Positions 1 to 64,000 of a stretch of 64,000 nt of DNA are shown here, one piece after another. Position 1 is the first letter of the stretch; each line of letters opens with the position of its first letter. Made by a program: the position numbers and the translations under genes. Below the pieces are notes generated by a model. The model saw nothing but the letters and a program-made list of their open reading frames with translations, did no database searches and was not told the origin of the DNA. Source of the stretch: Pontibacter aydingkolensis (GTDB lineage Bacteria; Bacteroidota; Bacteroidia; Cytophagales; Hymenobacteraceae). The stretch is taken from contig NZ_JAHYXK010000003.1 in assembly GCF_019443125.1 (NCBI RefSeq), positions 310,001 to 374,000 on the forward strand, written 5' to 3'.

Positions 1-1
1 T

Positions 2-1771
2 ACCGCCAATGGCAGCCGCGCTTATATGGTGGATTACTACAACTGGATCTCGGCTGGCGATATGCAGATTGGTTTCTCTTTCATGATTGACCAACTCACG
101 CTGCTGATGATGCTGATGGTAACAGGTATCGGTTTCTTTATCCACCTGTACTCTGCCGGTTACATGAGCCACGATGAGAACTTCGGTAAGTTCTTCTCTT
201 TCATCAACCTGTTCATGTTCTCGATGTTACTGCTTGTAATGGGCTCTAACTACGTGATGATGTTCGTGGGTTGGGAAGGTGTTGGTCTTTGCTCTTACCT
301 GCTGATCGGATTCTGGAACAAGAACACCAACTATAACAATGCCGCCAAGAAAGCTTTCGTGATGAACCGAATCGGTGACTTAGGCTTCCTGCTGGGCATC
401 TTCCTGATCTTTATCACATTCGGTTCGGTTAGCTATCCGCAGGTTTTCGCTGAGGCTGCCCGTTACACAGGAGGTATAGATTCTAACATTATGATTGCCA
501 TTACCCTGCTGCTGTTTGTTGGTGCTATGGGTAAGAGTGCTCAGCTTCCGTTGTTTACTTGGTTACCGGATGCGATGGCGGGTCCTACCCCTGTTTCTGC
601 CCTGATCCACGCGGCAACCATGGTTACGGCTGGTATTTACATGGTACTTCGTTCGAATGTGCTGTACGTACTGGCTCCTACTTCACTTGAGATTATCGCT
701 ATTATTGGTGTGGCTACAGCTGTATTAGCTGCCACTATCGGTCTGGCGCAGAATGATATTAAAAAGGTGCTGGCCTACTCTACTGTTTCGCAGTTGGGTT
801 ACATGTTCCTGGCACTTGGTGTGATGGCGTTTTCTTCGTCTATCTTTCACGTACTTACGCATGCTTTCTTTAAGGCGCTGCTGTTCTTAGGTGCCGGTTC
901 GGTTATCCACGCCATGAGCAACGAGCAGGATATCCGTAACATGGGTGGCCTGCGCAAATACCTGCCAATAACCTTTATCACCTTCCTGATTGGTACGCTT
1001 GCCATTGCCGGTATACCTCCGTTTGCCGGTTTCTTCTCTAAAGATGAGTTGCTGGCGCACGTATGGGAGCACAATAAAGTACTGTGGGGATTAGGTATGT
1101 TAGCCTCTTTCATGACGTCCTTCTACATGTTCCGTTTGGTATTCCTGACTTTCTTCGGAACGTTCAGAGGAACGGAGTCACAGAGAAGTCACCTGCATGA
1201 GTCACCAATGTCTATGACAATACCGCTTATCGTGCTGGCTATACCTTCTACGATAGGTGGTTTCCTTGGCATTCCGGCTGTGTTTGGCGAGAATATGCAC
1301 GTGCTGCAAAACTACCTGGCTCCTATTTATGGCTATGCCCAGGTAGCTAACGCCGCCGCCGTTGCACCAATTCACATAGATCATGCTACGGAGTGGATGC
1401 TAATGGGTATTTCAGTGGCAGTGGCAGTAATTGCCGCCACCATTGCTTATGTAATGTATGTAAGCAAGAAAACGGTTCCTGTGGCCGAAGGCTCTAAGCT
1501 TTCTCCTATCCATAACCTGATCTATAACAAATACTACATCGACGAACTGTACGACACTGTTATTGTGCGTCCGGTTATGTGGATGTCATCTGCTTTCCAC
1601 CGCTTCCTGGATGTGCTTGTGGTAGATGGTATCGTGAATGGCTTTGGCAAGTTTGTGATGCAGAGTGGTCGCTCAATGCGCTATGCACAAAGCGGAGCCA
1701 TAGGGTTTTATATTATGGTAATGGTGTTCAGCATCGTTCTGATTCTATTTTTAAACTTCTTTATCGGATAA
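2..1771 (+). CDS. nuoL: NADH-quinone oxidoreductase subunit L (5' end outside window)
   Basis: Membrane antiporter-like subunit of respiratory complex I, involved in proton pumping coupled to NADH:quinone electron transfer. The frame is open from base 2, before the first internal ATG at 26, so the gene starts upstream. Compared from memory with E. coli NuoL, about 65 N-terminal residues are missing. Visible family features are the GWEGVGLCSYLLIGFW segment, MGKSAQLPLFTWLPDAMAGPTPVSALIHAATMVTAG (proton-channel Lys and His residues) and a C-terminal long-helix/TM region. It lies 12 bp before nuoM in an operon. Confidence in the family is very high; only the 5' end is absent. Confidence 0.96.
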   Translation, partial: TANGSRAYMVDYYNWISAGDMQIGFSFMIDQLTLLMMLMVTGIGFFIHLYSAGYMSHDENFGKFFSFINLFMFSMLLLVMGSNYVMMFVGWEGVGLCSYLLIGFWNKNTNYNNAAKKAFVMNRIGDLGFLLGIFLIFITFGSVSYPQVFAEAARYTGGIDSNIMIAITLLLFVGAMGKSAQLPLFTWLPDAMAGPTPVSALIHAATMVTAGIYMVLRSNVLYVLAPTSLEIIAIIGVATAVLAATIGLAQNDIKKVLAYSTVSQLGYMFLALGVMAFSSSIFHVLTHAFFKALLFLGAGSVIHAMSNEQDIRNMGGLRKYLPITFITFLIGTLAIAGIPPFAGFFSKDELLAHVWEHNKVLWGLGMLASFMTSFYMFRLVFLTFFGTFRGTESQRSHLHESPMSMTIPLIVLAIPSTIGGFLGIPAVFGENMHVLQNYLAPIYGYAQVANAAAVAPIHIDHATEWMLMGISVAVAVIAATIAYVMYVSKKTVPVAEGSKLSPIHNLIYNKYYIDELYDTVIVRPVMWMSSAFHRFLDVLVVDGIVNGFGKFVMQSGRSMRYAQSGAIGFYIMVMVFSIVLILFLNFFIG

Positions 1772-1783
1772 GGTTCTAAGAAG

Positions 1784-3235
1784 ATGATTACAGCTATATT
1801 ACTTTTCTGGCCTGCCTTAGCTGCACTGTTGGTGTTGCTAATAAAAGGACAAGGTGCCAAGAAAGTGGCTTTTGGAGCAGCGCTTGTAGAATTTGCGCTG
1901 TCACTTTTCGCTCTCTCTGGATTTAACACTGAAAACGGCGGTACACAACTAGCTCTTAACTTCCCCTGGATAGAGAGCGCAGGTATCAGCTTCAGCATTG
2001 GTATGGATGGTATTAGCCTTCTGATGGTGCTGCTTACTACGTTCCTGGTTCCGTTGATCGTGCTTTCTTCTTTCAAACACGATTACAAGAACCCGAACGT
2101 TTTCTACGCCCTTATACTTTTCATGCAAACAGGCTTGATTGGTGTGTTCGTGGCCATGGATGCGTTCCTATTCTACTTTATGTGGGAAGTGGCGCTGATT
2201 CCGATATACTTTATCGCAGCTGTTTGGGGTGGCGAGAATAGAATCAGAGTTACGTTCAAGTTCTTTGTATACACTATTTTCGGTTCGCTTTTCATGCTGG
2301 CTGCTTTTGTATACTTATACTTACAGACACCGGGTACCCATACTTCCAATGTTAATGCATTTTACCAGCTGGCACTTAATAGCGGGCAGCAGAGCTGGAT
2401 CTTCTGGTTTCTGTTTATTGCCTTTGCCATTAAAATGCCGGTGTTCCCGTTCCATACCTGGCAGCCGGATACCTATACAGAGTCGCCTACGCAGGCTACG
2501 ATGTTGCTTTCTGGTATCATGCTGAAAATGGGTATTTACGGCGTGATTCGTTGGTTACTACCGGTTGTACCGATGGGCGTTAGCCAGTGGGCTGACCTGG
2601 TGCTTATACTTTCGATTATTGGTATAGTGTACGGATCAATCATTGCCATTCGCCAGCGCGACCTCAAGCGTTTGATCGCTTACTCTTCTATTGCTCACGT
2701 TGGCCTGATCGCTGCCGGTATCTTTACCCTGAACGAGCAAGGTTTACAAGGTGGTGTTATCCAGATGCTGAGCCACGGTATCAACGTAGTTGGCCTGTTC
2801 TTTATCATTGACATCATTTTTAGACGCACCAACACCAGAGAAATCACGAGCCTTGGCGGTATTACGCAAAATGCAAAAGGGCTTTCGATTTTCTTCATGA
2901 TCCTGTTGCTAGGCTCTGTAGCCCTGCCGCTTACAAATGGCTTTGTGGGTGAGTTCCTGTTGCTGGCTGGTGTGTTCCAGTTTAATTACATTTATGGCGC
3001 AGTAGCCGGCTTAACCATTATACTTGGTGCGGTATATATGCTGCGCATGTTCCAGGGTGTGATGTTCGGCACAAAATCTGAAGCTACTGAAAGCTTCACA
3101 GACCTTACGTTGAACGAAAAAGCTGTACTGATTCCACTGGTGATCATGGTGTTCTGGATCGGTTTGTTCCCGAATACGTTCCTGAGCATTTCGGAGCCAG
3201 CTGTAATGAACCTGCTGACGATCATTAAACGATAA
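1784..3235 (+). CDS. nuoM: NADH-quinone oxidoreductase subunit M
   Basis: Second antiporter-like membrane subunit of complex I, 483 residues and about 14 predicted membrane helices. The conserved MWEVALIPIYF segment (key Glu in a membrane helix) and KMPVFPFHTWQPDTYTESPTQATMLLSG (channel Lys and His) are present, as is RLIAYSSIAHVG, shared by the nuoL/M/N family. Length is normal. It follows nuoL by 12 bp and precedes nuoN by 42 bp, so co-transcription is expected. No defect is seen. Confidence 0.97.
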   Translation: MITAILLFWPALAALLVLLIKGQGAKKVAFGAALVEFALSLFALSGFNTENGGTQLALNFPWIESAGISFSIGMDGISLLMVLLTTFLVPLIVLSSFKHDYKNPNVFYALILFMQTGLIGVFVAMDAFLFYFMWEVALIPIYFIAAVWGGENRIRVTFKFFVYTIFGSLFMLAAFVYLYLQTPGTHTSNVNAFYQLALNSGQQSWIFWFLFIAFAIKMPVFPFHTWQPDTYTESPTQATMLLSGIMLKMGIYGVIRWLLPVVPMGVSQWADLVLILSIIGIVYGSIIAIRQRDLKRLIAYSSIAHVGLIAAGIFTLNEQGLQGGVIQMLSHGINVVGLFFIIDIIFRRTNTREITSLGGITQNAKGLSIFFMILLLGSVALPLTNGFVGEFLLLAGVFQFNYIYGAVAGLTIILGAVYMLRMFQGVMFGTKSEATESFTDLTLNEKAVLIPLVIMVFWIGLFPNTFLSISEPAVMNLLTIIKR

Positions 3236-3277
3236 CAGCAGCTTAATTAAGAATAACGAGTTTATCAGAAATACGAC

Positions 3278-4660
3278 ATGACTTCGATTATACTTCTATC
3301 CGTATTTGGCATCGCGAACCTGTTTATAGGTTTCATGAAGTCTAAGAGGATACTGTTGCCTCTGGCGATATTGTTTTTAATAGTAGTGTTTGGTGTTAAC
3401 CTGCTTAGCTGGAACGACACCCAAAGCTACTTCAACAACATGCTGACTATCGACAATTATGCGGTGGCTTTTACAGGCATCATGGTGCTTACTACCTTGC
3501 TACTGGTTCCATTCTCGCAGCGCTATGTAAACGAAAAAGACTCAAACCTGGCAGAATACTACAGCCTGTTGCTGTTCTCGCTGGTAGGCGCCATTATGAT
3601 GGTAAGCTACGAGAACATGTTAATGCTTTTCGTGGGTATCGAGATCCTGTCTATTGCTATGTACGTAGTGGCTGGAAGCAATAAAAAGAGCTTACGTTCT
3701 AATGAGGCAGCTCTGAAGTATTTCCTGATGGGTGCTTTCTTTACAGGCATTCTGCTGTTCGGCATCGTGATGATTTACGGTGCTACAGGTACGTTTAATA
3801 TTACAGAGATCGGTGCTGCACAGATCGCAACAGGCGGTGTGATGAACTCCATGTTCATACTTGGCTTGCTACTAGTAGTGATCGGTATCTCTTTTAAGAT
3901 CTCAGCTGCTCCATTCCACTTCTGGACTCCGGACGTGTACGAAGGTGCTCCAACATTCTTCACAGCGTTTATGTCGACGGTAGTAAAGACTGCCGGTGTG
4001 GCTGCTTTCTTTAAATTGATGGCTGCTGCATTCGCAGCATCTTACGCCGCCTGGTTCCCGACGATGATCGCCATTACGGTACTTACACTGGTGGTTGGTA
4101 ACATTGGCGCAGTGGTGCAAGGCAGTGCAAAACGTATGCTGGCTTACTCCAGTATATCGCATGCCGGTTACCTGCTTATGTCGCTGATCGCGTTTAACGA
4201 AAGCTCTGCTTCGTCTATACTTTTCTACTCGCTGTCTTATGCTACTGCCTCTATTGCGGCTTTTGGCGTACTGATGCTGGTTGCCGACCAAAAAGGGTCT
4301 GAAAAGTATGAAGCCTTTAACGGCCTTGGCAGAACAAATCCACTGCTGGCTTTCGCTATGACGGTATCGATGCTATCATTGGCTGGTATTCCGCTTACAG
4401 CTGGTTTCTTTGCGAAGTTTTTCGTGTTCTCTGCTGTATTGCAAGACTCAAGCCTGATGTGGCTGGTTATCATTGCAGTTATACTTGCAGCTGTGGGTAT
4501 CTACTACTACTTCAGAGTTGTAATTGCCATGTACATGCAGCCAGCAGACAATTATGAGAAAATACGTGTGGGAAGCTTTGCATCTTTCACTCTGATTTTT
4601 ATTACGGTTTTAACCATACTACTTGGTATAGCTCCTGCACTAGTGAGCGATATCCTATAA
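3278..4660 (+). CDS. nuoN: NADH-quinone oxidoreductase subunit N
   Basis: Third antiporter-like membrane subunit of complex I, 460 residues, all hydrophobic helices. The signature segment FKISAAPFHFWTPDVYEGAPT (channel Lys and His) and RMLAYSSISHAGYLL are visible. It is the last gene of the nuo operon: a strong hairpin terminator follows about 15 bp after the stop. The first codons contain the window-wide word TATACTT in the Ile-Leu frame (ATA CTT), an example of that word shaping codon choice. Confidence 0.97.
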   Translation: MTSIILLSVFGIANLFIGFMKSKRILLPLAILFLIVVFGVNLLSWNDTQSYFNNMLTIDNYAVAFTGIMVLTTLLLVPFSQRYVNEKDSNLAEYYSLLLFSLVGAIMMVSYENMLMLFVGIEILSIAMYVVAGSNKKSLRSNEAALKYFLMGAFFTGILLFGIVMIYGATGTFNITEIGAAQIATGGVMNSMFILGLLLVVIGISFKISAAPFHFWTPDVYEGAPTFFTAFMSTVVKTAGVAAFFKLMAAAFAASYAAWFPTMIAITVLTLVVGNIGAVVQGSAKRMLAYSSISHAGYLLMSLIAFNESSASSILFYSLSYATASIAAFGVLMLVADQKGSEKYEAFNGLGRTNPLLAFAMTVSMLSLAGIPLTAGFFAKFFVFSAVLQDSSLMWLVIIAVILAAVGIYYYFRVVIAMYMQPADNYEKIRVGSFASFTLIFITVLTILLGIAPALVSDIL

Positions 4661-4675
4661 AGTATAATTACATGT

Positions 4676-4718
4676 AAAACAGAAGCGGCTGCCCCAATAA
4701 GGCAGCCGCTTCTGTTTT
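4676..4718 (+). terminator. Intrinsic terminator of the nuo operon
   Basis: The arms AAAACAGAAGCGGCTGCC and GGCAGCCGCTTCTGTTTT pair perfectly around the short loop CCAATAA, giving an 18-bp stem ending in a T tract. It lies 15 bp after nuoN. The flanking A and T tracts would let it work in both directions. Confidence 0.93.
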
Positions 4719-4789
4719 ATACTTCTACTCTAAACTAACTGGGCTGCAGGCAAGTACACAGAATATCCATCCAACTAAAATTAAATAAG

Positions 4790-5467
4790 ATGTACGGAGC
4801 CTGTTTATACTTTAAAATTGCTTTACCTATACTCTTAACCTTTACAAGTTGCAACGGCCAGAGCGCTCAAAACCAGCAAACAGATGCTGAAGCACTACCT
4901 CAGGATGGGCCCAGAGTAGGTGGCCGCTGCGAAACCTGCGAACTTATGTATGTTGGTATGCCGAAAAGTATAAACGCTACAGACACCAGCGCTGCCTGGA
5001 ATAGCGGAGCACAAAAGCTGATCTTAACCGGTACAGTTTACAAAACCGATAAAAAGACACCAGCCAAAGATGTTATACTTTACTACTGGCAAACAGATGA
5101 AAATGGCATCTATGCAGATAAGCCAGACTTAGATTCTAAAGTAAGGCGGCATGGGTATATCAGAGGCTGGTTAAAAACAGATAAGCAAAGCAGGTATACC
5201 ATCTATACTATTCGACCTGGCTCCTACCCTAACAGCAACAATCCGCAACATATACACATGCTGGTAAAAGAATCAAGGTTCCCGAATGAGTATTACATTG
5301 ATGATATACATTTTGAGGATGACCCGCTGCTCACAGACAGGGTAAAAAAGCAAATGCACAACATTGGTGGAAATGGAATTGTGAATATTCAGCAGCAGAA
5401 TGGTATGCAGAAAGCAAACCGTGATATTATACTTGGCTTGAATGTTTCTGATTACCCGAAGAAGTGA
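4790..5467 (+). CDS. Intradiol ring-cleavage dioxygenase-like lipoprotein
   Basis: A 225-residue protein with an N-terminal hydrophobic segment ending in a lipobox-like FTSC (Cys21), so probably a lipoprotein. Residues 70-160 match the beta-sandwich core of intradiol dioxygenases (protocatechuate 3,4-dioxygenase family): WQTDENGIY, RGWLKTD, TIRPGSYP and HIH. The four expected Fe(III) ligands are identifiable as Tyr108, Tyr146, His154 and His156, so it is likely catalytic. Such secreted family members are common in Bacteroidota and their substrates are mostly unknown. No aromatic-degradation genes lie nearby, so a catechol pathway role is not supported. It is a single-gene unit after the nuo terminator. 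Confidence 0.82.
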   Translation: MYGACLYFKIALPILLTFTSCNGQSAQNQQTDAEALPQDGPRVGGRCETCELMYVGMPKSINATDTSAAWNSGAQKLILTGTVYKTDKKTPAKDVILYYWQTDENGIYADKPDLDSKVRRHGYIRGWLKTDKQSRYTIYTIRPGSYPNSNNPQHIHMLVKESRFPNEYYIDDIHFEDDPLLTDRVKKQMHNIGGNGIVNIQQQNGMQKANRDIILGLNVSDYPKK

Positions 5468-5515
5468 TGGGTTGTTGGTTATTGGATGTTAGTTGTTGAT
5501 TATTAGTTCTTCGTT
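5468..5515. repeat. TAAC/GTTATT-type dispersed simple repeat
   Basis: Degenerate runs of GTTGTTGGTTATTGG / TTAGTTGTTGATTATTAG directly after the dioxygenase-like gene. Similar text occurs at 20392-20417, 21688-21718 and 52636-52723, always intergenic. This is probably a low-complexity intergenic repeat family; no gene is visible in it. Confidence 0.6.
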
Positions 5516-5575
5516 TTTCGTGATCGTAAAGACGTAGTTTCGTTTTTCGTTGATGGTTATTCGTTGTTCGTGCAT

Positions 5576-5599
5576 GTAGAGACGCAATACTTTGCGTCT
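5576..5599. repeat. Dispersed 24-bp hairpin repeat, copy 1 of 4
   Basis: Starts GTAGAGACGCAATACTTTGC and contains the near-palindrome GACGCAATACTTTGCGTC, which can fold into a hairpin. Identical or inverted copies are at 14658-14681, 14720-14743 and 21657-21680. All copies are intergenic. This looks like a small REP/MITE-type repeat. Confidence 0.85.
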
Positions 5600-5827
5600 T
5601 GCTTGCTAAAGGGTAGTGTATATAAAAGTTCGCAACAGAAGCCATCTGAAAGTATAAAGTATGGCTCACGGAAGTCTGAAGACTTCTCTCCGTAACACGG
5701 CGCAAGTCACGCTAACGCTTAAGACCTGCGCCAGGAGAATGAATCGACAAAATTCAGCAGTACCGAATATTGTATACTAACTGTGCAATAGACCCATGAG
5801 GTTACACACCATACTTATCAACCTAAC

Positions 5828-5952
5828 TTATCCACATATCCACAAAAGTTACCTGTTTATACTTTCTAAAGCCGATGGCAAAGTATAAATGAGGTGTAAG
5901 AATCAACAGTTATCAACAAAGCCTAAGTGGATAAGTGTGAAAGTGTGGATAA
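5828..5952. other. DnaA-box cluster (candidate oriC or DnaA-binding locus)
   Basis: Two perfect 9-mer DnaA boxes lie in opposite orientation: TTATCCACA at 5828-5836 and TGTGGATAA at 5944-5952. Three one-mismatch boxes lie close by or between them: ATATCCACA (5836-5844), TTATCAACA (5910-5918) and AGTGGATAA (5926-5934). I noticed no other perfect box in the window. The site sits in a gap between convergent genes and next to the aspS terminator. No dnaA, dnaN or parAB is in the window, so a datA-like titration or regulatory site is also possible. Confidence 0.6.
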
Positions 5953-5998
5953 AAGCAAAGGCCTGCCTCCAAAACTGGAAGCAGGCCTTTGCTTTTAT
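5950..5998 (-). terminator. Bidirectional terminator downstream of aspS
   Basis: The arms ATAAAAGCAAAGGCCTGC and GCAGGCCTTTGCTTTTA pair around CTCCAAAACTGGAA, just after the aspS stop codon on the minus strand. It has flanking A and T tracts. Its left edge touches the last DnaA box. Confidence 0.9.
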
Positions 5999-6013
5999 GT
6001 TGATAAACCGCTG

Positions 6014-7774
6014 TTACTGATGCGGAATATTTTTCATTCTTATGTGTAATTCGTCCAGCTGCGTTCCCGAAATTGGTGAAGGCGCGTCGATCATTACATC
6101 ACGGCCAGAGTTGTTCTTAGGGAAGGCGATGTAATCGCGGATTGACTCGGAACCACCAAACAACGAGCAAAGTCTGTCGAAGCCAAAGGCGATACCACCG
6201 TGCGGAGGAGCACCATACTCAAAAGCGTTCATCAGGAAGCCAAACTGTGCCTCGGCCTCTGCATGGGAAAAGCCCAGCAAGGTAAACATCTGCTCCTGCA
6301 GCCTGCGGTCATGGATACGGATCGAGCCGCCGCCAACTTCTACACCATTGATCACCATATCGTAAGCATTCGCCCTGATATCACCCGGACGGTCATCGAT
6401 CAACTCGATATCTTCTGGTTTAGGTGACGTGAACGGATGGTGCATGGCGTGCCAGCGGTTAGAATTCTCATCAAACTCCAGCAACGGGAAGTCAACAACC
6501 CAAAGCGGTGAAAACACATTTTTATCGCGCAGGCCAAGGCGCTCCCCCATCTCTAGGCGAAGCTCGTTCAGAGCCTTGCGGGTTTTGTTTTTGTCACCGG
6601 CAAGTATAAGTATAAGGTCGCCACGTTCTGCATGGAAAGCGCTGCCCCATTGCTGCAAATCACCTGGAGAATAGAATTTATCTACTGACGATTTTATACT
6701 TCCGTCCTCATTAACTCTGGCATAAACCAAACCTGTGGCACCTATCTGAGGACGCTTTACAAAATCTGTCAGCTCATCAAGTTGCTTTCGAGTGTAGTAG
6801 GCAGCACCTTTTGCGTTTATACCAACTACCAATTCAGCGTCATCAAACACTTTAAAGCCTTTGTTCTTTACCACGTGGTTCAGCTCTACAAAACGCATAT
6901 CGAAGCGGGTATCCGGTTTATCAGAACCGTAGTACTTCATGGCATCGGCATAAGTCATGCGGGGCAGTTTGCCCAGTTTTACGCCTTTTACCTTATCGAA
7001 CAGGTGCACAATAAAGCCTTCGAATGTATTCAGGATATCTTCCTGCTTTACAAAAGACATTTCGCAGTCTATCTGTGTAAATTCCGGCTGGCGGTCGGCG
7101 CGTAAATCTTCGTCGCGGAAACACTTCACGATCTGGTAATACCTATCAAAACCAGACACCATCAGTAACTGCTTAAACGTTTGCGGCGACTGTGGCAGGG
7201 CGTAGAACTCACCAGGGTTCATACGGCTAGGTACCACAAAATCGCGGGCACCTTCCGGCGTAGATTTAATAAGAACCGGTGTTTCTACCTCTATAAAGTA
7301 ATGATTGTCCAGATAATCGCGGGTGGCACGCATCATGCGGTGGCGCATTTCCAGGTTACGGCGCACAGGGGTACGGCGCAGGTCCAGGTAGCGGTATTTC
7401 ATGCGCAGGTCGTCGCCTCCGTCAGTCTCGTCCTCGATCAGGAATGGCGGCAACTTGGCAGGGTTAAGTACTTCCAGTTTGTGCACTACGATCTCGATAG
7501 CACCGGTAGGAATTTTGTCGTTTTTAGAATAGCGCTCTACAACTTTACCAACTACTCTTATTACATACTCACGGCCAAGCGTACGTGCCTGGTCTATCAA
7601 GCCTTGTGGTGTAACACCCTCTTCGTAAGTTAATTGCGTAATGCCGTAACGGTCACGCATATCTACCCACAGCATACCGCCTTTATCGCGCAGGCGCTGT
7701 ACCCATCCGGTTAAAATAACTTCTTCACCAACGTTGTCGAGGCGCAATTCGCCACAAGTATGAGATCGGAGCAT
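6014..7774 (-). CDS. aspS: Aspartate--tRNA ligase
   Basis: Class II aminoacyl-tRNA synthetase that charges tRNA(Asp), cytoplasmic, 586 residues from the chosen start. It has an N-terminal OB-fold anticodon-binding domain ([20 protein letters not shown]), class II motif 2 ([18 protein letters not shown]), a bacterial GAD insertion (about residues 290-410) and motif 3 (GIAFGFDRL). I take the ATG at 7774 ([11 protein letters not shown]). A longer frame could start at a TTG at 7798, but that TTG lies inside a TAnnTTTG promoter box, so it is almost certainly upstream of transcription. It is monocistronic, with a strong terminator. Confidence 0.97.
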
Positions 7775-7795
7775 AGTATCTTGTATAGTTTTATG

Positions 7796-7803
7796 CAAAT
7801 GTA
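7796..7803 (-). promoter_or_regulatory. Promoter -7 box of aspS
   Basis: On the minus strand this reads TACATTTG, a full match to the Bacteroidota -7 consensus TAnnTTTG, about 20 nt before the aspS ATG at 7774. No clear -33 TTTG is found at the usual distance. Confidence 0.6.
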
Positions 7804-7845
7804 ATAAATTGTACTTATCGTTTACTTTAACAAAGCCTAAGTTGT

Positions 7846-8751
7846 TTAATCCAGCAGGTCACGCATAGTGGCCACATTATTCACCTGTATGGCATCCGGC
7901 TCCAGCTTGATCATCTTGGTTATCCGTGATCGTGACTTTCCACCGAACAGCGATACAAACACACCCTGCTCCTTGGCCTTTTTTATCTGCTCAAAAGAGG
8001 CGCTTTTACCTTCGGCACAGATGCCCTGGAAATTACGCTCCAGCACCATATGCAAAGATGCATCAAAGTCACCACCCGTATCGAGCATAAGGGGTGCCTG
8101 CGGATTTACCTGCCGGAATGCCTCCAGAAACTCTGGGTTAGGAGAGATGAACATCAGCTTTTGGAACGGGTAATCATACTTCTGCAGCATAGCCAGCAGC
8201 GTTTGTGCATAGTATAAATGCCGCTCCGGGTTGTGGTTGCGCAGGTCTATCTGCAGCACAGGCAACTCCGGGTAAGAGGCAAAGCGTTGCAGCATGGCCT
8301 CCAGCGTTATAATTTCCTCATCATGAAACAGATCATAGAAAAAACCACCTTTATACTTCAGCCCTACCACATCATCGGCTTTATGATTTTCTATTAAGCC
8401 GCTTCGCTCCGTCATGGAACTAAGGTCTACGTCATGGTAAAGTATAGGCACTCCGTCCTGGCTCAGCTGCACATCCACCTCTACCCCATCTGCTCCGTGC
8501 TCTTCCATGGCCTTCACGATAGATGACATGCTATTGGCAGGCAGCGGGTTAAACGGGTTTAGCGGCGACATAAAACCGGAACCGGCGTGGCCCAGCACCA
8601 GCACATCAGATTTGATTTTAGCACCTAAACCAAACGGATAATACAGGAAACCGAATACACCCAGCACCAACACGCCGGCTATAAGTATAATCCAACGGCT
8701 ACTGCGGCTTTGCTTTGTATAAAATCTACCTTTTTCTATTGTTGTTTTCAA
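7846..8751 (-). CDS. Membrane-anchored glycerophosphodiester phosphodiesterase family protein
   Basis: A 301-residue protein with one N-terminal membrane helix (about residues 20-42), then a GDPD TIM-barrel domain. The motifs [33 protein letters not shown] (metal-binding Glu and Asp, catalytic His) and a late [10 protein letters not shown] strand fit the family, which hydrolyses glycerophosphodiesters to glycerol-3-phosphate and an alcohol. The usual early motif is HRG; here it is HAG, so the normally conserved Arg is Ala. That may alter substrate phosphate binding. The start is a TTG; no in-frame ATG lies before the helix. The active site would face the periplasm. Confidence 0.85.
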
Positions 8752-8811
8752 TTTTTAGGGGACTTCTGCAATTATACAGCGAAGGTAACACCAAATCTTT
8801 TTAAATACCCT

Positions 8812-8819
8812 TAAATTTG
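8812..8819 (+). promoter_or_regulatory. Promoter -7 box of the GT-C gene
   Basis: TAAATTTG, a perfect TAnnTTTG match, 21 nt before the ATG at 8841. An in-frame TTG at 8817 lies within the box, so it cannot be the start codon if this promoter is used. Confidence 0.6.
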
Positions 8820-8840
8820 CACCTGCACAACCATGACCCT

Positions 8841-10478
8841 ATGCCAGGAACAACTAAAACCTCTGTAGCTAAAGCTTTTACCGCCGACGCTGAAACGCTG
8901 GGGCAACAGCCCCAGGAGCGTTACCTGATTCCTCTATCGGCTATACTATTAGTAGCCTTTGTGATAAGGATGCTGGCTGCGTTTTTCTCGAAGGGCTATG
9001 CATTTAGCGATGATCATTTTGATGTGATCACGATTGCACAAGGTTGGCTGGATGGTTTACCACTGTGGCTGAATGAACCCATGCCGCCCCGCCATAGCAT
9101 GCTGTATGTGCTATTGCACTATGGCTTGTTTTATGTGATGGAGGCAATGGGTTTTGCAAGCCCCGAGGTTAAAATGACGGTTATGCGCGTGCTGCATGGG
9201 ATATACTCACTGCTTATTGTATACTTTGGCTATAAAATAACAGAACGCTTATCTAACAAGGCTAATGCAAGGCTGGTAGGCTTAATGCTGGCCTTGGTAT
9301 GGTTTATGCCTTTTATGAGCGTGCGCAACCTGGTTGAAATGGTGTGTATTCCGCCTTACCTGGCCGCTTTTTACCTGATGTTAAAGCAGGATCAAAGTAC
9401 GCAGAAACGCCTGATGCCATACTTCTGGGCAGGTGCTTTGTTTGCGTTGTCGTTTACGTTCAGGTACCACACCGTGCTGTTCGGTGCCGGAGCAGGCCTG
9501 GTTATACTTTACCGCCAGCAATGGAAAGAGGCTGTTGCCCTTCTAATTGGCTTTGCTGTAGCTGCCACGCTTATCCAGGGCACTATTGATGTTATCTTCT
9601 TTGATTATCCTTTCCATTCTATTGTAGCCTACTTTTTGTATAACACTGAGAATGCCTATAACTACAGCACAGGTCCAGTTTACCGCTTCCTGCTAACTAT
9701 ACTTGGCTTTTTAGTGCCCCCGGTAAGTGCCTTTTTACTGATAGGCTACTCCCGCACTGTTAAACTGGCTCCTGCTTTGTTCTGGGGAGGCCTGATCTTT
9801 TTGGTGGCGCACTCACTGTTCCCTAACAAGCAGGAACGTTTCATACTTCCGTTGCTGCCCCTTGTAATGATACTGGGTGTAATTGGCTGGCAGGACTTTG
9901 TAAGAACATCGACGTTCTGGAGTAAGCGACGTAAGCTACTGGCTGTTTCGTGGGGCTTTTTCTGGGTTTTAAACATTCTGGTAGCTGTTGGGCTTGCCTT
10001 TACTTATACCAAGAAAAGCCGCGTAGCTCCGCTGGTATACTTATCCGAAAAGCAGAACCTGGATGCCATCGTGCTGGAATTCGGGAATCACAGCGTTAAA
10101 ACTCCTCCGCTGTTTTACCTTAACCGCATCAGCGCCGATTACGACTTTTATACGATAGACGATGACATGGTGTGGGAGGATTACCTGGCTGGCAAAAAAC
10201 CACTGCCTGAAGAGTTTGTGATGATCTATACTTTAAACGGCGATAAAACCACGGCTGCCCTCGACTCTGCCATTCAATCCACACCTTATAAACCGGATTA
10301 TGTAGTAGTAGTGGGCACTAAAGACATGGACGAACGTATGGCGCGTCTCAACAGTCTTTTTCCTAGCCTGAAACTGGAGCACACTATTACACCGTCACTT
10401 TATGATAAGGTGCTGCACTTCCTGAACCCGCGCGTGCACAAGGATGAACGTGTGCAGATTTATGAAGTGGTGAGGTAG
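8841..10478 (+). CDS. GT-C glycosyltransferase resembling GT22 (ALG9/PIG-B-like)
   Basis: A 545-residue integral membrane protein with about 10 predicted helices, followed by a soluble C-terminal part (about residues 400-545). The early loop with SDDHF/E-type acidic residues (AFSDDHFDVI) fits the catalytic Asp position of GT-C transferases. The segment HSLFPNKQERFILPLLPLV resembles the HxxxERF signature of family GT22 mannosyltransferases. These use dolichol- or polyprenyl-phosphate sugars, so it probably glycosylates a lipid or surface glycan. The start is set at the first ATG after the promoter box. Its only near neighbour is a GtrA protein, also linked to lipid-linked sugars. Substrate unknown. 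Confidence 0.72.
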   Translation: MPGTTKTSVAKAFTADAETLGQQPQERYLIPLSAILLVAFVIRMLAAFFSKGYAFSDDHFDVITIAQGWLDGLPLWLNEPMPPRHSMLYVLLHYGLFYVMEAMGFASPEVKMTVMRVLHGIYSLLIVYFGYKITERLSNKANARLVGLMLALVWFMPFMSVRNLVEMVCIPPYLAAFYLMLKQDQSTQKRLMPYFWAGALFALSFTFRYHTVLFGAGAGLVILYRQQWKEAVALLIGFAVAATLIQGTIDVIFFDYPFHSIVAYFLYNTENAYNYSTGPVYRFLLTILGFLVPPVSAFLLIGYSRTVKLAPALFWGGLIFLVAHSLFPNKQERFILPLLPLVMILGVIGWQDFVRTSTFWSKRRKLLAVSWGFFWVLNILVAVGLAFTYTKKSRVAPLVYLSEKQNLDAIVLEFGNHSVKTPPLFYLNRISADYDFYTIDDDMVWEDYLAGKKPLPEEFVMIYTLNGDKTTAALDSAIQSTPYKPDYVVVVGTKDMDERMARLNSLFPSLKLEHTITPSLYDKVLHFLNPRVHKDERVQIYEVVR

Positions 10479-10501
10479 TAGAGAAGTATACTTTTATCGT
10501 T

Positions 10502-10556
10502 TCATTTCGAACGCAGGTCCCTTTCGACTCTCGTCTCAGGCATGTCCGAAATGACT
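10502..10556. repeat. Short inverted-repeat element sharing 29 bp with the 13.2 kb element
   Basis: The ends TCATTTCGAA and CGAAATGA are inverted. The interior at 10518-10546 is identical over 29 bp to 13260-13288 (includes CTTTCGACTCTCGTCTCAGG). It lies between convergent genes. I interpret it as a reduced copy of a non-autonomous repeat. Confidence 0.75.
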
Positions 10557-10601
10557 TATTGCACTTACCCAGATAGTTAGAAGGAACTAGTTCATTTAAA
10601 G

Positions 10602-10997
10602 TTACCTTGTAAAAGTATACAGGTAATTTATAGAGAAATTCCAGAAGAACACAATAACGATAGCGCAGAACTTAGCCACATAAAAGTTTAATCGAAGGCG
10701 TTCTGTAAGAATATAGATAATAAAGTTATTGAGCAACAACCCCACAACAGCTACTACTAAAAACTTAGAAAACTGCCAGCCAATTTCAGGGTCGAGGCTA
10801 CGGAAGGTCCAGATGCGGTTTAAATAATAGTTACTGGCACTGGCAAGTATAAATCCTAAGCTGTTGGCCAAATATTTGTTCCAGTGCAGCTTTTCTTTAG
10901 CTACATAGGTAACACCAAAATCGAGCAGCAGCCCTGAGAACCCAACCGTTCCGAACTTCAGAAACTTAAAGAAGAGATTTTGCAGGTATTCCGACAT
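10602..10997 (-). CDS. GtrA-like family membrane protein
   Basis: A 131-residue protein with four predicted membrane helices, matching the GtrA family: FLKFGTVGFSGLLLDFGVTY at the N terminus, NYYLNRIWTFRS in the middle and FFWNFSINYLYTFTR at the end. Members are thought to move or hold undecaprenyl-phosphate-linked sugars, or to assist surface glycan glycosylation. It converges with the GT-C gene on the other strand. A good promoter lies upstream at 11043-11073. Confidence 0.88.
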   Translation of the reverse strand: MSEYLQNLFFKFLKFGTVGFSGLLLDFGVTYVAKEKLHWNKYLANSLGFILASASNYYLNRIWTFRSLDPEIGWQFSKFLVVAVVGLLLNNFIIYILTERLRLNFYVAKFCAIVIVFFWNFSINYLYTFTR

Positions 10998-11042
10998 CAG
11001 CTTTTGTTAGCCATTGCAAGGGTGTAGCAGCAACAGCAATTG

Positions 11043-11073
11043 CAAAAGTAATATACTTCGTACAGGGTACCAA
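11043..11073 (-). promoter_or_regulatory. Promoter of the gtrA-like gene
   Basis: On the minus strand it has -33 TTG (11071-11073), a 20-nt spacer and -7 TACTTTTG (11043-11050). This fits the Bacteroidota sigma-ABfr consensus; the start codon is about 45 nt downstream. Confidence 0.6.
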
Positions 11074-11680
11074 CCCCTGCACCATTGTTCTGAACTCCTA
11101 CAACCTTAAAAGCTATAAATTGTGCTGTTTACTTTAATTACAATGAAGATAGCCTCTAATGAAAATATCATCTGTAGTTTCACAAATCCCTGCTTAGGCA
11201 CTCCATTTTTCTGAGGTCGTAAACAAATTATAAAAACAGATATTATAGTTCTGCTATCTTAAATGCAACTTAAAGCACATTACTTAGCATGCATCAACTA
11301 TCTTATTATAAACACTATAGCATAAATTAAATGGCGATAGGGCATGATAAAAGGTATTATAATCGCATTTAAAACACAGACAGACGAAAATCAATAGTAT
11401 AACAATGAAAAAAAATTTCTTCCGGTTGACTTTTATACTAGTGTAACATCAAGATTGTGCAGTATATTCGTGGCCGATTTTTAAATGTATCTTAGTTGCA
11501 TTAAGCATTTTGTAAAAAGTGCTGATAAAACAGATACAAAGGATTATAAGGTAAAAGTAGCTTAATTCAGTAGAGGCAAGAAACTTTATAACAGCAGTTT
11601 AGGTTCTGATTATAAGGCCACTAAAGGCAGAAGTTTTATAGGTCTGTTGAGAAACAGGAATGATATACTGGAGATCAGTA
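11074..11680. other. Gene-free AT-rich stretch
   Basis: About 600 bp without a supportable gene. It contains a 13-codon frame at 11405-11446 (MKKNFFRLTFILV then stop) that looks like the start of a signal peptide and may be the remnant of a lost secreted-protein gene. No promoter with a full TAnnTTTG box was found upstream of the RNA candidate that follows. Confidence 0.5.
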
Positions 11681-11693
11681 TAAATTATAAAGA

Positions 11694-11837
11694 CATTGCC
11701 GGTAGGCTGATTCCAGCGCCGGCAATAAGGCAAGCTTGTTTAAGGTGAGATGTAAGTAAGAATTGCCTTACGCACTAAAAATCTACGTGACGTTGAGGAG
11801 AAGCCATACCTTTTGGGTATGGCTTCTTTGTTTTTAT
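11694..11837 (+). ncRNA. Candidate small RNA, copy A (unrecognised family)
   Basis: Three elements lie in order: a hairpin ATTGCCGG...CCGGCAAT (11694-11725), a stem TAAGGCAA...TTGCCTTA enclosing the conserved core GTTTAAGGTGAGATGTAAGT (11738-11757), and a terminator hairpin GAAGCCATACC/GGTATGGCTTC followed by TTTGTTTTT. Copy B at 22375-22476 has the same order and core, but its stems differ in sequence while still pairing. No ORF fits and no promoter box was found close by, so the 5' end is uncertain. I do not recognise an Rfam family. Confidence 0.6.
11800..11837 (+). terminator. Intrinsic terminator of small RNA copy A
   Basis: GAAGCCATACC pairs with GGTATGGCTTC around TTTTG, followed by TTTGTTTTT. 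It lies 16 bp from the 3' end of the convergent DUF937 gene, so it could serve both strands. Confidence 0.85.
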
Positions 11838-11853
11838 ACTATCTCAGACTGCA

Positions 11854-12303
11854 TTACTTAAACATTCCACCTAGCTTATCACCGAGGCCTTTACCAAGCG
11901 TACCATCAAACTTACCACCTACAAGGCTACCAAGTATATCAGAATGCGCCAGGTTATCATTGGCCATTTTACCCGATACTTTCTGTATAATAAAGTTAAT
12001 GGCGAAAGGAGCTACCTGCTTGGCTATGTTCTCTGGTATGCCTAATTTGGTGGTCAGGTCGCTTACATATTTACTTATCATATTATCCGTCCCCGATGAT
12101 TGTGCGGCAGCATCTTTGCCGCCTTTCAGCATGTTCATGATTCCACCCATATCACCACTGCCTGCCCGGCTTTTTACCTCGTTTATCAGGTTATCTTTTG
12201 CTAGGTCTACTGATTTATTGGCAGTGTCAGGCTGCAGTTGAAATTTGTCCTGCAGTTCTCCGGTTAGCTGTCCTTTTACCTGGTTAATGATGTTTTCAAG
12301 CAT
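11854..12303 (-). CDS. DUF937-like protein
   Basis: A 149-residue soluble protein without a signal peptide. It is helical and rich in Gly, Lys and Asp. The pattern of an N-terminal amphipathic helix, a middle Gly/Met-rich linker (MGGIMNMLKGG) and a C-terminal DILGSLVGGKFDGTLGKGLGDKLGG tail resembles DUF937/YidB-like proteins of Bacteroidota. Function is unknown. It stands alone, converging with small RNA copy A. The ATG at 12303 is the only reasonable start. Confidence 0.6.
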   Translation of the reverse strand: MLENIINQVKGQLTGELQDKFQLQPDTANKSVDLAKDNLINEVKSRAGSGDMGGIMNMLKGGKDAAAQSSGTDNMISKYVSDLTTKLGIPENIAKQVAPFAINFIIQKVSGKMANDNLAHSDILGSLVGGKFDGTLGKGLGDKLGGMFK

Positions 12304-12464
12304 TGTAGTTGCGTTTTAGTGATTCATACTTTCTAGTATGGTATAACGGCAATTAGAATTTCAGGATATGTGACAGGAATTTTATAAAGGCCTTTTGCGT
12401 TAAGAACATTGGCAAAGTAATTGCACTAAAACAGGCAGGCTCGCCATTTTAGCCAATTATTTTA

Positions 12465-12472
12465 TAGCTTTG
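12465..12472 (+). promoter_or_regulatory. Promoter -7 box upstream of the 12486 gene
   Basis: TAGCTTTG, a perfect TAnnTTTG match, 13 nt before the ATG at 12486, implying a very short leader. Confidence 0.55.
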
Positions 12473-12485
12473 CCCCTCCATACTT

Positions 12486-13043
12486 ATGAACATGCGATAT
12501 TTAGCCTTTTTAGTTATCCTAATGCTGGCCGGAGCAACTTTCGGCCAAACTAAGTTAAAGAAAACACAGATCAGCAAAGAGATATCTGTTATGCTGCCCC
12601 GTGATTTCACACCTATGCCCGACGACGGAATTGCCCGCCGCTACCCTGCTACAACTAAACCGCTTGCAGTATTTACCAGCCCTAATGGTCAGGTAGACTT
12701 TAGCGTAACCCAAAAGCGTTCACAGTTCAGATCGCGCGACCTGAACATGCTGCAGGATATTTATAAGGCCAACCTATTGGAAAAATTTACTGACGTAGAC
12801 TTTATTCGTGAGGAAATCGTGGATATAAAGGGCGAGCAGTATATTGTTTTTGAGTTTGTCTCTAAGATGGCCGATGAGCGTGGCACTACCAACCTGGCTC
12901 CTGTGCAAAAGTATAGCATCATTCAGTATACTATAAAAGGCAACCAACTGATGGTGTTTACCATGCACGCCCCGTTTATACTTAAAAACGACTGGCAGAC
13001 AACAATGCGCGACGTAATGAGTTCTATCAAGATAAAGGTATAA
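12486..13043 (+). CDS. Secreted protein of unknown function (possibly DcrB/PsbP-like fold)
   Basis: A 185-residue protein with a clear signal peptide (about residues 1-20, ending in TFGQ). The mature part carries short beta-strand-like segments: ISVMLPRDFTPMPDD, LAVFTSPNGQVDFSVTQK, QYIVFEFVSKM, YSIIQYTIKGNQLMVFTMHAP, ending MRDVMSSIKIKV. This layout resembles periplasmic DcrB/PsbP-like proteins, but I cannot assign it firmly. It is monocistronic, with its own promoter box and terminator. Confidence 0.6.
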   Translation: MNMRYLAFLVILMLAGATFGQTKLKKTQISKEISVMLPRDFTPMPDDGIARRYPATTKPLAVFTSPNGQVDFSVTQKRSQFRSRDLNMLQDIYKANLLEKFTDVDFIREEIVDIKGEQYIVFEFVSKMADERGTTNLAPVQKYSIIQYTIKGNQLMVFTMHAPFILKNDWQTTMRDVMSSIKIKV

Positions 13044-13063
13044 CCGCGTAAGTTATATTTCAG

Positions 13064-13095
13064 AAAAGCCTCTCTTGCAAAAGGGAGGCTTTTTT
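13064..13095 (+). terminator. Intrinsic terminator after the 12486 gene
   Basis: AAAAGCCTCTC...GGGAGGCTTTTTT around TTGCAAAA, 21 bp after the stop codon. Confidence 0.9.
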
Positions 13096-13121
13096 GTTGC
13101 TGTTCATTTTAGCACACATTG

Positions 13122-13343
13122 CTTCGTAGGGGCAGGTCGAGACCCAATGCCGTCAATTTAAGGATTTAAGGATCCATGTTGTCATTTCGAACACCGTGAG
13201 AAATCTATCTGGAATTAGTACAGAAGGAATTCTATAAAGATCTCTCACAGCTACGCTGTTCCCTTTCGACTCTCGTCTCAGGCATGTCGAGATGACAAAA
13301 AAGCTTAAGTGACGGCATTGGATTTCGACCTGCCCCTACGAAG
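13122..13343. mobile_element. MITE-like inverted-repeat element, 222 bp
   Basis: Outer arms of about 33-40 bp are inverted: left CTTCGTAGGGGCAGGTCGA..., right ...TCGACCTGCCCCTACGAAG. Inside lies a second inverted pair, TGTCATTTCGA (13180) and TCGAGATGACA (about 13287-13297), the latter overlapping the 29-bp segment shared with 10518-10546. No coding frame is present. Nested terminal inverted repeats without a transposase suggest a non-autonomous element or two nested repeats. Confidence 0.75.
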
Positions 13344-13392
13344 GCTATTCTCAAAGTAAGCTATACTTTATACTCTAAACCAAAGTATAACT

Positions 13393-13421
13393 TTTGTAAA
13401 CCACCATAACTTATACCTTTG
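13393..13421 (+). promoter_or_regulatory. tadA promoter (predicts a near-leaderless mRNA)
   Basis: -33 TTTG at 13393-13396, a 17-nt spacer, then -7 TACCTTTG at 13414-13421. The tadA ATG at 13427 is only 5 nt after the box, so transcription should begin at or very near the start codon. Confidence 0.65.
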
Positions 13422-13426
13422 CAAGT

Positions 13427-13882
13427 ATGGCAACAGACTTTTTATCGATACACAGCGACGAGCATTACATGCAGCAGGCATACCTGCAGGCACAACAGGC
13501 ATTTGAGGAAGGTGAGATTCCGATTGGGGCTGTGGTAGTGGCCAACAACCGTATTATTGCCAAAGCCTATAACCAAACTGAAAAACTGAACGATGTAACG
13601 GCCCATGCCGAGATGCTGGCCCTAACAGCTGCTGCTGAATACCTGGGTAACAAATACCTGAACGAGTGCACCCTTTATGTTACCGTAGAGCCCTGCGTGA
13701 TGTGCGCCGGCGCCAGTTACTGGGCACAGCTAAAGCGTGTCGTATTTGGAACATCGGAGCCCAAGCGCGGTTATAGACATGTAGGTAATTTGCTGCATCC
13801 TAAAACAGAGATGGTGAGTGGCATTATGGCCCAGGAGTGTGCTGAGTTAATGTCTTCTTTCTTTGCGGGTAAAAGAAATTAA
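13427..13882 (+). CDS. tadA: tRNA-specific adenosine deaminase
   Basis: Cytidine-deaminase-fold zinc enzyme of 151 residues, probably converting A34 to inosine in tRNA(Arg)ACG. The motifs are complete: HAE (His60, Glu62) and PCVMC (Cys90, Cys93), plus the family C-terminal segment with HPKTEMVSGIM. The start fits the family length and lies 5 nt after a full promoter box, so the mRNA is predicted to be leaderless. A related guanine-deaminase role cannot be fully excluded, but the motif context favours TadA. The sodA promoter lies within and just after its 3' end. Confidence 0.9.
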   Translation: MATDFLSIHSDEHYMQQAYLQAQQAFEEGEIPIGAVVVANNRIIAKAYNQTEKLNDVTAHAEMLALTAAAEYLGNKYLNECTLYVTVEPCVMCAGASYWAQLKRVVFGTSEPKRGYRHVGNLLHPKTEMVSGIMAQECAELMSSFFAGKRN

Positions 13883-13891
13883 CTAACTTTG
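13862..13891 (+). promoter_or_regulatory. sodA promoter
   Basis: -33 TTTG at 13862-13865, an 18-nt spacer and -7 TAACTTTG at 13884-13891, overlapping the end of tadA. It gives sodA its own promoter and a leader of about 60 nt. Confidence 0.65.
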
Positions 13892-13958
13892 AAACGAAGA
13901 CGTACATGTAACACTGTGTACGACCTATAATTTTTCACATATAAACATACATAAAACT

Positions 13959-14567
13959 ATGGCTTTCGAACTTCCGAAACTACCTTATGCTTACGACGCT
14001 CTGGAGCCGCACATCGATGCGCGCACCATGGAAATCCACCATACAAAACACCACCAGGCTTATACCGATAACCTGAACAAGGCTATCGCAGGCACTGACA
14101 TGGAGAACATGAGCATCGAAGAGATCATGCGCAATGTTAAAGAAGACAACAAAGCTGTTCGCAACAACGGTGGCGGTTACTACAACCACAACCTGTTCTG
14201 GACAGTGCTTTCTCCAAACGGTGGCGGACAGCCATCAGGCGAACTGGCTGATGCTATAAACTCAGCATTTGGCTCATTCGACCAGATGAAAGAAAAATTT
14301 AATGCTGCTGCGGCTACTCGCTTTGGCTCAGGCTGGGCCTGGCTTTGCGTTAAAGACGGCAAGCTGGAGATCTGCTCTACACCAAACCAGGACAACACGC
14401 TGATGCCGTTTGCTGAAGGTTGCGGCGGACAGCCAATCCTTGGACTGGACGTTTGGGAGCACGCTTACTACCTGAACTACCAGAACCGCCGTCCAGACTA
14501 CATCAGTGCTTTCTGGAATGTGGTAAACTGGGAAGAAGTAACTAAGCGCTATAACGACGCGAAGTAG
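13959..14567 (+). CDS. sodA: Superoxide dismutase, Mn/Fe family
   Basis: Cytoplasmic enzyme of 202 residues that converts superoxide to oxygen and peroxide. Metal ligands are visible: His27 (EIHHTKHH), His77 ([11 protein letters not shown]) and the Asp and His of [11 protein letters not shown] Gly-rich GGGYYNH instead of the Gln-containing iron-type motif favours the Mn or cambialistic subtype; metal choice cannot be settled from sequence. It has its own promoter and terminator. Confidence 0.95.
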
Positions 14568-14610
14568 TATTTAGCGAATCACGATACACGCATTAAGTAT
14601 CACGACAATA

Positions 14611-14651
14611 AAAAAGAAGCCCGATCAGCCATGGTCGGGCTTCTTTGTTTT
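14611..14651 (+). terminator. Intrinsic terminator after sodA
   Basis: AAAAAGAAGCCCGA...TCGGGCTTCTTTGTTTT around TCAGCCATGG. Confidence 0.92.
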
Positions 14652-14657
14652 ACTACC

Positions 14658-14743
14658 GTAGAGACGCAATACTTTGCGTCTCCTGCTATAACCAAAATCA
14701 GTTGCATCCCGCAATACCCAGACGCAAAGTATTGCGTCTCTAC
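14658..14743. repeat. Two inverted copies of the 24-bp hairpin repeat
   Basis: Copy at 14658-14681 (same strand as 5576-5599) and an inverted copy at 14720-14743, separated by 38 bp. Together they form an 86-bp inverted repeat between sodA and the 3' end of dsbD. It resembles a paired-hairpin (BIME-like) arrangement. Confidence 0.85.
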
Positions 14744-14775
14744 AGAATCCTACAACTCCTTAAATCCCAAAAATC

Positions 14776-16977
14776 TTAGTTCTGATTTGCCTTATAAGCT
14801 GCTACACCGGCATCCAGGAACTTCACAAAGTTGTTTACATTCAGGTCGTAGGCAATAGGTTTTACCAGCACGTTCTCTTGTGCATCCATCAGCACATAGT
14901 ACGGCTGCGCATTTACATTAAACTTTGTGATTTGGTAATCAGAGTATTTTTTGCCTATGGTAGCTTTCTCTTTGCCGTCGTACTCGCTGATGTATTTCTC
15001 AGATTCTGCCAGCTCAGTTTTATCGTCCACATACAAGGCCACAATTATATAATCTTCGCGCAGGCGTTTTAATACAGCCGGGTCAGACCATACGTTGGCT
15101 TCCATTTCGCGGCAGTTAACGCAGCCATGGCCTGTAAAATCGATAAAGATTGGCTTGCCCTGCGCTTTTGCACATTTCTTTGCCTGCTCTAAGTCAAAAT
15201 AGCCTTGCAAGCCGTGCGGCAGGTGCAGAAAATCGCCATACTTCGGCGGCTCACAAAGCTGATTTGCAGTACCGGCTGCAACCGTAGTGCCACCCCCGTT
15301 CTGCCTGATGATCTTGTTAATATCGAAATCCTGGGTTGTTTGTGGCGGAAGGTATCCTGACAATGCTTTAAGCGGAGCGCCAAACATGCCAGGTATCAGA
15401 TAAACTACAAAAGCAAATGTTGCCAAAGCCAGGAACAAACGCGGTACCGTAAGATGCTTCAGGTCCGAGTCGTGAGAGAATTTAAGCTTGCCTAGAAGGT
15501 AAAAGCCCATCAAGGTAAAAATTACGATCCATAAGGCTAAGTATACTTCACGGTCCAGGATACCCCAGTGGTATACCTGGTCGGCCACACTAAGAAATTT
15601 AAGCGCCAGCGCCAGCTCTATAAAACCCAACACCACCTTTACCGAGTTTAACCAGCCACCAGACTTTGGCAAACTGCTAAGCCACGACGGGAAAACGGCA
15701 AATAGTGTAAACGGCAACGCAAACGCCAGCGAAAAACCAAGCATACCTACTACAGGGCGCAAGGTTTCGCCTCCGGCAGATGCCACTAGTATACTTCCCA
15801 CAATAGGGCCGGTGCACGAAAAAGAAACCAGTACCAACGTAAGCGACATAAAAAACACGCCTAACAGTCCGCCCCTATCAGCCTGTGCGTCTACTTTAGT
15901 TAAGAACGAGCTCGGTAACGTTATCTCGAACAGGCCAAAGAACGACATGGCAAAAATTATGAACACAGCAAAGAACAGCAGGTTCGGGAACCAGTGCGTA
16001 CTGATAAAATTAGCGCCATCAGCCCCAAACAACTTGGCTACTATGGTGCCCACCAAAGTATAAATGGCGATAATGGAAACTCCATAAACCAAGGCTTTAA
16101 AAATACCCTCTCCTCTGTTCTGGCTGTTACTGGTAAAAAAGCTTACCGTCATGGGTATCATCGGGAAAACGCAGGGAGTTAGCAAGGCGCCCAGGCCAAA
16201 TACAAACGCAATCAGCATAAAAGACCACAGCCCTTCTGCCTCTTCTTCCTGAACTGGCTCAGCTAAAATAGCTGGCACCTTTTCTGATGTCTCATCGGAG
16301 GTAGTAGCGGCAACTGTATCTGTAATTGCCTCTTCTGCTGTTATATTATCCGTAGGCGCAGTGGTTACCTCATCGGTACCAAATACAGGGGAAGCAGCAG
16401 GTTGTTGCGTATTGTTTAATGCTTCCTGCTTTTCCGGTGCTTGCTCTGTTGTTCCAGCCTTTGTTGCTGGCGCTACTTCACCTCTTATATTTAGCTGTTT
16501 ATTAGTAAACGTAAAGTCATCATCAAATGGAATGCAGCGGCCATCAACATCGGTACACACCTGGTATTCGTAAGTGCCTTTTACCAACAGGTCTGGTTTT
16601 AAAACGCGTATTTTCTGCCTGAACTGGGCTGTGCCCACAAAGTAAGTATACTCTCCCTCCCACAGGTCGTCATACTTCTTCTTGGGGTTAACAGGCTTTA
16701 TTTTGCCTACCAACTCGTATGAAGGATGCTTCTGGAACTTGAACTCCGTAACCATTGGCCCCAGGTCCGGGTCAAAATCAGAAGAGTACAGATACCAGTC
16801 TTTATCAATGCGAACGTTAAAGATAAGCTCAACCTCCTCGCCTACGGCAGCCTGTTTTTTAAATACGTCGTAGCTCCAGGTGGCAGGCTTTAGTACCTGC
16901 GCCTGTGCAAAGCTAACTGCCAATAATAAAAACAACCATGTAGCTATCAGTTGTTTTACTACTATTTTCTTGTTCAT
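14776..16977 (-). CDS. dsbD: DsbD-type thiol:disulfide interchange protein
   Basis: A 733-residue protein passing electrons from cytoplasmic thioredoxin to periplasmic thiols. It has a signal peptide, an N-terminal periplasmic domain with a Cys pair (VCTDVDGRC), a Pro/Thr/Glu-rich linker, an eight-helix membrane domain with conserved Cys (LLTPCVFPMIPMT and SFSCTGPIVG) and a C-terminal thioredoxin-like domain with CVNC. I choose the ATG at 16977 (MNKKIVVKQL); the frame extends 17 codons upstream, but those add a second hydrophobic stretch. The linker between domains is longer than in E. coli DsbD (from memory). Confidence 0.9.
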   Translation of the reverse strand: MNKKIVVKQLIATWLFLLLAVSFAQAQVLKPATWSYDVFKKQAAVGEEVELIFNVRIDKDWYLYSSDFDPDLGPMVTEFKFQKHPSYELVGKIKPVNPKKKYDDLWEGEYTYFVGTAQFRQKIRVLKPDLLVKGTYEYQVCTDVDGRCIPFDDDFTFTNKQLNIRGEVAPATKAGTTEQAPEKQEALNNTQQPAASPVFGTDEVTTAPTDNITAEEAITDTVAATTSDETSEKVPAILAEPVQEEEAEGLWSFMLIAFVFGLGALLTPCVFPMIPMTVSFFTSNSQNRGEGIFKALVYGVSIIAIYTLVGTIVAKLFGADGANFISTHWFPNLLFFAVFIIFAMSFFGLFEITLPSSFLTKVDAQADRGGLLGVFFMSLTLVLVSFSCTGPIVGSILVASAGGETLRPVVGMLGFSLAFALPFTLFAVFPSWLSSLPKSGGWLNSVKVVLGFIELALALKFLSVADQVYHWGILDREVYLALWIVIFTLMGFYLLGKLKFSHDSDLKHLTVPRLFLALATFAFVVYLIPGMFGAPLKALSGYLPPQTTQDFDINKIIRQNGGGTTVAAGTANQLCEPPKYGDFLHLPHGLQGYFDLEQAKKCAKAQGKPIFIDFTGHGCVNCREMEANVWSDPAVLKRLREDYIIVALYVDDKTELAESEKYISEYDGKEKATIGKKYSDYQITKFNVNAQPYYVLMDAQENVLVKPIAYDLNVNNFVKFLDAGVAAYKANQN

Positions 16978-17556
16978 GGGTGATGTTATAAATAAGATGC
17001 AGCCAATGTATACATAACCCGGCTGCACATACTTTATGTTCAGGTTTATACTACAAAAGTATGGAATTTTGTCGGGAAGAGGTTAATGATAACAGGCTTT
17101 CAGATAAACAGCACATCTGCAAGTCCGGACGCAAAGCTATTCGCTCTAGATAACATCTGGTTGTGGTTATACTTTAGTAATAGCCAATATCGAGCTCACC
17201 AAGAAAAAAACCAGCAAACAAGCACACAATTTTATAACAAAAATAATCTACAAAACCACCTCTATTACTCTACAAGCCATTATAACATCAGTTTAACGAT
17301 ATTATCAAAATAATGAGCAACACAAATAATCATAAATATTATTAAATTATTACATATAAATAAAACCATTATTATATATATGCCGTAATAAATACAAATA
17401 AAAATTAAATTAATTCATTTACTATTGATTTACGTCTTTACACCACGCAAATTATAACTTTAGCGGACTCTACAGCATTACTACTATAAAGTAAGGAATT
17501 TTAAAGGAAGGCATTTTGTATAACAACTATAAGAATATTTGTAACAATTAAAACTT
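16978..17556. other. AT-rich intergenic region
   Basis: About 580 bp between divergent genes, strongly AT-rich after 17200. It contains the text TCCGGACGCAAAGCTA near 17124, closely matched by TCCGGACGCAAGGCTA near 58349 (see findings). A 75-codon frame here has no family resemblance. No full promoter box was found for the 17557 gene. Confidence 0.5.
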
Positions 17557-17868
17557 ATGAAAAAAAATGCAGACATACAGCAAGGGCTGTTGTTACGAAC
17601 TGAATGTGGTAAAGAATACAGTAATGTATTTAAAGCTATTAAGTTGGTTCGCGACGAGAAGCATAATTTTCATATCGTCTACAGAACGTACTCTGATGAA
17701 TACATTTATTCTTTTTGCAATCCCTTCCAGGATACTTGTGCAGCCGAAACCTACAAACTGATCTCTGAGGCAGAGGCGATGAAAATTTTCAAGCACCGCC
17801 TGTCTCAGGACAACGCTCGCGAGTTGTTTAGCACCGCAGAAGTGTTTCAAAAACAAATGGCCCTCTGA
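17557..17868 (+). CDS. Small protein of unknown function
   Basis: A 103-residue soluble protein without signal or membrane helix; not recognised. It is a real gene by its own signals: ATG after an AT-rich leader, charged amphipathic C-terminal helix (SEAEAMKIFKHRLSQDNARELFSTAEVFQKQ) and an intrinsic terminator 20 bp after the stop. The N-terminal half alternates short strands (NFHIVYRTYSDEYIYSF) and holds three of its Cys. The isolated setting gives no functional hint. Confidence 0.6.
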   Translation: MKKNADIQQGLLLRTECGKEYSNVFKAIKLVRDEKHNFHIVYRTYSDEYIYSFCNPFQDTCAAETYKLISEAEAMKIFKHRLSQDNARELFSTAEVFQKQMAL

Positions 17869-17886
17869 ATAGCTGTTAAAGTATCC

Positions 17887-17925
17887 AAAAACGAAAAGGT
17901 GCCCCTGAGGCACCTTTTCGTTTTA
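17887..17925 (+). terminator. Intrinsic terminator after the 17557 gene
   Basis: AAAACGAAAAGGTGCC and GGCACCTTTTCGTTTT around CCTGA; perfect 16-bp stem. Confidence 0.93.
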
Positions 17926-18082
17926 TAGTCCATTAAAAAAATCTATATTACCAAGTATAACGCAACATATACTTTAATATAAAGTTTAGCATATATTAGC
18001 GTATTAGACCTACCCCTGTAGCACAAGCGCGTAAATTACTTTAATTTTACAGCTTGCTTTTAAATAGGTCGGGCACATAACT

Positions 18083-19396
18083 ATGATATTAGACATACTG
18101 TTAACTCTTTTCCTGGTTCTGCTGAACGGTTTCTTCGTTGCTGCCGAGTTTGCCATCGTAAAAGTAAGGTCTTCTCAGATCGAGCTTCGGGCACAGGCTG
18201 GCAATAATATGGCAAAGATGGCCCACCGCATGATCACCCACCTCGATGCCTATTTATCTGCCACACAGCTGGGTATTACACTAGCCTCGCTTGGCCTGGG
18301 ATGGATTGGCGAAAGCGTGGTAGCCAAAATGGTAATCAGCGTAATGGAATTCTTTGGTTTTAGCGGAGGCGAGACATTAGCCCATACTATAGCGCTGCCT
18401 ATATCTTTTGCCATTATTACGGTACTGCATATTGTATTCGGCGAACTGGCACCTAAGTCTTTGGCCATTCAGCGCTCTGAATCTACGGCTCTGGCTGTAG
18501 CTTACCCGCTTCGCTTCTTTTATGTAATATTCAGCCCTTTTATCTGGCTCCTTAACGGTTTGGCCAACATGGTGTTACGTGCAATGGGCATTCAGGCAGT
18601 ACATGGCGCGGAGGTACACTCAGCAGAAGAACTCAGGTTATTGTTTGAGCAAAGCGCAGAGGGCGGTGTTTTACAGGACAGCCATCACGAACTGATCGAG
18701 AATGTGTTCCAGTTTAACGAACGCATGGTAAAACAGATACTGGTGCCCCGAACCAAAATGGTTGCCATAGACGTGAGTATTCACGAAGACGAACTGATGG
18801 ATGTAATCTTTAACGAAGGTTACTCCCGCCTGCCGGTTTACAGCGGCAACATCGATAATATTGTAGGTATACTTTATGTAAAAGACATCTTGGCCATTAT
18901 ACGCCAGGGCAAGGCCATAAACATCGAAGAACTGATGCGCCCTGCTTATTTCGTGCCTGAAACCAAGAAGATTAACCTGTTGCTAAAGCAATTCCAGCGC
19001 CGCCACATGCACATGGCCATTGCAACCGATGAGTTTGGAGGCGTGTCCGGTATCGTAACCATAGAGGATATTATTGAGGAACTGGTTGGTGAGATACAGG
19101 ATGAATATGATGAAGAAGCACCCATTGTGGAGCGCATTAACGACTTTGAATATAAAGTAAACGGCTCTGCAGCCATAGCCGATGCCAACGATTACCTGCC
19201 TTTTGCACTACCGGAGGGCGAAGATTACGAAACAGTGGGTGGCCTGATGAACGTGATATACGGGCATATTCCTGAAAACTTAAGCGAGATAGCCACTTTT
19301 AACCAGTACGACATCCGGGTACTGGAAAAATCTGAACGCCGGGTAGAGTGGATACTTTTAGTTGTAAGAGATGAGCACCGCGACGAGATAAGTTAG
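18083..19396 (+). CDS. CNNM/CorC (hemolysin C) family transporter
   Basis: A 437-residue protein. It has an N-terminal DUF21 domain with three or four membrane helices (about residues 1-190), two CBS domains (about 205-330; LVPRTKMVAID and VSGIVTIEDIIEEL) and a C-terminal CorC_HlyC domain (VNGSAAIADANDYLP). Family members export or exchange Mg2+/Co2+ and are often misnamed hemolysins. It precedes the hemerythrin gene by 6 bp, so the two are probably co-transcribed. Confidence 0.9.
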   Translation: MILDILLTLFLVLLNGFFVAAEFAIVKVRSSQIELRAQAGNNMAKMAHRMITHLDAYLSATQLGITLASLGLGWIGESVVAKMVISVMEFFGFSGGETLAHTIALPISFAIITVLHIVFGELAPKSLAIQRSESTALAVAYPLRFFYVIFSPFIWLLNGLANMVLRAMGIQAVHGAEVHSAEELRLLFEQSAEGGVLQDSHHELIENVFQFNERMVKQILVPRTKMVAIDVSIHEDELMDVIFNEGYSRLPVYSGNIDNIVGILYVKDILAIIRQGKAINIEELMRPAYFVPETKKINLLLKQFQRRHMHMAIATDEFGGVSGIVTIEDIIEELVGEIQDEYDEEAPIVERINDFEYKVNGSAAIADANDYLPFALPEGEDYETVGGLMNVIYGHIPENLSEIATFNQYDIRVLEKSERRVEWILLVVRDEHRDEIS

Positions 19397-19402
19397 CAAA
19401 GT

Positions 19403-19858
19403 ATGAAGCGCCACGAAAGCCTGGTACCCATATCGAGACAACACCACAGTGGTTTATTAACTGCCAGGCTCCTGCAATACGGCGCTCCGCCTTATAAAGA
19501 AATGCCCACAACCCCGGAAGCTAAACGTAGCTATACTTTAGATTTTCTGGACGAGCACTTAAGGCCGCATTTTAAACTGGAGGAGGAAACTGTATTTATA
19601 CTCGCTCCGGAAGTATCAGAAGAACTGGCAAAGCAAACAAAGCACCTGCTGGCACAGCATCGTGAATTGGAGAAACTTATACTTGCCTTGCCTGATGTAA
19701 AAATGGAAGCGCTGCCAGATAAACTGGACGAGATAGGAAAACTCCTGGAGCAGCACATTCGCCACGAAGAACGCGTATTTTTTGAACAGCTGCAGCAGGA
19801 ACTTCCGGATGAAAAACTGAAAGTGCTGCAAGAAATGGTACTGCAGCATCTAGGATAA
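19403..19858 (+). CDS. Hemerythrin-domain protein
   Basis: A 151-residue all-helical protein. The ligand pattern of di-iron hemerythrin-like bundles is present: His15, His52/His56 with Glu60 (HxxxE), His86, and His118 with Glu122 (HxxxE). It probably binds a di-iron centre and senses or stores oxygen, iron or NO. It is 6 bp downstream of the CNNM gene, in the same operon, linking it loosely to metal homeostasis. The start ATG is embedded in the common word AAGTATG. Confidence 0.82.
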   Translation: MKRHESLVPISRQHHSGLLTARLLQYGAPPYKEMPTTPEAKRSYTLDFLDEHLRPHFKLEEETVFILAPEVSEELAKQTKHLLAQHRELEKLILALPDVKMEALPDKLDEIGKLLEQHIRHEERVFFEQLQQELPDEKLKVLQEMVLQHLG

Positions 19859-19866
19859 AGGTGCGA

Positions 19867-20385
19867 CTAAACTTGCCCCGTAAACCAGCCGCTGTACATC
19901 ACATAGTTGTTGGCTACATTGTCCAGGCCCTGTATCTGCTCTTCGCTTAGCTGCTTCACTTTTTTAGCCGGTATACCCGCGTAGATCCACCCCGATTCGC
20001 AAACAGTATTCTCCAGCACAATCGCACCTGCGGCCACAATACAGTTTTTCTGAACCAATGCTTTATCCATCACGATAGAACCCATACCTATCAGCACATT
20101 ATCTTCTACTGTGCAGCCGTGCACAATGGCGTTGTGCCCGATAGATACGTTACTGCCAATGGTAGTGGCTGCTTTCTCGTAAGTACAATGTATAACGGCG
20201 CCATCCTGGATATTTGTTTTGTCGCCTATCCTGATGCTGTTCACGTCGCCACGAATGACGGCGTTAAACCAAACCGAGCAATTGCTACCCATAATCACAT
20301 CGCCTACTAGTGTTGCGTTGGGAGCTATGAAACACTCGTCTCCCATTTGTGGCTTTATTCCCTTTACCGGAAGTATAACTGGCAT
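19867..20385 (-). CDS. Gamma-carbonic anhydrase-like hexapeptide protein
   Basis: A 172-residue left-handed beta-helix protein of the YrdA/PaaY type: repeated [LIV]GxxxxI hexapeptides from about residue 15 to 130. The zinc-ligand histidines of gamma-carbonic anhydrases are present (AVIHCTY and SIGHNAIVHGC). Related proteins are carbonic anhydrases or CoA thioesterases, so the activity stays open. It converges with the hemerythrin gene, 8 bp apart. Confidence 0.85.
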   Translation of the reverse strand: MPVILPVKGIKPQMGDECFIAPNATLVGDVIMGSNCSVWFNAVIRGDVNSIRIGDKTNIQDGAVIHCTYEKAATTIGSNVSIGHNAIVHGCTVEDNVLIGMGSIVMDKALVQKNCIVAAGAIVLENTVCESGWIYAGIPAKKVKQLSEEQIQGLDNVANNYVMYSGWFTGQV

Positions 20386-20391
20386 ATGTTT

Positions 20392-20417
20392 AGTTATTCG
20401 TTGTTAGTTATTAGATT
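20392..20417. repeat. TAAC/GTTATT-type dispersed simple repeat
   Basis: GTTTAGTTATTCGTTGTTAG-type text upstream of the hexapeptide gene; related to 5468, 21688 and 52636. Confidence 0.5.
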
Positions 20418-20537
20418 TCGTAAAGATAAAAGGTTATACTTTTACGGAAGCGTAATGATCTACTGACTCTTAAAATTTACACCTTTCTTAAAGGAGATTT
20501 TAACCCGATAATGCTACTCAAAAAAAACGAACAACAA

Positions 20538-21524
20538 TCAGCTAATACGAACTAACCGCCTCCACGTCCCTTTCAGGTAGTTATACTTTAGGGTACTAGG
20601 TAGGGCTTTCCAGAAGTATTTGTTCATCTCAACGGCAAAGCTGGGTTGCATGTAGCAGTTTATAGTACAGCCTTCGCATTCGGGCAATCGCCCCTCCTGC
20701 TGCTTTAGTGCTTCTACTTCCGCACTCAAGTATAAACTATATAAATTGCCATCAATCGGGTAGCTTTTAGCGCCTAAGTGGTAACACGGCAACACCAGTT
20801 CGTTTTCAGGGGAGATAACTAAAGTAGTGCTGGCCGCTTTACAAACCGGTTTCTCTATGTGGTTACCGCCATCGCGCCGAAGCTGTATAAAACCCTCATT
20901 CAGGTATACTTGTTTCCGCTTACCAAACGCAGCAAGATAATCAAGTTCTTCCTCTGTTAGTTGCTCACCAGTCTCTACCTGGTTATACTCAAAGGCTGGG
21001 TTAATAATGAGAACAAGTCTATTCGGAAGTATGATCTTCTGGTAGACTTCCTCAAGTTGGTGCAGATTGCTCTTGAACACGGTAAAAAGTATATCAGGCC
21101 GTTCGCCGAGTTGATTTGCCACCGCAATAGACTCCATTACAAAATCGTAGCAGGCCACGCCACGGCCGGTATCGTGCTCAGTTTTATCAGCAGAATCGAG
21201 AGAGAAGTGCAGCATGTCTACCTTGCCTTTCAGTTGTGCTGCAAGCTTGGGGTAAAGCAGGCCATTGGTGGTAAGCGTGGTAACAAATCCCATGTCGTGG
21301 GCCATGCCCAGCATCTGGTCTATATCGCGATGCAGCAGTGGCTCGCCGCCGGTAAAGTCTATTACCTGCACACCCAATCTTTTCAGGTCTGTCAGGTTTT
21401 GTTTTACATCCTGGAGGGTGATATAGGGGGACGGCTTTTCCCAGATGTCGCAGAATGAGCACTTTGCGTTACAGCGGTACGTAACGTAGTAGTTGCAAAG
21501 TACAGGCTTCGATCTCAGGCGCAT
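20538..21524 (-). CDS. Radical SAM protein with SPASM-like C-terminal cysteines
   Basis: A 328-residue enzyme with the radical SAM motif CxxxCxxC at Cys18, Cys22, Cys25 (CNAKCSFC) and the following GGEPLLH. The C-terminal part carries extra cysteines (PVCKAAS, LPCYH, LPECEGCTINCYM) that could bind an auxiliary Fe-S cluster, as in SPASM/Twitch proteins. No small peptide precursor is visible within 250 bp, so peptide maturation is not supported. Substrate unknown. A related role in lipid or cofactor modification is equally possible. Confidence 0.8.
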   Translation of the reverse strand: MRLRSKPVLCNYYVTYRCNAKCSFCDIWEKPSPYITLQDVKQNLTDLKRLGVQVIDFTGGEPLLHRDIDQMLGMAHDMGFVTTLTTNGLLYPKLAAQLKGKVDMLHFSLDSADKTEHDTGRGVACYDFVMESIAVANQLGERPDILFTVFKSNLHQLEEVYQKIILPNRLVLIINPAFEYNQVETGEQLTEEELDYLAAFGKRKQVYLNEGFIQLRRDGGNHIEKPVCKAASTTLVISPENELVLPCYHLGAKSYPIDGNLYSLYLSAEVEALKQQEGRLPECEGCTINCYMQPSFAVEMNKYFWKALPSTLKYNYLKGTWRRLVRIS

Positions 21525-21656
21525 CTGGTGGGTAATAACGATTAATAATCACGAATTACGAGTTTTGACATGAGAATAGGAAATTTGAGTAAAGTATAAG
21601 CTCTGTAAGTATGGTTGATTGTTAAATTGTTTATGCTTTGTCGCTTCGTAGTGACA

Positions 21657-21680
21657 AGACGCAAAGTATTGCGTCTCTAC
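21657..21680. repeat. 24-bp hairpin repeat, copy 4 of 4 (inverted)
   Basis: Contains GACGCAAAGTATTGCGTCTC, the reverse complement of the 5576-5599 copy. Next to it, at 21688-21718, is TAAC-type repeat text. Confidence 0.85.
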
Positions 21681-21776
21681 ATTCTCCAATAACGAATAGC
21701 CAACAACTAATAACTGATATTGCGCCTCTACGTTTTTAACTCTTTAACTTTCTAACTTCTAAACTCTACCATCTCT

Positions 21777-22208
21777 ATGAAAAGACAAAACATTTCTTCC
21801 GGCGCTATCTGGGAAGACATTGTAGGTTACAGTCGTGCCGTGCGCGTGGGCAACACTATTGAAGTTGCCGGCACCACGGCCACCGATGGTGACCAGATCA
21901 TTGGCAAAGGCAACGCTTATGAGCAGACAAAATATACTCTCCGCAAAATCGAAAAAGCATTAACAGAAGCAGGAGCCTCCCTTAACGACGTAGTACGCAC
22001 CCGTATTTATGTAACCGACATCAGCCTATGGGAAGAAGTAGGCCGAGCACATGGAGAGGTTTTTAAAAGTATAAAACCGGCCTCTACCATGGTAGAAGTA
22101 AGTGCCCTGATCAACCCTGAACTTTTGGTAGAGATTGAGGCTACGGCTATACTTGCCAGCAGCACGACTCTGATAAATGAACAGGCCACACCTTACGATG
22201 AAGTATAA
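21777..22208 (+). CDS. RidA/YjgF family protein
   Basis: A 143-residue protein of the Rid superfamily, related to enamine/imine deaminases that remove reactive intermediates of PLP enzymes. The family Arg is present in [11 protein letters not shown], with [13 protein letters not shown] and [11 protein letters not shown] at the end. The C-terminal tail is about 15 residues longer than classic RidA. No PLP enzyme is adjacent. Small RNA copy B lies downstream. Confidence 0.88.
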
Positions 22209-22366
22209 GATTTTTCTCTAAATTTTGGTGTTCTAAAACAGGTGTCTAAACTACGCTAAAGCGATTTAAACGCAGATAACATAAGGCATTCATCTGGTTT
22301 TTTGCTGTGGTTGTATAGTAAAATCAGCACTTTGTATAAAAAAAAATTTTACCTCCATTAAACCAT

Positions 22367-22374
22367 TACTTTTG
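22367..22374 (+). promoter_or_regulatory. Promoter -7 box of small RNA copy B
   Basis: TACTTTTG, a perfect TAnnTTTG match. It predicts a start near 22378, just at the first hairpin of the candidate RNA. A T-rich stretch (ATTTT) lies about 16 nt upstream in place of a clear -33. Confidence 0.6.
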
Positions 22375-22476
22375 TATTGCATCTAAGGTGCAATGGGTAT
22401 TCTTGTTTAAGGTGAGATATAAGTAAGAGCCCTCTTATGGCAAAGGCCACATCTTCGGGTGTGGCTTTTGTTTTTT
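22375..22476 (+). ncRNA. Candidate small RNA, copy B (unrecognised family)
   Basis: About 100 nt, bounded by a promoter box and an intrinsic terminator. It has a first hairpin ATTGCA-TCTAAGG-TGCAAT (22377-22395), a weak stem (GGG...TCTT / AAGA...CCC) enclosing the core GTTTAAGGTGAGATATAAGT, then terminator GCCACATC-TTCG-GGTGTGGC with a T tract. The core differs from copy A at one position while the paired arms differ, which argues for a structured RNA. It has no ORF of note. It lies between ridA-like and the end of a two-component pseudogene. Confidence 0.68.
22443..22476 (+). terminator. Intrinsic terminator of small RNA copy B
   Basis: AAGGCCACATC and GGTGTGGCTTTT around a TTCG tetraloop, followed by GTTTTTT. 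Confidence 0.85.
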
Positions 22477-22499
22477 ATGCACTCTACGCACTTCTCAGC

Positions 22500-23249
22500 T
22501 TAAATCGCGCTACAGCCCCTGGTAAAGAAGCTTAAAAAATCTGCAGTATATACCTTCCCAATAGGCAGTTGCTGTTTCTGTAGGTTTACATGATGCAGGG
22601 CTATGACGTAGGATTTATGAATCTGGTAAAATCGTTGGGAGTTAGCATCAGCATTACCTCACTAAGGGGCATCAGATGAGCCAGTTTTGCCGCGCATGCA
22701 GCAGTACCATGTGCCTTTTCGCGGCGTGCCATCGAAAACAGGTTATTCAAGGTGTTAAAAAGGAAATGCGGGTTTATCTGGGCCTTCAGGTACTTCAGCT
22801 CGGCTTCCAGTTTTTCCTGCACCAGTTGCCTTTCGCACCTTTCGTGTGCTACCTAGTCTTTTAAAAATCTATAGGAGAAAGACAGCACAGCAGGTTCATA
22901 ACCAGGTTAGGATATATATACATACCGCTGCGAACTGTGTAATTTTCAGGCCACAGGTACGCCACAGCATACCATCTAACAATACCTCAAGGGCTATAAC
23001 GCCAGCATATAGCAGCAGTACCTGGCTAAAGGTTGCGGTCCAATTTATACTTTGGCAGCAGCACCAGTGCGTTGTAGTAAAAAAAACACTAAAATTAAAG
23101 TATATCCATGCAAAAGCAGGCAGTATAATAGAGCCGTCCTACCCACTAAACTTGTACACGTTTACGTTAACAAAGGGACTCACGAATAGCACATACCCGA
23201 TAAGCCAGACAAATACATGCAACCATACTTCTTTCTGTAGCCTTTTCAT
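22500..23249 (-). pseudogene. Decayed LytS-type histidine kinase fused by deletion to a LytTR regulator end
   Basis: On the minus strand, an ATG at 23249 opens MKRLQKEVWLHVFVWLIGYV, the first membrane helix of a LytS/YehU-type sensor kinase, then hits a stop after YKFSG. Further membrane-domain text follows in frame with more stops, and a frameshift precedes the readable His-kinase segment AELKYLKAQINPHFLFNTLN (phosphoacceptor His; about 22750). That segment breaks off after KLAHLM. The next readable text, in another frame, is FYQIHKSYVIALHHVN, typical of the end of a LytTR DNA-binding domain, ending at the stop at 22502-22500. So a kinase-regulator pair has lost most of both genes by deletion plus point mutations. 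Confidence 0.82.
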
Positions 23250-23469
23250 GGCAGTCGGAGGATGTTTTAAACTAATGTAAAAGGTTTTAACATCATTAAC
23301 CATACTTCCGGACCAACAGCCATACTTTGTGTATCAACGTGGCAAAAAGGTATACTTTAGGATTTAATAAGTATGGCACAGCTTGACCAGGAGCGTAAAA
23401 AATGGTTGAAGCCAGTACTGAAAATAATCTTGTCCATCTTTACAGATCCTGAGAATCCTGATCTAAAAC

Positions 23470-23501
23470 AAAAGCGCCTGAACATTACTGCTCAGGCGCT
23501 T
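23470..23501 (-). terminator. Intrinsic terminator of abgT
   Basis: On the minus strand AAGCGCCTGA...TCAGGCGCTT followed by TTGTTTTAG, about 20 bp after the transporter stop codon. Confidence 0.88.
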
Positions 23502-23522
23502 CTCGTACCAATAATAGTTTTA

Positions 23523-25049
23523 TTACGGCATATACAATCCTGCTCCCGGGCCTATTGGCAGGTCCATCAGTATCCAGATAATAAACAGGATAATCCAGCC
23601 GATTAAGAAAGTAATAGAGTATGGCAACATCGTAGAGATAACCGTTCCTATACCTGCTTTCTTATCATAGCGCTGAATGAAGGCCACTATCAGAGCAAAG
23701 TATGACATCATTGGGGAGATGATGTTGGTAACACTATCGCCGATACGGTAAGCCACCTGCGTAAACTCCGGTGTATAACCCAGAAGCATGAACATCGGGA
23801 TAAAAACCGGCGCCATGATAGCCCATTTGGCAGAAGCCGAGCCCATAACCATGTTAATAGATGCCGCCACAAGTATAAACATGATCATTAGCGGAATGCC
23901 GCTCAAGCCCATTGTCTTTAGCGTATCGGCTCCGTTAATGGCAAGTATAAGCCCCAGGTTGGTCCAGTTAAAGTAAGCCACGAACTGCGCCGCAAAAAAT
24001 ACCAGTACAATGTAAGAACCCAGCGTTTCCATAGATTTTGACATGCCACGCATTACATCGCTGTCGTTTTTGATGGTTTTTGCACCTACGCCATAAGCGA
24101 TACCCGCAACACCAGCCAGCAGGAAGATAAATGCCACAATACCAGACATGAAAGGCGAGTGCAGTATCTCTCCTGTTTCAGGGTCGCGCAGGTAACCGTT
24201 TTCCGGAAGCAAACCTCCAAGTATAAAGGCCACCATTAAAAGTATGGCAATAGTAGCGTAAAGCAGACCGCGCTTCTCCTGTGGGTTAAGCCTGTCTATA
24301 CTTTGTGGTTTTTCGTCGCCTTCGTACTCCCCAAGTCTCGGTATCACAATCTTTTCTGTTACCCAGGTACCCAGGGCTGCAATAACAAAAGTAGAGGCAA
24401 ACATGAAGTAGTAGTTGGCAGCAGGGTTTACAGCATAAGCAGGATCGATGATTCTGGCAGCTTCTGTAGATAAACCGGCTAACAGCGGGTCTACTGTACC
24501 TAACAGCAGGTTGGCACTATAACCACCCGACACACCGGCAAAAGCAGCAGCCAAACCAGCCAACGGATGGCGTCCGGCGGCCAGAAATATTACTGCGGCT
24601 AAAGGCACCAACAGCACATAACCAACTTCCGAAGCAGTATTTGACAATACACCAGAGAAAACGATAACGAACGTAAGCAAACGCTTAGGCGACGATAATA
24701 CTACTAAACGCAGCACTGCCCCAATCAGGCCAGTACCCTCGGCAATACCAATACCCAGCAAAGAAACAAGCACTGTACCCAGCGGCGCGAAGCTTGTAAA
24801 GTTTGTAACCATTTTGGTCAGGATCATGTGCAGGCCTTCGGTAGAGAGCAGGTTAACCGGTGTTACTGTTTCGCCGGTTCCCGGGTGCACAACAGCCATA
24901 TCAAACTGGCTGGCAACCCACGACAGGATGACAACCAATAAGGCGAAGCCTGCAAAAAGTGTGGCAGGATGCGGCAGGGCGTTGCCGATGCGCTCCACTA
25001 CCGATAGGAATTTGTCGATTCCTGATTTCTTCTTCTGTAGTTCAGTCAT
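23523..25049 (-). CDS. AbgT family transporter
   Basis: A 508-residue inner-membrane protein with many helices and two similar halves. Family segments include [23 protein letters not shown] at the N terminus, [18 protein letters not shown], and [27 protein letters not shown] near the end. AbgT proteins import p-aminobenzoyl-glutamate, and some export sulfonamides. Length is typical. It is monocistronic with its own terminator; no abgAB hydrolase genes are adjacent, so the true substrate is open. Confidence 0.9.
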
Positions 25050-25183
25050 AAAAAGGTAGAATTTAGCTTTACCGTACCAGCCAAGGTTGGAGATCGGCGC
25101 GGTAGTGTACTCTTATTTAAAGAGGTTTCGAATTTGGCCAAAAAAAGCCATCCTCGCAAATTTTATCTAAAAGCCATATCTTT

Positions 25184-25258
25184 AGAGGCTGTTTTGATTT
25201 TATTCACTGGGCTGCAAAGGGCATTTACGCTTCCAGCAATAAAGTCAAAACAGCCTCT
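25184..25258. repeat. 75-bp inverted repeat (hairpin element)
   Basis: The left arm AGAGGCTGTTTTGATTTTAT and the reverse complement of the right arm (AGAGGCTGTTTTGACTTTAT) differ at one position. They extend to about 26 bp and enclose about 22 bp. It lies between divergent genes, so it is not a simple gene-end terminator. A MITE-like or regulatory hairpin is possible. Confidence 0.75.
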
Positions 25259-25285
25259 TAGTCCTTTAATTTATACATCCCATTT

Positions 25286-26179
25286 ATGATTCCAGCACTA
25301 AAGCCCGGCGACAAGATTGCCATTATTGCCACTGCACGAAGAATAACCCTGCCCGAAATTGAAGTAGCCATCAGCACCTTCGAGAGTTGGGGCCTGCAAG
25401 TAGTGCTCGGCCAAAGTATAGGTGCCAGTTACAACTACTTTTCAGGTGATGATGCCCTGCGCCTGCAGGACCTGCAGCAGATGCTGGATGATGAAAGTAT
25501 AAAGGCTATTATCTGCGCACGCGGCGGCTATGGCACCACGCGCATTATAGATCAGGTTGATTTTACGAAGTTTCGGCAGTATCCCAAATGGGTAGTGGGC
25601 TTTAGTGATGTAACCACCCTGCTCAGCCATATCCACAACTTCGGCCTGGAAAGTATACATGGCATCATGCCACTGCTCTTCCCCAAAGAAGGCGCCGAAC
25701 CCTCCATAGAAACTCTGCGCCGCATATTGTTTGGGAAGGAGGTAACTTACACTGTTGCACCTCATGAGTTTAATCGCACAGGCACCGCTACCGGGCAGTT
25801 AGTTGGAGGCAACCTGTCTATTTTCCAGACACTATCCGGCACCCGCTCCGACATCAGCACCGACGGGAAGATCCTGTTCCTAGAAGACCTGTGCGAGTAC
25901 CTTTACAACGTAGACCGTATGATGGTACACCTGGACCGCTGCGGAAAGCTAGCCAACCTTGCCGGTCTTATTATTGGCGATATGAGTGATATGCTGGATA
26001 CACCTGTTCCGTTTGGTAAAACAGCCTACGAGATCATACTGGAGCATACCGGCAAGTATAACTATCCTGTTTGTTATGGCTTTCCAGTAGGGCACGAGCC
26101 ACTAAATCTTGCTTTGGTGTGTGGTAGAGAGGCTGTGCTTCATGTGAGTGCTGCTGGGGTGAAGCTAGAATACAGCTAA
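25286..26179 (+). CDS. ldcA: LD-carboxypeptidase (S66 family)
   Basis: A 297-residue serine peptidase that removes the terminal D-Ala from cell-wall tetrapeptides in the cytoplasm during murein recycling. The nucleophile motif VGFSDVT places Ser107. The other family marks are ARGGYG, LFLEDL (catalytic Glu) and the late His in GFPVGHEPLN. A MccF-like immunity role is a less likely alternative. The GNAT gene follows 41 bp later in the same direction. Confidence 0.88.
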   Translation: MIPALKPGDKIAIIATARRITLPEIEVAISTFESWGLQVVLGQSIGASYNYFSGDDALRLQDLQQMLDDESIKAIICARGGYGTTRIIDQVDFTKFRQYPKWVVGFSDVTTLLSHIHNFGLESIHGIMPLLFPKEGAEPSIETLRRILFGKEVTYTVAPHEFNRTGTATGQLVGGNLSIFQTLSGTRSDISTDGKILFLEDLCEYLYNVDRMMVHLDRCGKLANLAGLIIGDMSDMLDTPVPFGKTAYEIILEHTGKYNYPVCYGFPVGHEPLNLALVCGREAVLHVSAAGVKLEYS

Positions 26180-26220
26180 CAACTGCCATGTTTATATAAC
26201 AACTAATCCCGAGACACATT

Positions 26221-26742
26221 ATGCAAATATTTGTAGAAACAGAGCGACTTATACTAAGAGAACTTTTGCCTTCTGATGAAAGTGGCATATTTGAACTTGA
26301 CTCTGATTCTGATGTGCAAAGATATTTAGGAAACAAACCTATTAAAAGAGTTGAAGATGCAAGGAAATCGATTGAGTTTATAAGACAACAGTACCTTGAT
26401 AATGGAATTGGGCGTTGGGCTGTTATCGAAAAAGAAACAAACTGTTTTGTAGGCTGGGCAGGGCTGAAGTTTGTAAGAGAAGCAACAAATAACCACATTA
26501 ACTACCACGATTTAGGATACAGATTAATTAAAAAGTACTGGGGGAAAGGGTATGCAACGGAATCTGCAAAAGCTTCATTAGATTATGGTTTTGAGAAACT
26601 GAAGTTGAAGGAAATTTATAGTATGGCAGATGTGAATAATATCGCTTCAAGAAAGGTTCTGGAAAAAGTGGGGCTAAAACTCCTTAATAGTTTTGACTTG
26701 AATGGTGTTGCACACAACTGGTTCAGAATTTCAAAAGCCTAA
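26221..26742 (+). CDS. GNAT acetyltransferase, RimJ/RimL type
   Basis: A 173-residue Acetyltransf_3-type enzyme: N-terminal ETERLILREL, acetyl-CoA motif YRLIKKYWGKGYATESAKASL, and C-terminal VNNIASRKVLEKVGL. It probably transfers acetyl groups to a protein N terminus or small amine. The gene is clearly more AT-rich than its neighbours and uses AAA, GAA, TTA and ATT codons more heavily, which suggests recent acquisition. It also lacks any AAGTATA/TATACTT word. Confidence 0.85.
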   Translation: MQIFVETERLILRELLPSDESGIFELDSDSDVQRYLGNKPIKRVEDARKSIEFIRQQYLDNGIGRWAVIEKETNCFVGWAGLKFVREATNNHINYHDLGYRLIKKYWGKGYATESAKASLDYGFEKLKLKEIYSMADVNNIASRKVLEKVGLKLLNSFDLNGVAHNWFRISKA

Positions 26743-26868
26743 ATAAATGCAAAAGAGAAAGTCTGCAGCTAACCCAGCACTTAAACCAAGCTGCAGCTTC
26801 GCCTTGCTCACTGTATGCACCAACCCGCTATCAAAAACACAAACTACTAATCTTACAACAGCTTACTT

Positions 26869-27576
26869 TTACGCTGCCTTATCTATCCCTTTCTGCCGTA
26901 CATCCTGGTAGTAGTTGCAGATACTGTTTAGCACGCATTCCTCACATTTAGGGCTGTAAAAGGTGCAGATGCGTTGCCCGTGACGCAGCATATGAATATG
27001 AAAGTTGTAAAGCTCCACAGGTTCAGGAGGTAGTATCTCTAAAAGTATGGAATGGGCTTTGTTGGCTGTTGCCTTGGCCCCTATCAGGCCAACACGCTGG
27101 CTAATCCGGAACACATGGGTATCTACGGGCATCACAGGCTTTTTAAAGTTAAACAGCAATACCAAAGTGGCTGTCTTCAGCCCTACTCCTGGTAACTTCA
27201 TCAGCCAATTCAAGGCGTCCTCTACTGGCATGTCTTCCAGAAAGTCTATGTTTATCTCGCCGCGTTCTTCTTTTATCATGCGCAATGTTCGCTGTATCTG
27301 CGGCACCTTTTGTTCAGGATACCGCGTTGTTTGGATGGCATCGGCCAATGCATCAAAATCAGCGTTCATTATTCCTTCCCAATCTCCAAAACGCTCCAGC
27401 ATGGTATTGTAAGCCATTTCCTCATCCTTGTGGTTGGTGCGGTGCGAGAGCATGGTAGAGATAAGCTCATGCATGTGGCTGCGCCTGGGCTCAAGCTTAC
27501 GCCATTTATATTCCTGGTTTAGCAACTCGTGCGTGAGCTGTGCTTTTTCGCTGGCAGGTAATTCGTGTGCATCCAT
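26869..27576 (-). CDS. Endonuclease III-like DNA glycosylase
   Basis: A 235-residue HhH-GPD base-excision repair protein. It has the helix-hairpin-helix LPGVGLKTA (128-136, with Lys134), catalytic Asp152 in VDTHV, and a [4Fe-4S] cluster motif Cys204-x6-Cys211-x2-Cys214-x5-Cys220. The lysine of bifunctional EndoIII enzymes (LPGVGRKTA-type) is kept, so lyase activity is plausible. The N terminus is somewhat longer than E. coli Nth, so I give no gene symbol. Confidence 0.87.
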   Translation of the reverse strand: MDAHELPASEKAQLTHELLNQEYKWRKLEPRRSHMHELISTMLSHRTNHKDEEMAYNTMLERFGDWEGIMNADFDALADAIQTTRYPEQKVPQIQRTLRMIKEERGEINIDFLEDMPVEDALNWLMKLPGVGLKTATLVLLFNFKKPVMPVDTHVFRISQRVGLIGAKATANKAHSILLEILPPEPVELYNFHIHMLRHGQRICTFYSPKCEECVLNSICNYYQDVRQKGIDKAA

Positions 27577-27798
27577 GGTAAGGTACTTTATGGATTATCT
27601 CTTTACGGTTTAACAAGGTGCGTGTTATCAAAGATCCACTAGCTATACTTAACACCACAAAAAAGCAGACACTTACGCTGAACAACCGTTTGCACAGGCA
27701 TTGCTCTTTTTCTACCTGAAAAACCGGGCTCTGGCACAACTATTTATTTTGTTTAACGCTATACCTTTTGGCAATCGGGAAATAAGCTATCTTTTTGT

Positions 27799-28491
27799 AT
27801 GCAGATAAAATTTTTGGGAACAGGCGGTGCTTTTGATACGGATTACTTAAACTCGGCTGCTTTGCTGGATTTCAGGGGCATACACCTACTGATTGACTGC
27901 GGCTTTACCGTTTTCCCGACACTGGTAAAAAAGAGCCTGATAGCTAAAGTAGACCACATTATACTTACCCACCTGCACAATGACCATTGCGGAAGCCTGG
28001 CCAACCTGCTGCTGTACAAGCACACTATAGAAAAGGCAAAGCCACCGGTTATACTTTACCCTTCCGAAGGCTTTAAGAACCAACTTTATAAATTCCTGAA
28101 GATACAGGTAAAGGACCCAGATAAGTATGCTGAATTTGTGCCCCTAGAGCAATTTGAGGGCATCACCGCTGTGGATACTTTTGGCCAGCACTCCGAAGGA
28201 TTTCAAACCTACGCCTTCATTTTTGATAATGATGAGGAACGCATTGTGTACTCTGGTGACCTGGGCAAGCCTGATGCTTTATTTGACAAACTGCAGAAAA
28301 TGCCACCCAAAACCACCTGCGTTTTCCACGATATCACCTTTAACCCCGAAAATACAGGGCATACCTACTACAAAAAGTTGCTGCCTTATTTAAATGGCCT
28401 GGACATGTTTGGCTACCACTGCGACCCTACGCAGAACCCGCCAGATAATCCCATACGGCTGGTATTCTACGAAAAGGACCTGATGGCTTAA
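27799..28491 (+). CDS. MBL-fold metallo-hydrolase
   Basis: A 230-residue metallo-beta-lactamase-fold protein. It has the metal motif HLHNDH (His58, His60, Asp62, His63), GDLG and FHDITF with later His residues. The N-terminal MQIKFLGTGGAFD resembles RNase Z/PhnP-like members. It is shorter than RNase Z and lacks its flexible arm, so tRNA processing is not supported. Substrate unknown. It is monocistronic. Confidence 0.83.
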   Translation: MQIKFLGTGGAFDTDYLNSAALLDFRGIHLLIDCGFTVFPTLVKKSLIAKVDHIILTHLHNDHCGSLANLLLYKHTIEKAKPPVILYPSEGFKNQLYKFLKIQVKDPDKYAEFVPLEQFEGITAVDTFGQHSEGFQTYAFIFDNDEERIVYSGDLGKPDALFDKLQKMPPKTTCVFHDITFNPENTGHTYYKKLLPYLNGLDMFGYHCDPTQNPPDNPIRLVFYEKDLMA

Positions 28492-28499
28492 TGCTGACA

Positions 28500-28660
28500 G
28501 AAGTATAGCCTGTGATTAATTTAATTGCCTGAAGCTTGCCTTTGAATCTAAAAGTACAACAGTACAAGTATAAACTTCATACTTAAAGCCTCCTCAAATG
28601 CTCAGGGCATATCTGCCATACTGTTAAAGTATACAAAACCATACACATACTTTTAGGGTT
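28500..28660. other. Cluster of AAGTATA-type words
   Basis: In 160 intergenic bp, three AAGTATA words and two or more ATACTT variants occur (about 28500, 28567, 28580, 28625 and 28648). This is a dense example of the window-wide word. No gene is visible here. Confidence 0.6.
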
Positions 28661-28695
28661 ATTAGCAAATAACAGATGTCGCATTGCGCAGTGCT

Positions 28696-29352
28696 ATGAA
28701 AACAGCTACAAAAATTATGGGTCCGGTAAAAAAAACCTTTATAAGACAGCCTTTGCACATTGTATACAGTATATTGTTTGTAGTATACCTGGCATATACC
28801 GGCCTTACCACACCTGACCTTAAAAACTGGGCACTTGAGAACACCCTTACACTTTCGCTGGTAATCTTCCTGATCGCTTTTTACAATATCTTCCGGTTCT
28901 CAGACCTGAGTTATACTTTAATCTTTCTGTTTCTGCTGTTGCACATGTATGGCAGCCAGTACCAGTATGCCGAAAATCCTTTTGGAGAATGGTTAAAAGA
29001 CCAGTTTAACCAACCCCGAAACCAATATGACAGAATAGTGCACCTGGGTTTTGGTTTGCTGTTGGCCTACCCTATGCATGAGGTATTTTCAAAAGCATTG
29101 CACGTACGTCCTTTTTTCAGTTACCTGCTACCCATGGAAATCGTGCTTTCTCTAAGTGCCTTGTACGAACTGGTAGAGTGGGTAGTAGCCGATGTGGTAT
29201 TTGAAGACAATCAGCGGGGAATGGATTTCCTGGGGATGCAGGGCGATATCTGGGATGCGCAAAAAGACATGGCCCTTGCGCTGGCAGGTGCTGCAGTAGC
29301 CATGTTGGTTACTGCTGTTTTAAAAGCACGAAGTGCCTGGCACCAAAAATAA
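28696..29352 (+). CDS. DUF2238 (YjdF-like) membrane protein
   Basis: A 218-residue inner-membrane protein with about six helices. The family pattern is seen in NQYDRIVHLGFGLLLAYP, LYELVEWVVADV and the late FLGMQGDIWDAQKDM. The conserved acidic and His residues in these loops suggest a metal- or ligand-binding site, but the function is unknown. I choose the ATG at 28696; a TTG 12 bp upstream is a weaker option. Confidence 0.83.
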   Translation: MKTATKIMGPVKKTFIRQPLHIVYSILFVVYLAYTGLTTPDLKNWALENTLTLSLVIFLIAFYNIFRFSDLSYTLIFLFLLLHMYGSQYQYAENPFGEWLKDQFNQPRNQYDRIVHLGFGLLLAYPMHEVFSKALHVRPFFSYLLPMEIVLSLSALYELVEWVVADVVFEDNQRGMDFLGMQGDIWDAQKDMALALAGAAVAMLVTAVLKARSAWHQK

Positions 29353-29449
29353 TCATAACCCGCACCAGACAGAGCAAAACTGTTGTTACAGGCATTATTA
29401 TACTTTGGATAAATCATATTCCGAAACACAGGTTCAGGTGCCTATACTT

Positions 29450-29481
29450 CAGCTAAAAAAGAATTTTATACTTTTTTAGCT
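29450..29481 (-). terminator. Terminator-like hairpin after the small lipoprotein gene
   Basis: AGCTAAAAAAG and CTTTTTTAGCT are inverted around AATTTTATA, 9 bp after the stop of the minus-strand gene. The stem is mostly A:T, so it is weaker than others here. Confidence 0.55.
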
Positions 29482-29489
29482 GAGCTGCC

Positions 29490-29870
29490 TTACTCTGTGG
29501 TATTGGTTACTTGTTCACCGGTATATTCTATCTTCACTTTACCCTTCCGTGTCTCAATTCGCATTTTATCGCCGTTTACGGTTATACTTACAAAGTCATC
29601 CTGATACGCTGTATGATAATCTTTGTAATAATGGTGGCGTACCTTCATATACCTGGCAAATTGCTTTAAAGGCATTTTGCGGGCTTGCTGGGCATCTTCC
29701 TGCAATGCTGCCTGTACCACCCTATCTTTTTCGTTCTCTGTTGTCAGGCTAGCCGCACTCTCGTTACTGCCAGAAAAAGCATACGGACTTATGCCACTCA
29801 TTCGTTCGCAGGCGCTAAAAACACTCACCAGCAACAGGCTGAGCATGCCCATTTGTAAATACTTTTTCAT
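29490..29870 (-). CDS. Small lipoprotein of unknown function
   Basis: A 126-residue protein with a lipoprotein signal (SVFSAC, Cys21). The mature part is charged and helical, with a middle KQFARYMKVRHHYYKDYH and a C-terminal strand-rich tail (VSITVNGDKMRIETRKGKV). Not recognised. It is followed by a weak terminator and lies downstream of an OmpA-like gene that has its own terminator. Confidence 0.6.
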   Translation of the reverse strand: MKKYLQMGMLSLLLVSVFSACERMSGISPYAFSGSNESAASLTTENEKDRVVQAALQEDAQQARKMPLKQFARYMKVRHHYYKDYHTAYQDDFVSITVNGDKMRIETRKGKVKIEYTGEQVTNTTE

Positions 29871-29939
29871 ACTTATACTTCTGATAAAAGGCCTGCTTCC
29901 CTTTCTTTATCCTACAATGGTCTTTTTACAGTACGCTAT

Positions 29940-29971
29940 AAAAAACCAGCCGCACCAAAAGGCACGGCTGG
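29940..29971 (-). terminator. Intrinsic terminator of the OmpA-like gene
   Basis: CCAGCCG...CGGCTGG around CACCAAAAGGCA, with a T tract on the minus strand. Confidence 0.85.
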
Positions 29972-30009
29972 AAAATCATTCACAACACGTAATTCAATAT
30001 ACTTTTAAA

Positions 30010-30684
30010 TTATAACTCGCCACGCTCAGCGGCCTTTTTCATTTTCTCATTCGCAAAGATTGCGATCTCTACGCGGCGGTTCTGCGCACGGCCAGCCTCA
30101 GTAGTGTTGTCTGCCACAGGCTGATCAAAGGCATAACCCTGTGTAGTTATACGGCTGCGGTCTACGCCCATTTGCGCTGCATAGTTAGCCACAGACTGCG
30201 CACGGCGCTCCGATAAAGCTTGGTTCAGCTCACGAGAACCTGTATTGTCAGTGTGGCCCTCTATCAGGATATTAGTATCAGGGTATTTTTTAAGTGTAGC
30301 TGCCAACTGAGATATCTCTGATTTAGCGCCAGACTGTAACTCAGCAGAATTTACGTTAAACAAAATACCAGAATCAAACGTGATCTTGATACCCTCGCCT
30401 ACACGCTCTACCTTGGCGTTCTCCAGGTCGCGCTGCAATTCTTCTGCTTGCTTATCCATACGGCGGCCAATCAGGGCACCGGCTGTACCACCTACAGCAG
30501 CACCAATAATAGCGCCTGTGGCTGTGTTTCCTGCTGCCTTACCTATTACACCACCTACTACTGCACCGGTACCGGCACCAATTGCACCGCCCTTAGCAGT
30601 ACGGCTTGCATTACACGATGTAAAAAGTATACCTATAAAGGCGAAAACTGCCAGATAAATTCTAATGTTTTTCATGGTTTTCAT
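30010..30684 (-). CDS. OmpA-family lipoprotein with glycine zipper (paralogue 1)
   Basis: A 224-residue outer-membrane lipoprotein: lipobox LFTSC, a glycine-zipper segment GAGTGAVVGGVIGKAAGNTA and GAIIGAAVGGTAGALIGRRMD, then an OmpA C-terminal peptidoglycan-binding domain (EGHTDNTGSRELN...QNRRVEI). The latter tethers the outer membrane to the cell wall. I set the start at 30684 (MKTMKN); the frame extends 9 codons further. It is a tandem paralogue of the gene at 31011. Each has its own terminator, so they are separate transcripts. Confidence 0.88.
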   Translation of the reverse strand: MKTMKNIRIYLAVFAFIGILFTSCNASRTAKGGAIGAGTGAVVGGVIGKAAGNTATGAIIGAAVGGTAGALIGRRMDKQAEELQRDLENAKVERVGEGIKITFDSGILFNVNSAELQSGAKSEISQLAATLKKYPDTNILIEGHTDNTGSRELNQALSERRAQSVANYAAQMGVDRSRITTQGYAFDQPVADNTTEAGRAQNRRVEIAIFANEKMKKAAERGEL

Positions 30685-30940
30685 TTTTGTTGTTTTTATG
30701 GTCGAACACAAAAGTTCTGTGCTTAATACTCCTGTTTTTTAAAAATGTTCTGCTCTTATCGGCTACCTAACTGCTTAGAACCTGCTAAACCAGTGCAACA
30801 AAATCACTTAAACACTGATGCCTAACACTTTATATTACCTATACTTTATACTTTAACGGCTTTTATAAATTCAAGTTATTTTAATTGTATGCCCTAACTG
30901 TACAATTTAGTATAGGCACTAAAGTGATGGGTATAAAAGC

Positions 30941-30975
30941 AACAAGGCCCACCGGCATAACCGGCGGGCCTTGTT
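30941..30975 (-). terminator. Intrinsic terminator of OmpA paralogue 2
   Basis: AACAAGGCCC(A)CCGG...CCGG(C)GGGCCTTGTT, palindromic, 35 bp after the stop on the minus strand. Confidence 0.9.
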
Positions 30976-31010
30976 TACAAGTGATATGTTACTATCTAAC
31001 TAAATGCAGC

Positions 31011-31775
31011 TTATTTTACATCGCCACTCTCAGCTGCTTTTTTAAGCTCCTCGTTTGCAACGATAATGATCTCTACGCGACGGTTCTGAGAACGGCCTTC
31101 TGCTGTGCTATTGTCAGCAATTGGCTGGTCGTAGCTATAGCCTTTGGCCTGTAAGCGTGAGCCATCCACACCAAGGCTTCTGGCGTAAGCAGCCACAGCC
31201 GCAGCACGTCTTTCAGAAAGCTTCTGGTTAAGCTCATAAGAACCTGTGTTGTCGGTGTGACCTTCTATAATCACGTTAGTACCCTTATTTTCGTTAAGCG
31301 ATTTGGCAAGCTTCTCGATATCACGCTTAGCGTTAGCGCTAAGCTCAGCAGAGTTTACTTGAAAAAGGAGTCCAGAGTCGAAGTTTACTCGGATGGCCTC
31401 ACCCACACGCTCTACTTTCGCGCTTTCCATGCTTTTCTCCAGTTCTTCGGCCTGCTTATCCATTCGGCGGCCAATTACTGCACCAGTTGCGCCACCCACG
31501 GCAGCACCAATAATGGCACCCGCAGCAGTATTACCCATCCTGTTACCGATAATACCACCAACTACCGCACCAGAGCCGGCACCGATAATACCACCCTTCG
31601 TGGTTTTGTTCATGCCCTTCTTTTCGGTTTCGGTAGTGCTGTTATCTGTAGTAGAGCCTGTAGTAGTTGTACCAGTATTACCGCCGTTGCTTGCCGTAGG
31701 GGCAGTTGTCTGGCATGACGTAAATAGCATAGTAGCAGCTAACAGAGAGCTCAAAGAAAATTTTACTAGTTTCAT
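31011..31775 (-). CDS. OmpA-family lipoprotein with glycine zipper (paralogue 2)
   Basis: A 254-residue lipoprotein (MLFTSC lipobox). It has a Thr/Gly/Asn-rich linker (SNGGNTGTTTTGSTTDN), a glycine-zipper segment and an OmpA peptidoglycan-binding domain (EGHTDNTGSYELN, QNRRVEI). I choose the ATG at 31775 (MKLVKFSLSS); the frame upstream has 43 extra codons without signal character. It is about 65% identical by eye to paralogue 1 over the zipper and OmpA domains; the Thr-rich linker is unique to this copy. Confidence 0.88.
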   Translation of the reverse strand: MKLVKFSLSSLLAATMLFTSCQTTAPTASNGGNTGTTTTGSTTDNSTTETEKKGMNKTTKGGIIGAGSGAVVGGIIGNRMGNTAAGAIIGAAVGGATGAVIGRRMDKQAEELEKSMESAKVERVGEAIRVNFDSGLLFQVNSAELSANAKRDIEKLAKSLNENKGTNVIIEGHTDNTGSYELNQKLSERRAAAVAAYARSLGVDGSRLQAKGYSYDQPIADNSTAEGRSQNRRVEIIIVANEELKKAAESGDVK

Positions 31776-31967
31776 GTGTTTGTCGTTTTGGTAAATGTTT
31801 ATTCTGTTTTTATATAAATAGAGTTTGTGCCTGTATTTACAGATCACCATTGCAATCCATGTGCCAATAATATATTTCGTTTTAGCTATACACGAACAAT
31901 TCAATTTTTTATTTTACCTCTGTTCATAAAAATCTTCTTTGTTTACGCTTATTTATACTTTTGGATA

Positions 31968-32011
31968 AATAAAAAGCGCCTGCCTCTAAATAGAGGCAGG
32001 CGCTTTTTATT
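31968..32011 (-). terminator. Bidirectional terminator after accD
   Basis: AATAAAAAGCGCCTGCCTCTA and its exact inverse pair around AA; a 21-bp perfect stem. Confidence 0.94.
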
Positions 32012-32031
32012 TATATTAAGTACAATTGCTG

Positions 32032-32934
32032 TTAAGATACTTTTGCTGTTTTGGCAGCTTTTGCCTTAGTGCCATTATTGGCTTTCTCTTCTACGATCAT
32101 ACTCAGCAGGTCTGTCAATTTGCTTTTAAGCTCTTTACGGTCTACTATAAAATCAAGAAAGCCATGCTCCAGTACAAACTCTGCACTCTGGAAACCTTTA
32201 GGCAGGTCTTTACCAATGGTTTCTTTAATTACGCGTGGGCCTGCAAAACCGATCAATGCACCTGGCTCAGCAATGTTAAAGTCGCCCAGCATGGCATAAG
32301 ATGCTGTTACGCCTCCTGTGGTTGGGTCTGTCAGCATAGAGATGTATGGCAGTTTCTCTTCGGCCAGCAATGCCAGTTTTGCAGATGTTTTTGCCATCTG
32401 CATCAGCGAGAAGCCTGCTTCCATCATACGGGCACCACCAGATTTTGAGATCATCATGAAAGGAGTGCGTGTTTTACGGGCATGGTCTATGGCGCGGGCA
32501 ATTTTCTCACCAACCACAGAGCCCATCGATCCCCCGATAAAAGCAAAGTCCATACAGGCGATGGTAATGTCCTGCCCATTCATTTTACCGTAAGCCGAAC
32601 GCACTGCGTCTTTCAGGCCAGTTGCTTTTTGTGTGGCAACAATACGATTCGGGTAAGGCTTGGTATCCACAAAGTCAAGCGGGTTACCAGAAGTAAGGTC
32701 CGCATCCAGTTCCGTAAACTTATTATCGTCGAAGAGTATGGCAAAGTACTCTTTCGAACCAATCCGGTCGTGATGGTTACACTTTACGCAAGTGCTCATG
32801 TTTTTGCGGTGCTCGGCCATGCTGGTCACTGCTTTGCAGCTTGGGCATTTGTACCACAATCCGTCCGGCGTTTCTTTCTTTTGCTCTGTAGGTGTTATAA
32901 TTCCTTTTTCAGCTCTCTTAAACCAAGGCATCAT
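32032..32934 (-). CDS. accD: Acetyl-CoA carboxylase carboxyltransferase subunit beta
   Basis: A 300-residue subunit of acetyl-CoA carboxylase that moves CO2 from biotin to acetyl-CoA, the first step of fatty acid synthesis. A zinc ribbon is visible at Cys30, Cys33, Cys49 and Cys52, followed by the crotonase-like carboxyltransferase core ([49 protein letters not shown]). Normal length. It lies 146 bp downstream of fbaB, with a terminator hairpin between them. Confidence 0.96.
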
Positions 32935-33004
32935 AGTAAAAAGCGTGCATTGAGCACATTATAGTTAAGTATACGCCTGCCACACAGCAACGTATAAAAA
33001 ATTA

Positions 33005-33045
33005 GTGACCTGCCTTTTCCAGAAGCACCAGGGAAGGCAGGTCAC
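33005..33045 (-). terminator. Intrinsic terminator of fbaB
   Basis: GTGACCTGCCTT...AAGGCAGGTCAC around TTCCAGAAGCACCAGGG, with TAATTTTTT after it on the minus strand. Confidence 0.88.
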
Positions 33046-33079
33046 AAAAATATGTAATAATCAGCAGTTCTGCTACAAA

Positions 33080-34138
33080 TTATGCCAATGTAATCTCGTT
33101 GCTCAGGTACACATCCTGAATAGCGTTAAGCAACTCCACGCCAACTTTCATATCTTTCTGGAAAGCTTTACGACCAGAAATTAAGCCCATACCGCCTGCA
33201 CGCTTGTTAATAACCGCTGTACGCACCGCATCTGTCAGATCAGACTCGCCTTTAGACTCGCCGCCAGAGTTGATCAAACCGGCACGGCCCATGTAGCAGT
33301 TTGCCACCTGGTAGCGCGTTAAGTCAATAGGGTTGTCGTTGGCAAGCTCTGTATACATCTTCTCATGCGACTTTGCAAAACCGATTGCCTTGAAACCACC
33401 ATTGTTCTCCGGAAGCTTCTGCTTGATGATATCTGCCTGGATCGTTACTCCAAGATGGTTTGCCTGTGCAGTAAGGTCGGCAGCTACATGGTAATCCACG
33501 CCATCCTTTTTAAATCCATTGTTACGCGTGTAGCACCACAGAATAGTAGCCATACCCAGCTGATGCGCTCTTTCAAACGCCTCAGCCACCTCAATTATCT
33601 GGCGCGACGACTCCTCAGAACCAAAATAAATAGTAGCACCTACTGCAGTGGCACCTAAGTTCCAGGCCTCGTCTACTGAGCCGAACATGATCTGGTCATA
33701 CTTGTTAGGGTATGTCATCAGTTCGTTGTGGTTGATCTTAACTACAAACGGAATTCTATGTGCGTATTTTCTCGACATCATAGCCAGGTTACCAAATGTA
33801 GTAGCAACTGCGTTGCAACCACCCTCAATGGCAAGTTTAATGATGTTCTCTGGGTCAAAGTATATCGGGTTCGGGGCAAAAGAGGCACCAGCTGTGTGCT
33901 CTATCCCCTGGTCTACTGGTAAAATAGATAGGTAACCTGTTCCGCCTAAACGGCCGTGGTCGAACAGCTGCTGCAGGCTGCGCAGCACCTGAGGACTACG
34001 GTTAGACTGAGCGAAGATGCGATCCACGAAATCAGGACCTGGCACATGCAGCTGCTCTTTAGATATTGTTTTGCTTTTATACTGCAGCAGACCTTCTGCT
34101 TCAGAACCAAGTAAAGAAACGATGTTATCGTAAGTCAT
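33080..34138 (-). CDS. fbaB: Class I fructose-bisphosphate aldolase
   Basis: A 352-residue glycolytic/gluconeogenic aldolase of the DhnA-type class I family, which uses a Schiff-base lysine instead of a metal. Family segments: [43 protein letters not shown] and the late [18 protein letters not shown]. It cleaves fructose-1,6-bisphosphate to dihydroxyacetone phosphate and glyceraldehyde-3-phosphate. Length and motifs are normal. A -7 match lies at 34182-34189. Confidence 0.93.
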
Positions 34139-34181
34139 TTGTCTTATTATTTTGTGATAGAGACACTTTGATTTGGTGATA

Positions 34182-34189
34182 CAAATATA
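34182..34189 (-). promoter_or_regulatory. Promoter -7 box of fbaB
   Basis: TATATTTG on the minus strand, a perfect TAnnTTTG match, 43 nt before the fbaB ATG. No -33 element found at the usual spacing. Confidence 0.5.
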
Positions 34190-34397
34190 GAATCAAAATT
34201 TAATTCTCTCTATACTTAGGTAACACAATATAGTAAACGAGGAAAAGCCTGATTGCCTGTTTGATGGGTACTATTACTATTCACCTGAAAATATAGCGAG
34301 TTGTGGTTCCCAACATCATACTTGTTAAAGGTAAAAAGGTTTTTGTAAAAACCTTGATTCTGCAGATAGAACTGACTTTTCAGATATAAGCTTAAAG

Positions 34398-35612
34398 CTA
34401 TTTACATTCCTCGCTTACTACTTTTCCGTTTATCAGCACGGTGCACACATGCGACGTATATTCAAAAGGGTCACCGTCGAAAAGTACCAGGTCGCCGTCC
34501 ATACCTTTAGCCAGGGCTCCAACGCGCTTCTCCAGACCGATAATTTTTGCAGGCGTAGTGGTTATGGCAGCCAAAGCCTGGTCTGGCAACATGCCGTTGG
34601 CTACTGCCACACCAGCCTCGAAAAGTATAACCCTGGCGCGGGGCACATAAGCCTCGAACCCACTTTGTATCGCCACAGGTATACCGGCACTGGCAAGTAT
34701 ACCCGCCGTCTCGAACGACAGGTTCTTGTTTTCGCCATAGGATCTTGCCATGGTCGGGTGAAGTATAACCGGAATACCGGCTGCCTTTATTTCGTCTACC
34801 AGCAGGTATGATTCGGCTGCGCCATCTAGTACCATATCCAGGTTAAACTCCTTTGCCAGCCGCAAAGCAGCCATTATATCATTTGCCTTGTTCGCCGTTA
34901 TAAGCGCTTTATACTTTCCTGCCAGCACATCCTTGAGGTACTCCATTTTCAGGTTACGGTCTGGGCGTTTGCTGGCATCTGGGTTGGCAGCTTTTTTAGC
35001 ATAAACCTGTGCTGCCTGCAACTCAGTGCGCAACATGGCCATACCTTTGGCAGATGTTTTCGGAGAGTTATAATTGTCGCCTACAGAAGCACCCAGGGTA
35101 AAGGTTATCATTTTGGTGGTGTCTATCAGCGTGGCAAAGCCCTCAGGTGCTGTTTTAATGGTCATGGTCTGTCCGCTGATCAAGGCTCCAGGGCCGTGGC
35201 CGGTATTGATGGTGGTAACCCCATGGCTCCTTACCCAGTCCAACAGTTCCTCCTTGGGATTATAGGCATCTATGGCCCTCAGCTCCGGCTGTATTGGCGC
35301 CGTTTTCTCGAGCTGCTGCTGATCTGCGGGAATGTTATAGATACCAGCCAAACCAACAGAAGTATGGGCATCTACCAGGCCAGGTGTTACAACCTTAGCA
35401 GAGTATACTTTATAGTTCTGCGGAATTGACAGGTTGGCTCCTACAGCTTCTATCTTACCGTCTTTTAGTAGTACCACGCCATTTTTGATAGGCGCGCCTG
35501 CCATTGTATAAACTGTTTCGCCTTTTACGGCTACCTGCGCCATTGCCTGCTGCCCGCCAAGTATAGCAGCGCCTGCAAGTATGGCAGCACCTAGTTTTAT
35601 ATGTTTTTTCAT
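34398..35612 (-). CDS. Amidohydrolase paralogue with degenerate metal site, secreted
   Basis: A 404-residue amidohydrolase-family protein with a signal peptide (cut after QAMAQ). It pairs with the gene at 35716 and aligns along its length. The usual HxH metal motif after the GLVDxH strand is HTS here (His83-Thr-Ser85), and the late HTDDG motif of the partner is replaced by QSGFE. The C-terminal composite beta domain (ALAKGMDGDLVLFDGDPFE) is kept. So the fold is intact but the metal centre appears lost or altered. It may be a non-catalytic partner of the adjacent enzyme. Confidence 0.82.
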   Translation of the reverse strand: MKKHIKLGAAILAGAAILGGQQAMAQVAVKGETVYTMAGAPIKNGVVLLKDGKIEAVGANLSIPQNYKVYSAKVVTPGLVDAHTSVGLAGIYNIPADQQQLEKTAPIQPELRAIDAYNPKEELLDWVRSHGVTTINTGHGPGALISGQTMTIKTAPEGFATLIDTTKMITFTLGASVGDNYNSPKTSAKGMAMLRTELQAAQVYAKKAANPDASKRPDRNLKMEYLKDVLAGKYKALITANKANDIMAALRLAKEFNLDMVLDGAAESYLLVDEIKAAGIPVILHPTMARSYGENKNLSFETAGILASAGIPVAIQSGFEAYVPRARVILFEAGVAVANGMLPDQALAAITTTPAKIIGLEKRVGALAKGMDGDLVLFDGDPFEYTSHVCTVLINGKVVSEECK

Positions 35613-35715
35613 GATGATTTCTATTTGACTTTTTGACTATTAGACAATTTGACAAAAGACAAGGGAGGCTTCAGAAAAGTCTTTTGTCTTATGTCAGAAC
35701 TTCCTTTGCCAAAAA

Positions 35716-37017
35716 TTAATGTGCGTGATAATGGATTTCGCCGCTAAAGGTGTTGTAACCGCCTGTGGCAAACTTTTTATCGTCGGGGTTGTGCAGGTCG
35801 AAACGCTTTTTGCCTTCTACCCAGGTTTGCTCTACTTTGGTATACACACTAAATGGCTCACCGCTTAGCACTATAAAATCAGCATCTTTGCCTTTTTCCA
35901 GTGATCCTACACGGCTGTCCAGCTCCATCATTTTAGCGCCGGCTATAGTTAGGGCTTCCAGCGCTTTTTCTTGACTCATACCGGCACGCACCCCAAGGGC
36001 AGCCCCACGAATAAACAAACGGGAATCTGTAATGCCATCATCGGTATGGAAGGCGGTTAGCACGCCAGCCTTTTCAAGTGCAGCTCCGTTTGAATTTCTT
36101 ATTTCAACTGCTTCGGACTTACCGCCCGGAGAATCAAGCGTGATGATAGAAGCTGATACACCTGCCTTAGCTATTTCGTCGGCGGCTTTCCAGGCTTCGC
36201 TTACGTGGTGCAGCACCAGCTTAAAGCCAAATTCCTTCTGCAGGCGTAGGGCCGTCAGCACATCGTCGTAGCGGTGCGTGTGAAAGTGTACCACCCGCTT
36301 GCCGTCCAGTATCTCTACCAGCGGCTCCAGATTAGGCTTACGCTCCGGCATTTTATCTGCTTTGCCTTTGGCTGCCTTTATCTTGTTGTTGTATGCCTGC
36401 GCGTCCAAAAACAGCTGCCTTGCCATAGCCGCCGATTTTGCCCTTGTGCCCGGAAACGGAGCAGCTTTCATGGGGTTGGTGCCATTTGCCATTTTCATAC
36501 CGCCGCAGATGCCGTTGGTCACATCATCGCAGAAAGCCATATCGGCAATGGTTTTGGCGTCGCGCATTTTAAGGTAAACCGTTTGCCCACTCATTAAATG
36601 GCCGGAGCCGGGCATAACGTTTACAGTGGTAATACCTCCGGCCAGGGCACGTTTAAAAGTATCACTTAATGGGTTGATGGCATCAATAATGCGTACATCC
36701 GGATGAAGCGCACCGGAGCCGTCGCCGCCAGAGCCCTCTCCTAAATGGGAGTGTGTATCTACCAGGCCGGGCATCAGCACTTTGCCTTTCATATCGAACT
36801 CTACAGCATTTTTAGGCAACTTTACTTTATCGGCGGTGCCCAGGGCAGTTATTTTTCCGTTTTGTACTACCAGTACGCCATTTTCTATGGGCTGACCGGC
36901 AATGGGAATAATCTTGGCGCCTCTAAAAACATGTGGTTGGTCCTGTGCCATGATCGGGTGCATGCCCCAAAGCAGAGCCAAACCAAGGGCAGCCAACAAA
37001 CATTTATTGGATCTCAT
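35716..37017 (-). CDS. Secreted amidohydrolase (imidazolonepropionase-like)
   Basis: A 433-residue periplasmic amidohydrolase with a signal peptide (cut near PIMAQ). The metal-site motifs are present: HSH (His89, His91), HFHTHRYDD, LHHVSEAW and FHTDDG. Substrate is unknown; related proteins hydrolyse cyclic amides or dipeptides. It lies directly upstream of the degenerate paralogue, with a 103-bp gap, in the same direction. They probably form one operon and could act as a hetero-oligomer. Confidence 0.85.
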   Translation of the reverse strand: MRSNKCLLAALGLALLWGMHPIMAQDQPHVFRGAKIIPIAGQPIENGVLVVQNGKITALGTADKVKLPKNAVEFDMKGKVLMPGLVDTHSHLGEGSGGDGSGALHPDVRIIDAINPLSDTFKRALAGGITTVNVMPGSGHLMSGQTVYLKMRDAKTIADMAFCDDVTNGICGGMKMANGTNPMKAAPFPGTRAKSAAMARQLFLDAQAYNNKIKAAKGKADKMPERKPNLEPLVEILDGKRVVHFHTHRYDDVLTALRLQKEFGFKLVLHHVSEAWKAADEIAKAGVSASIITLDSPGGKSEAVEIRNSNGAALEKAGVLTAFHTDDGITDSRLFIRGAALGVRAGMSQEKALEALTIAGAKMMELDSRVGSLEKGKDADFIVLSGEPFSVYTKVEQTWVEGKKRFDLHNPDDKKFATGGYNTFSGEIHYHAH

Positions 37018-37210
37018 AAAAGTATAAAAAGTAACAGGTTAGTTAAGTTTGATTTTCCAACTTAACCATTTTATACTTTAAATAAAAATTAATGCCTCTC
37101 ACAGCAACTCCAGACTCCTGCACTGTCCAATCTATCTGTTGTTTTTACATCTAATTAAAGCCCTGCTTCGTTAACATTATTATACAACCAATTAACGCTC
37201 TGCCACATAC

Positions 37211-37873
37211 ATGAAAACATCAAACAAAGACCTGTTACATAAGCTGCCTTATCTTCTGATCTGTATTATGCCGTTGTTTTTATGGGCCTGTGTTTCGTCT
37301 ACCAGGATAACAGGTACCTGGAAAAGCCCTGAAGCCACAAACCAGCAGTATAACAAGATTGTTGTTGCTGCTCTCACAGATAATATCAGGGCCCGGGAAA
37401 CCGTAGAGAACGACATACAAGCACAACTCCAGCGGCGGGGTGTGGCAGCTACTAAGAGTATAGATATATTTCCGCCTACTGCCTCCAGCAAATCAGGGCC
37501 TGATGTAAACCTGTTAATCGACAGACTCAAAGACGATGGTTACGATGGCATCATGACGGTAGCGTTAATAGATGAACAAACAGAGACACGCTATGTGCCG
37601 GGCACTTACAGCTATGCCCCCGTAACACGCTTTGGCTGGTACGGCAGGTTTAGAGGTTATTATACCTACTGGTATCCTACACTTTATGACCCTGGTTATT
37701 ACACAGAGGATAAAGTATACTTTCTGGAAACCAACTTGTATGATGAAAGTACTGAGAATCTTGTCTGGTCAGCACAATCGCAGTCTTACAGCCCTTCCAG
37801 TTTAAGAAATGCCTCTGAAAAGCTCGCTGAGATCACAGTGGGCAGGATGGCGCAGGATGGGTTGATCAGGTAA
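37211..37873 (+). CDS. DUF4136-like lipoprotein
   Basis: A 220-residue lipoprotein (LWAC, Cys27). The order of TWKSPEATNQQYNKIVVAALTDN, ETVENDIQAQLQRRGV, an aromatic Tyr/Trp-rich middle (RFRGYYTYWYP) and a C-terminal LYDESTENLVWSAQS fits DUF4136-like outer-membrane lipoproteins of Bacteroidota. Function unknown. It diverges from the amidohydrolases. Confidence 0.7.
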   Translation: MKTSNKDLLHKLPYLLICIMPLFLWACVSSTRITGTWKSPEATNQQYNKIVVAALTDNIRARETVENDIQAQLQRRGVAATKSIDIFPPTASSKSGPDVNLLIDRLKDDGYDGIMTVALIDEQTETRYVPGTYSYAPVTRFGWYGRFRGYYTYWYPTLYDPGYYTEDKVYFLETNLYDESTENLVWSAQSQSYSPSSLRNASEKLAEITVGRMAQDGLIR

Positions 37874-38640
37874 AGGATAATGATTTGTGGCAATATAAAC
37901 ACACCCCAACCCCCGGAGGGAAATTTTCTGCTGTTGCTTTCGCCAAAGTATAAGTTTTAATAGCAACTGTTAAACATCACACTTTGCCCAGTCCCGAAAC
38001 AACTTCGGTATCTTCGACTTCAAAGGGGGACTTTCTGCCGTTGATTTAGCTGATGTGTAAGTTTCATTGCTAATGCCATTTCTCGGTGGGGTCGCGTCCT
38101 GTACCTACGAAGTTTGATATTCCTACCCAGCCTCTTTTTTGTCATCCTGTAAGGATCTTGGTAGAAGGGAGGTTAAGCAATAGCTATGAAAAGGAAATAC
38201 TGTTTACAAGAAACTTAATTCTTCCTAGCTAGCTTTTCGCCTCGCCGGCTGGGCCTACTTTTTGTCCCCGAATCAAGTTCGGGATATTCTACTTGACACA
38301 AGGGACCACCCCGAACTTGATTCGGGGACGCTCCTTTCCCGAGGGCCCCTACCCCAAAAGTAGACCGTCGGTTTGTGCACCTGGCCAAGGCCCTTGCTGT
38401 GTAGCATGGAAGAGGTTTATACTTTGTTTCAAACTGCAATAGCCGCTTACTAAGAAGTGTCCATTCCAGTCTTTGTGTTGAGCACCTTCTATTGTTGCGG
38501 TGCTGAACGGAGTTGGGCAGCGGGAACAGCGCGGAGGTAGCTGTCAATGGACAATGCGATGCGCAAAAACTAGGCCTTAAGGCCGCAAGCATACAGAAGC
38601 CAGAGATGAAAGTATGGGCTACTTAGACTGAGGAATAGAG
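37874..38640. other. Repeat-rich gene-free region
   Basis: About 770 bp without a supportable gene. It holds degenerate tandem text (around 37910 and 38028: GGGAAATTTTCTGCTGTTGC versus a similar GGGGGACTTTCTGCCGTTGA), a phrase TTTGTCATCCTGTAAGGATC near 38138, and the inverted repeat at 38264-38329. A 125-codon minus frame here spans the repeats and has no family resemblance. Confidence 0.6.
38264..38329. repeat. Inverted repeat of 20-bp arms
   Basis: The left arm GTCCCCGAATCAAGTTCGGG (38264-38283) and the right arm CCCGAACTTGATTCGGGGAC (38310-38329) are inverted, with about 26 bp between. Outer flanks CTACTTTTTG and CCAAAAGTAG extend the symmetry. Probably a palindromic dispersed repeat. Confidence 0.85.
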
Positions 38641-38663
38641 CCAGCTAAATAGATTGCAGTAAA

Positions 38664-38707
38664 CAAAAAAGCCAGAGCTTCATCCTTTAGAAGCTCTGGC
38701 TTTTTTG
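38664..38707 (-). terminator. Intrinsic terminator of the M28 peptidase gene
   Basis: AAAAAAGCCAGAGCTTC...GAAGCTCTGGCTTTTTT, a long perfect stem. Confidence 0.93.
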
Positions 38708-38719
38708 TCTGTTTATACT

Positions 38720-39730
38720 TTACTCGTTATACAGCACATGCAGTACCGTCTGCCCGACAGCCTTTAGTGTGTTTTTGCTGATCACATCCATGTTATCGGT
38801 GTGGCGGTGATGGTAGGGGCCAAAGTAATCATCGGGGTTATTCATGTTATACTCGATAATATCGATCATGCGGATGTTGCCCCATGCATTAACATAAGAG
38901 TGATCATCGGTAATAGCCGGTGCATTTACATACTTAAAGTAGTCGGAGTATCCAAGGCTGTTACCGGCTTTCCATACTTTGTCTACGACCTCTTTGGCGT
39001 ATTGCATAGAGGTGCCTTCTCTGGCAAATTTTGCATTCTCGGCTCCCACCATATCTAACAGAATACCATAGTTGGCGCGGTAATTCGGAACATGTTTGTT
39101 CTTGCTCCAGTACTGCGAACCCAGGCACCAGGTATTGTCCTGATAAGGCAAGTCACTATCATCAGGCTGGCCATAGTCCTCGCCATCAAAGAAAATCATA
39201 TCTACTCCTATCTCTGGTTTTTGCTCTGAAGTATGGATAATTCTGGCTATCTCCAGCAATACACCTACGCCGCTGGCTCCGTCGTTGGCTCCGTCAATTG
39301 GCTTTTTAGGATTCTGCTCATCCTTATCCGCAAAAGGGCGGGTATCCCAGTGAGCGGCAAGCAGCACACGATTACCAGCCTCCGGATTATAAGAGGCAAT
39401 AATGTTGCGCAGGTTCAGCATCTTACCATCAAAGGCACGCATCTGGAAAGTCTGCACTTTTACATCTGCGCCATATTCACGCAACTTCTCTATTATCCAT
39501 TCGCCGGTTGCATAGTGCGCAGGTGTATTAGGCACACGCGGGCCAAATGCCACTTGCTTTTCTATTAAACTATAAGCTGTATCAGCGTTGAACTCAGGAG
39601 CTTTTACCACAGGTGTTTCTTTACTTGCTACTGCAGCCTGCTTTGCGCCGCCTTTCTCTGCAGAGTCGCAACTGTATAAGTTTAAACTTCCTGCTGCAAA
39701 TAGTGCCATCGCTATTATTTTATTCTTCAT
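38720..39730 (-). CDS. M28-family zinc peptidase, lipoprotein
   Basis: A 336-residue lipoprotein (LYSC, Cys21) of peptidase family M28, close in form to glutaminyl cyclase-like members. Zinc-site motifs: [29 protein letters not shown] and [10 protein letters not shown]. It probably removes N-terminal residues or cyclises N-terminal Gln in the periplasm. The chosen ATG at 39730 overlaps the 3' end of cysS by 11 bp, so translational coupling is likely. A strong terminator follows. Confidence 0.87.
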
Positions 39731-41213
39731 AAGCCCAGTCAATTCCGGTTTTCATGTCTTTTATCACAATGCCCTGCTTTTTAAGTTCGGCACGTATGGC
39801 ATCTACCTTATCATAAGCTTTGTTTTCTTTGGCTTCTTTGTAAAAACCAAGCACCAGTTGCAGCATCTCGTCCATATCCCCGGCTTGCTCTTCCTTCAGA
39901 CCCAGCACATCCAGCACCAGTTCCTGGTAAGTCTCCCGAATGGTATCAAAAGTACCTCTTGTCAGATGCGTGATATTGATCTGTCCTAAGTATAAACTGT
40001 TGATCTTTTTAAGCAGGTTAAACAGCGAGGCGATAGTACGGGCCGTGTTCATGTCGTCGTTCAGGCCACGGAAGCAATCCTCTGTCAGCTTCAGCAGTTC
40101 TTCATTCAATTTCGCATCTGGGGTGATTTCTGCATTTTCCGGATACCTCAGTTTCTTCAGCACGTTCAGGCCGTTCATCATCTTAGTGTAGCCTTTGCGT
40201 GCCGCCTGCAGGGCCTCGTTGCTAAAATCGAGGGTACTGCGGTAGTGCGCCTGAAGTATAAAGAAACGGATGGTCATTGGGGAGTACTTCTCCTCCAGCA
40301 TCTCGTGGTTACCGCTGAAAAGCTCGCTCAGGTTAATAAAGTTGCCCAGCGATTTGCCCATCTTTTGCCCGTTTATGGTGATCATGTTGTTGTGAACCCA
40401 GTATTTGGCAGCGTCGGTGTGGTTGTTACTGGCCTGGCTCTGTGCTATCTCGCACTCGTGGTGCGGGAACATCAGGTCCAGTCCGCCTCCATGTATATCA
40501 AAAGTAGTGCCTAAGTATTTCCGGCTCATGGCAGAGCACTCCAGGTGCCAGCCCGGAAAACCGTCGCTCCATGGCGAAGGCCAGCGCATAATATGCTGTG
40601 GCGATGCTTTTTTCCAGAGCGCGAAGTCCAGCGGGGAGTGTTTTTCGCTTTGTCCTTCGGTGTCGCGGGTATTTGTCATCAGGTCCTCGATCACACGTCC
40701 GGACAGCTTGCCATACTTGTGGTTTTTGTGATAGGCCGGTACATCAAAGTATACCGAGCCGTTAACCTCGTATGCCATACCGTTGTCCAGTATCTCCTGT
40801 ATCATCTCTATCTGCTCGATGATATGGCCGGATGCGCGGGGCTCGATGTCCGGGCGCAGCACGTTCAGCTTGTCCATATCCTGGTGGTACACGTTGGTGT
40901 AATGTTGCACTACCTCCATCGGCTCCAGGTGCTCCAGCTTGGCCTTCTTCGCTATCTTATCTTCTCCTTCGTCGGCATCGTTTTCCAGGTGGCCTACGTC
41001 GGTAATGTTTCTTACAAAGCGTACTTTATATCCGATGTATTTCAGGTAACGGTACAGCACATCAAACGTAATGGCGCTGCGGGCATGGCCCAGGTGCGGT
41101 TCGCCGTAAACAGTTGGGCCGCACAGGTACATCCCAACAAAGGGCGCGTGCAATGGCTCAAACTCTTCTTTCTTTCGCGTAAGCGTGTTGTACAGGTTCA
41201 GTTTCTGTTGCAT
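39720..41213 (-). CDS. cysS: Cysteine--tRNA ligase
   Basis: A 497-residue class I aminoacyl-tRNA synthetase. The zinc Cys31, the HIGH-like motif HLGH (40-43) and KMSKS-like KMGKS are present, with the anticodon-binding DALR-type domain at the end. It charges tRNA(Cys) in the cytoplasm. It overlaps the M28 peptidase gene by 11 bp. Confidence 0.96.
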
Positions 41214-41321
41214 GTTTATCTTAAAGTATAGGCGCCTGCGGCAGCCGTACTTAGTGTATTTGCCGTTATACCTGGCATTTTGTGGTTCAAAACTATAAAT
41301 ATTGCGTCCTTTCTCCTAACG

Positions 41322-42446
41322 CTACTCCTGAGCTTTGGGCTGCAATACATACTTTGCAGATATCGGAAAATGATCCGAAAGTCCCATTTCATAGTGTGTT
41401 TCAAACTCATAAGCCTTTAATGCTTCGCTGTAGAACTGGTTATCGATACGCAAAAATGGCAGCGGACCGTTATACGTAGCTCCCACGCCAGATCCAGCTT
41501 TCACAAAGGCGTTTTTCAGTTCCTTTGCCATTTGGTTATAAGTATAACTAAATGGGATATCGTTAAAATCACCGCACACGATAACAGGATAAGGCGATTC
41601 ACGAATATGCTCAAGCAACAACTCGACCTGGTTACCGCGGGCAACAAAACCCCGCTTCAAACGCCGGGCCAGGTTGCGGCCTTCCTTCTTAAAACTCTCT
41701 TCGTTACCAATAGCCGAGTAGGTACTCTCAATGTCCTGCGACTTGATGCTCATAGATTGCAGGTGTGCAGAGTAAACTCGTATCGTATCACCCTTCATAT
41801 CTATATCGGTCCAAATGGCCCGGTTAACGTGAGACTCTCCGAAACGGATTACTCCTTTATTTATAATCGGGTACTTCGAAAAGATTACACTACCGATGTC
41901 TGCTTTGTTGCGGTCTACATACGATACGGAAAAGAACCTGTACCTGTCGTAGCGGGTCCCGATCTTACTGATCGTATTGTATGTACTGGAGCCGCGGTTA
42001 CTGTAAAACTCCTGCAGGCAAATAATATCAGCCGGGTGTGTGGCGACCCAGTCTATCATGTCAGTAGAAGCTTCCAGTTCACTACCATCCTTATCAGCAT
42101 AGGCGTTAAAAACGTGTGTATTAAAGCTTAGCACCTGCAGTGTTTTGGTCCCCTCACTTACCTCCTCTGCAAAATTAACAGATACTAGCCGGGCATAATA
42201 TCCCCAGCCAAGTATAAATACAGAAAGGGGTAGCACTACCAGCCAGGAACGGCGTAGCAGCCAGTAAAGCAGGAAAAGAAAATTAAGTACCAGTGGGGCC
42301 GGCAACGAAAAAGCGATAAAGGCAGCTGGCCAGAAGCTTTCAGGGGGCACCTGCAGGCAAATAACGCCCAGCAGCAACCAGAGCACCACCAGTGTGTTCA
42401 GAATTAACCATACGCGCCTACGGATTGTCTTGAAAGTTGCCGCCAT
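41322..42446 (-). CDS. Membrane-anchored endonuclease/exonuclease/phosphatase family protein
   Basis: A 374-residue protein with three N-terminal membrane helices (about residues 10-85), then an EEP (DNase I-like) domain: LSFNTHVFN, ICLQEFYS, VYSAHLQS, VCGDFNDIP and GLSDHFPI give the acidic, Asn and His catalytic set. The helices place the domain outside the cytoplasm, so a nuclease or phosphodiesterase on the cell surface is plausible; the substrate is unknown. I choose the ATG at 42446 (MAATFKTIRRR). Confidence 0.85.
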   Translation of the reverse strand: MAATFKTIRRRVWLILNTLVVLWLLLGVICLQVPPESFWPAAFIAFSLPAPLVLNFLFLLYWLLRRSWLVVLPLSVFILGWGYYARLVSVNFAEEVSEGTKTLQVLSFNTHVFNAYADKDGSELEASTDMIDWVATHPADIICLQEFYSNRGSSTYNTISKIGTRYDRYRFFSVSYVDRNKADIGSVIFSKYPIINKGVIRFGESHVNRAIWTDIDMKGDTIRVYSAHLQSMSIKSQDIESTYSAIGNEESFKKEGRNLARRLKRGFVARGNQVELLLEHIRESPYPVIVCGDFNDIPFSYTYNQMAKELKNAFVKAGSGVGATYNGPLPFLRIDNQFYSEALKAYEFETHYEMGLSDHFPISAKYVLQPKAQE

Positions 42447-42668
42447 GGAAGCAAACTTACAAATTATGCTTTTATCTATACCACACCTGCAGGCAGAATA
42501 TTCAGCGTAATACAGCAATCTGCTCTTCTGTACTTAACTAGCACATAAGAGAACTATATAACTTGCAGTTTTGTTAATTTTTGCCGGACTAAGGTTGCAG
42601 CGGGATTCCCGGAACAGATCCGATATAGTATGCTCAAATTATTTAAAAGCTTAACTACACACACTATG

Positions 42669-42699
42669 TTGTATATATAATGTTTTTGTAGTAAATTTG
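42669..42699 (+). promoter_or_regulatory. Promoter of the rimP-nusA-infB operon
   Basis: -33 TTG at 42669-42671, a 20-nt spacer and -7 TAAATTTG at 42692-42699. The leader is about 60 nt and contains the hairpin at 42721-42750. Confidence 0.65.
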
Positions 42700-42720
42700 T
42701 GGCGTTATATCCAAGGAGTG

Positions 42721-42750
42721 AGGGGACAAATGAAGTCCCCTTCTTTATTT
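42721..42750 (+). promoter_or_regulatory. Leader hairpin with T-rich tail (possible attenuator)
   Basis: AGGGGAC and GTCCCCT pair around AAATGAA, followed by TTCTTTATTT, just 15 bp before the rimP ATG. It resembles an intrinsic terminator in the leader of an operon that encodes the termination factor NusA. An autoregulatory attenuator is possible. Confidence 0.6.
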
Positions 42751-42764
42751 CTTAACCATTGACT

Positions 42765-43238
42765 ATGGCACTTACCGCGCAAATTATTAAAGCTATGGCG
42801 GAGGACAGCCTCCCCGATAACGATCTTTTTATAGTGGATATCTCTGTATCAGATTCAGCTGTGCGCCCTAAGATCACGGTGCTTGCCGATGGAGAACAAG
42901 GTATCACGATAGCCCAATGCGCCACCATCAGCCGCCGGATTAACAAGAGAATTGAAGAAGCGTTTGGTGAAGAAATAAGTTACGTACTGGAGGTAAGCTC
43001 GCCAGGTGTGGATTTCCCGCTTACGCAGCCGCAGCAGTTTAAGCGCAACGTTGGCCGTAGCCTTAAAGTAAAAATGCAGGACGGCACTGAGAAAACAGGA
43101 AAACTGGAAGAAGTGACAGAGACAGGCATAAATCTGTTGGAAGAAATAAAACAAAAAGGCAAAAAGGCAACGTATGTGCCTGTGCAAGTACCTTACGGGG
43201 ATATTGTGAAAGCAAATGTTGTAATATCATTTAAATAA
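42765..43238 (+). CDS. rimP: Ribosome maturation factor RimP
   Basis: A 157-residue protein needed for 30S subunit maturation. The N-terminal domain (LFIVDISVSDSAVRPKITVLAD) and VLEVSSPGVDFPLTQPQQFKRNVG segment are typical. I choose the ATG at 42765, since an in-frame TTG at 42759 is a weak alternative. It is first in rimP-nusA-infB, 7 bp before nusA. Confidence 0.93.
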   Translation: MALTAQIIKAMAEDSLPDNDLFIVDISVSDSAVRPKITVLADGEQGITIAQCATISRRINKRIEEAFGEEISYVLEVSSPGVDFPLTQPQQFKRNVGRSLKVKMQDGTEKTGKLEEVTETGINLLEEIKQKGKKATYVPVQVPYGDIVKANVVISFK

Positions 43239-43245
43239 AAAGATA

Positions 43246-44499
43246 ATGAACAGTTCAGTCCTGATCGAGTCGTTCGCTGAATTTGCGAAATTCAAGAACA
43301 TTGACCGTCCGACCATGATGCGTATACTCGAAGATGTATTCCGCACCATGATCCGCAAAAAGTGGGGTACCGACGAGAACTTTGACATCATCCTGAACGT
43401 GGAAAAGGGTGACTTGGAGATTTGGCGCAACCGCGAGATCGTGGACGACAACTCGGAGGACATCTGGGACCATGACAAGATAAGCCTTACAGAGGCACGC
43501 AAAATAGAGCCTGACTTTGAGGTTGGCGAAGAAGTATCGGAAGAGATACAACTGGAGGACTTTGGCCGCCGCGCAGTGCTTACTGCCCGCCAGACCCTTA
43601 TCCAGCGCATCAAAGACATGGAAAAGGAATTGCTGTTCCAGAAGTATAAAGACCAGGTAGGTGAGATCATCTCCGGTGAAGTATACCAGGTATGGAACCG
43701 CGAGGTGTTACTACTTGACCAGGAAGAGAACGAACTGCTTATTCCAAAAGGCGAGCAGATACCAAAAGACCGTTACCGTAAAGGCGATCAGGTTCGTGCT
43801 GTAGTACAGCGTGTAGAGATCGTAAACGGCAACCCGAAGATCATACTTTCGCGTACTTCTCCTGCGTTCCTGGAGCGTTTATTTGAGAACGAAGTACCGG
43901 AGATCTTCGATGGCCTGATCGCTATCAAGAAAATTGTTCGTGAGCCGGGTGAGCGCGCTAAGGTAGCCGTAGAATCTTTTGACGATCGCATTGACCCGGT
44001 GGGTGCCTGCGTTGGTATGAAAGGTTCACGTATTCACAGCATCGTGCGCGAACTGGAAAACGAAAACATCGACGTAATAAACTATACTGATAACCTCGAA
44101 CTATACATTCAGCGTGCCCTTAGCCCGGCTAAGATCAGCAGCATGAAGATTGACGAGGAAACAGGTCGCGTGTCTGTGTTCCTGAAGCCGGACCAGGTGT
44201 CCCTGGCAATCGGTAAAGGTGGTCAGAACATCAAGCTTGCCAGCAAACTGGTAGATATGGAGATCGACGTATTCCGTGAGTCTGAGTCTTATGAAGAGGA
44301 TATCAGCCTGGAAGAATTTACCGATGAGATAGAAGACTGGGTAATTGCAGAGCTTCGCCGCATTGGCCTTGACACCGCGAAAAGCGTACTGGCAGTAACC
44401 AAAGAAGACCTGCTGCGCCGTACCGAGCTGGAGGAAGAGACAATCGATGATGTACTCTCTATACTTCGCGAAGAGTTGGAAGAAGAAGACAATCAATAG
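43246..44499 (+). CDS. nusA: Transcription termination/antitermination protein NusA
   Basis: A 417-residue RNA polymerase-binding factor acting in pausing, termination and antitermination. It has the N-terminal RNAP-binding domain, an S1 domain (ISGEVYQVWNREVLLLDQEE), KH1 and KH2 (VGACVGMKGSRIHSIVREL and LAIGKGGQNIKLASKL) and a short C-terminal helical part. As in most non-gammaproteobacteria, the second acidic repeat of E. coli is absent. It follows rimP by 7 bp. Confidence 0.96.
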   Translation: MNSSVLIESFAEFAKFKNIDRPTMMRILEDVFRTMIRKKWGTDENFDIILNVEKGDLEIWRNREIVDDNSEDIWDHDKISLTEARKIEPDFEVGEEVSEEIQLEDFGRRAVLTARQTLIQRIKDMEKELLFQKYKDQVGEIISGEVYQVWNREVLLLDQEENELLIPKGEQIPKDRYRKGDQVRAVVQRVEIVNGNPKIILSRTSPAFLERLFENEVPEIFDGLIAIKKIVREPGERAKVAVESFDDRIDPVGACVGMKGSRIHSIVRELENENIDVINYTDNLELYIQRALSPAKISSMKIDEETGRVSVFLKPDQVSLAIGKGGQNIKLASKLVDMEIDVFRESESYEEDISLEEFTDEIEDWVIAELRRIGLDTAKSVLAVTKEDLLRRTELEEETIDDVLSILREELEEEDNQ

Positions 44500-44530
44500 T
44501 TGTTAGTTGTGCTTCGTTAGTATAATTTTG
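44500..44530 (+). promoter_or_regulatory. Internal promoter of infB
   Basis: -33 TTG at 44500-44502, a 20-nt spacer and -7 TAATTTTG at 44523-44530, in the 121-bp nusA-infB gap. It would allow infB expression independent of the leader hairpin. Confidence 0.55.
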
Positions 44531-44620
44531 AAATAATTTTACTGCGGAGCACAGCTAAAGCCTTATATGAAGGCAGCTATACTTTTACATTAGAATTAAT
44601 AAGACAGCATATAGAACAAC

Positions 44621-47600
44621 ATGGCAGAAGAAACAACAAGGAGGCTTAAACAGGTTGCGACTACTTTAAACATTGGTACATCTACCATTGTGGACTACCT
44701 CTCTGCTAAAGGTTTTGACGTGGAGAACAGGCCAACCACCAAGATCACAGCAGAACAGTTCAATATGCTGGCTAAAGAATTCGCATCCTCTATGCAGGAC
44801 AAGCAGGAGGCAGAGGAGCTGAATATCGGCAAGAAACCGCAGAGCAACCAGGTTATCGAGTCGGACCCACAGCACCACGCAGAAGTTAGCAAGCCTGCCG
44901 ACTCAGAACAGGAACTGCAGATCAAAACTGTACACCAGCCAAAGCCGGCAGCAGAAGAGCCAAAGGCACCTGAACCTGCTAAAACAGAAGAGCCTGCTAT
45001 TGAAAGCAAGCTTCCGGGCATCAAAGTTTTAGGTAAGATCGAATTAGACGCTAAAGGCCGTCCGGTTCAGAAAAAGCCAGAGCCAAAAGCAGAAGCGCCT
45101 GCACCTGCAGCAACACCTGCCCCGGCACCTGAAGCAAAAAAAGAAGAAGCCCCGAAACAGGAAGAAGTAAAGGAAAAACCAGCCGAAAAGCCACAAGAGC
45201 CAGTAGCTGAAAAACCTGCTGCTCCTGTTGCAGAGGCCCCCAAAGCACCAGAGCCTAAACCAGAGGCACCAGCTGCCCCTAAAGCGGAAACACCGCAGCA
45301 ACCACCAGTTGCCGAAAAGCCTGCTGAAACTCCTAAAGCCGAAACAACTACACCGCCTGCTGCACAGCAAGCACCTGCAACACCTGCCCCGGCACCAACC
45401 GCTGAGCCAGCTGCTGCAGATAACGAGAATAAAAGACCAATAGAAACGATTACAGGAAAAGCCGACCAGCTTAAAGGTCTGACAGTACTTGGCAAGATAG
45501 AATTGCCAACAGAGTCCAGAAGAAAAGGATCTAAGCCAGTAGCATCTTCTGACGAGAAGAAAGGCAAAAAGAAAAAACGTAAGCGCATCATGGTGGCCAC
45601 AGAAGGCCAGCAGCCAGGTGGCCAACCAGGACAGCAGCAAGGCCAACGCCCACAAGGTGGAGGCCCGCAGCAAGGCGGACGTCCTGGAGACAGACCGGGC
45701 ACAGGTAACCAGCGCCCAGTAAGACCTGCACAACATAAAGGCGGGCCACGCAATGCACCAGCTCCAAGACCTGAAAAGAAAGAAGTAACTGATAAGGAAA
45801 TTCAGGAGCAGATTAAAGCAACGCTTGCTAAGCTTAGCGGTGGCAAAGGAGGCGGTGGTAACCGCGCCAAGTATCGCCGCGAGAAACGCTCTGCAATTGC
45901 CGATGCAACTGAAGAGCGCCGTATGCAGGAGCAGGCTGAGTCTAAAACACTCAAGGTGACAGAGTTTATCTCTGCCAACGACCTGGCCTCGCTGATGGAT
46001 GTAAGTGTGAACGAAGTTATCAAGGTGTGTATGCAGCTTGGCATGTTCGTATCCATTAACCAGCGCCTCGATGCCGAAGCCATCACTATTATTGCAGATG
46101 AGTTTGGCTATGATGTTGAGTTTATGACATCGGAAGAAGAGCAGGCCTTGGAAGAAATGCAGGAAGAGAACGAGGAGGACCTGGAAGAACGCGCTCCGAT
46201 CGTAACGATCATGGGCCACGTTGACCACGGTAAAACTTCCTTACTCGACTACATTCGTAACGCAAACGTAACTGCCGGTGAGGCCGGTGGTATTACGCAG
46301 CACATTGGTGCCTATAAAGTAAAAACAGAAAGCGGCCGTACCGTCACTTTCCTGGATACTCCTGGTCACGAGGCCTTTACAGCCATGCGTGCTCGTGGTG
46401 CGAAAGTAACAGACGTTGTAATTATTGTAGTAGCAGCTGACGACTCGGTGATGCCTCAGACAAAAGAAGCTATCAACCACGCTCAGGCAGCCGGTTCACC
46501 AATAATTATTGCACTTAACAAAATAGACAAACCAGGCGCTAACCCGGATAAAGTTCGTGAAGAGCTTTCTCAGATGAACATCCTGGTAGAAGAATGGGGC
46601 GGTAAATACCAGTCTCAGGAAGTGTCGGCTAAAACCGGACAAGGTATACCAGATCTATTAGAGAAGGTATTGCTGGAGGCAGAATTGCTTGAGTTAAAAG
46701 CTAATCCGAATCGCCAGGCAATTGGTACGGTAATCGAAGCATCGCTTGATAAAGGCCGTGGCTACGTGGCTACTATGCTGGTACAAACAGGTACACTTCA
46801 CATCGGTGATATCGTACTGGCAGGTTCGCACTACGGTAGAGTAAAAGCGATGACAGACCACCGTGGCAGAAAAATGAAAGAGGCAGGCCCATCTACTCCG
46901 GTACAGTTACTTGGCCTGGATGGAGCACCGCAGGCAGGCGACAAGTTTCTGGTGATGGAATCTGAGCGTGAGGCCCGTGAAATTGCTTCTAACCGTTCGC
47001 AGATGCAGCGTGAGCAAAGCTTGCGTACCCGTAAGCACATTACACTGGATGAGATTGGTCGTCGTTTGGCAATTGGTACATTCAAGGAGCTTAACGTGAT
47101 TGTAAAAGGTGACGTGGATGGATCGGTAGAAGCACTTTCTGACTCATTATTGAAACTATCTACTCCTGAGGTTCAGGTAAGTATCATCAACAAAGGCGTG
47201 GGTGCTATCTCTGAATCTGACGTATTACTTGCTTCAGCTTCTGATGCGATCATTATCGGTTTCCAGGTACGTCCATCACAGAACGCACGCAAACTGGCAG
47301 AGCAGGAACAGATCGATGTTCGTCTGTACTCTATCATCTACGATGCGATCAACGAGGTTAAAGACGCCATGGAAGGTATGCTTGCCCCTACGCTGAAAGA
47401 AGAGATTGTTGGTAACGCAGAAGTACGCGACGTATTCAAAATCACGAAAGTTGGTACAATTGCCGGCTGTATGGTTACAGACGGAGTTATCCAGCGAAAT
47501 GCGAAGGTACGTTTAGTACGCGATGGCATCGTAGTTATGGATGGTGAGATCCTGGCCCTGAAACGCTTTAAAGACGATGTGTCTGAAGTGAGACAAGGCT

Positions 47601-47695
47601 ACGAGTGCGGTATCAGCCTGAAAAACTATAATGACATACAGGAAGGAGATATCATCGAAGCTTACACAGAAAAAGAAGTGAAGCGTAAGCTTTAA
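44621..47695 (+). CDS. infB: Translation initiation factor IF-2
   Basis: A 1024-residue GTPase that places fMet-tRNA on the 30S subunit. An N-terminal IF2-N-like domain is followed by a long low-complexity linker (about residues 100-400) rich in Pro, Ala, Glu and Lys, then a Gly/Gln-rich stretch. The GTPase domain begins with GHVDHGKTS (532-540), then DTPGHEAF and NKIDKPG. C-terminal domains II-IV are complete. It is the last gene of the operon, with a strong terminator. The linker makes long false frames on the other strand. Confidence 0.97.
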
Positions 47696-47709
47696 TCAAA
47701 GTATAAATT

Positions 47710-47756
47710 AAACAGAAACGCCCCGGCTGCACTAGTAGCCGGGGCGTTTCTGTTTA
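47710..47756 (+). terminator. Intrinsic terminator of rimP-nusA-infB
   Basis: AAACAGAAACGCCCCGGCT and AGCCGGGGCGTTTCTGTTT around GCACTAGT, a 19-bp perfect stem. Confidence 0.95.
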
Positions 47757-47789
47757 TAAGTTATAATTAAGCTGACAGCAAGGATATTA

Positions 47790-48140
47790 TTAACCTCTCC
47801 TTCTTTGCCGTTTCTTTAGCTGCTTCTTGTCACGTTTATGCTTCTTCATCATCTCCTCTTCCTTTTTAAGGATTTCTTTCATCTTTTTGCTTTTAGCTAT
47901 TTTCTTCTTTTCAAAAGATTTACGTCGGCTGCCTCTCTCTTCATACTCGTTATAGCGCTTGTCCATTCCCTCGCCTCTTCTGCCAACAGCATCAGCAGAG
48001 CTGCCTTTGGTCTGCACTTTGGATGTACCCCAATACTCGTCTTTAGATTTTGTACTGCTTTGGGCAGAAGACTGAGCCTGAGCTTCAGAAAAAGCAAAAA
48101 AACAAACAAGAGTCAGGACTGATAAGAGTATTTTTTTCAT
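47790..48140 (-). CDS. Secreted lysine-rich small protein
   Basis: A 116-residue protein with a signal peptide (cut near EAQA), then Ser/Gln-rich text and a very basic C-terminal half (KKKIAKSKKMKEILKKEEEM, ending KKRQRRRG). Not recognised; it might bind nucleic acid, polyanions or the cell surface. I choose the ATG at 48140; the frame upstream lacks signal features. Confidence 0.55.
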   Translation of the reverse strand: MKKILLSVLTLVCFFAFSEAQAQSSAQSSTKSKDEYWGTSKVQTKGSSADAVGRRGEGMDKRYNEYEERGSRRKSFEKKKIAKSKKMKEILKKEEEMMKKHKRDKKQLKKRQRRRG

Positions 48141-48232
48141 GTTAACCTGCATGTGATTTTTATTACAACGCATAAAAGCGTGTAATGTATATATTTATCT
48201 CTACAACAAAGCATAAAACTTTAAAAGTTCAG

Positions 48233-49189
48233 CTATTTAAAACTATAGGAAAGGCCGATACCCAGTGATTGCTTTACCTGTAGCCGCGGCCCTCTCCTGA
48301 CCGGAACACTAACTTCTTCAGATGGCACATCGATCATGATGTCGTCGTCATAGATCATGTGCACGAATATGCTGGCAGATATAAGCTTGTTTACCTTAAA
48401 GTTAATCAGGTTCTCCCAGTTAATATCAACATTTTCAGGGTTGTGAAGATAATTGGAGAACAGGTCGAGCTTTGATTGAAAAATCACATTCTTCAGGACC
48501 TCCTTGTTATACCTTACATTAACGTAACCACCAAACTCTTTTCGTAAACGTTCTCCTGTACCCGGGATCAATTCGCCCAGGGCATTAGTTTCTGCAGCCT
48601 CTACGCCAAATGCACCGGCATCTGCGAGGCTCTGCCTGCGCACAATCGTAAACTTACCGGTAAGCGGCGATAAGAAAACTGAAAAATTATCGTTTGGTTT
48701 ATAATCCATACCTAAAGAGGCAAGCACAAAAGCTGGGGCAAAAAAATCAGATAGAAGTGCGTCACGTTCCGGTGTATAAGTAGGTGTAAGCTGCGTTTTA
48801 AGATTTACCTGCGCAGTATAAAACCAGTCTTCCGAGGCACGATGTCCATACTTGGTATTTAACTCGAATTTGTCATCGCTTTTTTGTAAGCGTTGATTTT
48901 CAAGCTTCAGCGTGCCGTAGGTTATATCTAGTGAATTTTCCCAGGAGTTGTGCCCTTTGTTATACTTGGCGAATGCGTTGGCAATACCTAATACTGAAAT
49001 TGAGTTTTGCCCTCCAGCGGCCCAGTTGCTGAGGCTAACCTGGCTAAAATTGACTGTCCCGGTGCCTCCAAAGCTCCAGATGTTGGTTGTATCAGGTTCC
49101 GTAGTGTTATCCTGGGCAAAAACAGACGATGCTAAAAATAATAAAAGAGAAAGGTAAAAAAAGGGTTTACTAAGTATAGATTTAATCAT
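48233..49189 (-). CDS. DUF3078 outer-membrane-type protein
   Basis: A 318-residue protein with a signal peptide (ending SVFAQ) and a beta-rich mature part: WSFGGTGTVNFSQVSLSNWAAGGQNS near the start is a hallmark of DUF3078 in Bacteroidota. It ends in an aromatic residue (SYSFK), as outer-membrane beta-barrels often do. Function unknown. I choose the ATG at 49189; a longer frame would overlap mscL and has no signal peptide at its start. Confidence 0.8.
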   Translation of the reverse strand: MIKSILSKPFFYLSLLLFLASSVFAQDNTTEPDTTNIWSFGGTGTVNFSQVSLSNWAAGGQNSISVLGIANAFAKYNKGHNSWENSLDITYGTLKLENQRLQKSDDKFELNTKYGHRASEDWFYTAQVNLKTQLTPTYTPERDALLSDFFAPAFVLASLGMDYKPNDNFSVFLSPLTGKFTIVRRQSLADAGAFGVEAAETNALGELIPGTGERLRKEFGGYVNVRYNKEVLKNVIFQSKLDLFSNYLHNPENVDINWENLINFKVNKLISASIFVHMIYDDDIMIDVPSEEVSVPVRRGPRLQVKQSLGIGLSYSFK

Positions 49190-49244
49190 GTATAAAGGGG
49201 TTGATGTGCTGCCTGCATGGCAGTGTTCATAAAATTTAGACTGT

Positions 49245-49691
49245 TTATACTTGTTTGGGTGGCTGGGTATTGGTTGCTTTATCGTTTTTAAGAATGTCGC
49301 GAATCTCTCCCAACAGTACTTCCTGTTTGTTAACCGGTGGGGCTGGCTTTGCTGCTTCCTGTTCACGCATGCGGTTAATGGTTCTCACAAGCAGGAAAAT
49401 GGCAAATGCTATGATAAGAAAATTCACCACGGCCTGGATAAAGCTGCCATAGTTAATGGAAACTGCCTGCTCTACCACAGCGCCATTCTCTACAACGGCA
49501 TCCTTTATTACCCATTTTAACCGTGAAAAATCGATGTTGCTGATAAGAAGCCCTAAAGGCGGCATGATCACATCATCCACCAACGATTTTGTAATACCGC
49601 CAAATGCAGCGCCGATTACAACACCAACAGCAAGATCGATGACATTGCCCTTTACGGCAAACTTTTTAAACTCGGAGAGAAAGCCCATCAT
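49245..49691 (-). CDS. mscL: Large-conductance mechanosensitive channel
   Basis: A 148-residue inner-membrane channel that opens under osmotic down-shock. The first helix, [23 protein letters not shown], with the Gly/Ala packing motif and the second helix ([23 protein letters not shown]) are typical. The C-terminal bundle is LLGEIRDIL. The start codon is ATG-ATG (MMGFL). It lies upstream of the DUF3078 gene. Confidence 0.95.
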
Positions 49692-49815
49692 TTAAATTTA
49701 CTGGAGAAACAAAAACTTTATTACACTTTATACTTATACACAAAGGCACATTCAGCACCTTACGTTGGATTGGGGCAGACTGTTAATTAGCTGCCCGGAG
49801 ATTTAACTAAATTAC

Positions 49816-49823
49816 TATATTTG
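49816..49823 (+). promoter_or_regulatory. Promoter -7 box of the enoyl-CoA hydratase gene
   Basis: TATATTTG, a perfect TAnnTTTG match, 36 nt before the ATG. No clear -33 was found. Confidence 0.55.
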
Positions 49824-49859
49824 TGCTGAAAAATTAAGAATTGTTAAGGCGAAAAACCT

Positions 49860-50642
49860 ATGGCTACATACGAAAACCTGCTGCTTGACCTAAACAACGG
49901 CATCCTGACCATTACGATAAACAGGGCAGATAAACTGAATGCGCTGAACATCGACACCATCCGTGAAATCAAAACCGCTATACAGCAGGTATATGACGAC
50001 GCAGATGTGAAAGGGGCTATTTTTACAGGAGCAGGTCAGAAAGCATTTGTAGCCGGAGCAGATATTGCCGAGATTGCCGAGTTAAGCGAGCTTAATGCGC
50101 GTGGCTTTGCAGAAAGAGGGCAGGATGTTTTTGCCATGATTGAGCGTTGCACCAAGCCTGTAATTGCAGCAGTAAACGGATTTGCCCTGGGTGGCGGCTG
50201 CGAACTGGCAATGGCTTGCCACATGCGTGTTGCAAGTGATAACGCGCGCTTTGGCCAACCGGAAGTAAACTTGGGTGTAATACCTGGCTACGGCGGAACA
50301 CAGCGCATGACCCAGCTTATTGGCAAAGGCAAGGCAATGGAATTAATGATGACCGGCGATATGATTACGGCAGAAGAAGCTAAAAACCTTGGCTTAGTAA
50401 ACCATGTGGTTCCGCAGGAAGACTTAATGCTTAAGTGCAACGAAATACTTGGCAAGATTATCAGCAAAGCACCATTGGCCATTGGCCTGGTAATAGACTG
50501 TGTTAACGCTGTGTTCAACAAAGATGAGAATGGTTACCAGACGGAGGCTAACTCTTTTGCGCGCTGCTGCTCATCAGATGACTTTGTAGAAGGCACCAAT
50601 GCATTCCTTGAAAAACGTAAGCCTGAATTTAAAGGCGCTTAA
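49860..50642 (+). CDS. Enoyl-CoA hydratase/isomerase family protein
   Basis: A 260-residue crotonase-fold enzyme. The oxyanion-hole segments AFVAGADIAE and GFALGGGCELAMAC are present, with the Glu residues of the latter and of FGQPEVNLGVIPGYGGTQRM fitting the catalytic pair of hydratases. It probably hydrates short-chain enoyl-CoA in fatty acid or amino-acid breakdown. No other beta-oxidation genes are in view. The flippase gene starts 34 bp later. Confidence 0.88.
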   Translation: MATYENLLLDLNNGILTITINRADKLNALNIDTIREIKTAIQQVYDDADVKGAIFTGAGQKAFVAGADIAEIAELSELNARGFAERGQDVFAMIERCTKPVIAAVNGFALGGGCELAMACHMRVASDNARFGQPEVNLGVIPGYGGTQRMTQLIGKGKAMELMMTGDMITAEEAKNLGLVNHVVPQEDLMLKCNEILGKIISKAPLAIGLVIDCVNAVFNKDENGYQTEANSFARCCSSDDFVEGTNAFLEKRKPEFKGA

Positions 50643-50676
50643 CCTTTTTTAAACCCAATCCCGACCCTTGTAAAGT

Positions 50677-52167
50677 ATGAGTATAGCCAAGAAATTGGTC
50701 GGGCAGACTGCTGCCTATGGTTTAAGTAGTATCGTAGGCAGAGCATTAAACTACCTGCTTGTACCTGTTTATACACGTGTATTCCTGCCCGAGGAGTATG
50801 GTGTCGTTTCCTATCTGTATGCTTTCGTTGCTTTCTTTAATGTGGTGTATACTTATGGTATGGAGACTGCTTTTTTCCGGTTTGCCAACAGGCCGGAAAC
50901 TGACCCCAAAGCAGTATATAACCGTGTGCTTAGTGCTATACTTCTCAGCAGCTCGGTATTTACGGGTTTACTTCTTCTCCTGTCAGGATATATCGCCGAC
51001 TACATTGGTTACCCAGACCGGCAGGAGTTTATTATCTGGTTAGCCCTAGTATTAGCCATAGATGCAATTGTAGCAATACCCTTCGCCTGGCTACGACACC
51101 AGAACAAGGCAATTAAATTCGCAACTATAAAGCTTTCGAACATCCTGATAACAGTTGGTGCTAACCTGCTATTCCTGGTGGTATTCCGCCATATATATGA
51201 AGGAAAATACCTGCAGGAGCTGAGGCCGTTGGTTACGTATCTGTATGATCCTGATTTTGGAGTAGGCTATATATTTGTTATCAACCTGGTGGCAAATGCC
51301 TTGCTTCTGCCTATGCTCTGGCGGGAGTTTCGCATATTCAGGTTTAAGCTTGACCTGGAGCAACTAAAGCCAATGCTTATCTATGCTTACCCACTGCTTT
51401 TCATGGGGCTTGCAGGAATGGTAAATGAGGTAATAGACCGTATTTTACTGGAGCATTGGCTGCCTGAAAGTTTTTATCCGGGTATGAGCAATATGGCCGC
51501 GGTAGGTGTGTACAGTGCCTGCTATAAACTTGCCATATTTATGACGCTAGCCATTCAGGCTTTTCGTTATGCGGCAGAGCCATTTTTCTTTTCTAAAGCC
51601 CAGGAAAAAGATTCTCCCAAAGCTTTTGCTCTTGTTATGAAGTGGTTTGTGATTGTTTGCACTTTCATATTCCTGTTCATCTCTGTTAATCTGGAAGACT
51701 TCGCCTATTTTATAGGCACAGAATACTGGGATGGCTTAATGGTAGTACCTGTTTTGCTGCTGGCAAACCTGTTCCTGGGCGTATACTATAACTTATCGGT
51801 GTGGTTTAAGCTGACGGATAAAACAAAGTATGGTACTTACATCAGTTTTGGAGGCGCCGCCATCACTATACTTTTCAACCTGCTGCTCATACCTGTACTT
51901 GGATATATGGGCTCGGCCATTGCTACTTTTATCTGTTACTTTAGTATGGCTCTTGCAAGTTACCTGCTTGGCAACCGCCACTACCCTATTCCATACCCTG
52001 TAAAAACCATTGCTGCGTACATTTTGCTGTCAATTGCACTCGTATGGTTGGCTTTGGGCGTAGAAATTGATAACTTCTGGCTGCGTCATGCGTTTCATCT
52101 GGCTGTGTCTGCTGCTTTTCTGGTGGTAGTGTGGCTACGTGAGCGTTCCCGCTTCCTTACATTTTAA
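50677..52167 (+). CDS. Polysaccharide flippase (MATE/Wzx-like)
   Basis: A 496-residue membrane protein with about 14 helices, N-terminal [31 protein letters not shown] typical of O-antigen/lipid-linked oligosaccharide flippases. It probably moves lipid-linked glycan across the inner membrane. Its neighbour at 52784 makes nucleotide sugars. The ATG is embedded in AAAGTATG, one of several starts using that word. Confidence 0.88.
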
Positions 52168-52181
52168 GCTTTTTAGATAAG

Positions 52182-52631
52182 ATGAACAACAAGAACCTGA
52201 AGGTTAACGTCATTAACCAATCTAAGCACGCGCTTCCGTCTTACCAAACCATACACTCGGCTGGTATGGACTTAAGGGCAAACCTGGAAACACCTGTTAC
52301 GCTAAAGCCTTTACAGCGAGCCCTATTGCCAACTGGCCTTTTTATAGAGCTACCTGAAGGCCACGAAGCACAGATCCGCCCCCGCAGCGGCCTGGCATAC
52401 AAACACGGTATTTCTATCGTTAACAGTCCAGGCACTATTGATGCCGACTACCGTGGCGAGATTAAAGTACTGCTGGTAAACCTGTCGGACCAAGACTTTG
52501 TAGTGGAAGACGGTGAGCGAATTGCACAGATGGTGGTAGCAAAATATGAGCGTGTAGCATGGGCCGAGGCAGAAGCCCTGACCGACACAGAACGCGGAGC
52601 AGGTGGCTACGGCAGCACAGGCACAAAGTAG
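52182..52631 (+). CDS. dut: dUTP diphosphatase
   Basis: A 149-residue enzyme that cleaves dUTP to dUMP and pyrophosphate. The five dUTPase motifs are seen: [32 protein letters not shown] and the C-terminal [10 protein letters not shown]. Cytoplasmic trimer expected. It starts 14 bp after the flippase. Confidence 0.95.
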
Positions 52632-52635
52632 TTGT

Positions 52636-52723
52636 TCGTTACTCGTTATTAGTTATTGGAATAGGTTTTACTTTATATAGAAACCATTTACTAATAACAA
52701 ATAACCAACAACCAATAACGAAA
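52636..52723. repeat. TAAC/GTTATT-type repeats, inverted pair
   Basis: TTACTCGTTATTAGTTATTG and AATAACCAACAACCAATAAC text flank TTTACTTTATATAG in the dut to nucleotidyltransferase gap. Related to 5468, 20392 and 21688. Confidence 0.6.
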
Positions 52724-52783
52724 TTACCGCTGCGACCAAGGTTGTGGCATTTAATATATTTTAATTAAAACGAAAGAACAGCT

Positions 52784-53791
52784 ATGAGGATAATAATACC
52801 TATGGCAGGTATGGGTAAGCGTATGCGCCCACACACTTTAACTGTACCAAAACCACTTATTCCTATCGCAGGCAAACCAATTGTGCAGCGCCTAGTAGAG
52901 GATATCGCAAAAGTATGCCAGGAACCAATAGAAGAAGTAGCGTTTATAGTTGGCCGATTTGGCGATGCAGTAGAAGCCGACCTTAAAAGTATAGCCGAAA
53001 AGATTGGAGCAAAAGGCAGCATCCATTATCAGGACGAAGCGCTAGGTACAGCCCATGCCATTATGTGCGCCAAAGAAGCACTTACTGGTAAAGTAGTAGT
53101 AGCTTTTGCTGATACTTTATTTAAAGCCGACTTTAAACTCGACACTAACGCTGACGGCACAATCTGGGTGCAGCGTGTGGAAGACCCGCGTCCGTTCGGA
53201 GTTATCAAACTGAACGACAACAACGAGATCACTGATTTTATAGAGAAGCCGCAGGAGTTTGTTTCTGACCTGGCCATTATTGGCATCTACTATTTCCGTG
53301 ATGGAGAATATCTGCGTCAGGAACTGCAGTACCTGCTGGATAACGATATCAAGGACAAAGGCGAGTACCAGTTAACCAATGCCTTGGAGAATATGAAGAA
53401 CAAGGGCACCAAGTTTATACCGGCTGTAATCTCTGAATGGTTAGATTGTGGAAATAAAAACGCAACTGTTTATACTAATCAGCGCTATTTAGAGTATATA
53501 AAAGATGAGGAGGGACTGGTAGCCTCTACTGCAACGCTGGAGAACACGGTAATTATACCCCCAGTATACATCGGTGAGAATGCGCAGATCACAAATTCAG
53601 TGATCGGGCCGCATGTTTCTATCGGCAATAATACAAGCGTATATAACTCTGTGGTTAGTAACTCCATTATTCAGGAGAACACCGGCATCAAAAACAGCAA
53701 CATTGCAAACTCAATGCTAGGTAATTTTGTTGTGTATGAAGGTCGTCAGTCCGATGTTAGCCTCGGCGACTACAATACGCTTATAGATTAG
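52784..53791 (+). CDS. Sugar-1-phosphate nucleotidyltransferase with beta-helix tail
   Basis: A 335-residue enzyme with the nucleotidyltransferase signature GMGKRMRPHTLTVPKPLIP and GKPIV, making a nucleotide-activated sugar. The C-terminal part (about residues 245-325) is a left-handed beta-helix of hexapeptides. Related proteins are glucose-1-phosphate thymidylyltransferases or mannose-1-phosphate guanylyltransferases; the sugar and nucleotide cannot be told from sequence. It leads a close cluster with the TPR protein (6-bp gap). Confidence 0.85.
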   Translation: MRIIIPMAGMGKRMRPHTLTVPKPLIPIAGKPIVQRLVEDIAKVCQEPIEEVAFIVGRFGDAVEADLKSIAEKIGAKGSIHYQDEALGTAHAIMCAKEALTGKVVVAFADTLFKADFKLDTNADGTIWVQRVEDPRPFGVIKLNDNNEITDFIEKPQEFVSDLAIIGIYYFRDGEYLRQELQYLLDNDIKDKGEYQLTNALENMKNKGTKFIPAVISEWLDCGNKNATVYTNQRYLEYIKDEEGLVASTATLENTVIIPPVYIGENAQITNSVIGPHVSIGNNTSVYNSVVSNSIIQENTGIKNSNIANSMLGNFVVYEGRQSDVSLGDYNTLID

Positions 53792-53797
53792 ATTACC

Positions 53798-55561
53798 ATG
53801 AACACATTCAGAAACGTCCTGCTTGCTACCTGCTGCTTCTCTTTAATGGTTGTAGCAGAATCAAACGCGCAGTCTTCTAAAAAGAAGGCCAAAGCTGCAA
53901 AAGAGTCAGCTATCGCAGAAGCTCCATTGGCTAAAGAGCCATCGGAGCAGGATAAGCAGATAAGCGAGGCGTTGTTTCTGGATGGACTGAAATACTTTAT
54001 GCTGGAGGACTATCAACAAGCCCTCCAGCTTTTTCAGAAAGCCCTTACCTTAACACCTAACAATGCAGCACTAAACTATAAAGTAGGCGAAACTTACTTA
54101 TTACTAAAAGATTCTAAAGCTGCGATTCCGTTTGCACAGTCAGCCATCGCCCAGAACAGCAAAAACCCATACTATTATTTGTTGCTGGCCCAACTGCAAA
54201 CCGAGCAAAAGCAATTCGACGCTGCTGCCCAGGCTTATAACGACCTGATGCGCAACGTGCCCAAATCAGAAGAATACCTTTTTAACCTCGCAGATCTTTA
54301 CCTCGCACAGGCCCGCTACGACGACGCCTTGAAAACATACGAACGCATTGAAAAGCAATTTGGTGAACTAGAGCAACTAACAGTAAGCCGCCAGCAGATT
54401 TACCTGCGTCAGAAAAACATTGATAAAGCAATACAGGAAGGCGAGAAGTTAATTGCCTCCTACCCTACTGAGGCACGTTATTTCCTGGCTCAGGCAGAAT
54501 TATACAACGCCAGCAAGAAAACTGACCAAGCCATAGCAGTATTAGACGAAGCCCTTCGTATCGAGCCTAACAACCCGTTTGCACACCTCATGCTATCGGA
54601 CTTGTACCGACAGAAAGGCAACCTGGCAGAGTCTGAGAAGAGAGTAAAAAAAGCGTTTTCAAGTCCGGAGCTGGATATTGACACAAAAGTGCGCATTCTG
54701 GTAGATTTTATTCGCCAATTGCCAAACCCGGCTATAGAACAGGTATCGCTTGAACTAGTAGATCTTACAATTTTAAACCACCCCGATGAGGCCAAGGCCT
54801 ATGCTGTTGCCGGTGATCTGCAAACGATAGTTGGCAAAAAGGAGAAAGCACGTAATAATTACCTTGAAGCCGTAAAATTAGACGACTCCCATTTTAAAAT
54901 CTGGCAGCAGATCGTACTTCTGGATGCAGAGCTATCACAAGCAGACTCTTTGGTTGTGCACTCAGAGAAAGCACTCGAACTGTTCCCAAACCAGGCAGTG
55001 TTCTGGTTTTACAATGGTACCGGCCATATGATCGAGAAGAACTACACCAAAGCTGTAAGAGCACTGGAACATGGCAAACGCCTGTCTGCCGGTGAGGCTG
55101 AACTGGTGGCACAGTTTAATCTACAGCTAGGAGACAGTTATAACTCACTTAAAGAATATAAGAAATCTGACGAAGCTTATGAAGCAGTGCTGGCGCACGA
55201 TGCCAACAATGCGCATGTATTAAATAATTACAGCTACTTTTTATCGTTGCGAAATGAGAATATGCAAAAGGCAAAGGCCATGTCGGAGCGGCTTATAAAG
55301 CAGCACCCCACTAATCCTACCTATTTAGACACCTATGCCTGGGTGCTTTACAAACTCGGCGAGTATACAGAAGCACGAAAGTACCTTGAACAGGCCGTTG
55401 CAATATCTGATGATGCAACCATAGTAGAGCATTACGGTGATGTGCTGTTTAAATTAGGCAAAAAAGAGGAAGCGGTAAGCCAATGGCAAAAAGCCAAGCT
55501 TAAAGGAGAGGCATCTGCCTTTATCGACAAAAAAATAAAAGAGAAAAAACTTTATGAGTAA
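53798..55561 (+). CDS. TPR-repeat protein, secreted
   Basis: A 587-residue protein with a signal peptide (ending ESNAQ) and about ten tetratricopeptide repeats (ALQLFQKALTLTPNNAALNYKVG, AIAVLDEALRIEPNNPFAHL and others). It is probably a periplasmic scaffold. It overlaps the DUF4292 gene by 8 bp. The cluster of nucleotidyltransferase, TPR, DUF4292 and EnvC-like genes suggests a role in envelope assembly (inference). Confidence 0.83.
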   Translation: MNTFRNVLLATCCFSLMVVAESNAQSSKKKAKAAKESAIAEAPLAKEPSEQDKQISEALFLDGLKYFMLEDYQQALQLFQKALTLTPNNAALNYKVGETYLLLKDSKAAIPFAQSAIAQNSKNPYYYLLLAQLQTEQKQFDAAAQAYNDLMRNVPKSEEYLFNLADLYLAQARYDDALKTYERIEKQFGELEQLTVSRQQIYLRQKNIDKAIQEGEKLIASYPTEARYFLAQAELYNASKKTDQAIAVLDEALRIEPNNPFAHLMLSDLYRQKGNLAESEKRVKKAFSSPELDIDTKVRILVDFIRQLPNPAIEQVSLELVDLTILNHPDEAKAYAVAGDLQTIVGKKEKARNNYLEAVKLDDSHFKIWQQIVLLDAELSQADSLVVHSEKALELFPNQAVFWFYNGTGHMIEKNYTKAVRALEHGKRLSAGEAELVAQFNLQLGDSYNSLKEYKKSDEAYEAVLAHDANNAHVLNNYSYFLSLRNENMQKAKAMSERLIKQHPTNPTYLDTYAWVLYKLGEYTEARKYLEQAVAISDDATIVEHYGDVLFKLGKKEEAVSQWQKAKLKGEASAFIDKKIKEKKLYE

Positions 55562-56306
55562 ACACCTTTTGGTGGGCCTGTTATCAGTGTTGCTACTGGC
55601 AGGCTGCAAAAAAGAAACTGTTCCTTCTACTGCTTCCGAAGCTACTGAAACCGTGGGGCGCATATCGGTAAATAATTTGGACTTCAACTACCTTAACTCC
55701 AAAGGACAAATCACATTCAATGATAAAAACGACAATCTTTCGTCGGGAATAACTTTGCGCATGAAAAAGGATAGCGTGATATGGATTTCGGTACAGCCTG
55801 GGCTTGGCATAGAGGCTGCCCGCATGTTGCTAACACAGGACTCAGTATACATGATCAACCGCCTGCAAAAGGAGTACGCTGCCACTGACTATCGTTTTTT
55901 AAGGAGCAAACTTAACATCGACGTTAATTTCGAAATTGTGCAATCTATCTTGCTGGGTAATTACTCTTCGCAAGGCACTGAAAAGGTAATGGCCGCAGAA
56001 AATATGCAGCACATACAGCAAAACAGGCAGAGCCTGCTATTTGATTATTTTATAAGCCTGAGCAACAACAAGCTGCAGCAACTAAATGTGCAAGACAACA
56101 GTAATGGTAACTCTATAACTGTAAAGTATAACAGTTTTAACAATATTGGTAACGTACCATTTGCGCACGATCTGGCAGCACAGGTATTGCAAAAAGGGCA
56201 GGTAACAGATTTTACTTTAAAACACACCCGTATTTCCATAACAGATACATCTCTTGATTTTCCTTTCTCCATTCCTAAAGACTATAAACGCCTTACTTTT
56301 AATTAA
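55554..56306 (+). CDS. DUF4292 lipoprotein
   Basis: A 250-residue lipoprotein (LLAGC, Cys18) with a beta-rich body: NLDFNYLNSKGQITF, VIWISVQPGLGIEAARMLLTQDSVY and LQQLNVQD. The fold resembles LolA/LolB-like lipid-binding barrels (an inference from the pattern). Its ATG overlaps the TPR stop (ATGAGTAA), so translation is coupled. Confidence 0.8.
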   Translation: MSKHLLVGLLSVLLLAGCKKETVPSTASEATETVGRISVNNLDFNYLNSKGQITFNDKNDNLSSGITLRMKKDSVIWISVQPGLGIEAARMLLTQDSVYMINRLQKEYAATDYRFLRSKLNIDVNFEIVQSILLGNYSSQGTEKVMAAENMQHIQQNRQSLLFDYFISLSNNKLQQLNVQDNSNGNSITVKYNSFNNIGNVPFAHDLAAQVLQKGQVTDFTLKHTRISITDTSLDFPFSIPKDYKRLTFN

Positions 56307-56334
56307 ATCTAATCGTCTGTTGGTAGTTCACTTA

Positions 56335-56342
56335 TAGTTTTG
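56335..56342 (+). promoter_or_regulatory. Possible promoter -7 box before the EnvC-like gene
   Basis: TAGTTTTG matches TAnnTTTG, 40 nt before the ATG. The 75-bp gap after the DUF4292 gene gives room for it. Confidence 0.45.
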
Positions 56343-56381
56343 CCATATTTGTAAACTAAGTGCATACCAACCTCTAGTTTA

Positions 56382-57617
56382 ATGAAGGCCCTTTACAAAT
56401 TTACCTTTTTACTGTGTTTACTTTCCTTGCCGCTGTCCACACAGGCTCAGAAAACAAAGTCCAAGGCACAGCTGGAAAAAGAAAAAAAGGAAAACCTTAA
56501 CAGGATAAAGCAGGCCAACCAAATCCTTCAGCAAACCAAAAAAGAAAAAGCAGCCTCTATTGGCCAACTCAATGCCATTAAAGAGAAAATTGATGTTCAG
56601 AAAGGGGTTATTACAAATATCTCCCGTGAAATAACCTACATTGAATCGGATGTACAGGAAACTGAAGGTATCGTAAATGCGCTTCAGAACGACCTGGGAA
56701 AATTGAAAGCTGAATACGCAACCATGGTTTATGCCGCGTCCAAAACGGCAAACAGCTACAATAAGTTGATGTTCCTTTTCGCCTCAGAGTCTTTTAACCA
56801 GTTTGTTATGCGCCTTCGTTACCTACAGCAATACTCAGAGGCGCGCCAGAAACAAGTAGAGCAGATAAATAAAGTACAGACGGTTCTAACCGGACAAATC
56901 AACCTACTGGAATCTAAACGAAAGCAGAAACAAGGTTTGCTTAGCAAGCAGATCACAGAAAGCAAAAACCTGCATACTTTAAAAGTACAACAGGATAGTG
57001 TAATAGACCGCTTAAGTAAACAGGAGAGCAACTTAAAGCAGGAAGTTGCCCAGCGCCAGCAAGCAGTTAAAAAGCTGGACAAGCTGATCGCCGATATTGT
57101 ACGTGAGGAAATCGCCAGAGCTGCTCGTGCAGCCCGGGAAGCCGGCAAAGCTTCAAGTGGCAGCAGCAGCAAAATGACGCTAACCCCTGAGGCGGCTTTG
57201 ATATCATCTTCTTTTGCGGGCAATAAAGGCAGGCTAGCCTGGCCAGTTGAGCGTGGTTTCATCTCACAGAAATTTGGTCGCCACAACCATCCTGTGTTAA
57301 AGGGTGTTGTAACAGAAAATCGCGGAATAGACATTCAGACAGCTCAGGGAGCAACGGCACGCGCCATTTTCGAAGGCAAAGTATTAACCGTTGCTTCTGT
57401 ACCAGGCATGAACAACATAGTGATGGTACAGCACGGCGAATACTTTACAGTTTATGCAAAGCTGAAATCTGTTAGCGTTACAACAGGCCAGAATGTAAGT
57501 ATAAAAGATGTGATTGGCACAGTTTATACTGATACTGACGGTACTACAGAGCTTCAGTTTCAGGTGTGGAAGAACAGCGATAATATGAACCCTGAAGTGT
57601 GGTTGCTTAGGAAATAA
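56382..57617 (+). CDS. EnvC-like murein hydrolase activator
   Basis: A 411-residue secreted protein: signal peptide (cut after TQAQ), a long coiled coil (about residues 25-255) and a C-terminal LytM/M23 domain (about 285-411). The domain lacks active-site residues: the metal His of HxGxD is Asn here (NRGIDI), and the last YxHL is YAKL. E. coli EnvC is degenerate in the same way and acts by activating amidases in daughter-cell separation. The same role is likely here. A terminator follows 23 bp later. Confidence 0.87.
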   Translation: MKALYKFTFLLCLLSLPLSTQAQKTKSKAQLEKEKKENLNRIKQANQILQQTKKEKAASIGQLNAIKEKIDVQKGVITNISREITYIESDVQETEGIVNALQNDLGKLKAEYATMVYAASKTANSYNKLMFLFASESFNQFVMRLRYLQQYSEARQKQVEQINKVQTVLTGQINLLESKRKQKQGLLSKQITESKNLHTLKVQQDSVIDRLSKQESNLKQEVAQRQQAVKKLDKLIADIVREEIARAARAAREAGKASSGSSSKMTLTPEAALISSSFAGNKGRLAWPVERGFISQKFGRHNHPVLKGVVTENRGIDIQTAQGATARAIFEGKVLTVASVPGMNNIVMVQHGEYFTVYAKLKSVSVTTGQNVSIKDVIGTVYTDTDGTTELQFQVWKNSDNMNPEVWLLRK

Positions 57618-57640
57618 ATTATACTTTGTCTATAAATGGG

Positions 57641-57668
57641 AAAATCACGGCTAAAGCCGTGATTTTTT
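57641..57668 (+). terminator. Intrinsic terminator of the EnvC-like gene
   Basis: AAAATCACGGC-TAAA-GCCGTGATTTTTT. Confidence 0.92.
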
Positions 57669-57751
57669 GCGTTAAATCCTTTGTTTAACGCACATCGAAG
57701 CAATTATAACCAATAATGACTGGGAAATTAGTATTAATTACATATAGCTAT

Positions 57752-57783
57752 AAAATAAAAAAACACCCCACAGTGCAGGGTGC
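57752..57783 (-). terminator. Orphan terminator on the minus strand
   Basis: On the minus strand GCACCC-TGCACTGT-GGGGTG is followed by TTTTTTTATTTT. No minus-strand gene ends here, so it may end an unrecognised transcript from the 57.8-58.4 kb gap. Confidence 0.55.
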
Positions 57784-58439
57784 CTTTCCAAGCTATGAAA
57801 ACAAACTTAATATTTTATATATAAGTACAGCTTTGGGTTTCCAAAACTAGCACTATAATATTCTAACTCTAAATTACAACCTGAAGTTCAAAACTGCAAG
57901 TAATAAGCTAATTATTCGTTAATTCTTTTGAATCACTGTATAGCTATACTACTATCTAATAACTTTTGTTTCCAAAAAATATATCTTTTTTCAAGATACT
58001 GGTTTCCGCCCCAAAAGTAGTCAATTTGAAATTAAACGAAGTGTCGATTACCTTCGTGCAAATTTTCAGGATATAACTTTACTGCTAAAGCCATCTGCTT
58101 CTGAAACACAATTTGCAAGTATGATGCCAAGTTCTTGCAGGCCACATAACACGCTGATTATCAAAACAAAAACCTCAAGACCACTCTAAAACCTTCCCAA
58201 AAAGGGATTATTTACAAAGTTTTAATCCCAAATATGGAAATAGATAAAATCTCTTGAATTAGTCAGCTTATGTTGAAATTACTTAAATAGAAGGTAAGCC
58301 AATCAAGTCTCCTTAAATAATTGGTACAAGTTTGTAAGGCGATAAATCCGGACGCAAGGCTAAGCCGTAGCTATTTAGGTAATGAATCACAGATATTAAA
58401 CTTATATCAGCTGTTGTGGGTTTATTTAAATATTAACCC
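57784..58439. other. Gene-free AT-rich region upstream of tatA
   Basis: About 650 bp, AT-rich, without a supportable gene. It includes a hairpin GGGATTA...TAATCCC at 58204-58229 and the text TCCGGACGCAAGGCTA near 58349. The orphan minus-strand terminator lies at its left edge. Confidence 0.5.
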
Positions 58440-58447
58440 TAATTTTG
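58440..58447 (+). promoter_or_regulatory. Promoter -7 box of tatA
   Basis: TAATTTTG, a perfect TAnnTTTG match, 26 nt before the tatA ATG at 58474. Confidence 0.6.
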
Positions 58448-58473
58448 CAGCATACAATTTTAAATTTAACAAC

Positions 58474-58683
58474 ATGGAAATCACTAACATTTTCCTATTT
58501 ATTGGTGGTCTTGGTGGCACAGAAGTAATCCTTATTCTGGTAGTTATCCTTTTACTTTTTGGTGCCAAGCGTATCCCTGAACTTGCAAAAGGCCTTGGCC
58601 GTGGTATCAGAGAGTTTAAAGACGCCACGAAAGAAGTTAAGAACGAGATCGAATCTTCTGTAAAAGACGACGAGCGCAAGTAA
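58474..58683 (+). CDS. tatA: Sec-independent translocase protein TatA (copy 1)
   Basis: A 69-residue protein with one N-terminal membrane helix ([22 protein letters not shown]) and an amphipathic helix with [21 protein letters not shown], the TatA/E hallmark. It forms the pore of twin-arginine translocation. The longer frame (from 58321) is an artefact; this ATG has a promoter box 26 nt upstream. A second copy follows 27 bp later; tatC is not in the window. Confidence 0.92.
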
Positions 58684-58710
58684 TAACCAACACCAGCCAA
58701 TAAAGAGGCT

Positions 58711-58923
58711 ATGTGCTTAACTACTATTTTCCTTTTCCTTGGAGATCTGGGAGGAGGAGAAATGCTTGTCGTAATGACAGCAATCTTACTCTTGTTTGGC
58801 GCAGACCGCATCCCCGGCATTGCCCGCTCTTTTGGGCGTGGTATGAGAGAGTTTAAAGATGCGACAAACGGAATTAAACACGAACTAGAGCGTTCTATCG
58901 ACGACGACAAGAAGTCAAAATAG
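58711..58923 (+). CDS. TatA/E-like protein (copy 2)
   Basis: A 70-residue paralogue of the preceding gene: membrane helix GEMLVVMTAILLLFGADRIPGIA and FGRGMREFKDATNG. The FGAKRIPEL motif is FGADRIPGI here, with an Asp in place of the Lys after FGA. This may mark a divergent TatA/B-like role. It ends 1 bp before the gatA start, so the three are likely co-transcribed. Confidence 0.85.
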   Translation: MCLTTIFLFLGDLGGGEMLVVMTAILLLFGADRIPGIARSFGRGMREFKDATNGIKHELERSIDDDKKSK

Positions 58924-58924
58924 A

Positions 58925-60361
58925 TTGAAACAGTATAACTCGCTACAGGACATTCGCACTGACATTGCCAATGGGCAACTTACGTGCCGCCAGCTCGTGG
59001 ACCAATATATCCACAACATTAAAGAGAAAGCTGAGCTTAACGCATTTCTGGAGATTTTTGAACAGGAAGCTTACACGCAGGCAGATATTGTAGATCATAA
59101 ACTAGCCAACGGCACTGCCGGCAAACTGGCAGGTATGGTTATCGGCATCAAAGACGTGTTAGCTTACGAAGGACATGCGTTACAGGCATCAAGCCAGATT
59201 CTGAACGGGTTTAAGTCATTGTATACTGCTACAGCGGTGCAACGCCTTATAGCCGAAGATGCTGTCATCATTGGCCGGCAAAACTGCGACGAGTTTGCGA
59301 TGGGTGCCTCTAATGAAAACTCCTCATTTGGCCCTGTTCTTAATGCTGATGATGCAACACGTGTACCAGGTGGCTCATCCGGCGGATCCGCAGTAGCTGT
59401 GCAGGCAGACCTGTGCCTGGCCTCTATTGGTTCTGACACCGGTGGTTCTGTGCGTCAGCCGGCTTCGTTTTGCGGTGTAGTGGGATTAAAGCCTACTTAT
59501 TCGCGTATTTCCCGCTATGGCCTTATCGCCTATGCCTCATCTTTCGATCAGGTTGGCATTATCTCTAAAAGCGTATCGGATGCGGCATTACTTTTAGAGG
59601 TAATGGCTGGAAAGGATGAATACGATAGCACCGTAAGCCAGCGTGAAGTACCTGCTTACAGTGAACTGCTTGCATCTGACAGAAAGTACAAGATCGGATA
59701 TATCCGTGATTGTTTTGAGAGCGAGGGATTAGACGCAGAGGTAAAGGATGCTATACTTGGCGTGAAAGACATGCTGAAAGAGGCTGGTCATAAAGTTGAG
59801 GCTGTAGAATTCCCTTACCTGGAATACATGGTACCGACTTACTACATCCTTACTACTGCAGAGGCAAGCTCAAACCTTGGCCGCTACGATGGTGTAAAGT
59901 ATGGATACCGCTCAGAAAATGCCACAGACCTGACATCGCTTTACAAAAAAACCAGAGCAGAAGGTTTTGGACAGGAAGTACAGCGCCGCATCATGCTGGG
60001 CACATTTGTGTTAAGCGCTGACTACTATGATGCATACTATACAAAAGCTCAGCGCGTTAGAAAACTGATCAAGGAGAAAACAGATGAGTTGCTTCAGGCA
60101 TATGATTTTCTTATATTGCCTACTGCTCCTACTACTGCATTTAAAATAGGAGAGAATACAGCAAATCCATTGGCTATGTATTTAGCTGATATCTTTACTG
60201 TTCAGGCCTCGTTAGCGGGTGTCCCGGCCATTTCTATACCAGTTGGCCGTGATGCCAACGGCCTTTCCATCGGGTTGCAATTGATGACCCGCTCATTTGA
60301 GGAGCCGCAGCTGCTTGCTTTCTCGAATTACATACTGGATAAGATAACCGTTGAAGCATAA
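58925..60361 (+). CDS. gatA: Glutamyl-tRNA(Gln)/aspartyl-tRNA(Asn) amidotransferase subunit A
   Basis: A 478-residue amidase that supplies ammonia from Gln to correct mischarged tRNA. The Ser-cisSer-Lys triad is complete: Lys76 (GIKDV), Ser151 (GGSSGGS) and Ser175 (DTGGSVRQP). The start is a TTG, 1 bp after the tatA copy 2 stop (TAGATTG); no earlier or nearby ATG fits the family N terminus. The mltD-like gene follows after 6 bp. Confidence 0.95.
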   Translation: MKQYNSLQDIRTDIANGQLTCRQLVDQYIHNIKEKAELNAFLEIFEQEAYTQADIVDHKLANGTAGKLAGMVIGIKDVLAYEGHALQASSQILNGFKSLYTATAVQRLIAEDAVIIGRQNCDEFAMGASNENSSFGPVLNADDATRVPGGSSGGSAVAVQADLCLASIGSDTGGSVRQPASFCGVVGLKPTYSRISRYGLIAYASSFDQVGIISKSVSDAALLLEVMAGKDEYDSTVSQREVPAYSELLASDRKYKIGYIRDCFESEGLDAEVKDAILGVKDMLKEAGHKVEAVEFPYLEYMVPTYYILTTAEASSNLGRYDGVKYGYRSENATDLTSLYKKTRAEGFGQEVQRRIMLGTFVLSADYYDAYYTKAQRVRKLIKEKTDELLQAYDFLILPTAPTTAFKIGENTANPLAMYLADIFTVQASLAGVPAISIPVGRDANGLSIGLQLMTRSFEEPQLLAFSNYILDKITVEA

Positions 60362-60367
60362 ATTTAC

Positions 60368-61900
60368 ATGACGTATTTCAGACTATTTACTGTAATAGCT
60401 ACCGTAATTGGCAGCTTGTGTGCTACAGGCACGCAGGCTGCCAATTATAGTTTTATCCAGCAGCATCCTGCTCCTACGGATACAATTAAGCCGGAGCAAA
60501 ACATCAGGACCATTTCTGACGAGGAACTGGCCTTGCTGGTGGAGCATATCCCGAATGAGCCCAATGATGTAATCCAGGACCGCTTAAGCTGTATAGAATC
60601 CGAAATTCCGCTGGAGTTTAATAGCACAGTAAGGGCGCATATTGATTATTTCACTATTCGTAACAGGAAGTATACCCGTACAATGCTTTCGCGCGAAAAT
60701 GTATACTTCCCGCTGTTCGAGAAATACCTGGAGAAACATAATATGCCTCAGGACCTGAAATACCTTGCCATTGTAGAGTCAGGGCTTAACCCTAAGGCTG
60801 CATCATGGGCAAAGGCAGTAGGTTTATGGCAGTTTATACCTGTAACGGGCAAAGAATATGGCCTGGAGCAAAACCAATACATCGACGAACGTATGGATCC
60901 GGAGAAGTCGACGGATGCGGCCATGCGCTTCTTAAAAAGGCTTTATAAAACCTATGGCGATTGGGAACTGGCCATGGCAGCCTATAATTGCGGCCCGGGC
61001 AACGTAAACAAAGCCATTCGCAAAGCAGGTGGCGGTAAAAAAACTTTCTGGCAGATCTATCCATACCTACCCCGTGAAACCCGCAACTACATACCGTCTA
61101 TGACGGCGGTTATTTACTCTATGAATTATGCTGCGGATCATAATATATTCTCAGATTCTATACTTTACACACCGGAAGTAGTATACCTGGAACTGAACAA
61201 AGAAGTAGACCTGGAAAAACTGGCTGAAGAACTGCATTTGTCTCCGCAGCAACTCATGGCCTTAAATCCGGAGATCAAACAGACAAGGATACCAGAACAT
61301 TTACTTAACTACAGAATCCGCATTCCGGCTCAAACGGCTAACATGGTGGCAAATGTAACAGATAAAGAATGTATACTTCTGGCAGCGGCCCCTGTTAAGC
61401 TTCCTGAGCCAGAAATAACACCGGAGCCTACAAAAGCAACTGTGCTGCTGGCAAGTGCAAAATCAGACACAACTGTAAAGCCTGAGCAAGAAGAATCCGT
61501 CTCATCAGAGAAGGTAATTTACACAGTACGACGTGGAGACAACCTATCCAGCATTGCCCAAAGCCACAACATAGCGTTAGAAGACTTAAAAGAATGGAAC
61601 AACTTAAAAGGCAGCAGCATTATGGCTGGCCAGAAACTTTCCATCATAAAACCAGCTCAGAAAACAGACACTGAATTGATCGCTGTGAACAACGAAGCCA
61701 GTGAGCCAGCAAAAGCCAATATTGCAAAGCCAGCACCTGAAAAGAAGAAAAAGCAGGATTTAATCTATCATGTTCAGCCCGGTGATACGCTTTGGACAAT
61801 TTCACAAAAGCATAATGGCCTAACAGTAGAGCAGATCAAAAAGATAAATAAATTAAAGTCTAACGCCATACAGCCCGGACAAAAGCTTATTTTAGGATAA
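60368..61900 (+). CDS. mltD: Membrane-bound lytic transglycosylase, MltD type
   Basis: A 510-residue secreted enzyme: signal peptide (ending TQAA), an SLT transglycosylase domain (about 115-280) with catalytic Glu137 in ESGLNPKA, and two C-terminal LysM domains (about 387-430 and 465-509; YTVRRGDNLSSIA, YHVQPGDTLWTIS). It cuts glycan strands of murein. It lies 6 bp after gatA; a terminator follows. Confidence 0.92.
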   Translation: MTYFRLFTVIATVIGSLCATGTQAANYSFIQQHPAPTDTIKPEQNIRTISDEELALLVEHIPNEPNDVIQDRLSCIESEIPLEFNSTVRAHIDYFTIRNRKYTRTMLSRENVYFPLFEKYLEKHNMPQDLKYLAIVESGLNPKAASWAKAVGLWQFIPVTGKEYGLEQNQYIDERMDPEKSTDAAMRFLKRLYKTYGDWELAMAAYNCGPGNVNKAIRKAGGGKKTFWQIYPYLPRETRNYIPSMTAVIYSMNYAADHNIFSDSILYTPEVVYLELNKEVDLEKLAEELHLSPQQLMALNPEIKQTRIPEHLLNYRIRIPAQTANMVANVTDKECILLAAAPVKLPEPEITPEPTKATVLLASAKSDTTVKPEQEESVSSEKVIYTVRRGDNLSSIAQSHNIALEDLKEWNNLKGSSIMAGQKLSIIKPAQKTDTELIAVNNEASEPAKANIAKPAPEKKKKQDLIYHVQPGDTLWTISQKHNGLTVEQIKKINKLKSNAIQPGQKLILG

Positions 61901-61919
61901 TTTCTTATAAAAAACACTC

Positions 61920-61960
61920 ATAAGAGCACCTTCTAATCAGAAAGAGTGCTCTTATTTTTT
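61920..61960 (+). terminator. Intrinsic terminator after mltD
   Basis: ATAAGAGCAC...GTGCTCTTAT around CTTCTAATCAGAAAGA, followed by TTTTTT. Confidence 0.9.
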
Positions 61961-62033
61961 TAACAGCCGTCAGACTACAACTTTATGTAGTTAAATATTT
62001 GCAATTTCTGCTGCACAATGGCTTTAGAGCGCT

Positions 62034-62041
62034 TATCTTTG
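62034..62041 (+). promoter_or_regulatory. Promoter -7 box of maeB
   Basis: TATCTTTG, a perfect TAnnTTTG match, 122 nt before the ATG; implies a leader of about 115 nt. Confidence 0.5.
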
Positions 62042-62163
62042 GAGGCTCAATTTTGGATTAACGCAAAAATCTTATGAAATTGGTCTTTAGCGAGATATAT
62101 TTTACAACAGCTATAAGTGTTGGTCTACATTGAGCAGTAACAACACAAACCACGACGCATAGA

Positions 62164-64000
62164 ATGATGATTAAAGTAAACAGAGAAGACGCCTTGAACT
62201 ACCACATGCAGGGCCAACCCGGCAAGATAGAGGTAGTACCTACAAAAATGGTGAGCACGCAGCACGATCTTGCGCTAGCTTACTCGCCAGGCGTTGCAGA
62301 ACCGTGTAAAGAAATAGCCGCCGATAAAGACAATGTTTACAAGTATACAGCCAAAGGAAACCTGGTTGGAGTAATATCAAATGGTACTGCAGTTCTGGGT
62401 TTAGGAAACATTGGCCCGGATGCATCAAAACCGGTAATGGAAGGAAAAGGCGTACTATTCAAGAAGTTCGCCGGTATCGATGTATTCGATATTGAGATAG
62501 ACTGTACTGACCCAGCCGAATTTGTACGCATTGTAAAATCGCTGGAGCCAACTTTTGGCGGTATTAACCTGGAAGACATCAAAGCACCGGAAAGCTTTAA
62601 GATAGAGAACGCACTGAAAGAGCAGATGACCATTCCGCTTATGCACGACGACCAGCATGGCACTGCCATTATTTCGTCTGCAGCTCTTTTAAACGCCCTT
62701 GAACTTGCCGAGAAGAACATTGGCGAAATTAAGATGGTGATGAACGGCGCCGGTGCCGCTGCCATTGCCTGCGCTAAGCTATATGTTGCCCTGGGTGTAA
62801 AGATGGACAACATTGTAATGTTCGATAAAGAAGGCATTATTCGCCCTGAGCGTAACGACCTGGATATCTACAAAGCTCAGTTTGTGACAATGCGCAAGCT
62901 GGATACTTTAGAGGACGCTATGCGCGATGCTGATGTGTTTGTCGGCTTATCAGCGGGTAATGTTTTGCCACCTGAATATGTAAAACTGATGGCTCCTAAC
63001 CCAATCATTTTTGCATTGGCAAACCCAGACCCGGAGATCCCATACGAGGCAGCAATGGCTACCCGTGAAGATATCATTATGGCAACAGGCCGTTCTGACC
63101 ATCCTAACCAGGTAAACAACGTGTTGGGATTCCCTTACATTTTCAGAGGAGCACTGGATGTACGTGCCACCGAAATAAACGAAGCCATGAAACTGGCAGC
63201 TGTTCATGCGCTTGCAGCGCTGGCTAAGGAGGATGTGCCGGAAATGGTTCATAAAGCTTACGGCGACAATACGATCTCTTTTGGCCGCTTCTACTTAATA
63301 CCAAAACCATTGGACCCACGGTTAATCACAACCGTATCTCCGGCTGTAGCCAAAGCAGCGATGGATAGTGGCGTGGCCCGCATCCCGATCACCGACTGGA
63401 TAAAATATGAACACGAGTTGCAGGAACGCATTGGCATCGACCAGAAGTTAATGTCTCGCATCACAAACCAGGCAAAGGAGAATCCTAAAACAGTGGTATT
63501 TGCAGAGGCAGACCATTATAAGATTCTAAAGGCTGCACAAACTGTAAATGACCAGCGCATTGCCAATCCTATACTTTTGGGTAACCGCAAACGTATTCAG
63601 GCTATCATAGAAGAAAACAACCTGGATCTGGATGGAGTTACCATCATAGACCCATACGAGGAGGATGTAAAACGTGAGAAGTATGCGCAGTTGCTTTATA
63701 AAAAGCGCCAGCGCAAGGGCCTTACCTTGTTTGATGCACGCCGCCAGGTCCGAGACCGTATTTACTTCGGAAGTATGATGGTGGAGTGTGGAGACGCGGA
63801 TGCACTTATTTCAGGCTTAACCCGCGACTACTCTAAAACCATTGTGCCGGCGCTGCAGGTAATTGGTGTTGAGGAAGGCATTAATAAAGTGGCGGGTATG
63901 TACATCATCCTGAACAAAAAAGAGCCATACTTCTTTGCCGACACCACGGTAAACGTTAATCCAACAGCCGATGAGTTAGTGGATATAATTGGCCTTACTG
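62164..64000 (+). CDS. maeB: NADP-dependent malic enzyme with PTA-like domain (3' end outside window)
   Basis: The first 612 residues of a MaeB-type enzyme that oxidatively decarboxylates malate to pyruvate with NADP+. The malic enzyme part is complete: YSPGVAEPC, GLGNIGPDASKPVMEGK, MHDDQHGTA and the nucleotide-binding MNGAGAAAIA. From about residue 430 a phosphotransacetylase-like domain begins (VVFAEADHYKILKAA, LISGLTRDYSKTIVPAL); it is known in this family to be regulatory rather than catalytic. The frame is open to the last base, so about 140-150 residues lie beyond (estimate from family length). The start is ATG-ATG at 62164. Confidence 0.95.
   Translation, partial: MMIKVNREDALNYHMQGQPGKIEVVPTKMVSTQHDLALAYSPGVAEPCKEIAADKDNVYKYTAKGNLVGVISNGTAVLGLGNIGPDASKPVMEGKGVLFKKFAGIDVFDIEIDCTDPAEFVRIVKSLEPTFGGINLEDIKAPESFKIENALKEQMTIPLMHDDQHGTAIISSAALLNALELAEKNIGEIKMVMNGAGAAAIACAKLYVALGVKMDNIVMFDKEGIIRPERNDLDIYKAQFVTMRKLDTLEDAMRDADVFVGLSAGNVLPPEYVKLMAPNPIIFALANPDPEIPYEAAMATREDIIMATGRSDHPNQVNNVLGFPYIFRGALDVRATEINEAMKLAAVHALAALAKEDVPEMVHKAYGDNTISFGRFYLIPKPLDPRLITTVSPAVAKAAMDSGVARIPITDWIKYEHELQERIGIDQKLMSRITNQAKENPKTVVFAEADHYKILKAAQTVNDQRIANPILLGNRKRIQAIIEENNLDLDGVTIIDPYEEDVKREKYAQLLYKKRQRKGLTLFDARRQVRDRIYFGSMMVECGDADALISGLTRDYSKTIVPALQVIGVEEGINKVAGMYIILNKKEPYFFADTTVNVNPTADELVDIIGLT

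What the first reader, a model, noticed from the sequence alone, without database searches (positions are those of the whole stretch)
1..64000. A highly iterated word, AAGTATA/TATACTT, spread through genes and gaps
By hand count the 7-mer AAGTATA or its complement occurs about 130 times here (error perhaps 10). At about 46% GC, mononucleotide expectation for both strands is roughly 11. It occurs within coding sequence in different frames (ATA CTT as Ile-Leu, AGT ATA as Ser-Ile, AAG TAT as Lys-Tyr), in both orientations, and often in gaps. Overlapping palindromic forms AAGTATACTT occur at 10484, 15539 and 37713. The word also carries start codons as AAGTATG (tadA, hemerythrin, flippase). The AT-rich, possibly recent GNAT gene at 26221 lacks it. 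Such words are known elsewhere as DNA uptake sequences, HIP1 in cyanobacteria or chromosome-organising sites; I know of no assigned role for this one.
Basis: partly seen in the sequence, partly recalled or inferred. Interest (0 to 1): 0.8.

Follow-up and report, generated by a model that had tools for sequence, protein, structure and literature searches.

The report
Species-specific DNA password word in Pontibacter
This bacterium's genome carries about ten thousand copies of one seven-letter DNA word, and sister species carry thousands of copies of slightly different words, a pattern best known from bacteria that recognise their own kind's DNA before taking it up; whether that is the job here is untested.

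Summary
The count is right: 60 AAGTATA + 73 TATACTT = 133 in the window, and 10,082 in the 4.72 Mb genome against 528 for the reversed control word. Coding DNA holds 735 where codon shuffles give 104-120. An order-5 Markov model predicts 120 of the 133, but it is trained on the word's own hexamers and is not a fair null.

The new result is comparative. Of 50 Pontibacter genomes I scored 21 as iterating AAGTATA, 12 AGGTATA and 6 AACTATA; two have related words on small samples; nine are poor in the three counted words. Words follow clades (9 changes; 25.6 when shuffled). Four genomes carry two words. Active words are kept at orthologous sites more than control words (88/124 against 459/1250). 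A complete relative shows no clear strand skew. No type IV pilus motor was found. Two methylase families, and less clearly a third, are not shared by all word-bearing genomes.

Best reading: an uptake-type self-recognition word with dialects, read by an unknown, non-pilus receptor (0.5). Rivals: a methylation-linked word, or a chromosome-binding protein.

The parts
1..64000 (.). 133 copies of the word AAGTATA/TATACTT (60 on +, 73 on -), in ORFs and between them
10484..10493 (.). overlapping palindromic pair AAGTATACTT
15539..15548 (.). overlapping palindromic pair AAGTATACTT
37713..37722 (.). overlapping palindromic pair AAGTATACTT
13423..13429 (+).
19399..19405 (+).
50673..50679 (+).
44621..47695 (+). 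IF-2 gene, without a single copy of the word; used as query for the species tree
   Evidence: 0 words in the IF-2 segments of 17 of 17 AAGTATA genomes examined

Best explanation
AAGTATA is an uptake-type self-recognition word. Copies are kept because DNA that carries the word is taken up or recombined better by cells of the same dialect. A receptor that reads TATA plus the three bases before it drifts step by step between lineages, so sister clades iterate AAGTATA, AGGTATA, AACTATA and probably others, with two-word genomes in between. Shown here: the word, the sister words, their clade structure, and the keeping of words at orthologous sites.
For: Thousands of copies on both strands, in and out of genes, far above codon-shuffled expectation. 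Sister words that differ at one or two of the first three letters: AGGTATA 5,748-9,303 in 12 genomes, AACTATA 8,118-13,168 in 6, AAGTATA 4,114-11,818 in 21. Clade structure: 9 changes on the IF-2 tree, 25.6 mean and 20 minimum in 2,000 label shuffles. Two-word genomes G158, G160, G191, G195. Active words kept at orthologous sites: 88/124 against 459/1250 control words in five chosen pairs, and above their controls in 32 of the 33 ordered, overlapping pairs with data. G191's AAGTATA is kept 15/23 in two-word G160 but 5/22 in AACTATA-only G163. No clear strand skew in G174. ComEC in 50 of 50 genomes, DprA in 30 of 30 asked. dprA has 91 words against 37.5 and comEC 256 against 193.2 over 29 genomes after codon correction (related genomes, so a hint). 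Word-poor genomes are larger, 9 of 9 against their nearest word-bearing relative.
Against: Uptake was not and cannot be tested here; I found no report of competence in Pontibacter. The type IV pilus/type II secretion motor family gives only weak partial matches. No reader protein was found. ComEC is present in word-poor genomes too, so uptake genes do not track the word. No excess of inverted word pairs as in Neisseria. Word-depletion of secondary contigs holds for two of three. AACTATA, not a strong word in G000, G189 and G155, is also well kept among them (5-7 of 8-13 sites). IF-2 is almost empty of words and NusA is below the genome rate, so genes differ for reasons not understood.
Confidence: 0.5

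Rival explanations
1. A DNA methyltransferase, with a repair or marking system that reads its mark, writes and keeps the word, as Elhai proposed for HIP1 in cyanobacteria. Dialects are changes of methylase specificity.
For: HIP1 and alternate HIPs go with cognate methylases (PMC4390886, abstract and part of section 18). Words hold adenines on both strands. Type I (PF02384), Dam-type (PF02086) and C5 (PF00145) methylases were not searched for. PF07669 gives at least weak matches in 47 of 50 genomes.
Against: PF01555 has no match in 19 of 50 genomes, 14 of them word-bearing. PF20473 has none in 10 of 50, 5 of them word-bearing. PF07669 has none in word-bearing G166 and G187, and matches above 90 bits in only 24 of 50 (my count). 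The word is not a palindrome. The G181 word (TATATA with an A/T-rich edge) has no C for a C5 enzyme. Stepwise change with two-word genomes is less natural for an enzyme.
Confidence: 0.2
2. The word is the binding site of an abundant chromosome-organising or global DNA-binding protein, whose specificity drifts between clades.
For: Genome-wide spread on both strands, site conservation, higher density outside ORFs.
Against: Dialect change would have to keep pace at thousands of intracellular sites with no transfer advantage; nine genomes of the genus do without. Gaps are more variable than random (sd/mean 1.25), not regular. No candidate protein found.
Confidence: 0.2
3. A Chi-type recombination hotspot or KOPS-type polar guide read by a helicase or translocase.
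For: Chi words are short, over-represented and differ between taxa (recalled). Strand lean of 311:386 over 300 kb of the window's contig.
Against: In 20 stretches of the complete G174 chromosome the strands hold 571 and 573; sorted by the sign of GC skew (my arithmetic) the G-rich strand holds 589 and the other 555. Density of about one per 470 bp exceeds that of known Chi (recalled).
Confidence: 0.05
4. A by-product of base composition, codon usage or mutation bias.
For: An order-5 Markov model gives 120 against 133 in the window.
Against: Codon shuffles give 104-120 against 735; the word is denser outside ORFs and in every frame; sister clades iterate one- and two-letter variants instead; words are kept at orthologous sites.
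Confidence: 0.02

Closest known systems
DNA uptake sequence (DUS) dialects of Neisseriaceae (PMC3630211, passages read; PMC2397512, passages read)
   Same: Asymmetric word in thousands of copies; several dialects with a shared core that follow the phylogeny; a genome with two dialects; words themselves conserved, in permissive places of the core genome
   Different: 7-mer instead of 10-12-mer; no pilus motor found; no excess of inverted pairs; reader unknown; uptake untested; different phylum
Uptake signal sequence (USS) of Pasteurellaceae (listing and abstract starts only)
   Same: Short asymmetric word, thousands of copies on both strands
   Different: Other sequence; type IV pilus type machinery there (abstract of PMC12616744)
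HIP1 and alternate HIPs of cyanobacteria (PMC4390886, abstract and part of section 18)
   Same: Highly iterated word of similar density, replaced by other words in some genomes
   Different: HIPs are GC-rich palindromes with cognate methylases; here asymmetric and A/T-rich, with no shared methylase among three families searched
Riemerella natural transformation (PMC8459023, abstract and sections 19, 20; PMC7965970, passages and section 16)
   Same: Same phylum; ComEC and DprA needed there; essential proteins unrelated to known uptake machines; R. columbina prefers its own DNA
   Different: Only A/T strings were listed there as candidate uptake words; homologues of the novel proteins were not searched for in Pontibacter by me

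Membership tests
DUS/USS uptake words | Short asymmetric word, thousands of copies, both strands | tested here: met
   10,082 copies, 4,868 and 5,214 by strand; shorter than DUS or USS
DUS/USS uptake words | Dialects with a shared core that follow the phylogeny | tested here: met
DUS/USS uptake words | Words conserved beyond their surroundings | tested here: met
   88/124 against 459/1250 in five chosen pairs; 32 of 33 ordered pairs
DUS/USS uptake words | Preferential uptake of DNA that carries the word | not testable with these tools
   needs an experiment
DUS/USS uptake words | Type IV pilus machinery with a pilin receptor | tested here: not met
   PF00437: 18.8-25.9 bits over parts of the model in 50 of 50 genomes, 3 over the 24.9 cut-off, read as another ATPase. 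Pilins themselves were not searched for
DUS/USS uptake words | Competence genes comEC and dprA present | tested here: met
   ComEC over the cut-off in 50 of 50, with a stop inside the match in G166 and G186 and a short frame in G184; DprA in 30 of 30 asked
DUS/USS uptake words | Enrichment in genome-maintenance genes | tested here: inconclusive
   codon-corrected comEC 1.32-fold (24 of 29 genomes above), dprA 2.43-fold (28 of 29); only these two genes tested; genomes are related
DUS/USS uptake words | Inverted pairs as terminators | tested here: not met
   pairs within 60 nt: +- 62, of which 21 are the overlapping palindrome; -- 49; -+ 32; ++ 32. Position relative to gene ends was not examined
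DUS/USS uptake words | Absent from recently acquired DNA | tested here: inconclusive
   secondary contigs: 2, 11 and 20 per 20 kb against 25.4, 34.7 and 16.5 genome-wide
HIP1-type words | GC-rich palindrome | tested here: not met
   the sequence itself
HIP1-type words | Cognate methylase in genomes that carry the word | tested here: inconclusive
   PF01555 and PF20473 missing from 14 and 5 word-bearing genomes, PF07669 from 2; PF02384, PF02086, PF00145 not searched
Chi or KOPS | Strand skew by replichore | tested here: not met
   G174: 589 on the G-rich strand, 555 on the other, GC skew as proxy; a 45:55 lean on the window's contig

The most novel reading that the evidence does not exclude
Pontibacter has a DNA-uptake password with evolving dialects, in a phylum where my literature searches found none described, read by a receptor that is not a type IV pilin. 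Two-word genomes catch dialect change in progress, and lineages without the password have larger genomes, as if the password kept foreign DNA out.
Probability: 0.45. Interest if true: 0.9.

Novelty: new variant of a known kind. Interest (0 to 1): 0.77.

Why it matters
Uptake words with dialects are known to me from Neisseriaceae and Pasteurellaceae, where it is debated whether they are selfish or useful. An independent case in Bacteroidota, with 50 sequenced relatives, at least three words, two-word intermediates and several word-poor lineages, would be a replicate on which these ideas can be tested. It would also be a handle for finding the surface DNA receptor of Bacteroidota.

Tried and rejected
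Order-5 Markov as null: rejected, it includes the word's own hexamers. Promoter reading: no sharp preferred distance upstream of ORFs. Terminator pairs: no clear excess. TAGTATA in G171 looked like a second word but is one 5-bp tandem array; dropped. G194, G164 and G163 first looked word-poor from short or unusual contigs; whole-genome counts and the P. populi locus showed them word-bearing. ComEC is the most word-enriched of 372 ORFs (17 words), but amino-acid make-up explains about half: 8.3 or 9.6 expected. The ComEC tree follows the clades and did not single out ComEC as reader. Other Bacteroidota: 69 loci gave AAGTATA 320 against 346 for the control; a screen of 79 loci for any enriched word (top 30 printed) showed outside Pontibacter only codon-repeat-like or weaker words, the strongest (z 12.4) as high as two AAGTATA loci (z 12.7 and 10.4), so that screen would miss a moderate word. 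Five genomes of four other genera of the family gave no comparable word in 20 kb each.
Full report
WHAT IS THERE. The window is 310001-374000 of a 405,844-base contig in a 4.72 Mb genome. Its IF-2 protein matches Pontibacter best: 92% to an uncultured Pontibacter and 89% to P. cellulosilyticus over the best segment. The word occurs 133 times in the window and 10,082 times in the genome, against 528 for the same letters read backwards. It is the commonest and the most over-represented 7-mer in 464 kb. Its one-letter neighbours stay within about 2.3-fold of an order-1 expectation except AAGTATG, 370 against 75. Beyond seven letters there are weak preferences for A before the word and A or G after it.

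IT IS NOT CODON USAGE. Shuffling synonymous codons keeps the proteins and leaves 104-120 copies where 735 are observed (30 shuffles of each kind; ORFs called by me). All six frames are used, and density outside the ORFs is twice that inside.

DIALECTS. Within the genus AAGTATA varies from 770 to 11,818 copies among 50 genomes, while in the 154 genomes of five other genera of the family it stays within about 2.5-fold of the control word, genus g2 being highest. Stretches of the congeners showed why: many low genomes iterate a sister word. Whole-genome counts give AGGTATA 5,748-9,303 in 12 genomes and AACTATA 8,118-13,168 in 6. Four genomes carry two words: G160 (11,674 AAC, 5,110 AAG), G191 (8,118 AAC, 7,552 AAG), G158 (9,116 AAG, 6,094 AAC, also 2,584 AGG) and G195 (10,614 AAG, 3,531 AAC). 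G187 (3,132 AGGTATA, the first letter being free in a 26-kb sample) and G181 (TATATA, dispersed, 26 kb) are less certain words. Nine genomes are poor in the three words counted; two of them keep a trace (G162 AAGTATA 4.0 times and G183 AGGTATA 3.9 times the control). Scoring: 21 AAG, 12 AGG, 6 AAC, 2 other, 9 poor, two-word genomes by their commoner word. All words share TATA, with the variation in the letters before it. Ten of the genomes could be matched to named records by identical sequence, among them P. cellulosilyticus (G155), P. fetidus (G160), P. populi (G163) and P. burrus (G154).

HISTORY. On an IF-2 tree of the 50 genomes the words need 9 changes; shuffled labels need 25.6 on average and at least 20 in 2,000 trials. 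The 12 AGG genomes form one clade; the 6 AAC genomes plus G158 form another. Poor genomes sit in five places of the tree; whether each is a loss is not resolved. They are larger: mean 5.8 Mb (n = 9) against 4.63 Mb (n = 41), and each is larger than its nearest word-bearing relative (sizes mostly as rounded by the tool; G162 is 87% complete; about five independent contrasts). That fits a word that restrains foreign DNA, but other causes are possible.

MAINTENANCE. In aligned orthologous DNA the active word is kept more often than control words of the same letters: 88/124 against 459/1250 in five non-overlapping pairs that I chose from 34 ordered pairs. Of the 33 pairs with data (G147 to G172 had too few words) the active word exceeded its controls in 32; the exception is G161 to G165, 3/4 against 34/41. 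These pairs overlap and are not independent. A word survives best where the partner uses it: AAGTATA of two-word G191 is kept 15/23 in two-word G160 but 5/22 in AACTATA-only G163. Against the simple picture, AACTATA is also well kept among G000, G189 and G155 (5-7 of 8-13 sites), which do not iterate it strongly.

STRAND AND PLACE. Twenty stretches round the complete chromosome of G174 hold 571 and 573 copies on the two strands; sorted by sign of GC skew the G-rich strand has 589 and the other 555 (my arithmetic). Density is lowest, 17 and 30 per 20 kb, at 1.32 and 1.54 Mb. The window's contig leans 311:386 over 300 kb. Gaps between words are more variable than random, sd/mean 1.25. Three secondary contigs gave 2, 11 and 20 words per 20 kb against 25.4, 34.7 and 16.5 for their genomes.

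WHO READS IT. ComEC is found in all 50 genomes, word-poor ones included, with a stop inside the match in G166 and G186 and a short frame in G184. DprA is in all 30 genomes asked. The type IV pilus/type II secretion motor family PF00437 gives only 18.8-25.9-bit partial matches, three of 50 genomes over the cut-off, so a Neisseria-type pilin would have no machine here; that these matches belong to another ATPase is my inference. Methylase families: PF01555 has no match in 19 of 50 genomes, 14 of them word-bearing; PF20473 none in 10, 5 of them word-bearing; PF07669 none in 3, of which G166 and G187 are word-bearing, and above 90 bits in 24. PF02384, PF02086 and PF00145 were not searched. In the window's genome comEC has 17 words in 2.1 kb, first of 372 ORFs by Poisson P. 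Over 29 word-bearing genomes comEC has 256 words against 122.4 at whole-genome density, dprA 91 against 64.7, NusA 57 against 72.8 and IF-2 15 against 172.9. Corrected for amino-acid content and each genome's sampled ORFs the figures are comEC 256 against 193.2, dprA 91 against 37.5 and IF-2 15 against 38.3 (small samples for some genomes, related genomes, so a hint only).

COMPARISON. The closest analogue is the set of DUS dialects in Neisseriaceae: eight dialects, a shared three-letter core, a genome with two dialects, agreement with phylogeny (PMC3630211, passages), and conserved words in permissive core DNA (PMC2397512, passages). The word behaves like these on count, dialects and conservation; it differs in inverted pairs and in the lack of a pilus motor, and uptake is untested. 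So I say it works like such a system and do not file it as a member. HIP1 is the other analogue (PMC4390886, abstract and part of section 18); palindromy is not met.

IN PRINT. Searches for the word (0 papers), Pontibacter with uptake sequence, and DNA uptake sequence with Bacteroidetes (5 papers, none on such a word by title and abstract start) found no description; two broad ones listed only 12 of 1,652 and 12 of 349 papers. Most subscription papers are not in that library. R. columbina prefers its own DNA, but only A/T strings were listed as candidate words (PMC7965970, section 16).

VERDICT. The uptake-word reading is favoured at 0.5; the methylation and chromosome-protein rivals get 0.2 each.

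Noticed in passing
G153, G159, G162, G173, G175, G179, G182, G183, G193: The nine word-poor Pontibacter genomes are larger (mean 5.8 Mb) than the 41 word-bearing ones (mean 4.63 Mb).
   Followed up: partly
464 kb of the window's genome, window included: 17 of 272 ATG-started ORFs have AAGT directly before the ATG (making AAGTATG), where base composition predicts 1.3.
   Followed up: no
window 44621-47695 and its orthologues: The IF-2 gene is almost free of the word in all three dialects: 15 words where genome density predicts 172.9 in 29 genomes; amino-acid content explains only part (38.3 expected).
   Followed up: partly
L240:5284-7392 (comEC of the window's genome): 17 copies of the word in 2.1 kb, the most word-enriched of 372 ORFs examined.
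   Followed up: yes
L045:943-1057 (G171): A tandem array of the 5-bp unit AGTAT, about 22 copies, which mimics a second word in k-mer counts.
   Followed up: yes
G174, stretches at 1.32 and 1.54 Mb: AACTATA falls to 17 and 30 per 20 kb, against 37-84 in the other 18 stretches.
   Followed up: no
comEC of G166, G184, G186: Stop inside the ComEC match (G166, G186, G184) in genomes that still carry the word; sequencing errors were not excluded.
   Followed up: no
G194:C1:1-20000 (L148): A 20-kb contig start with few words in an otherwise word-rich AGGTATA genome; perhaps acquired DNA.
   Followed up: no
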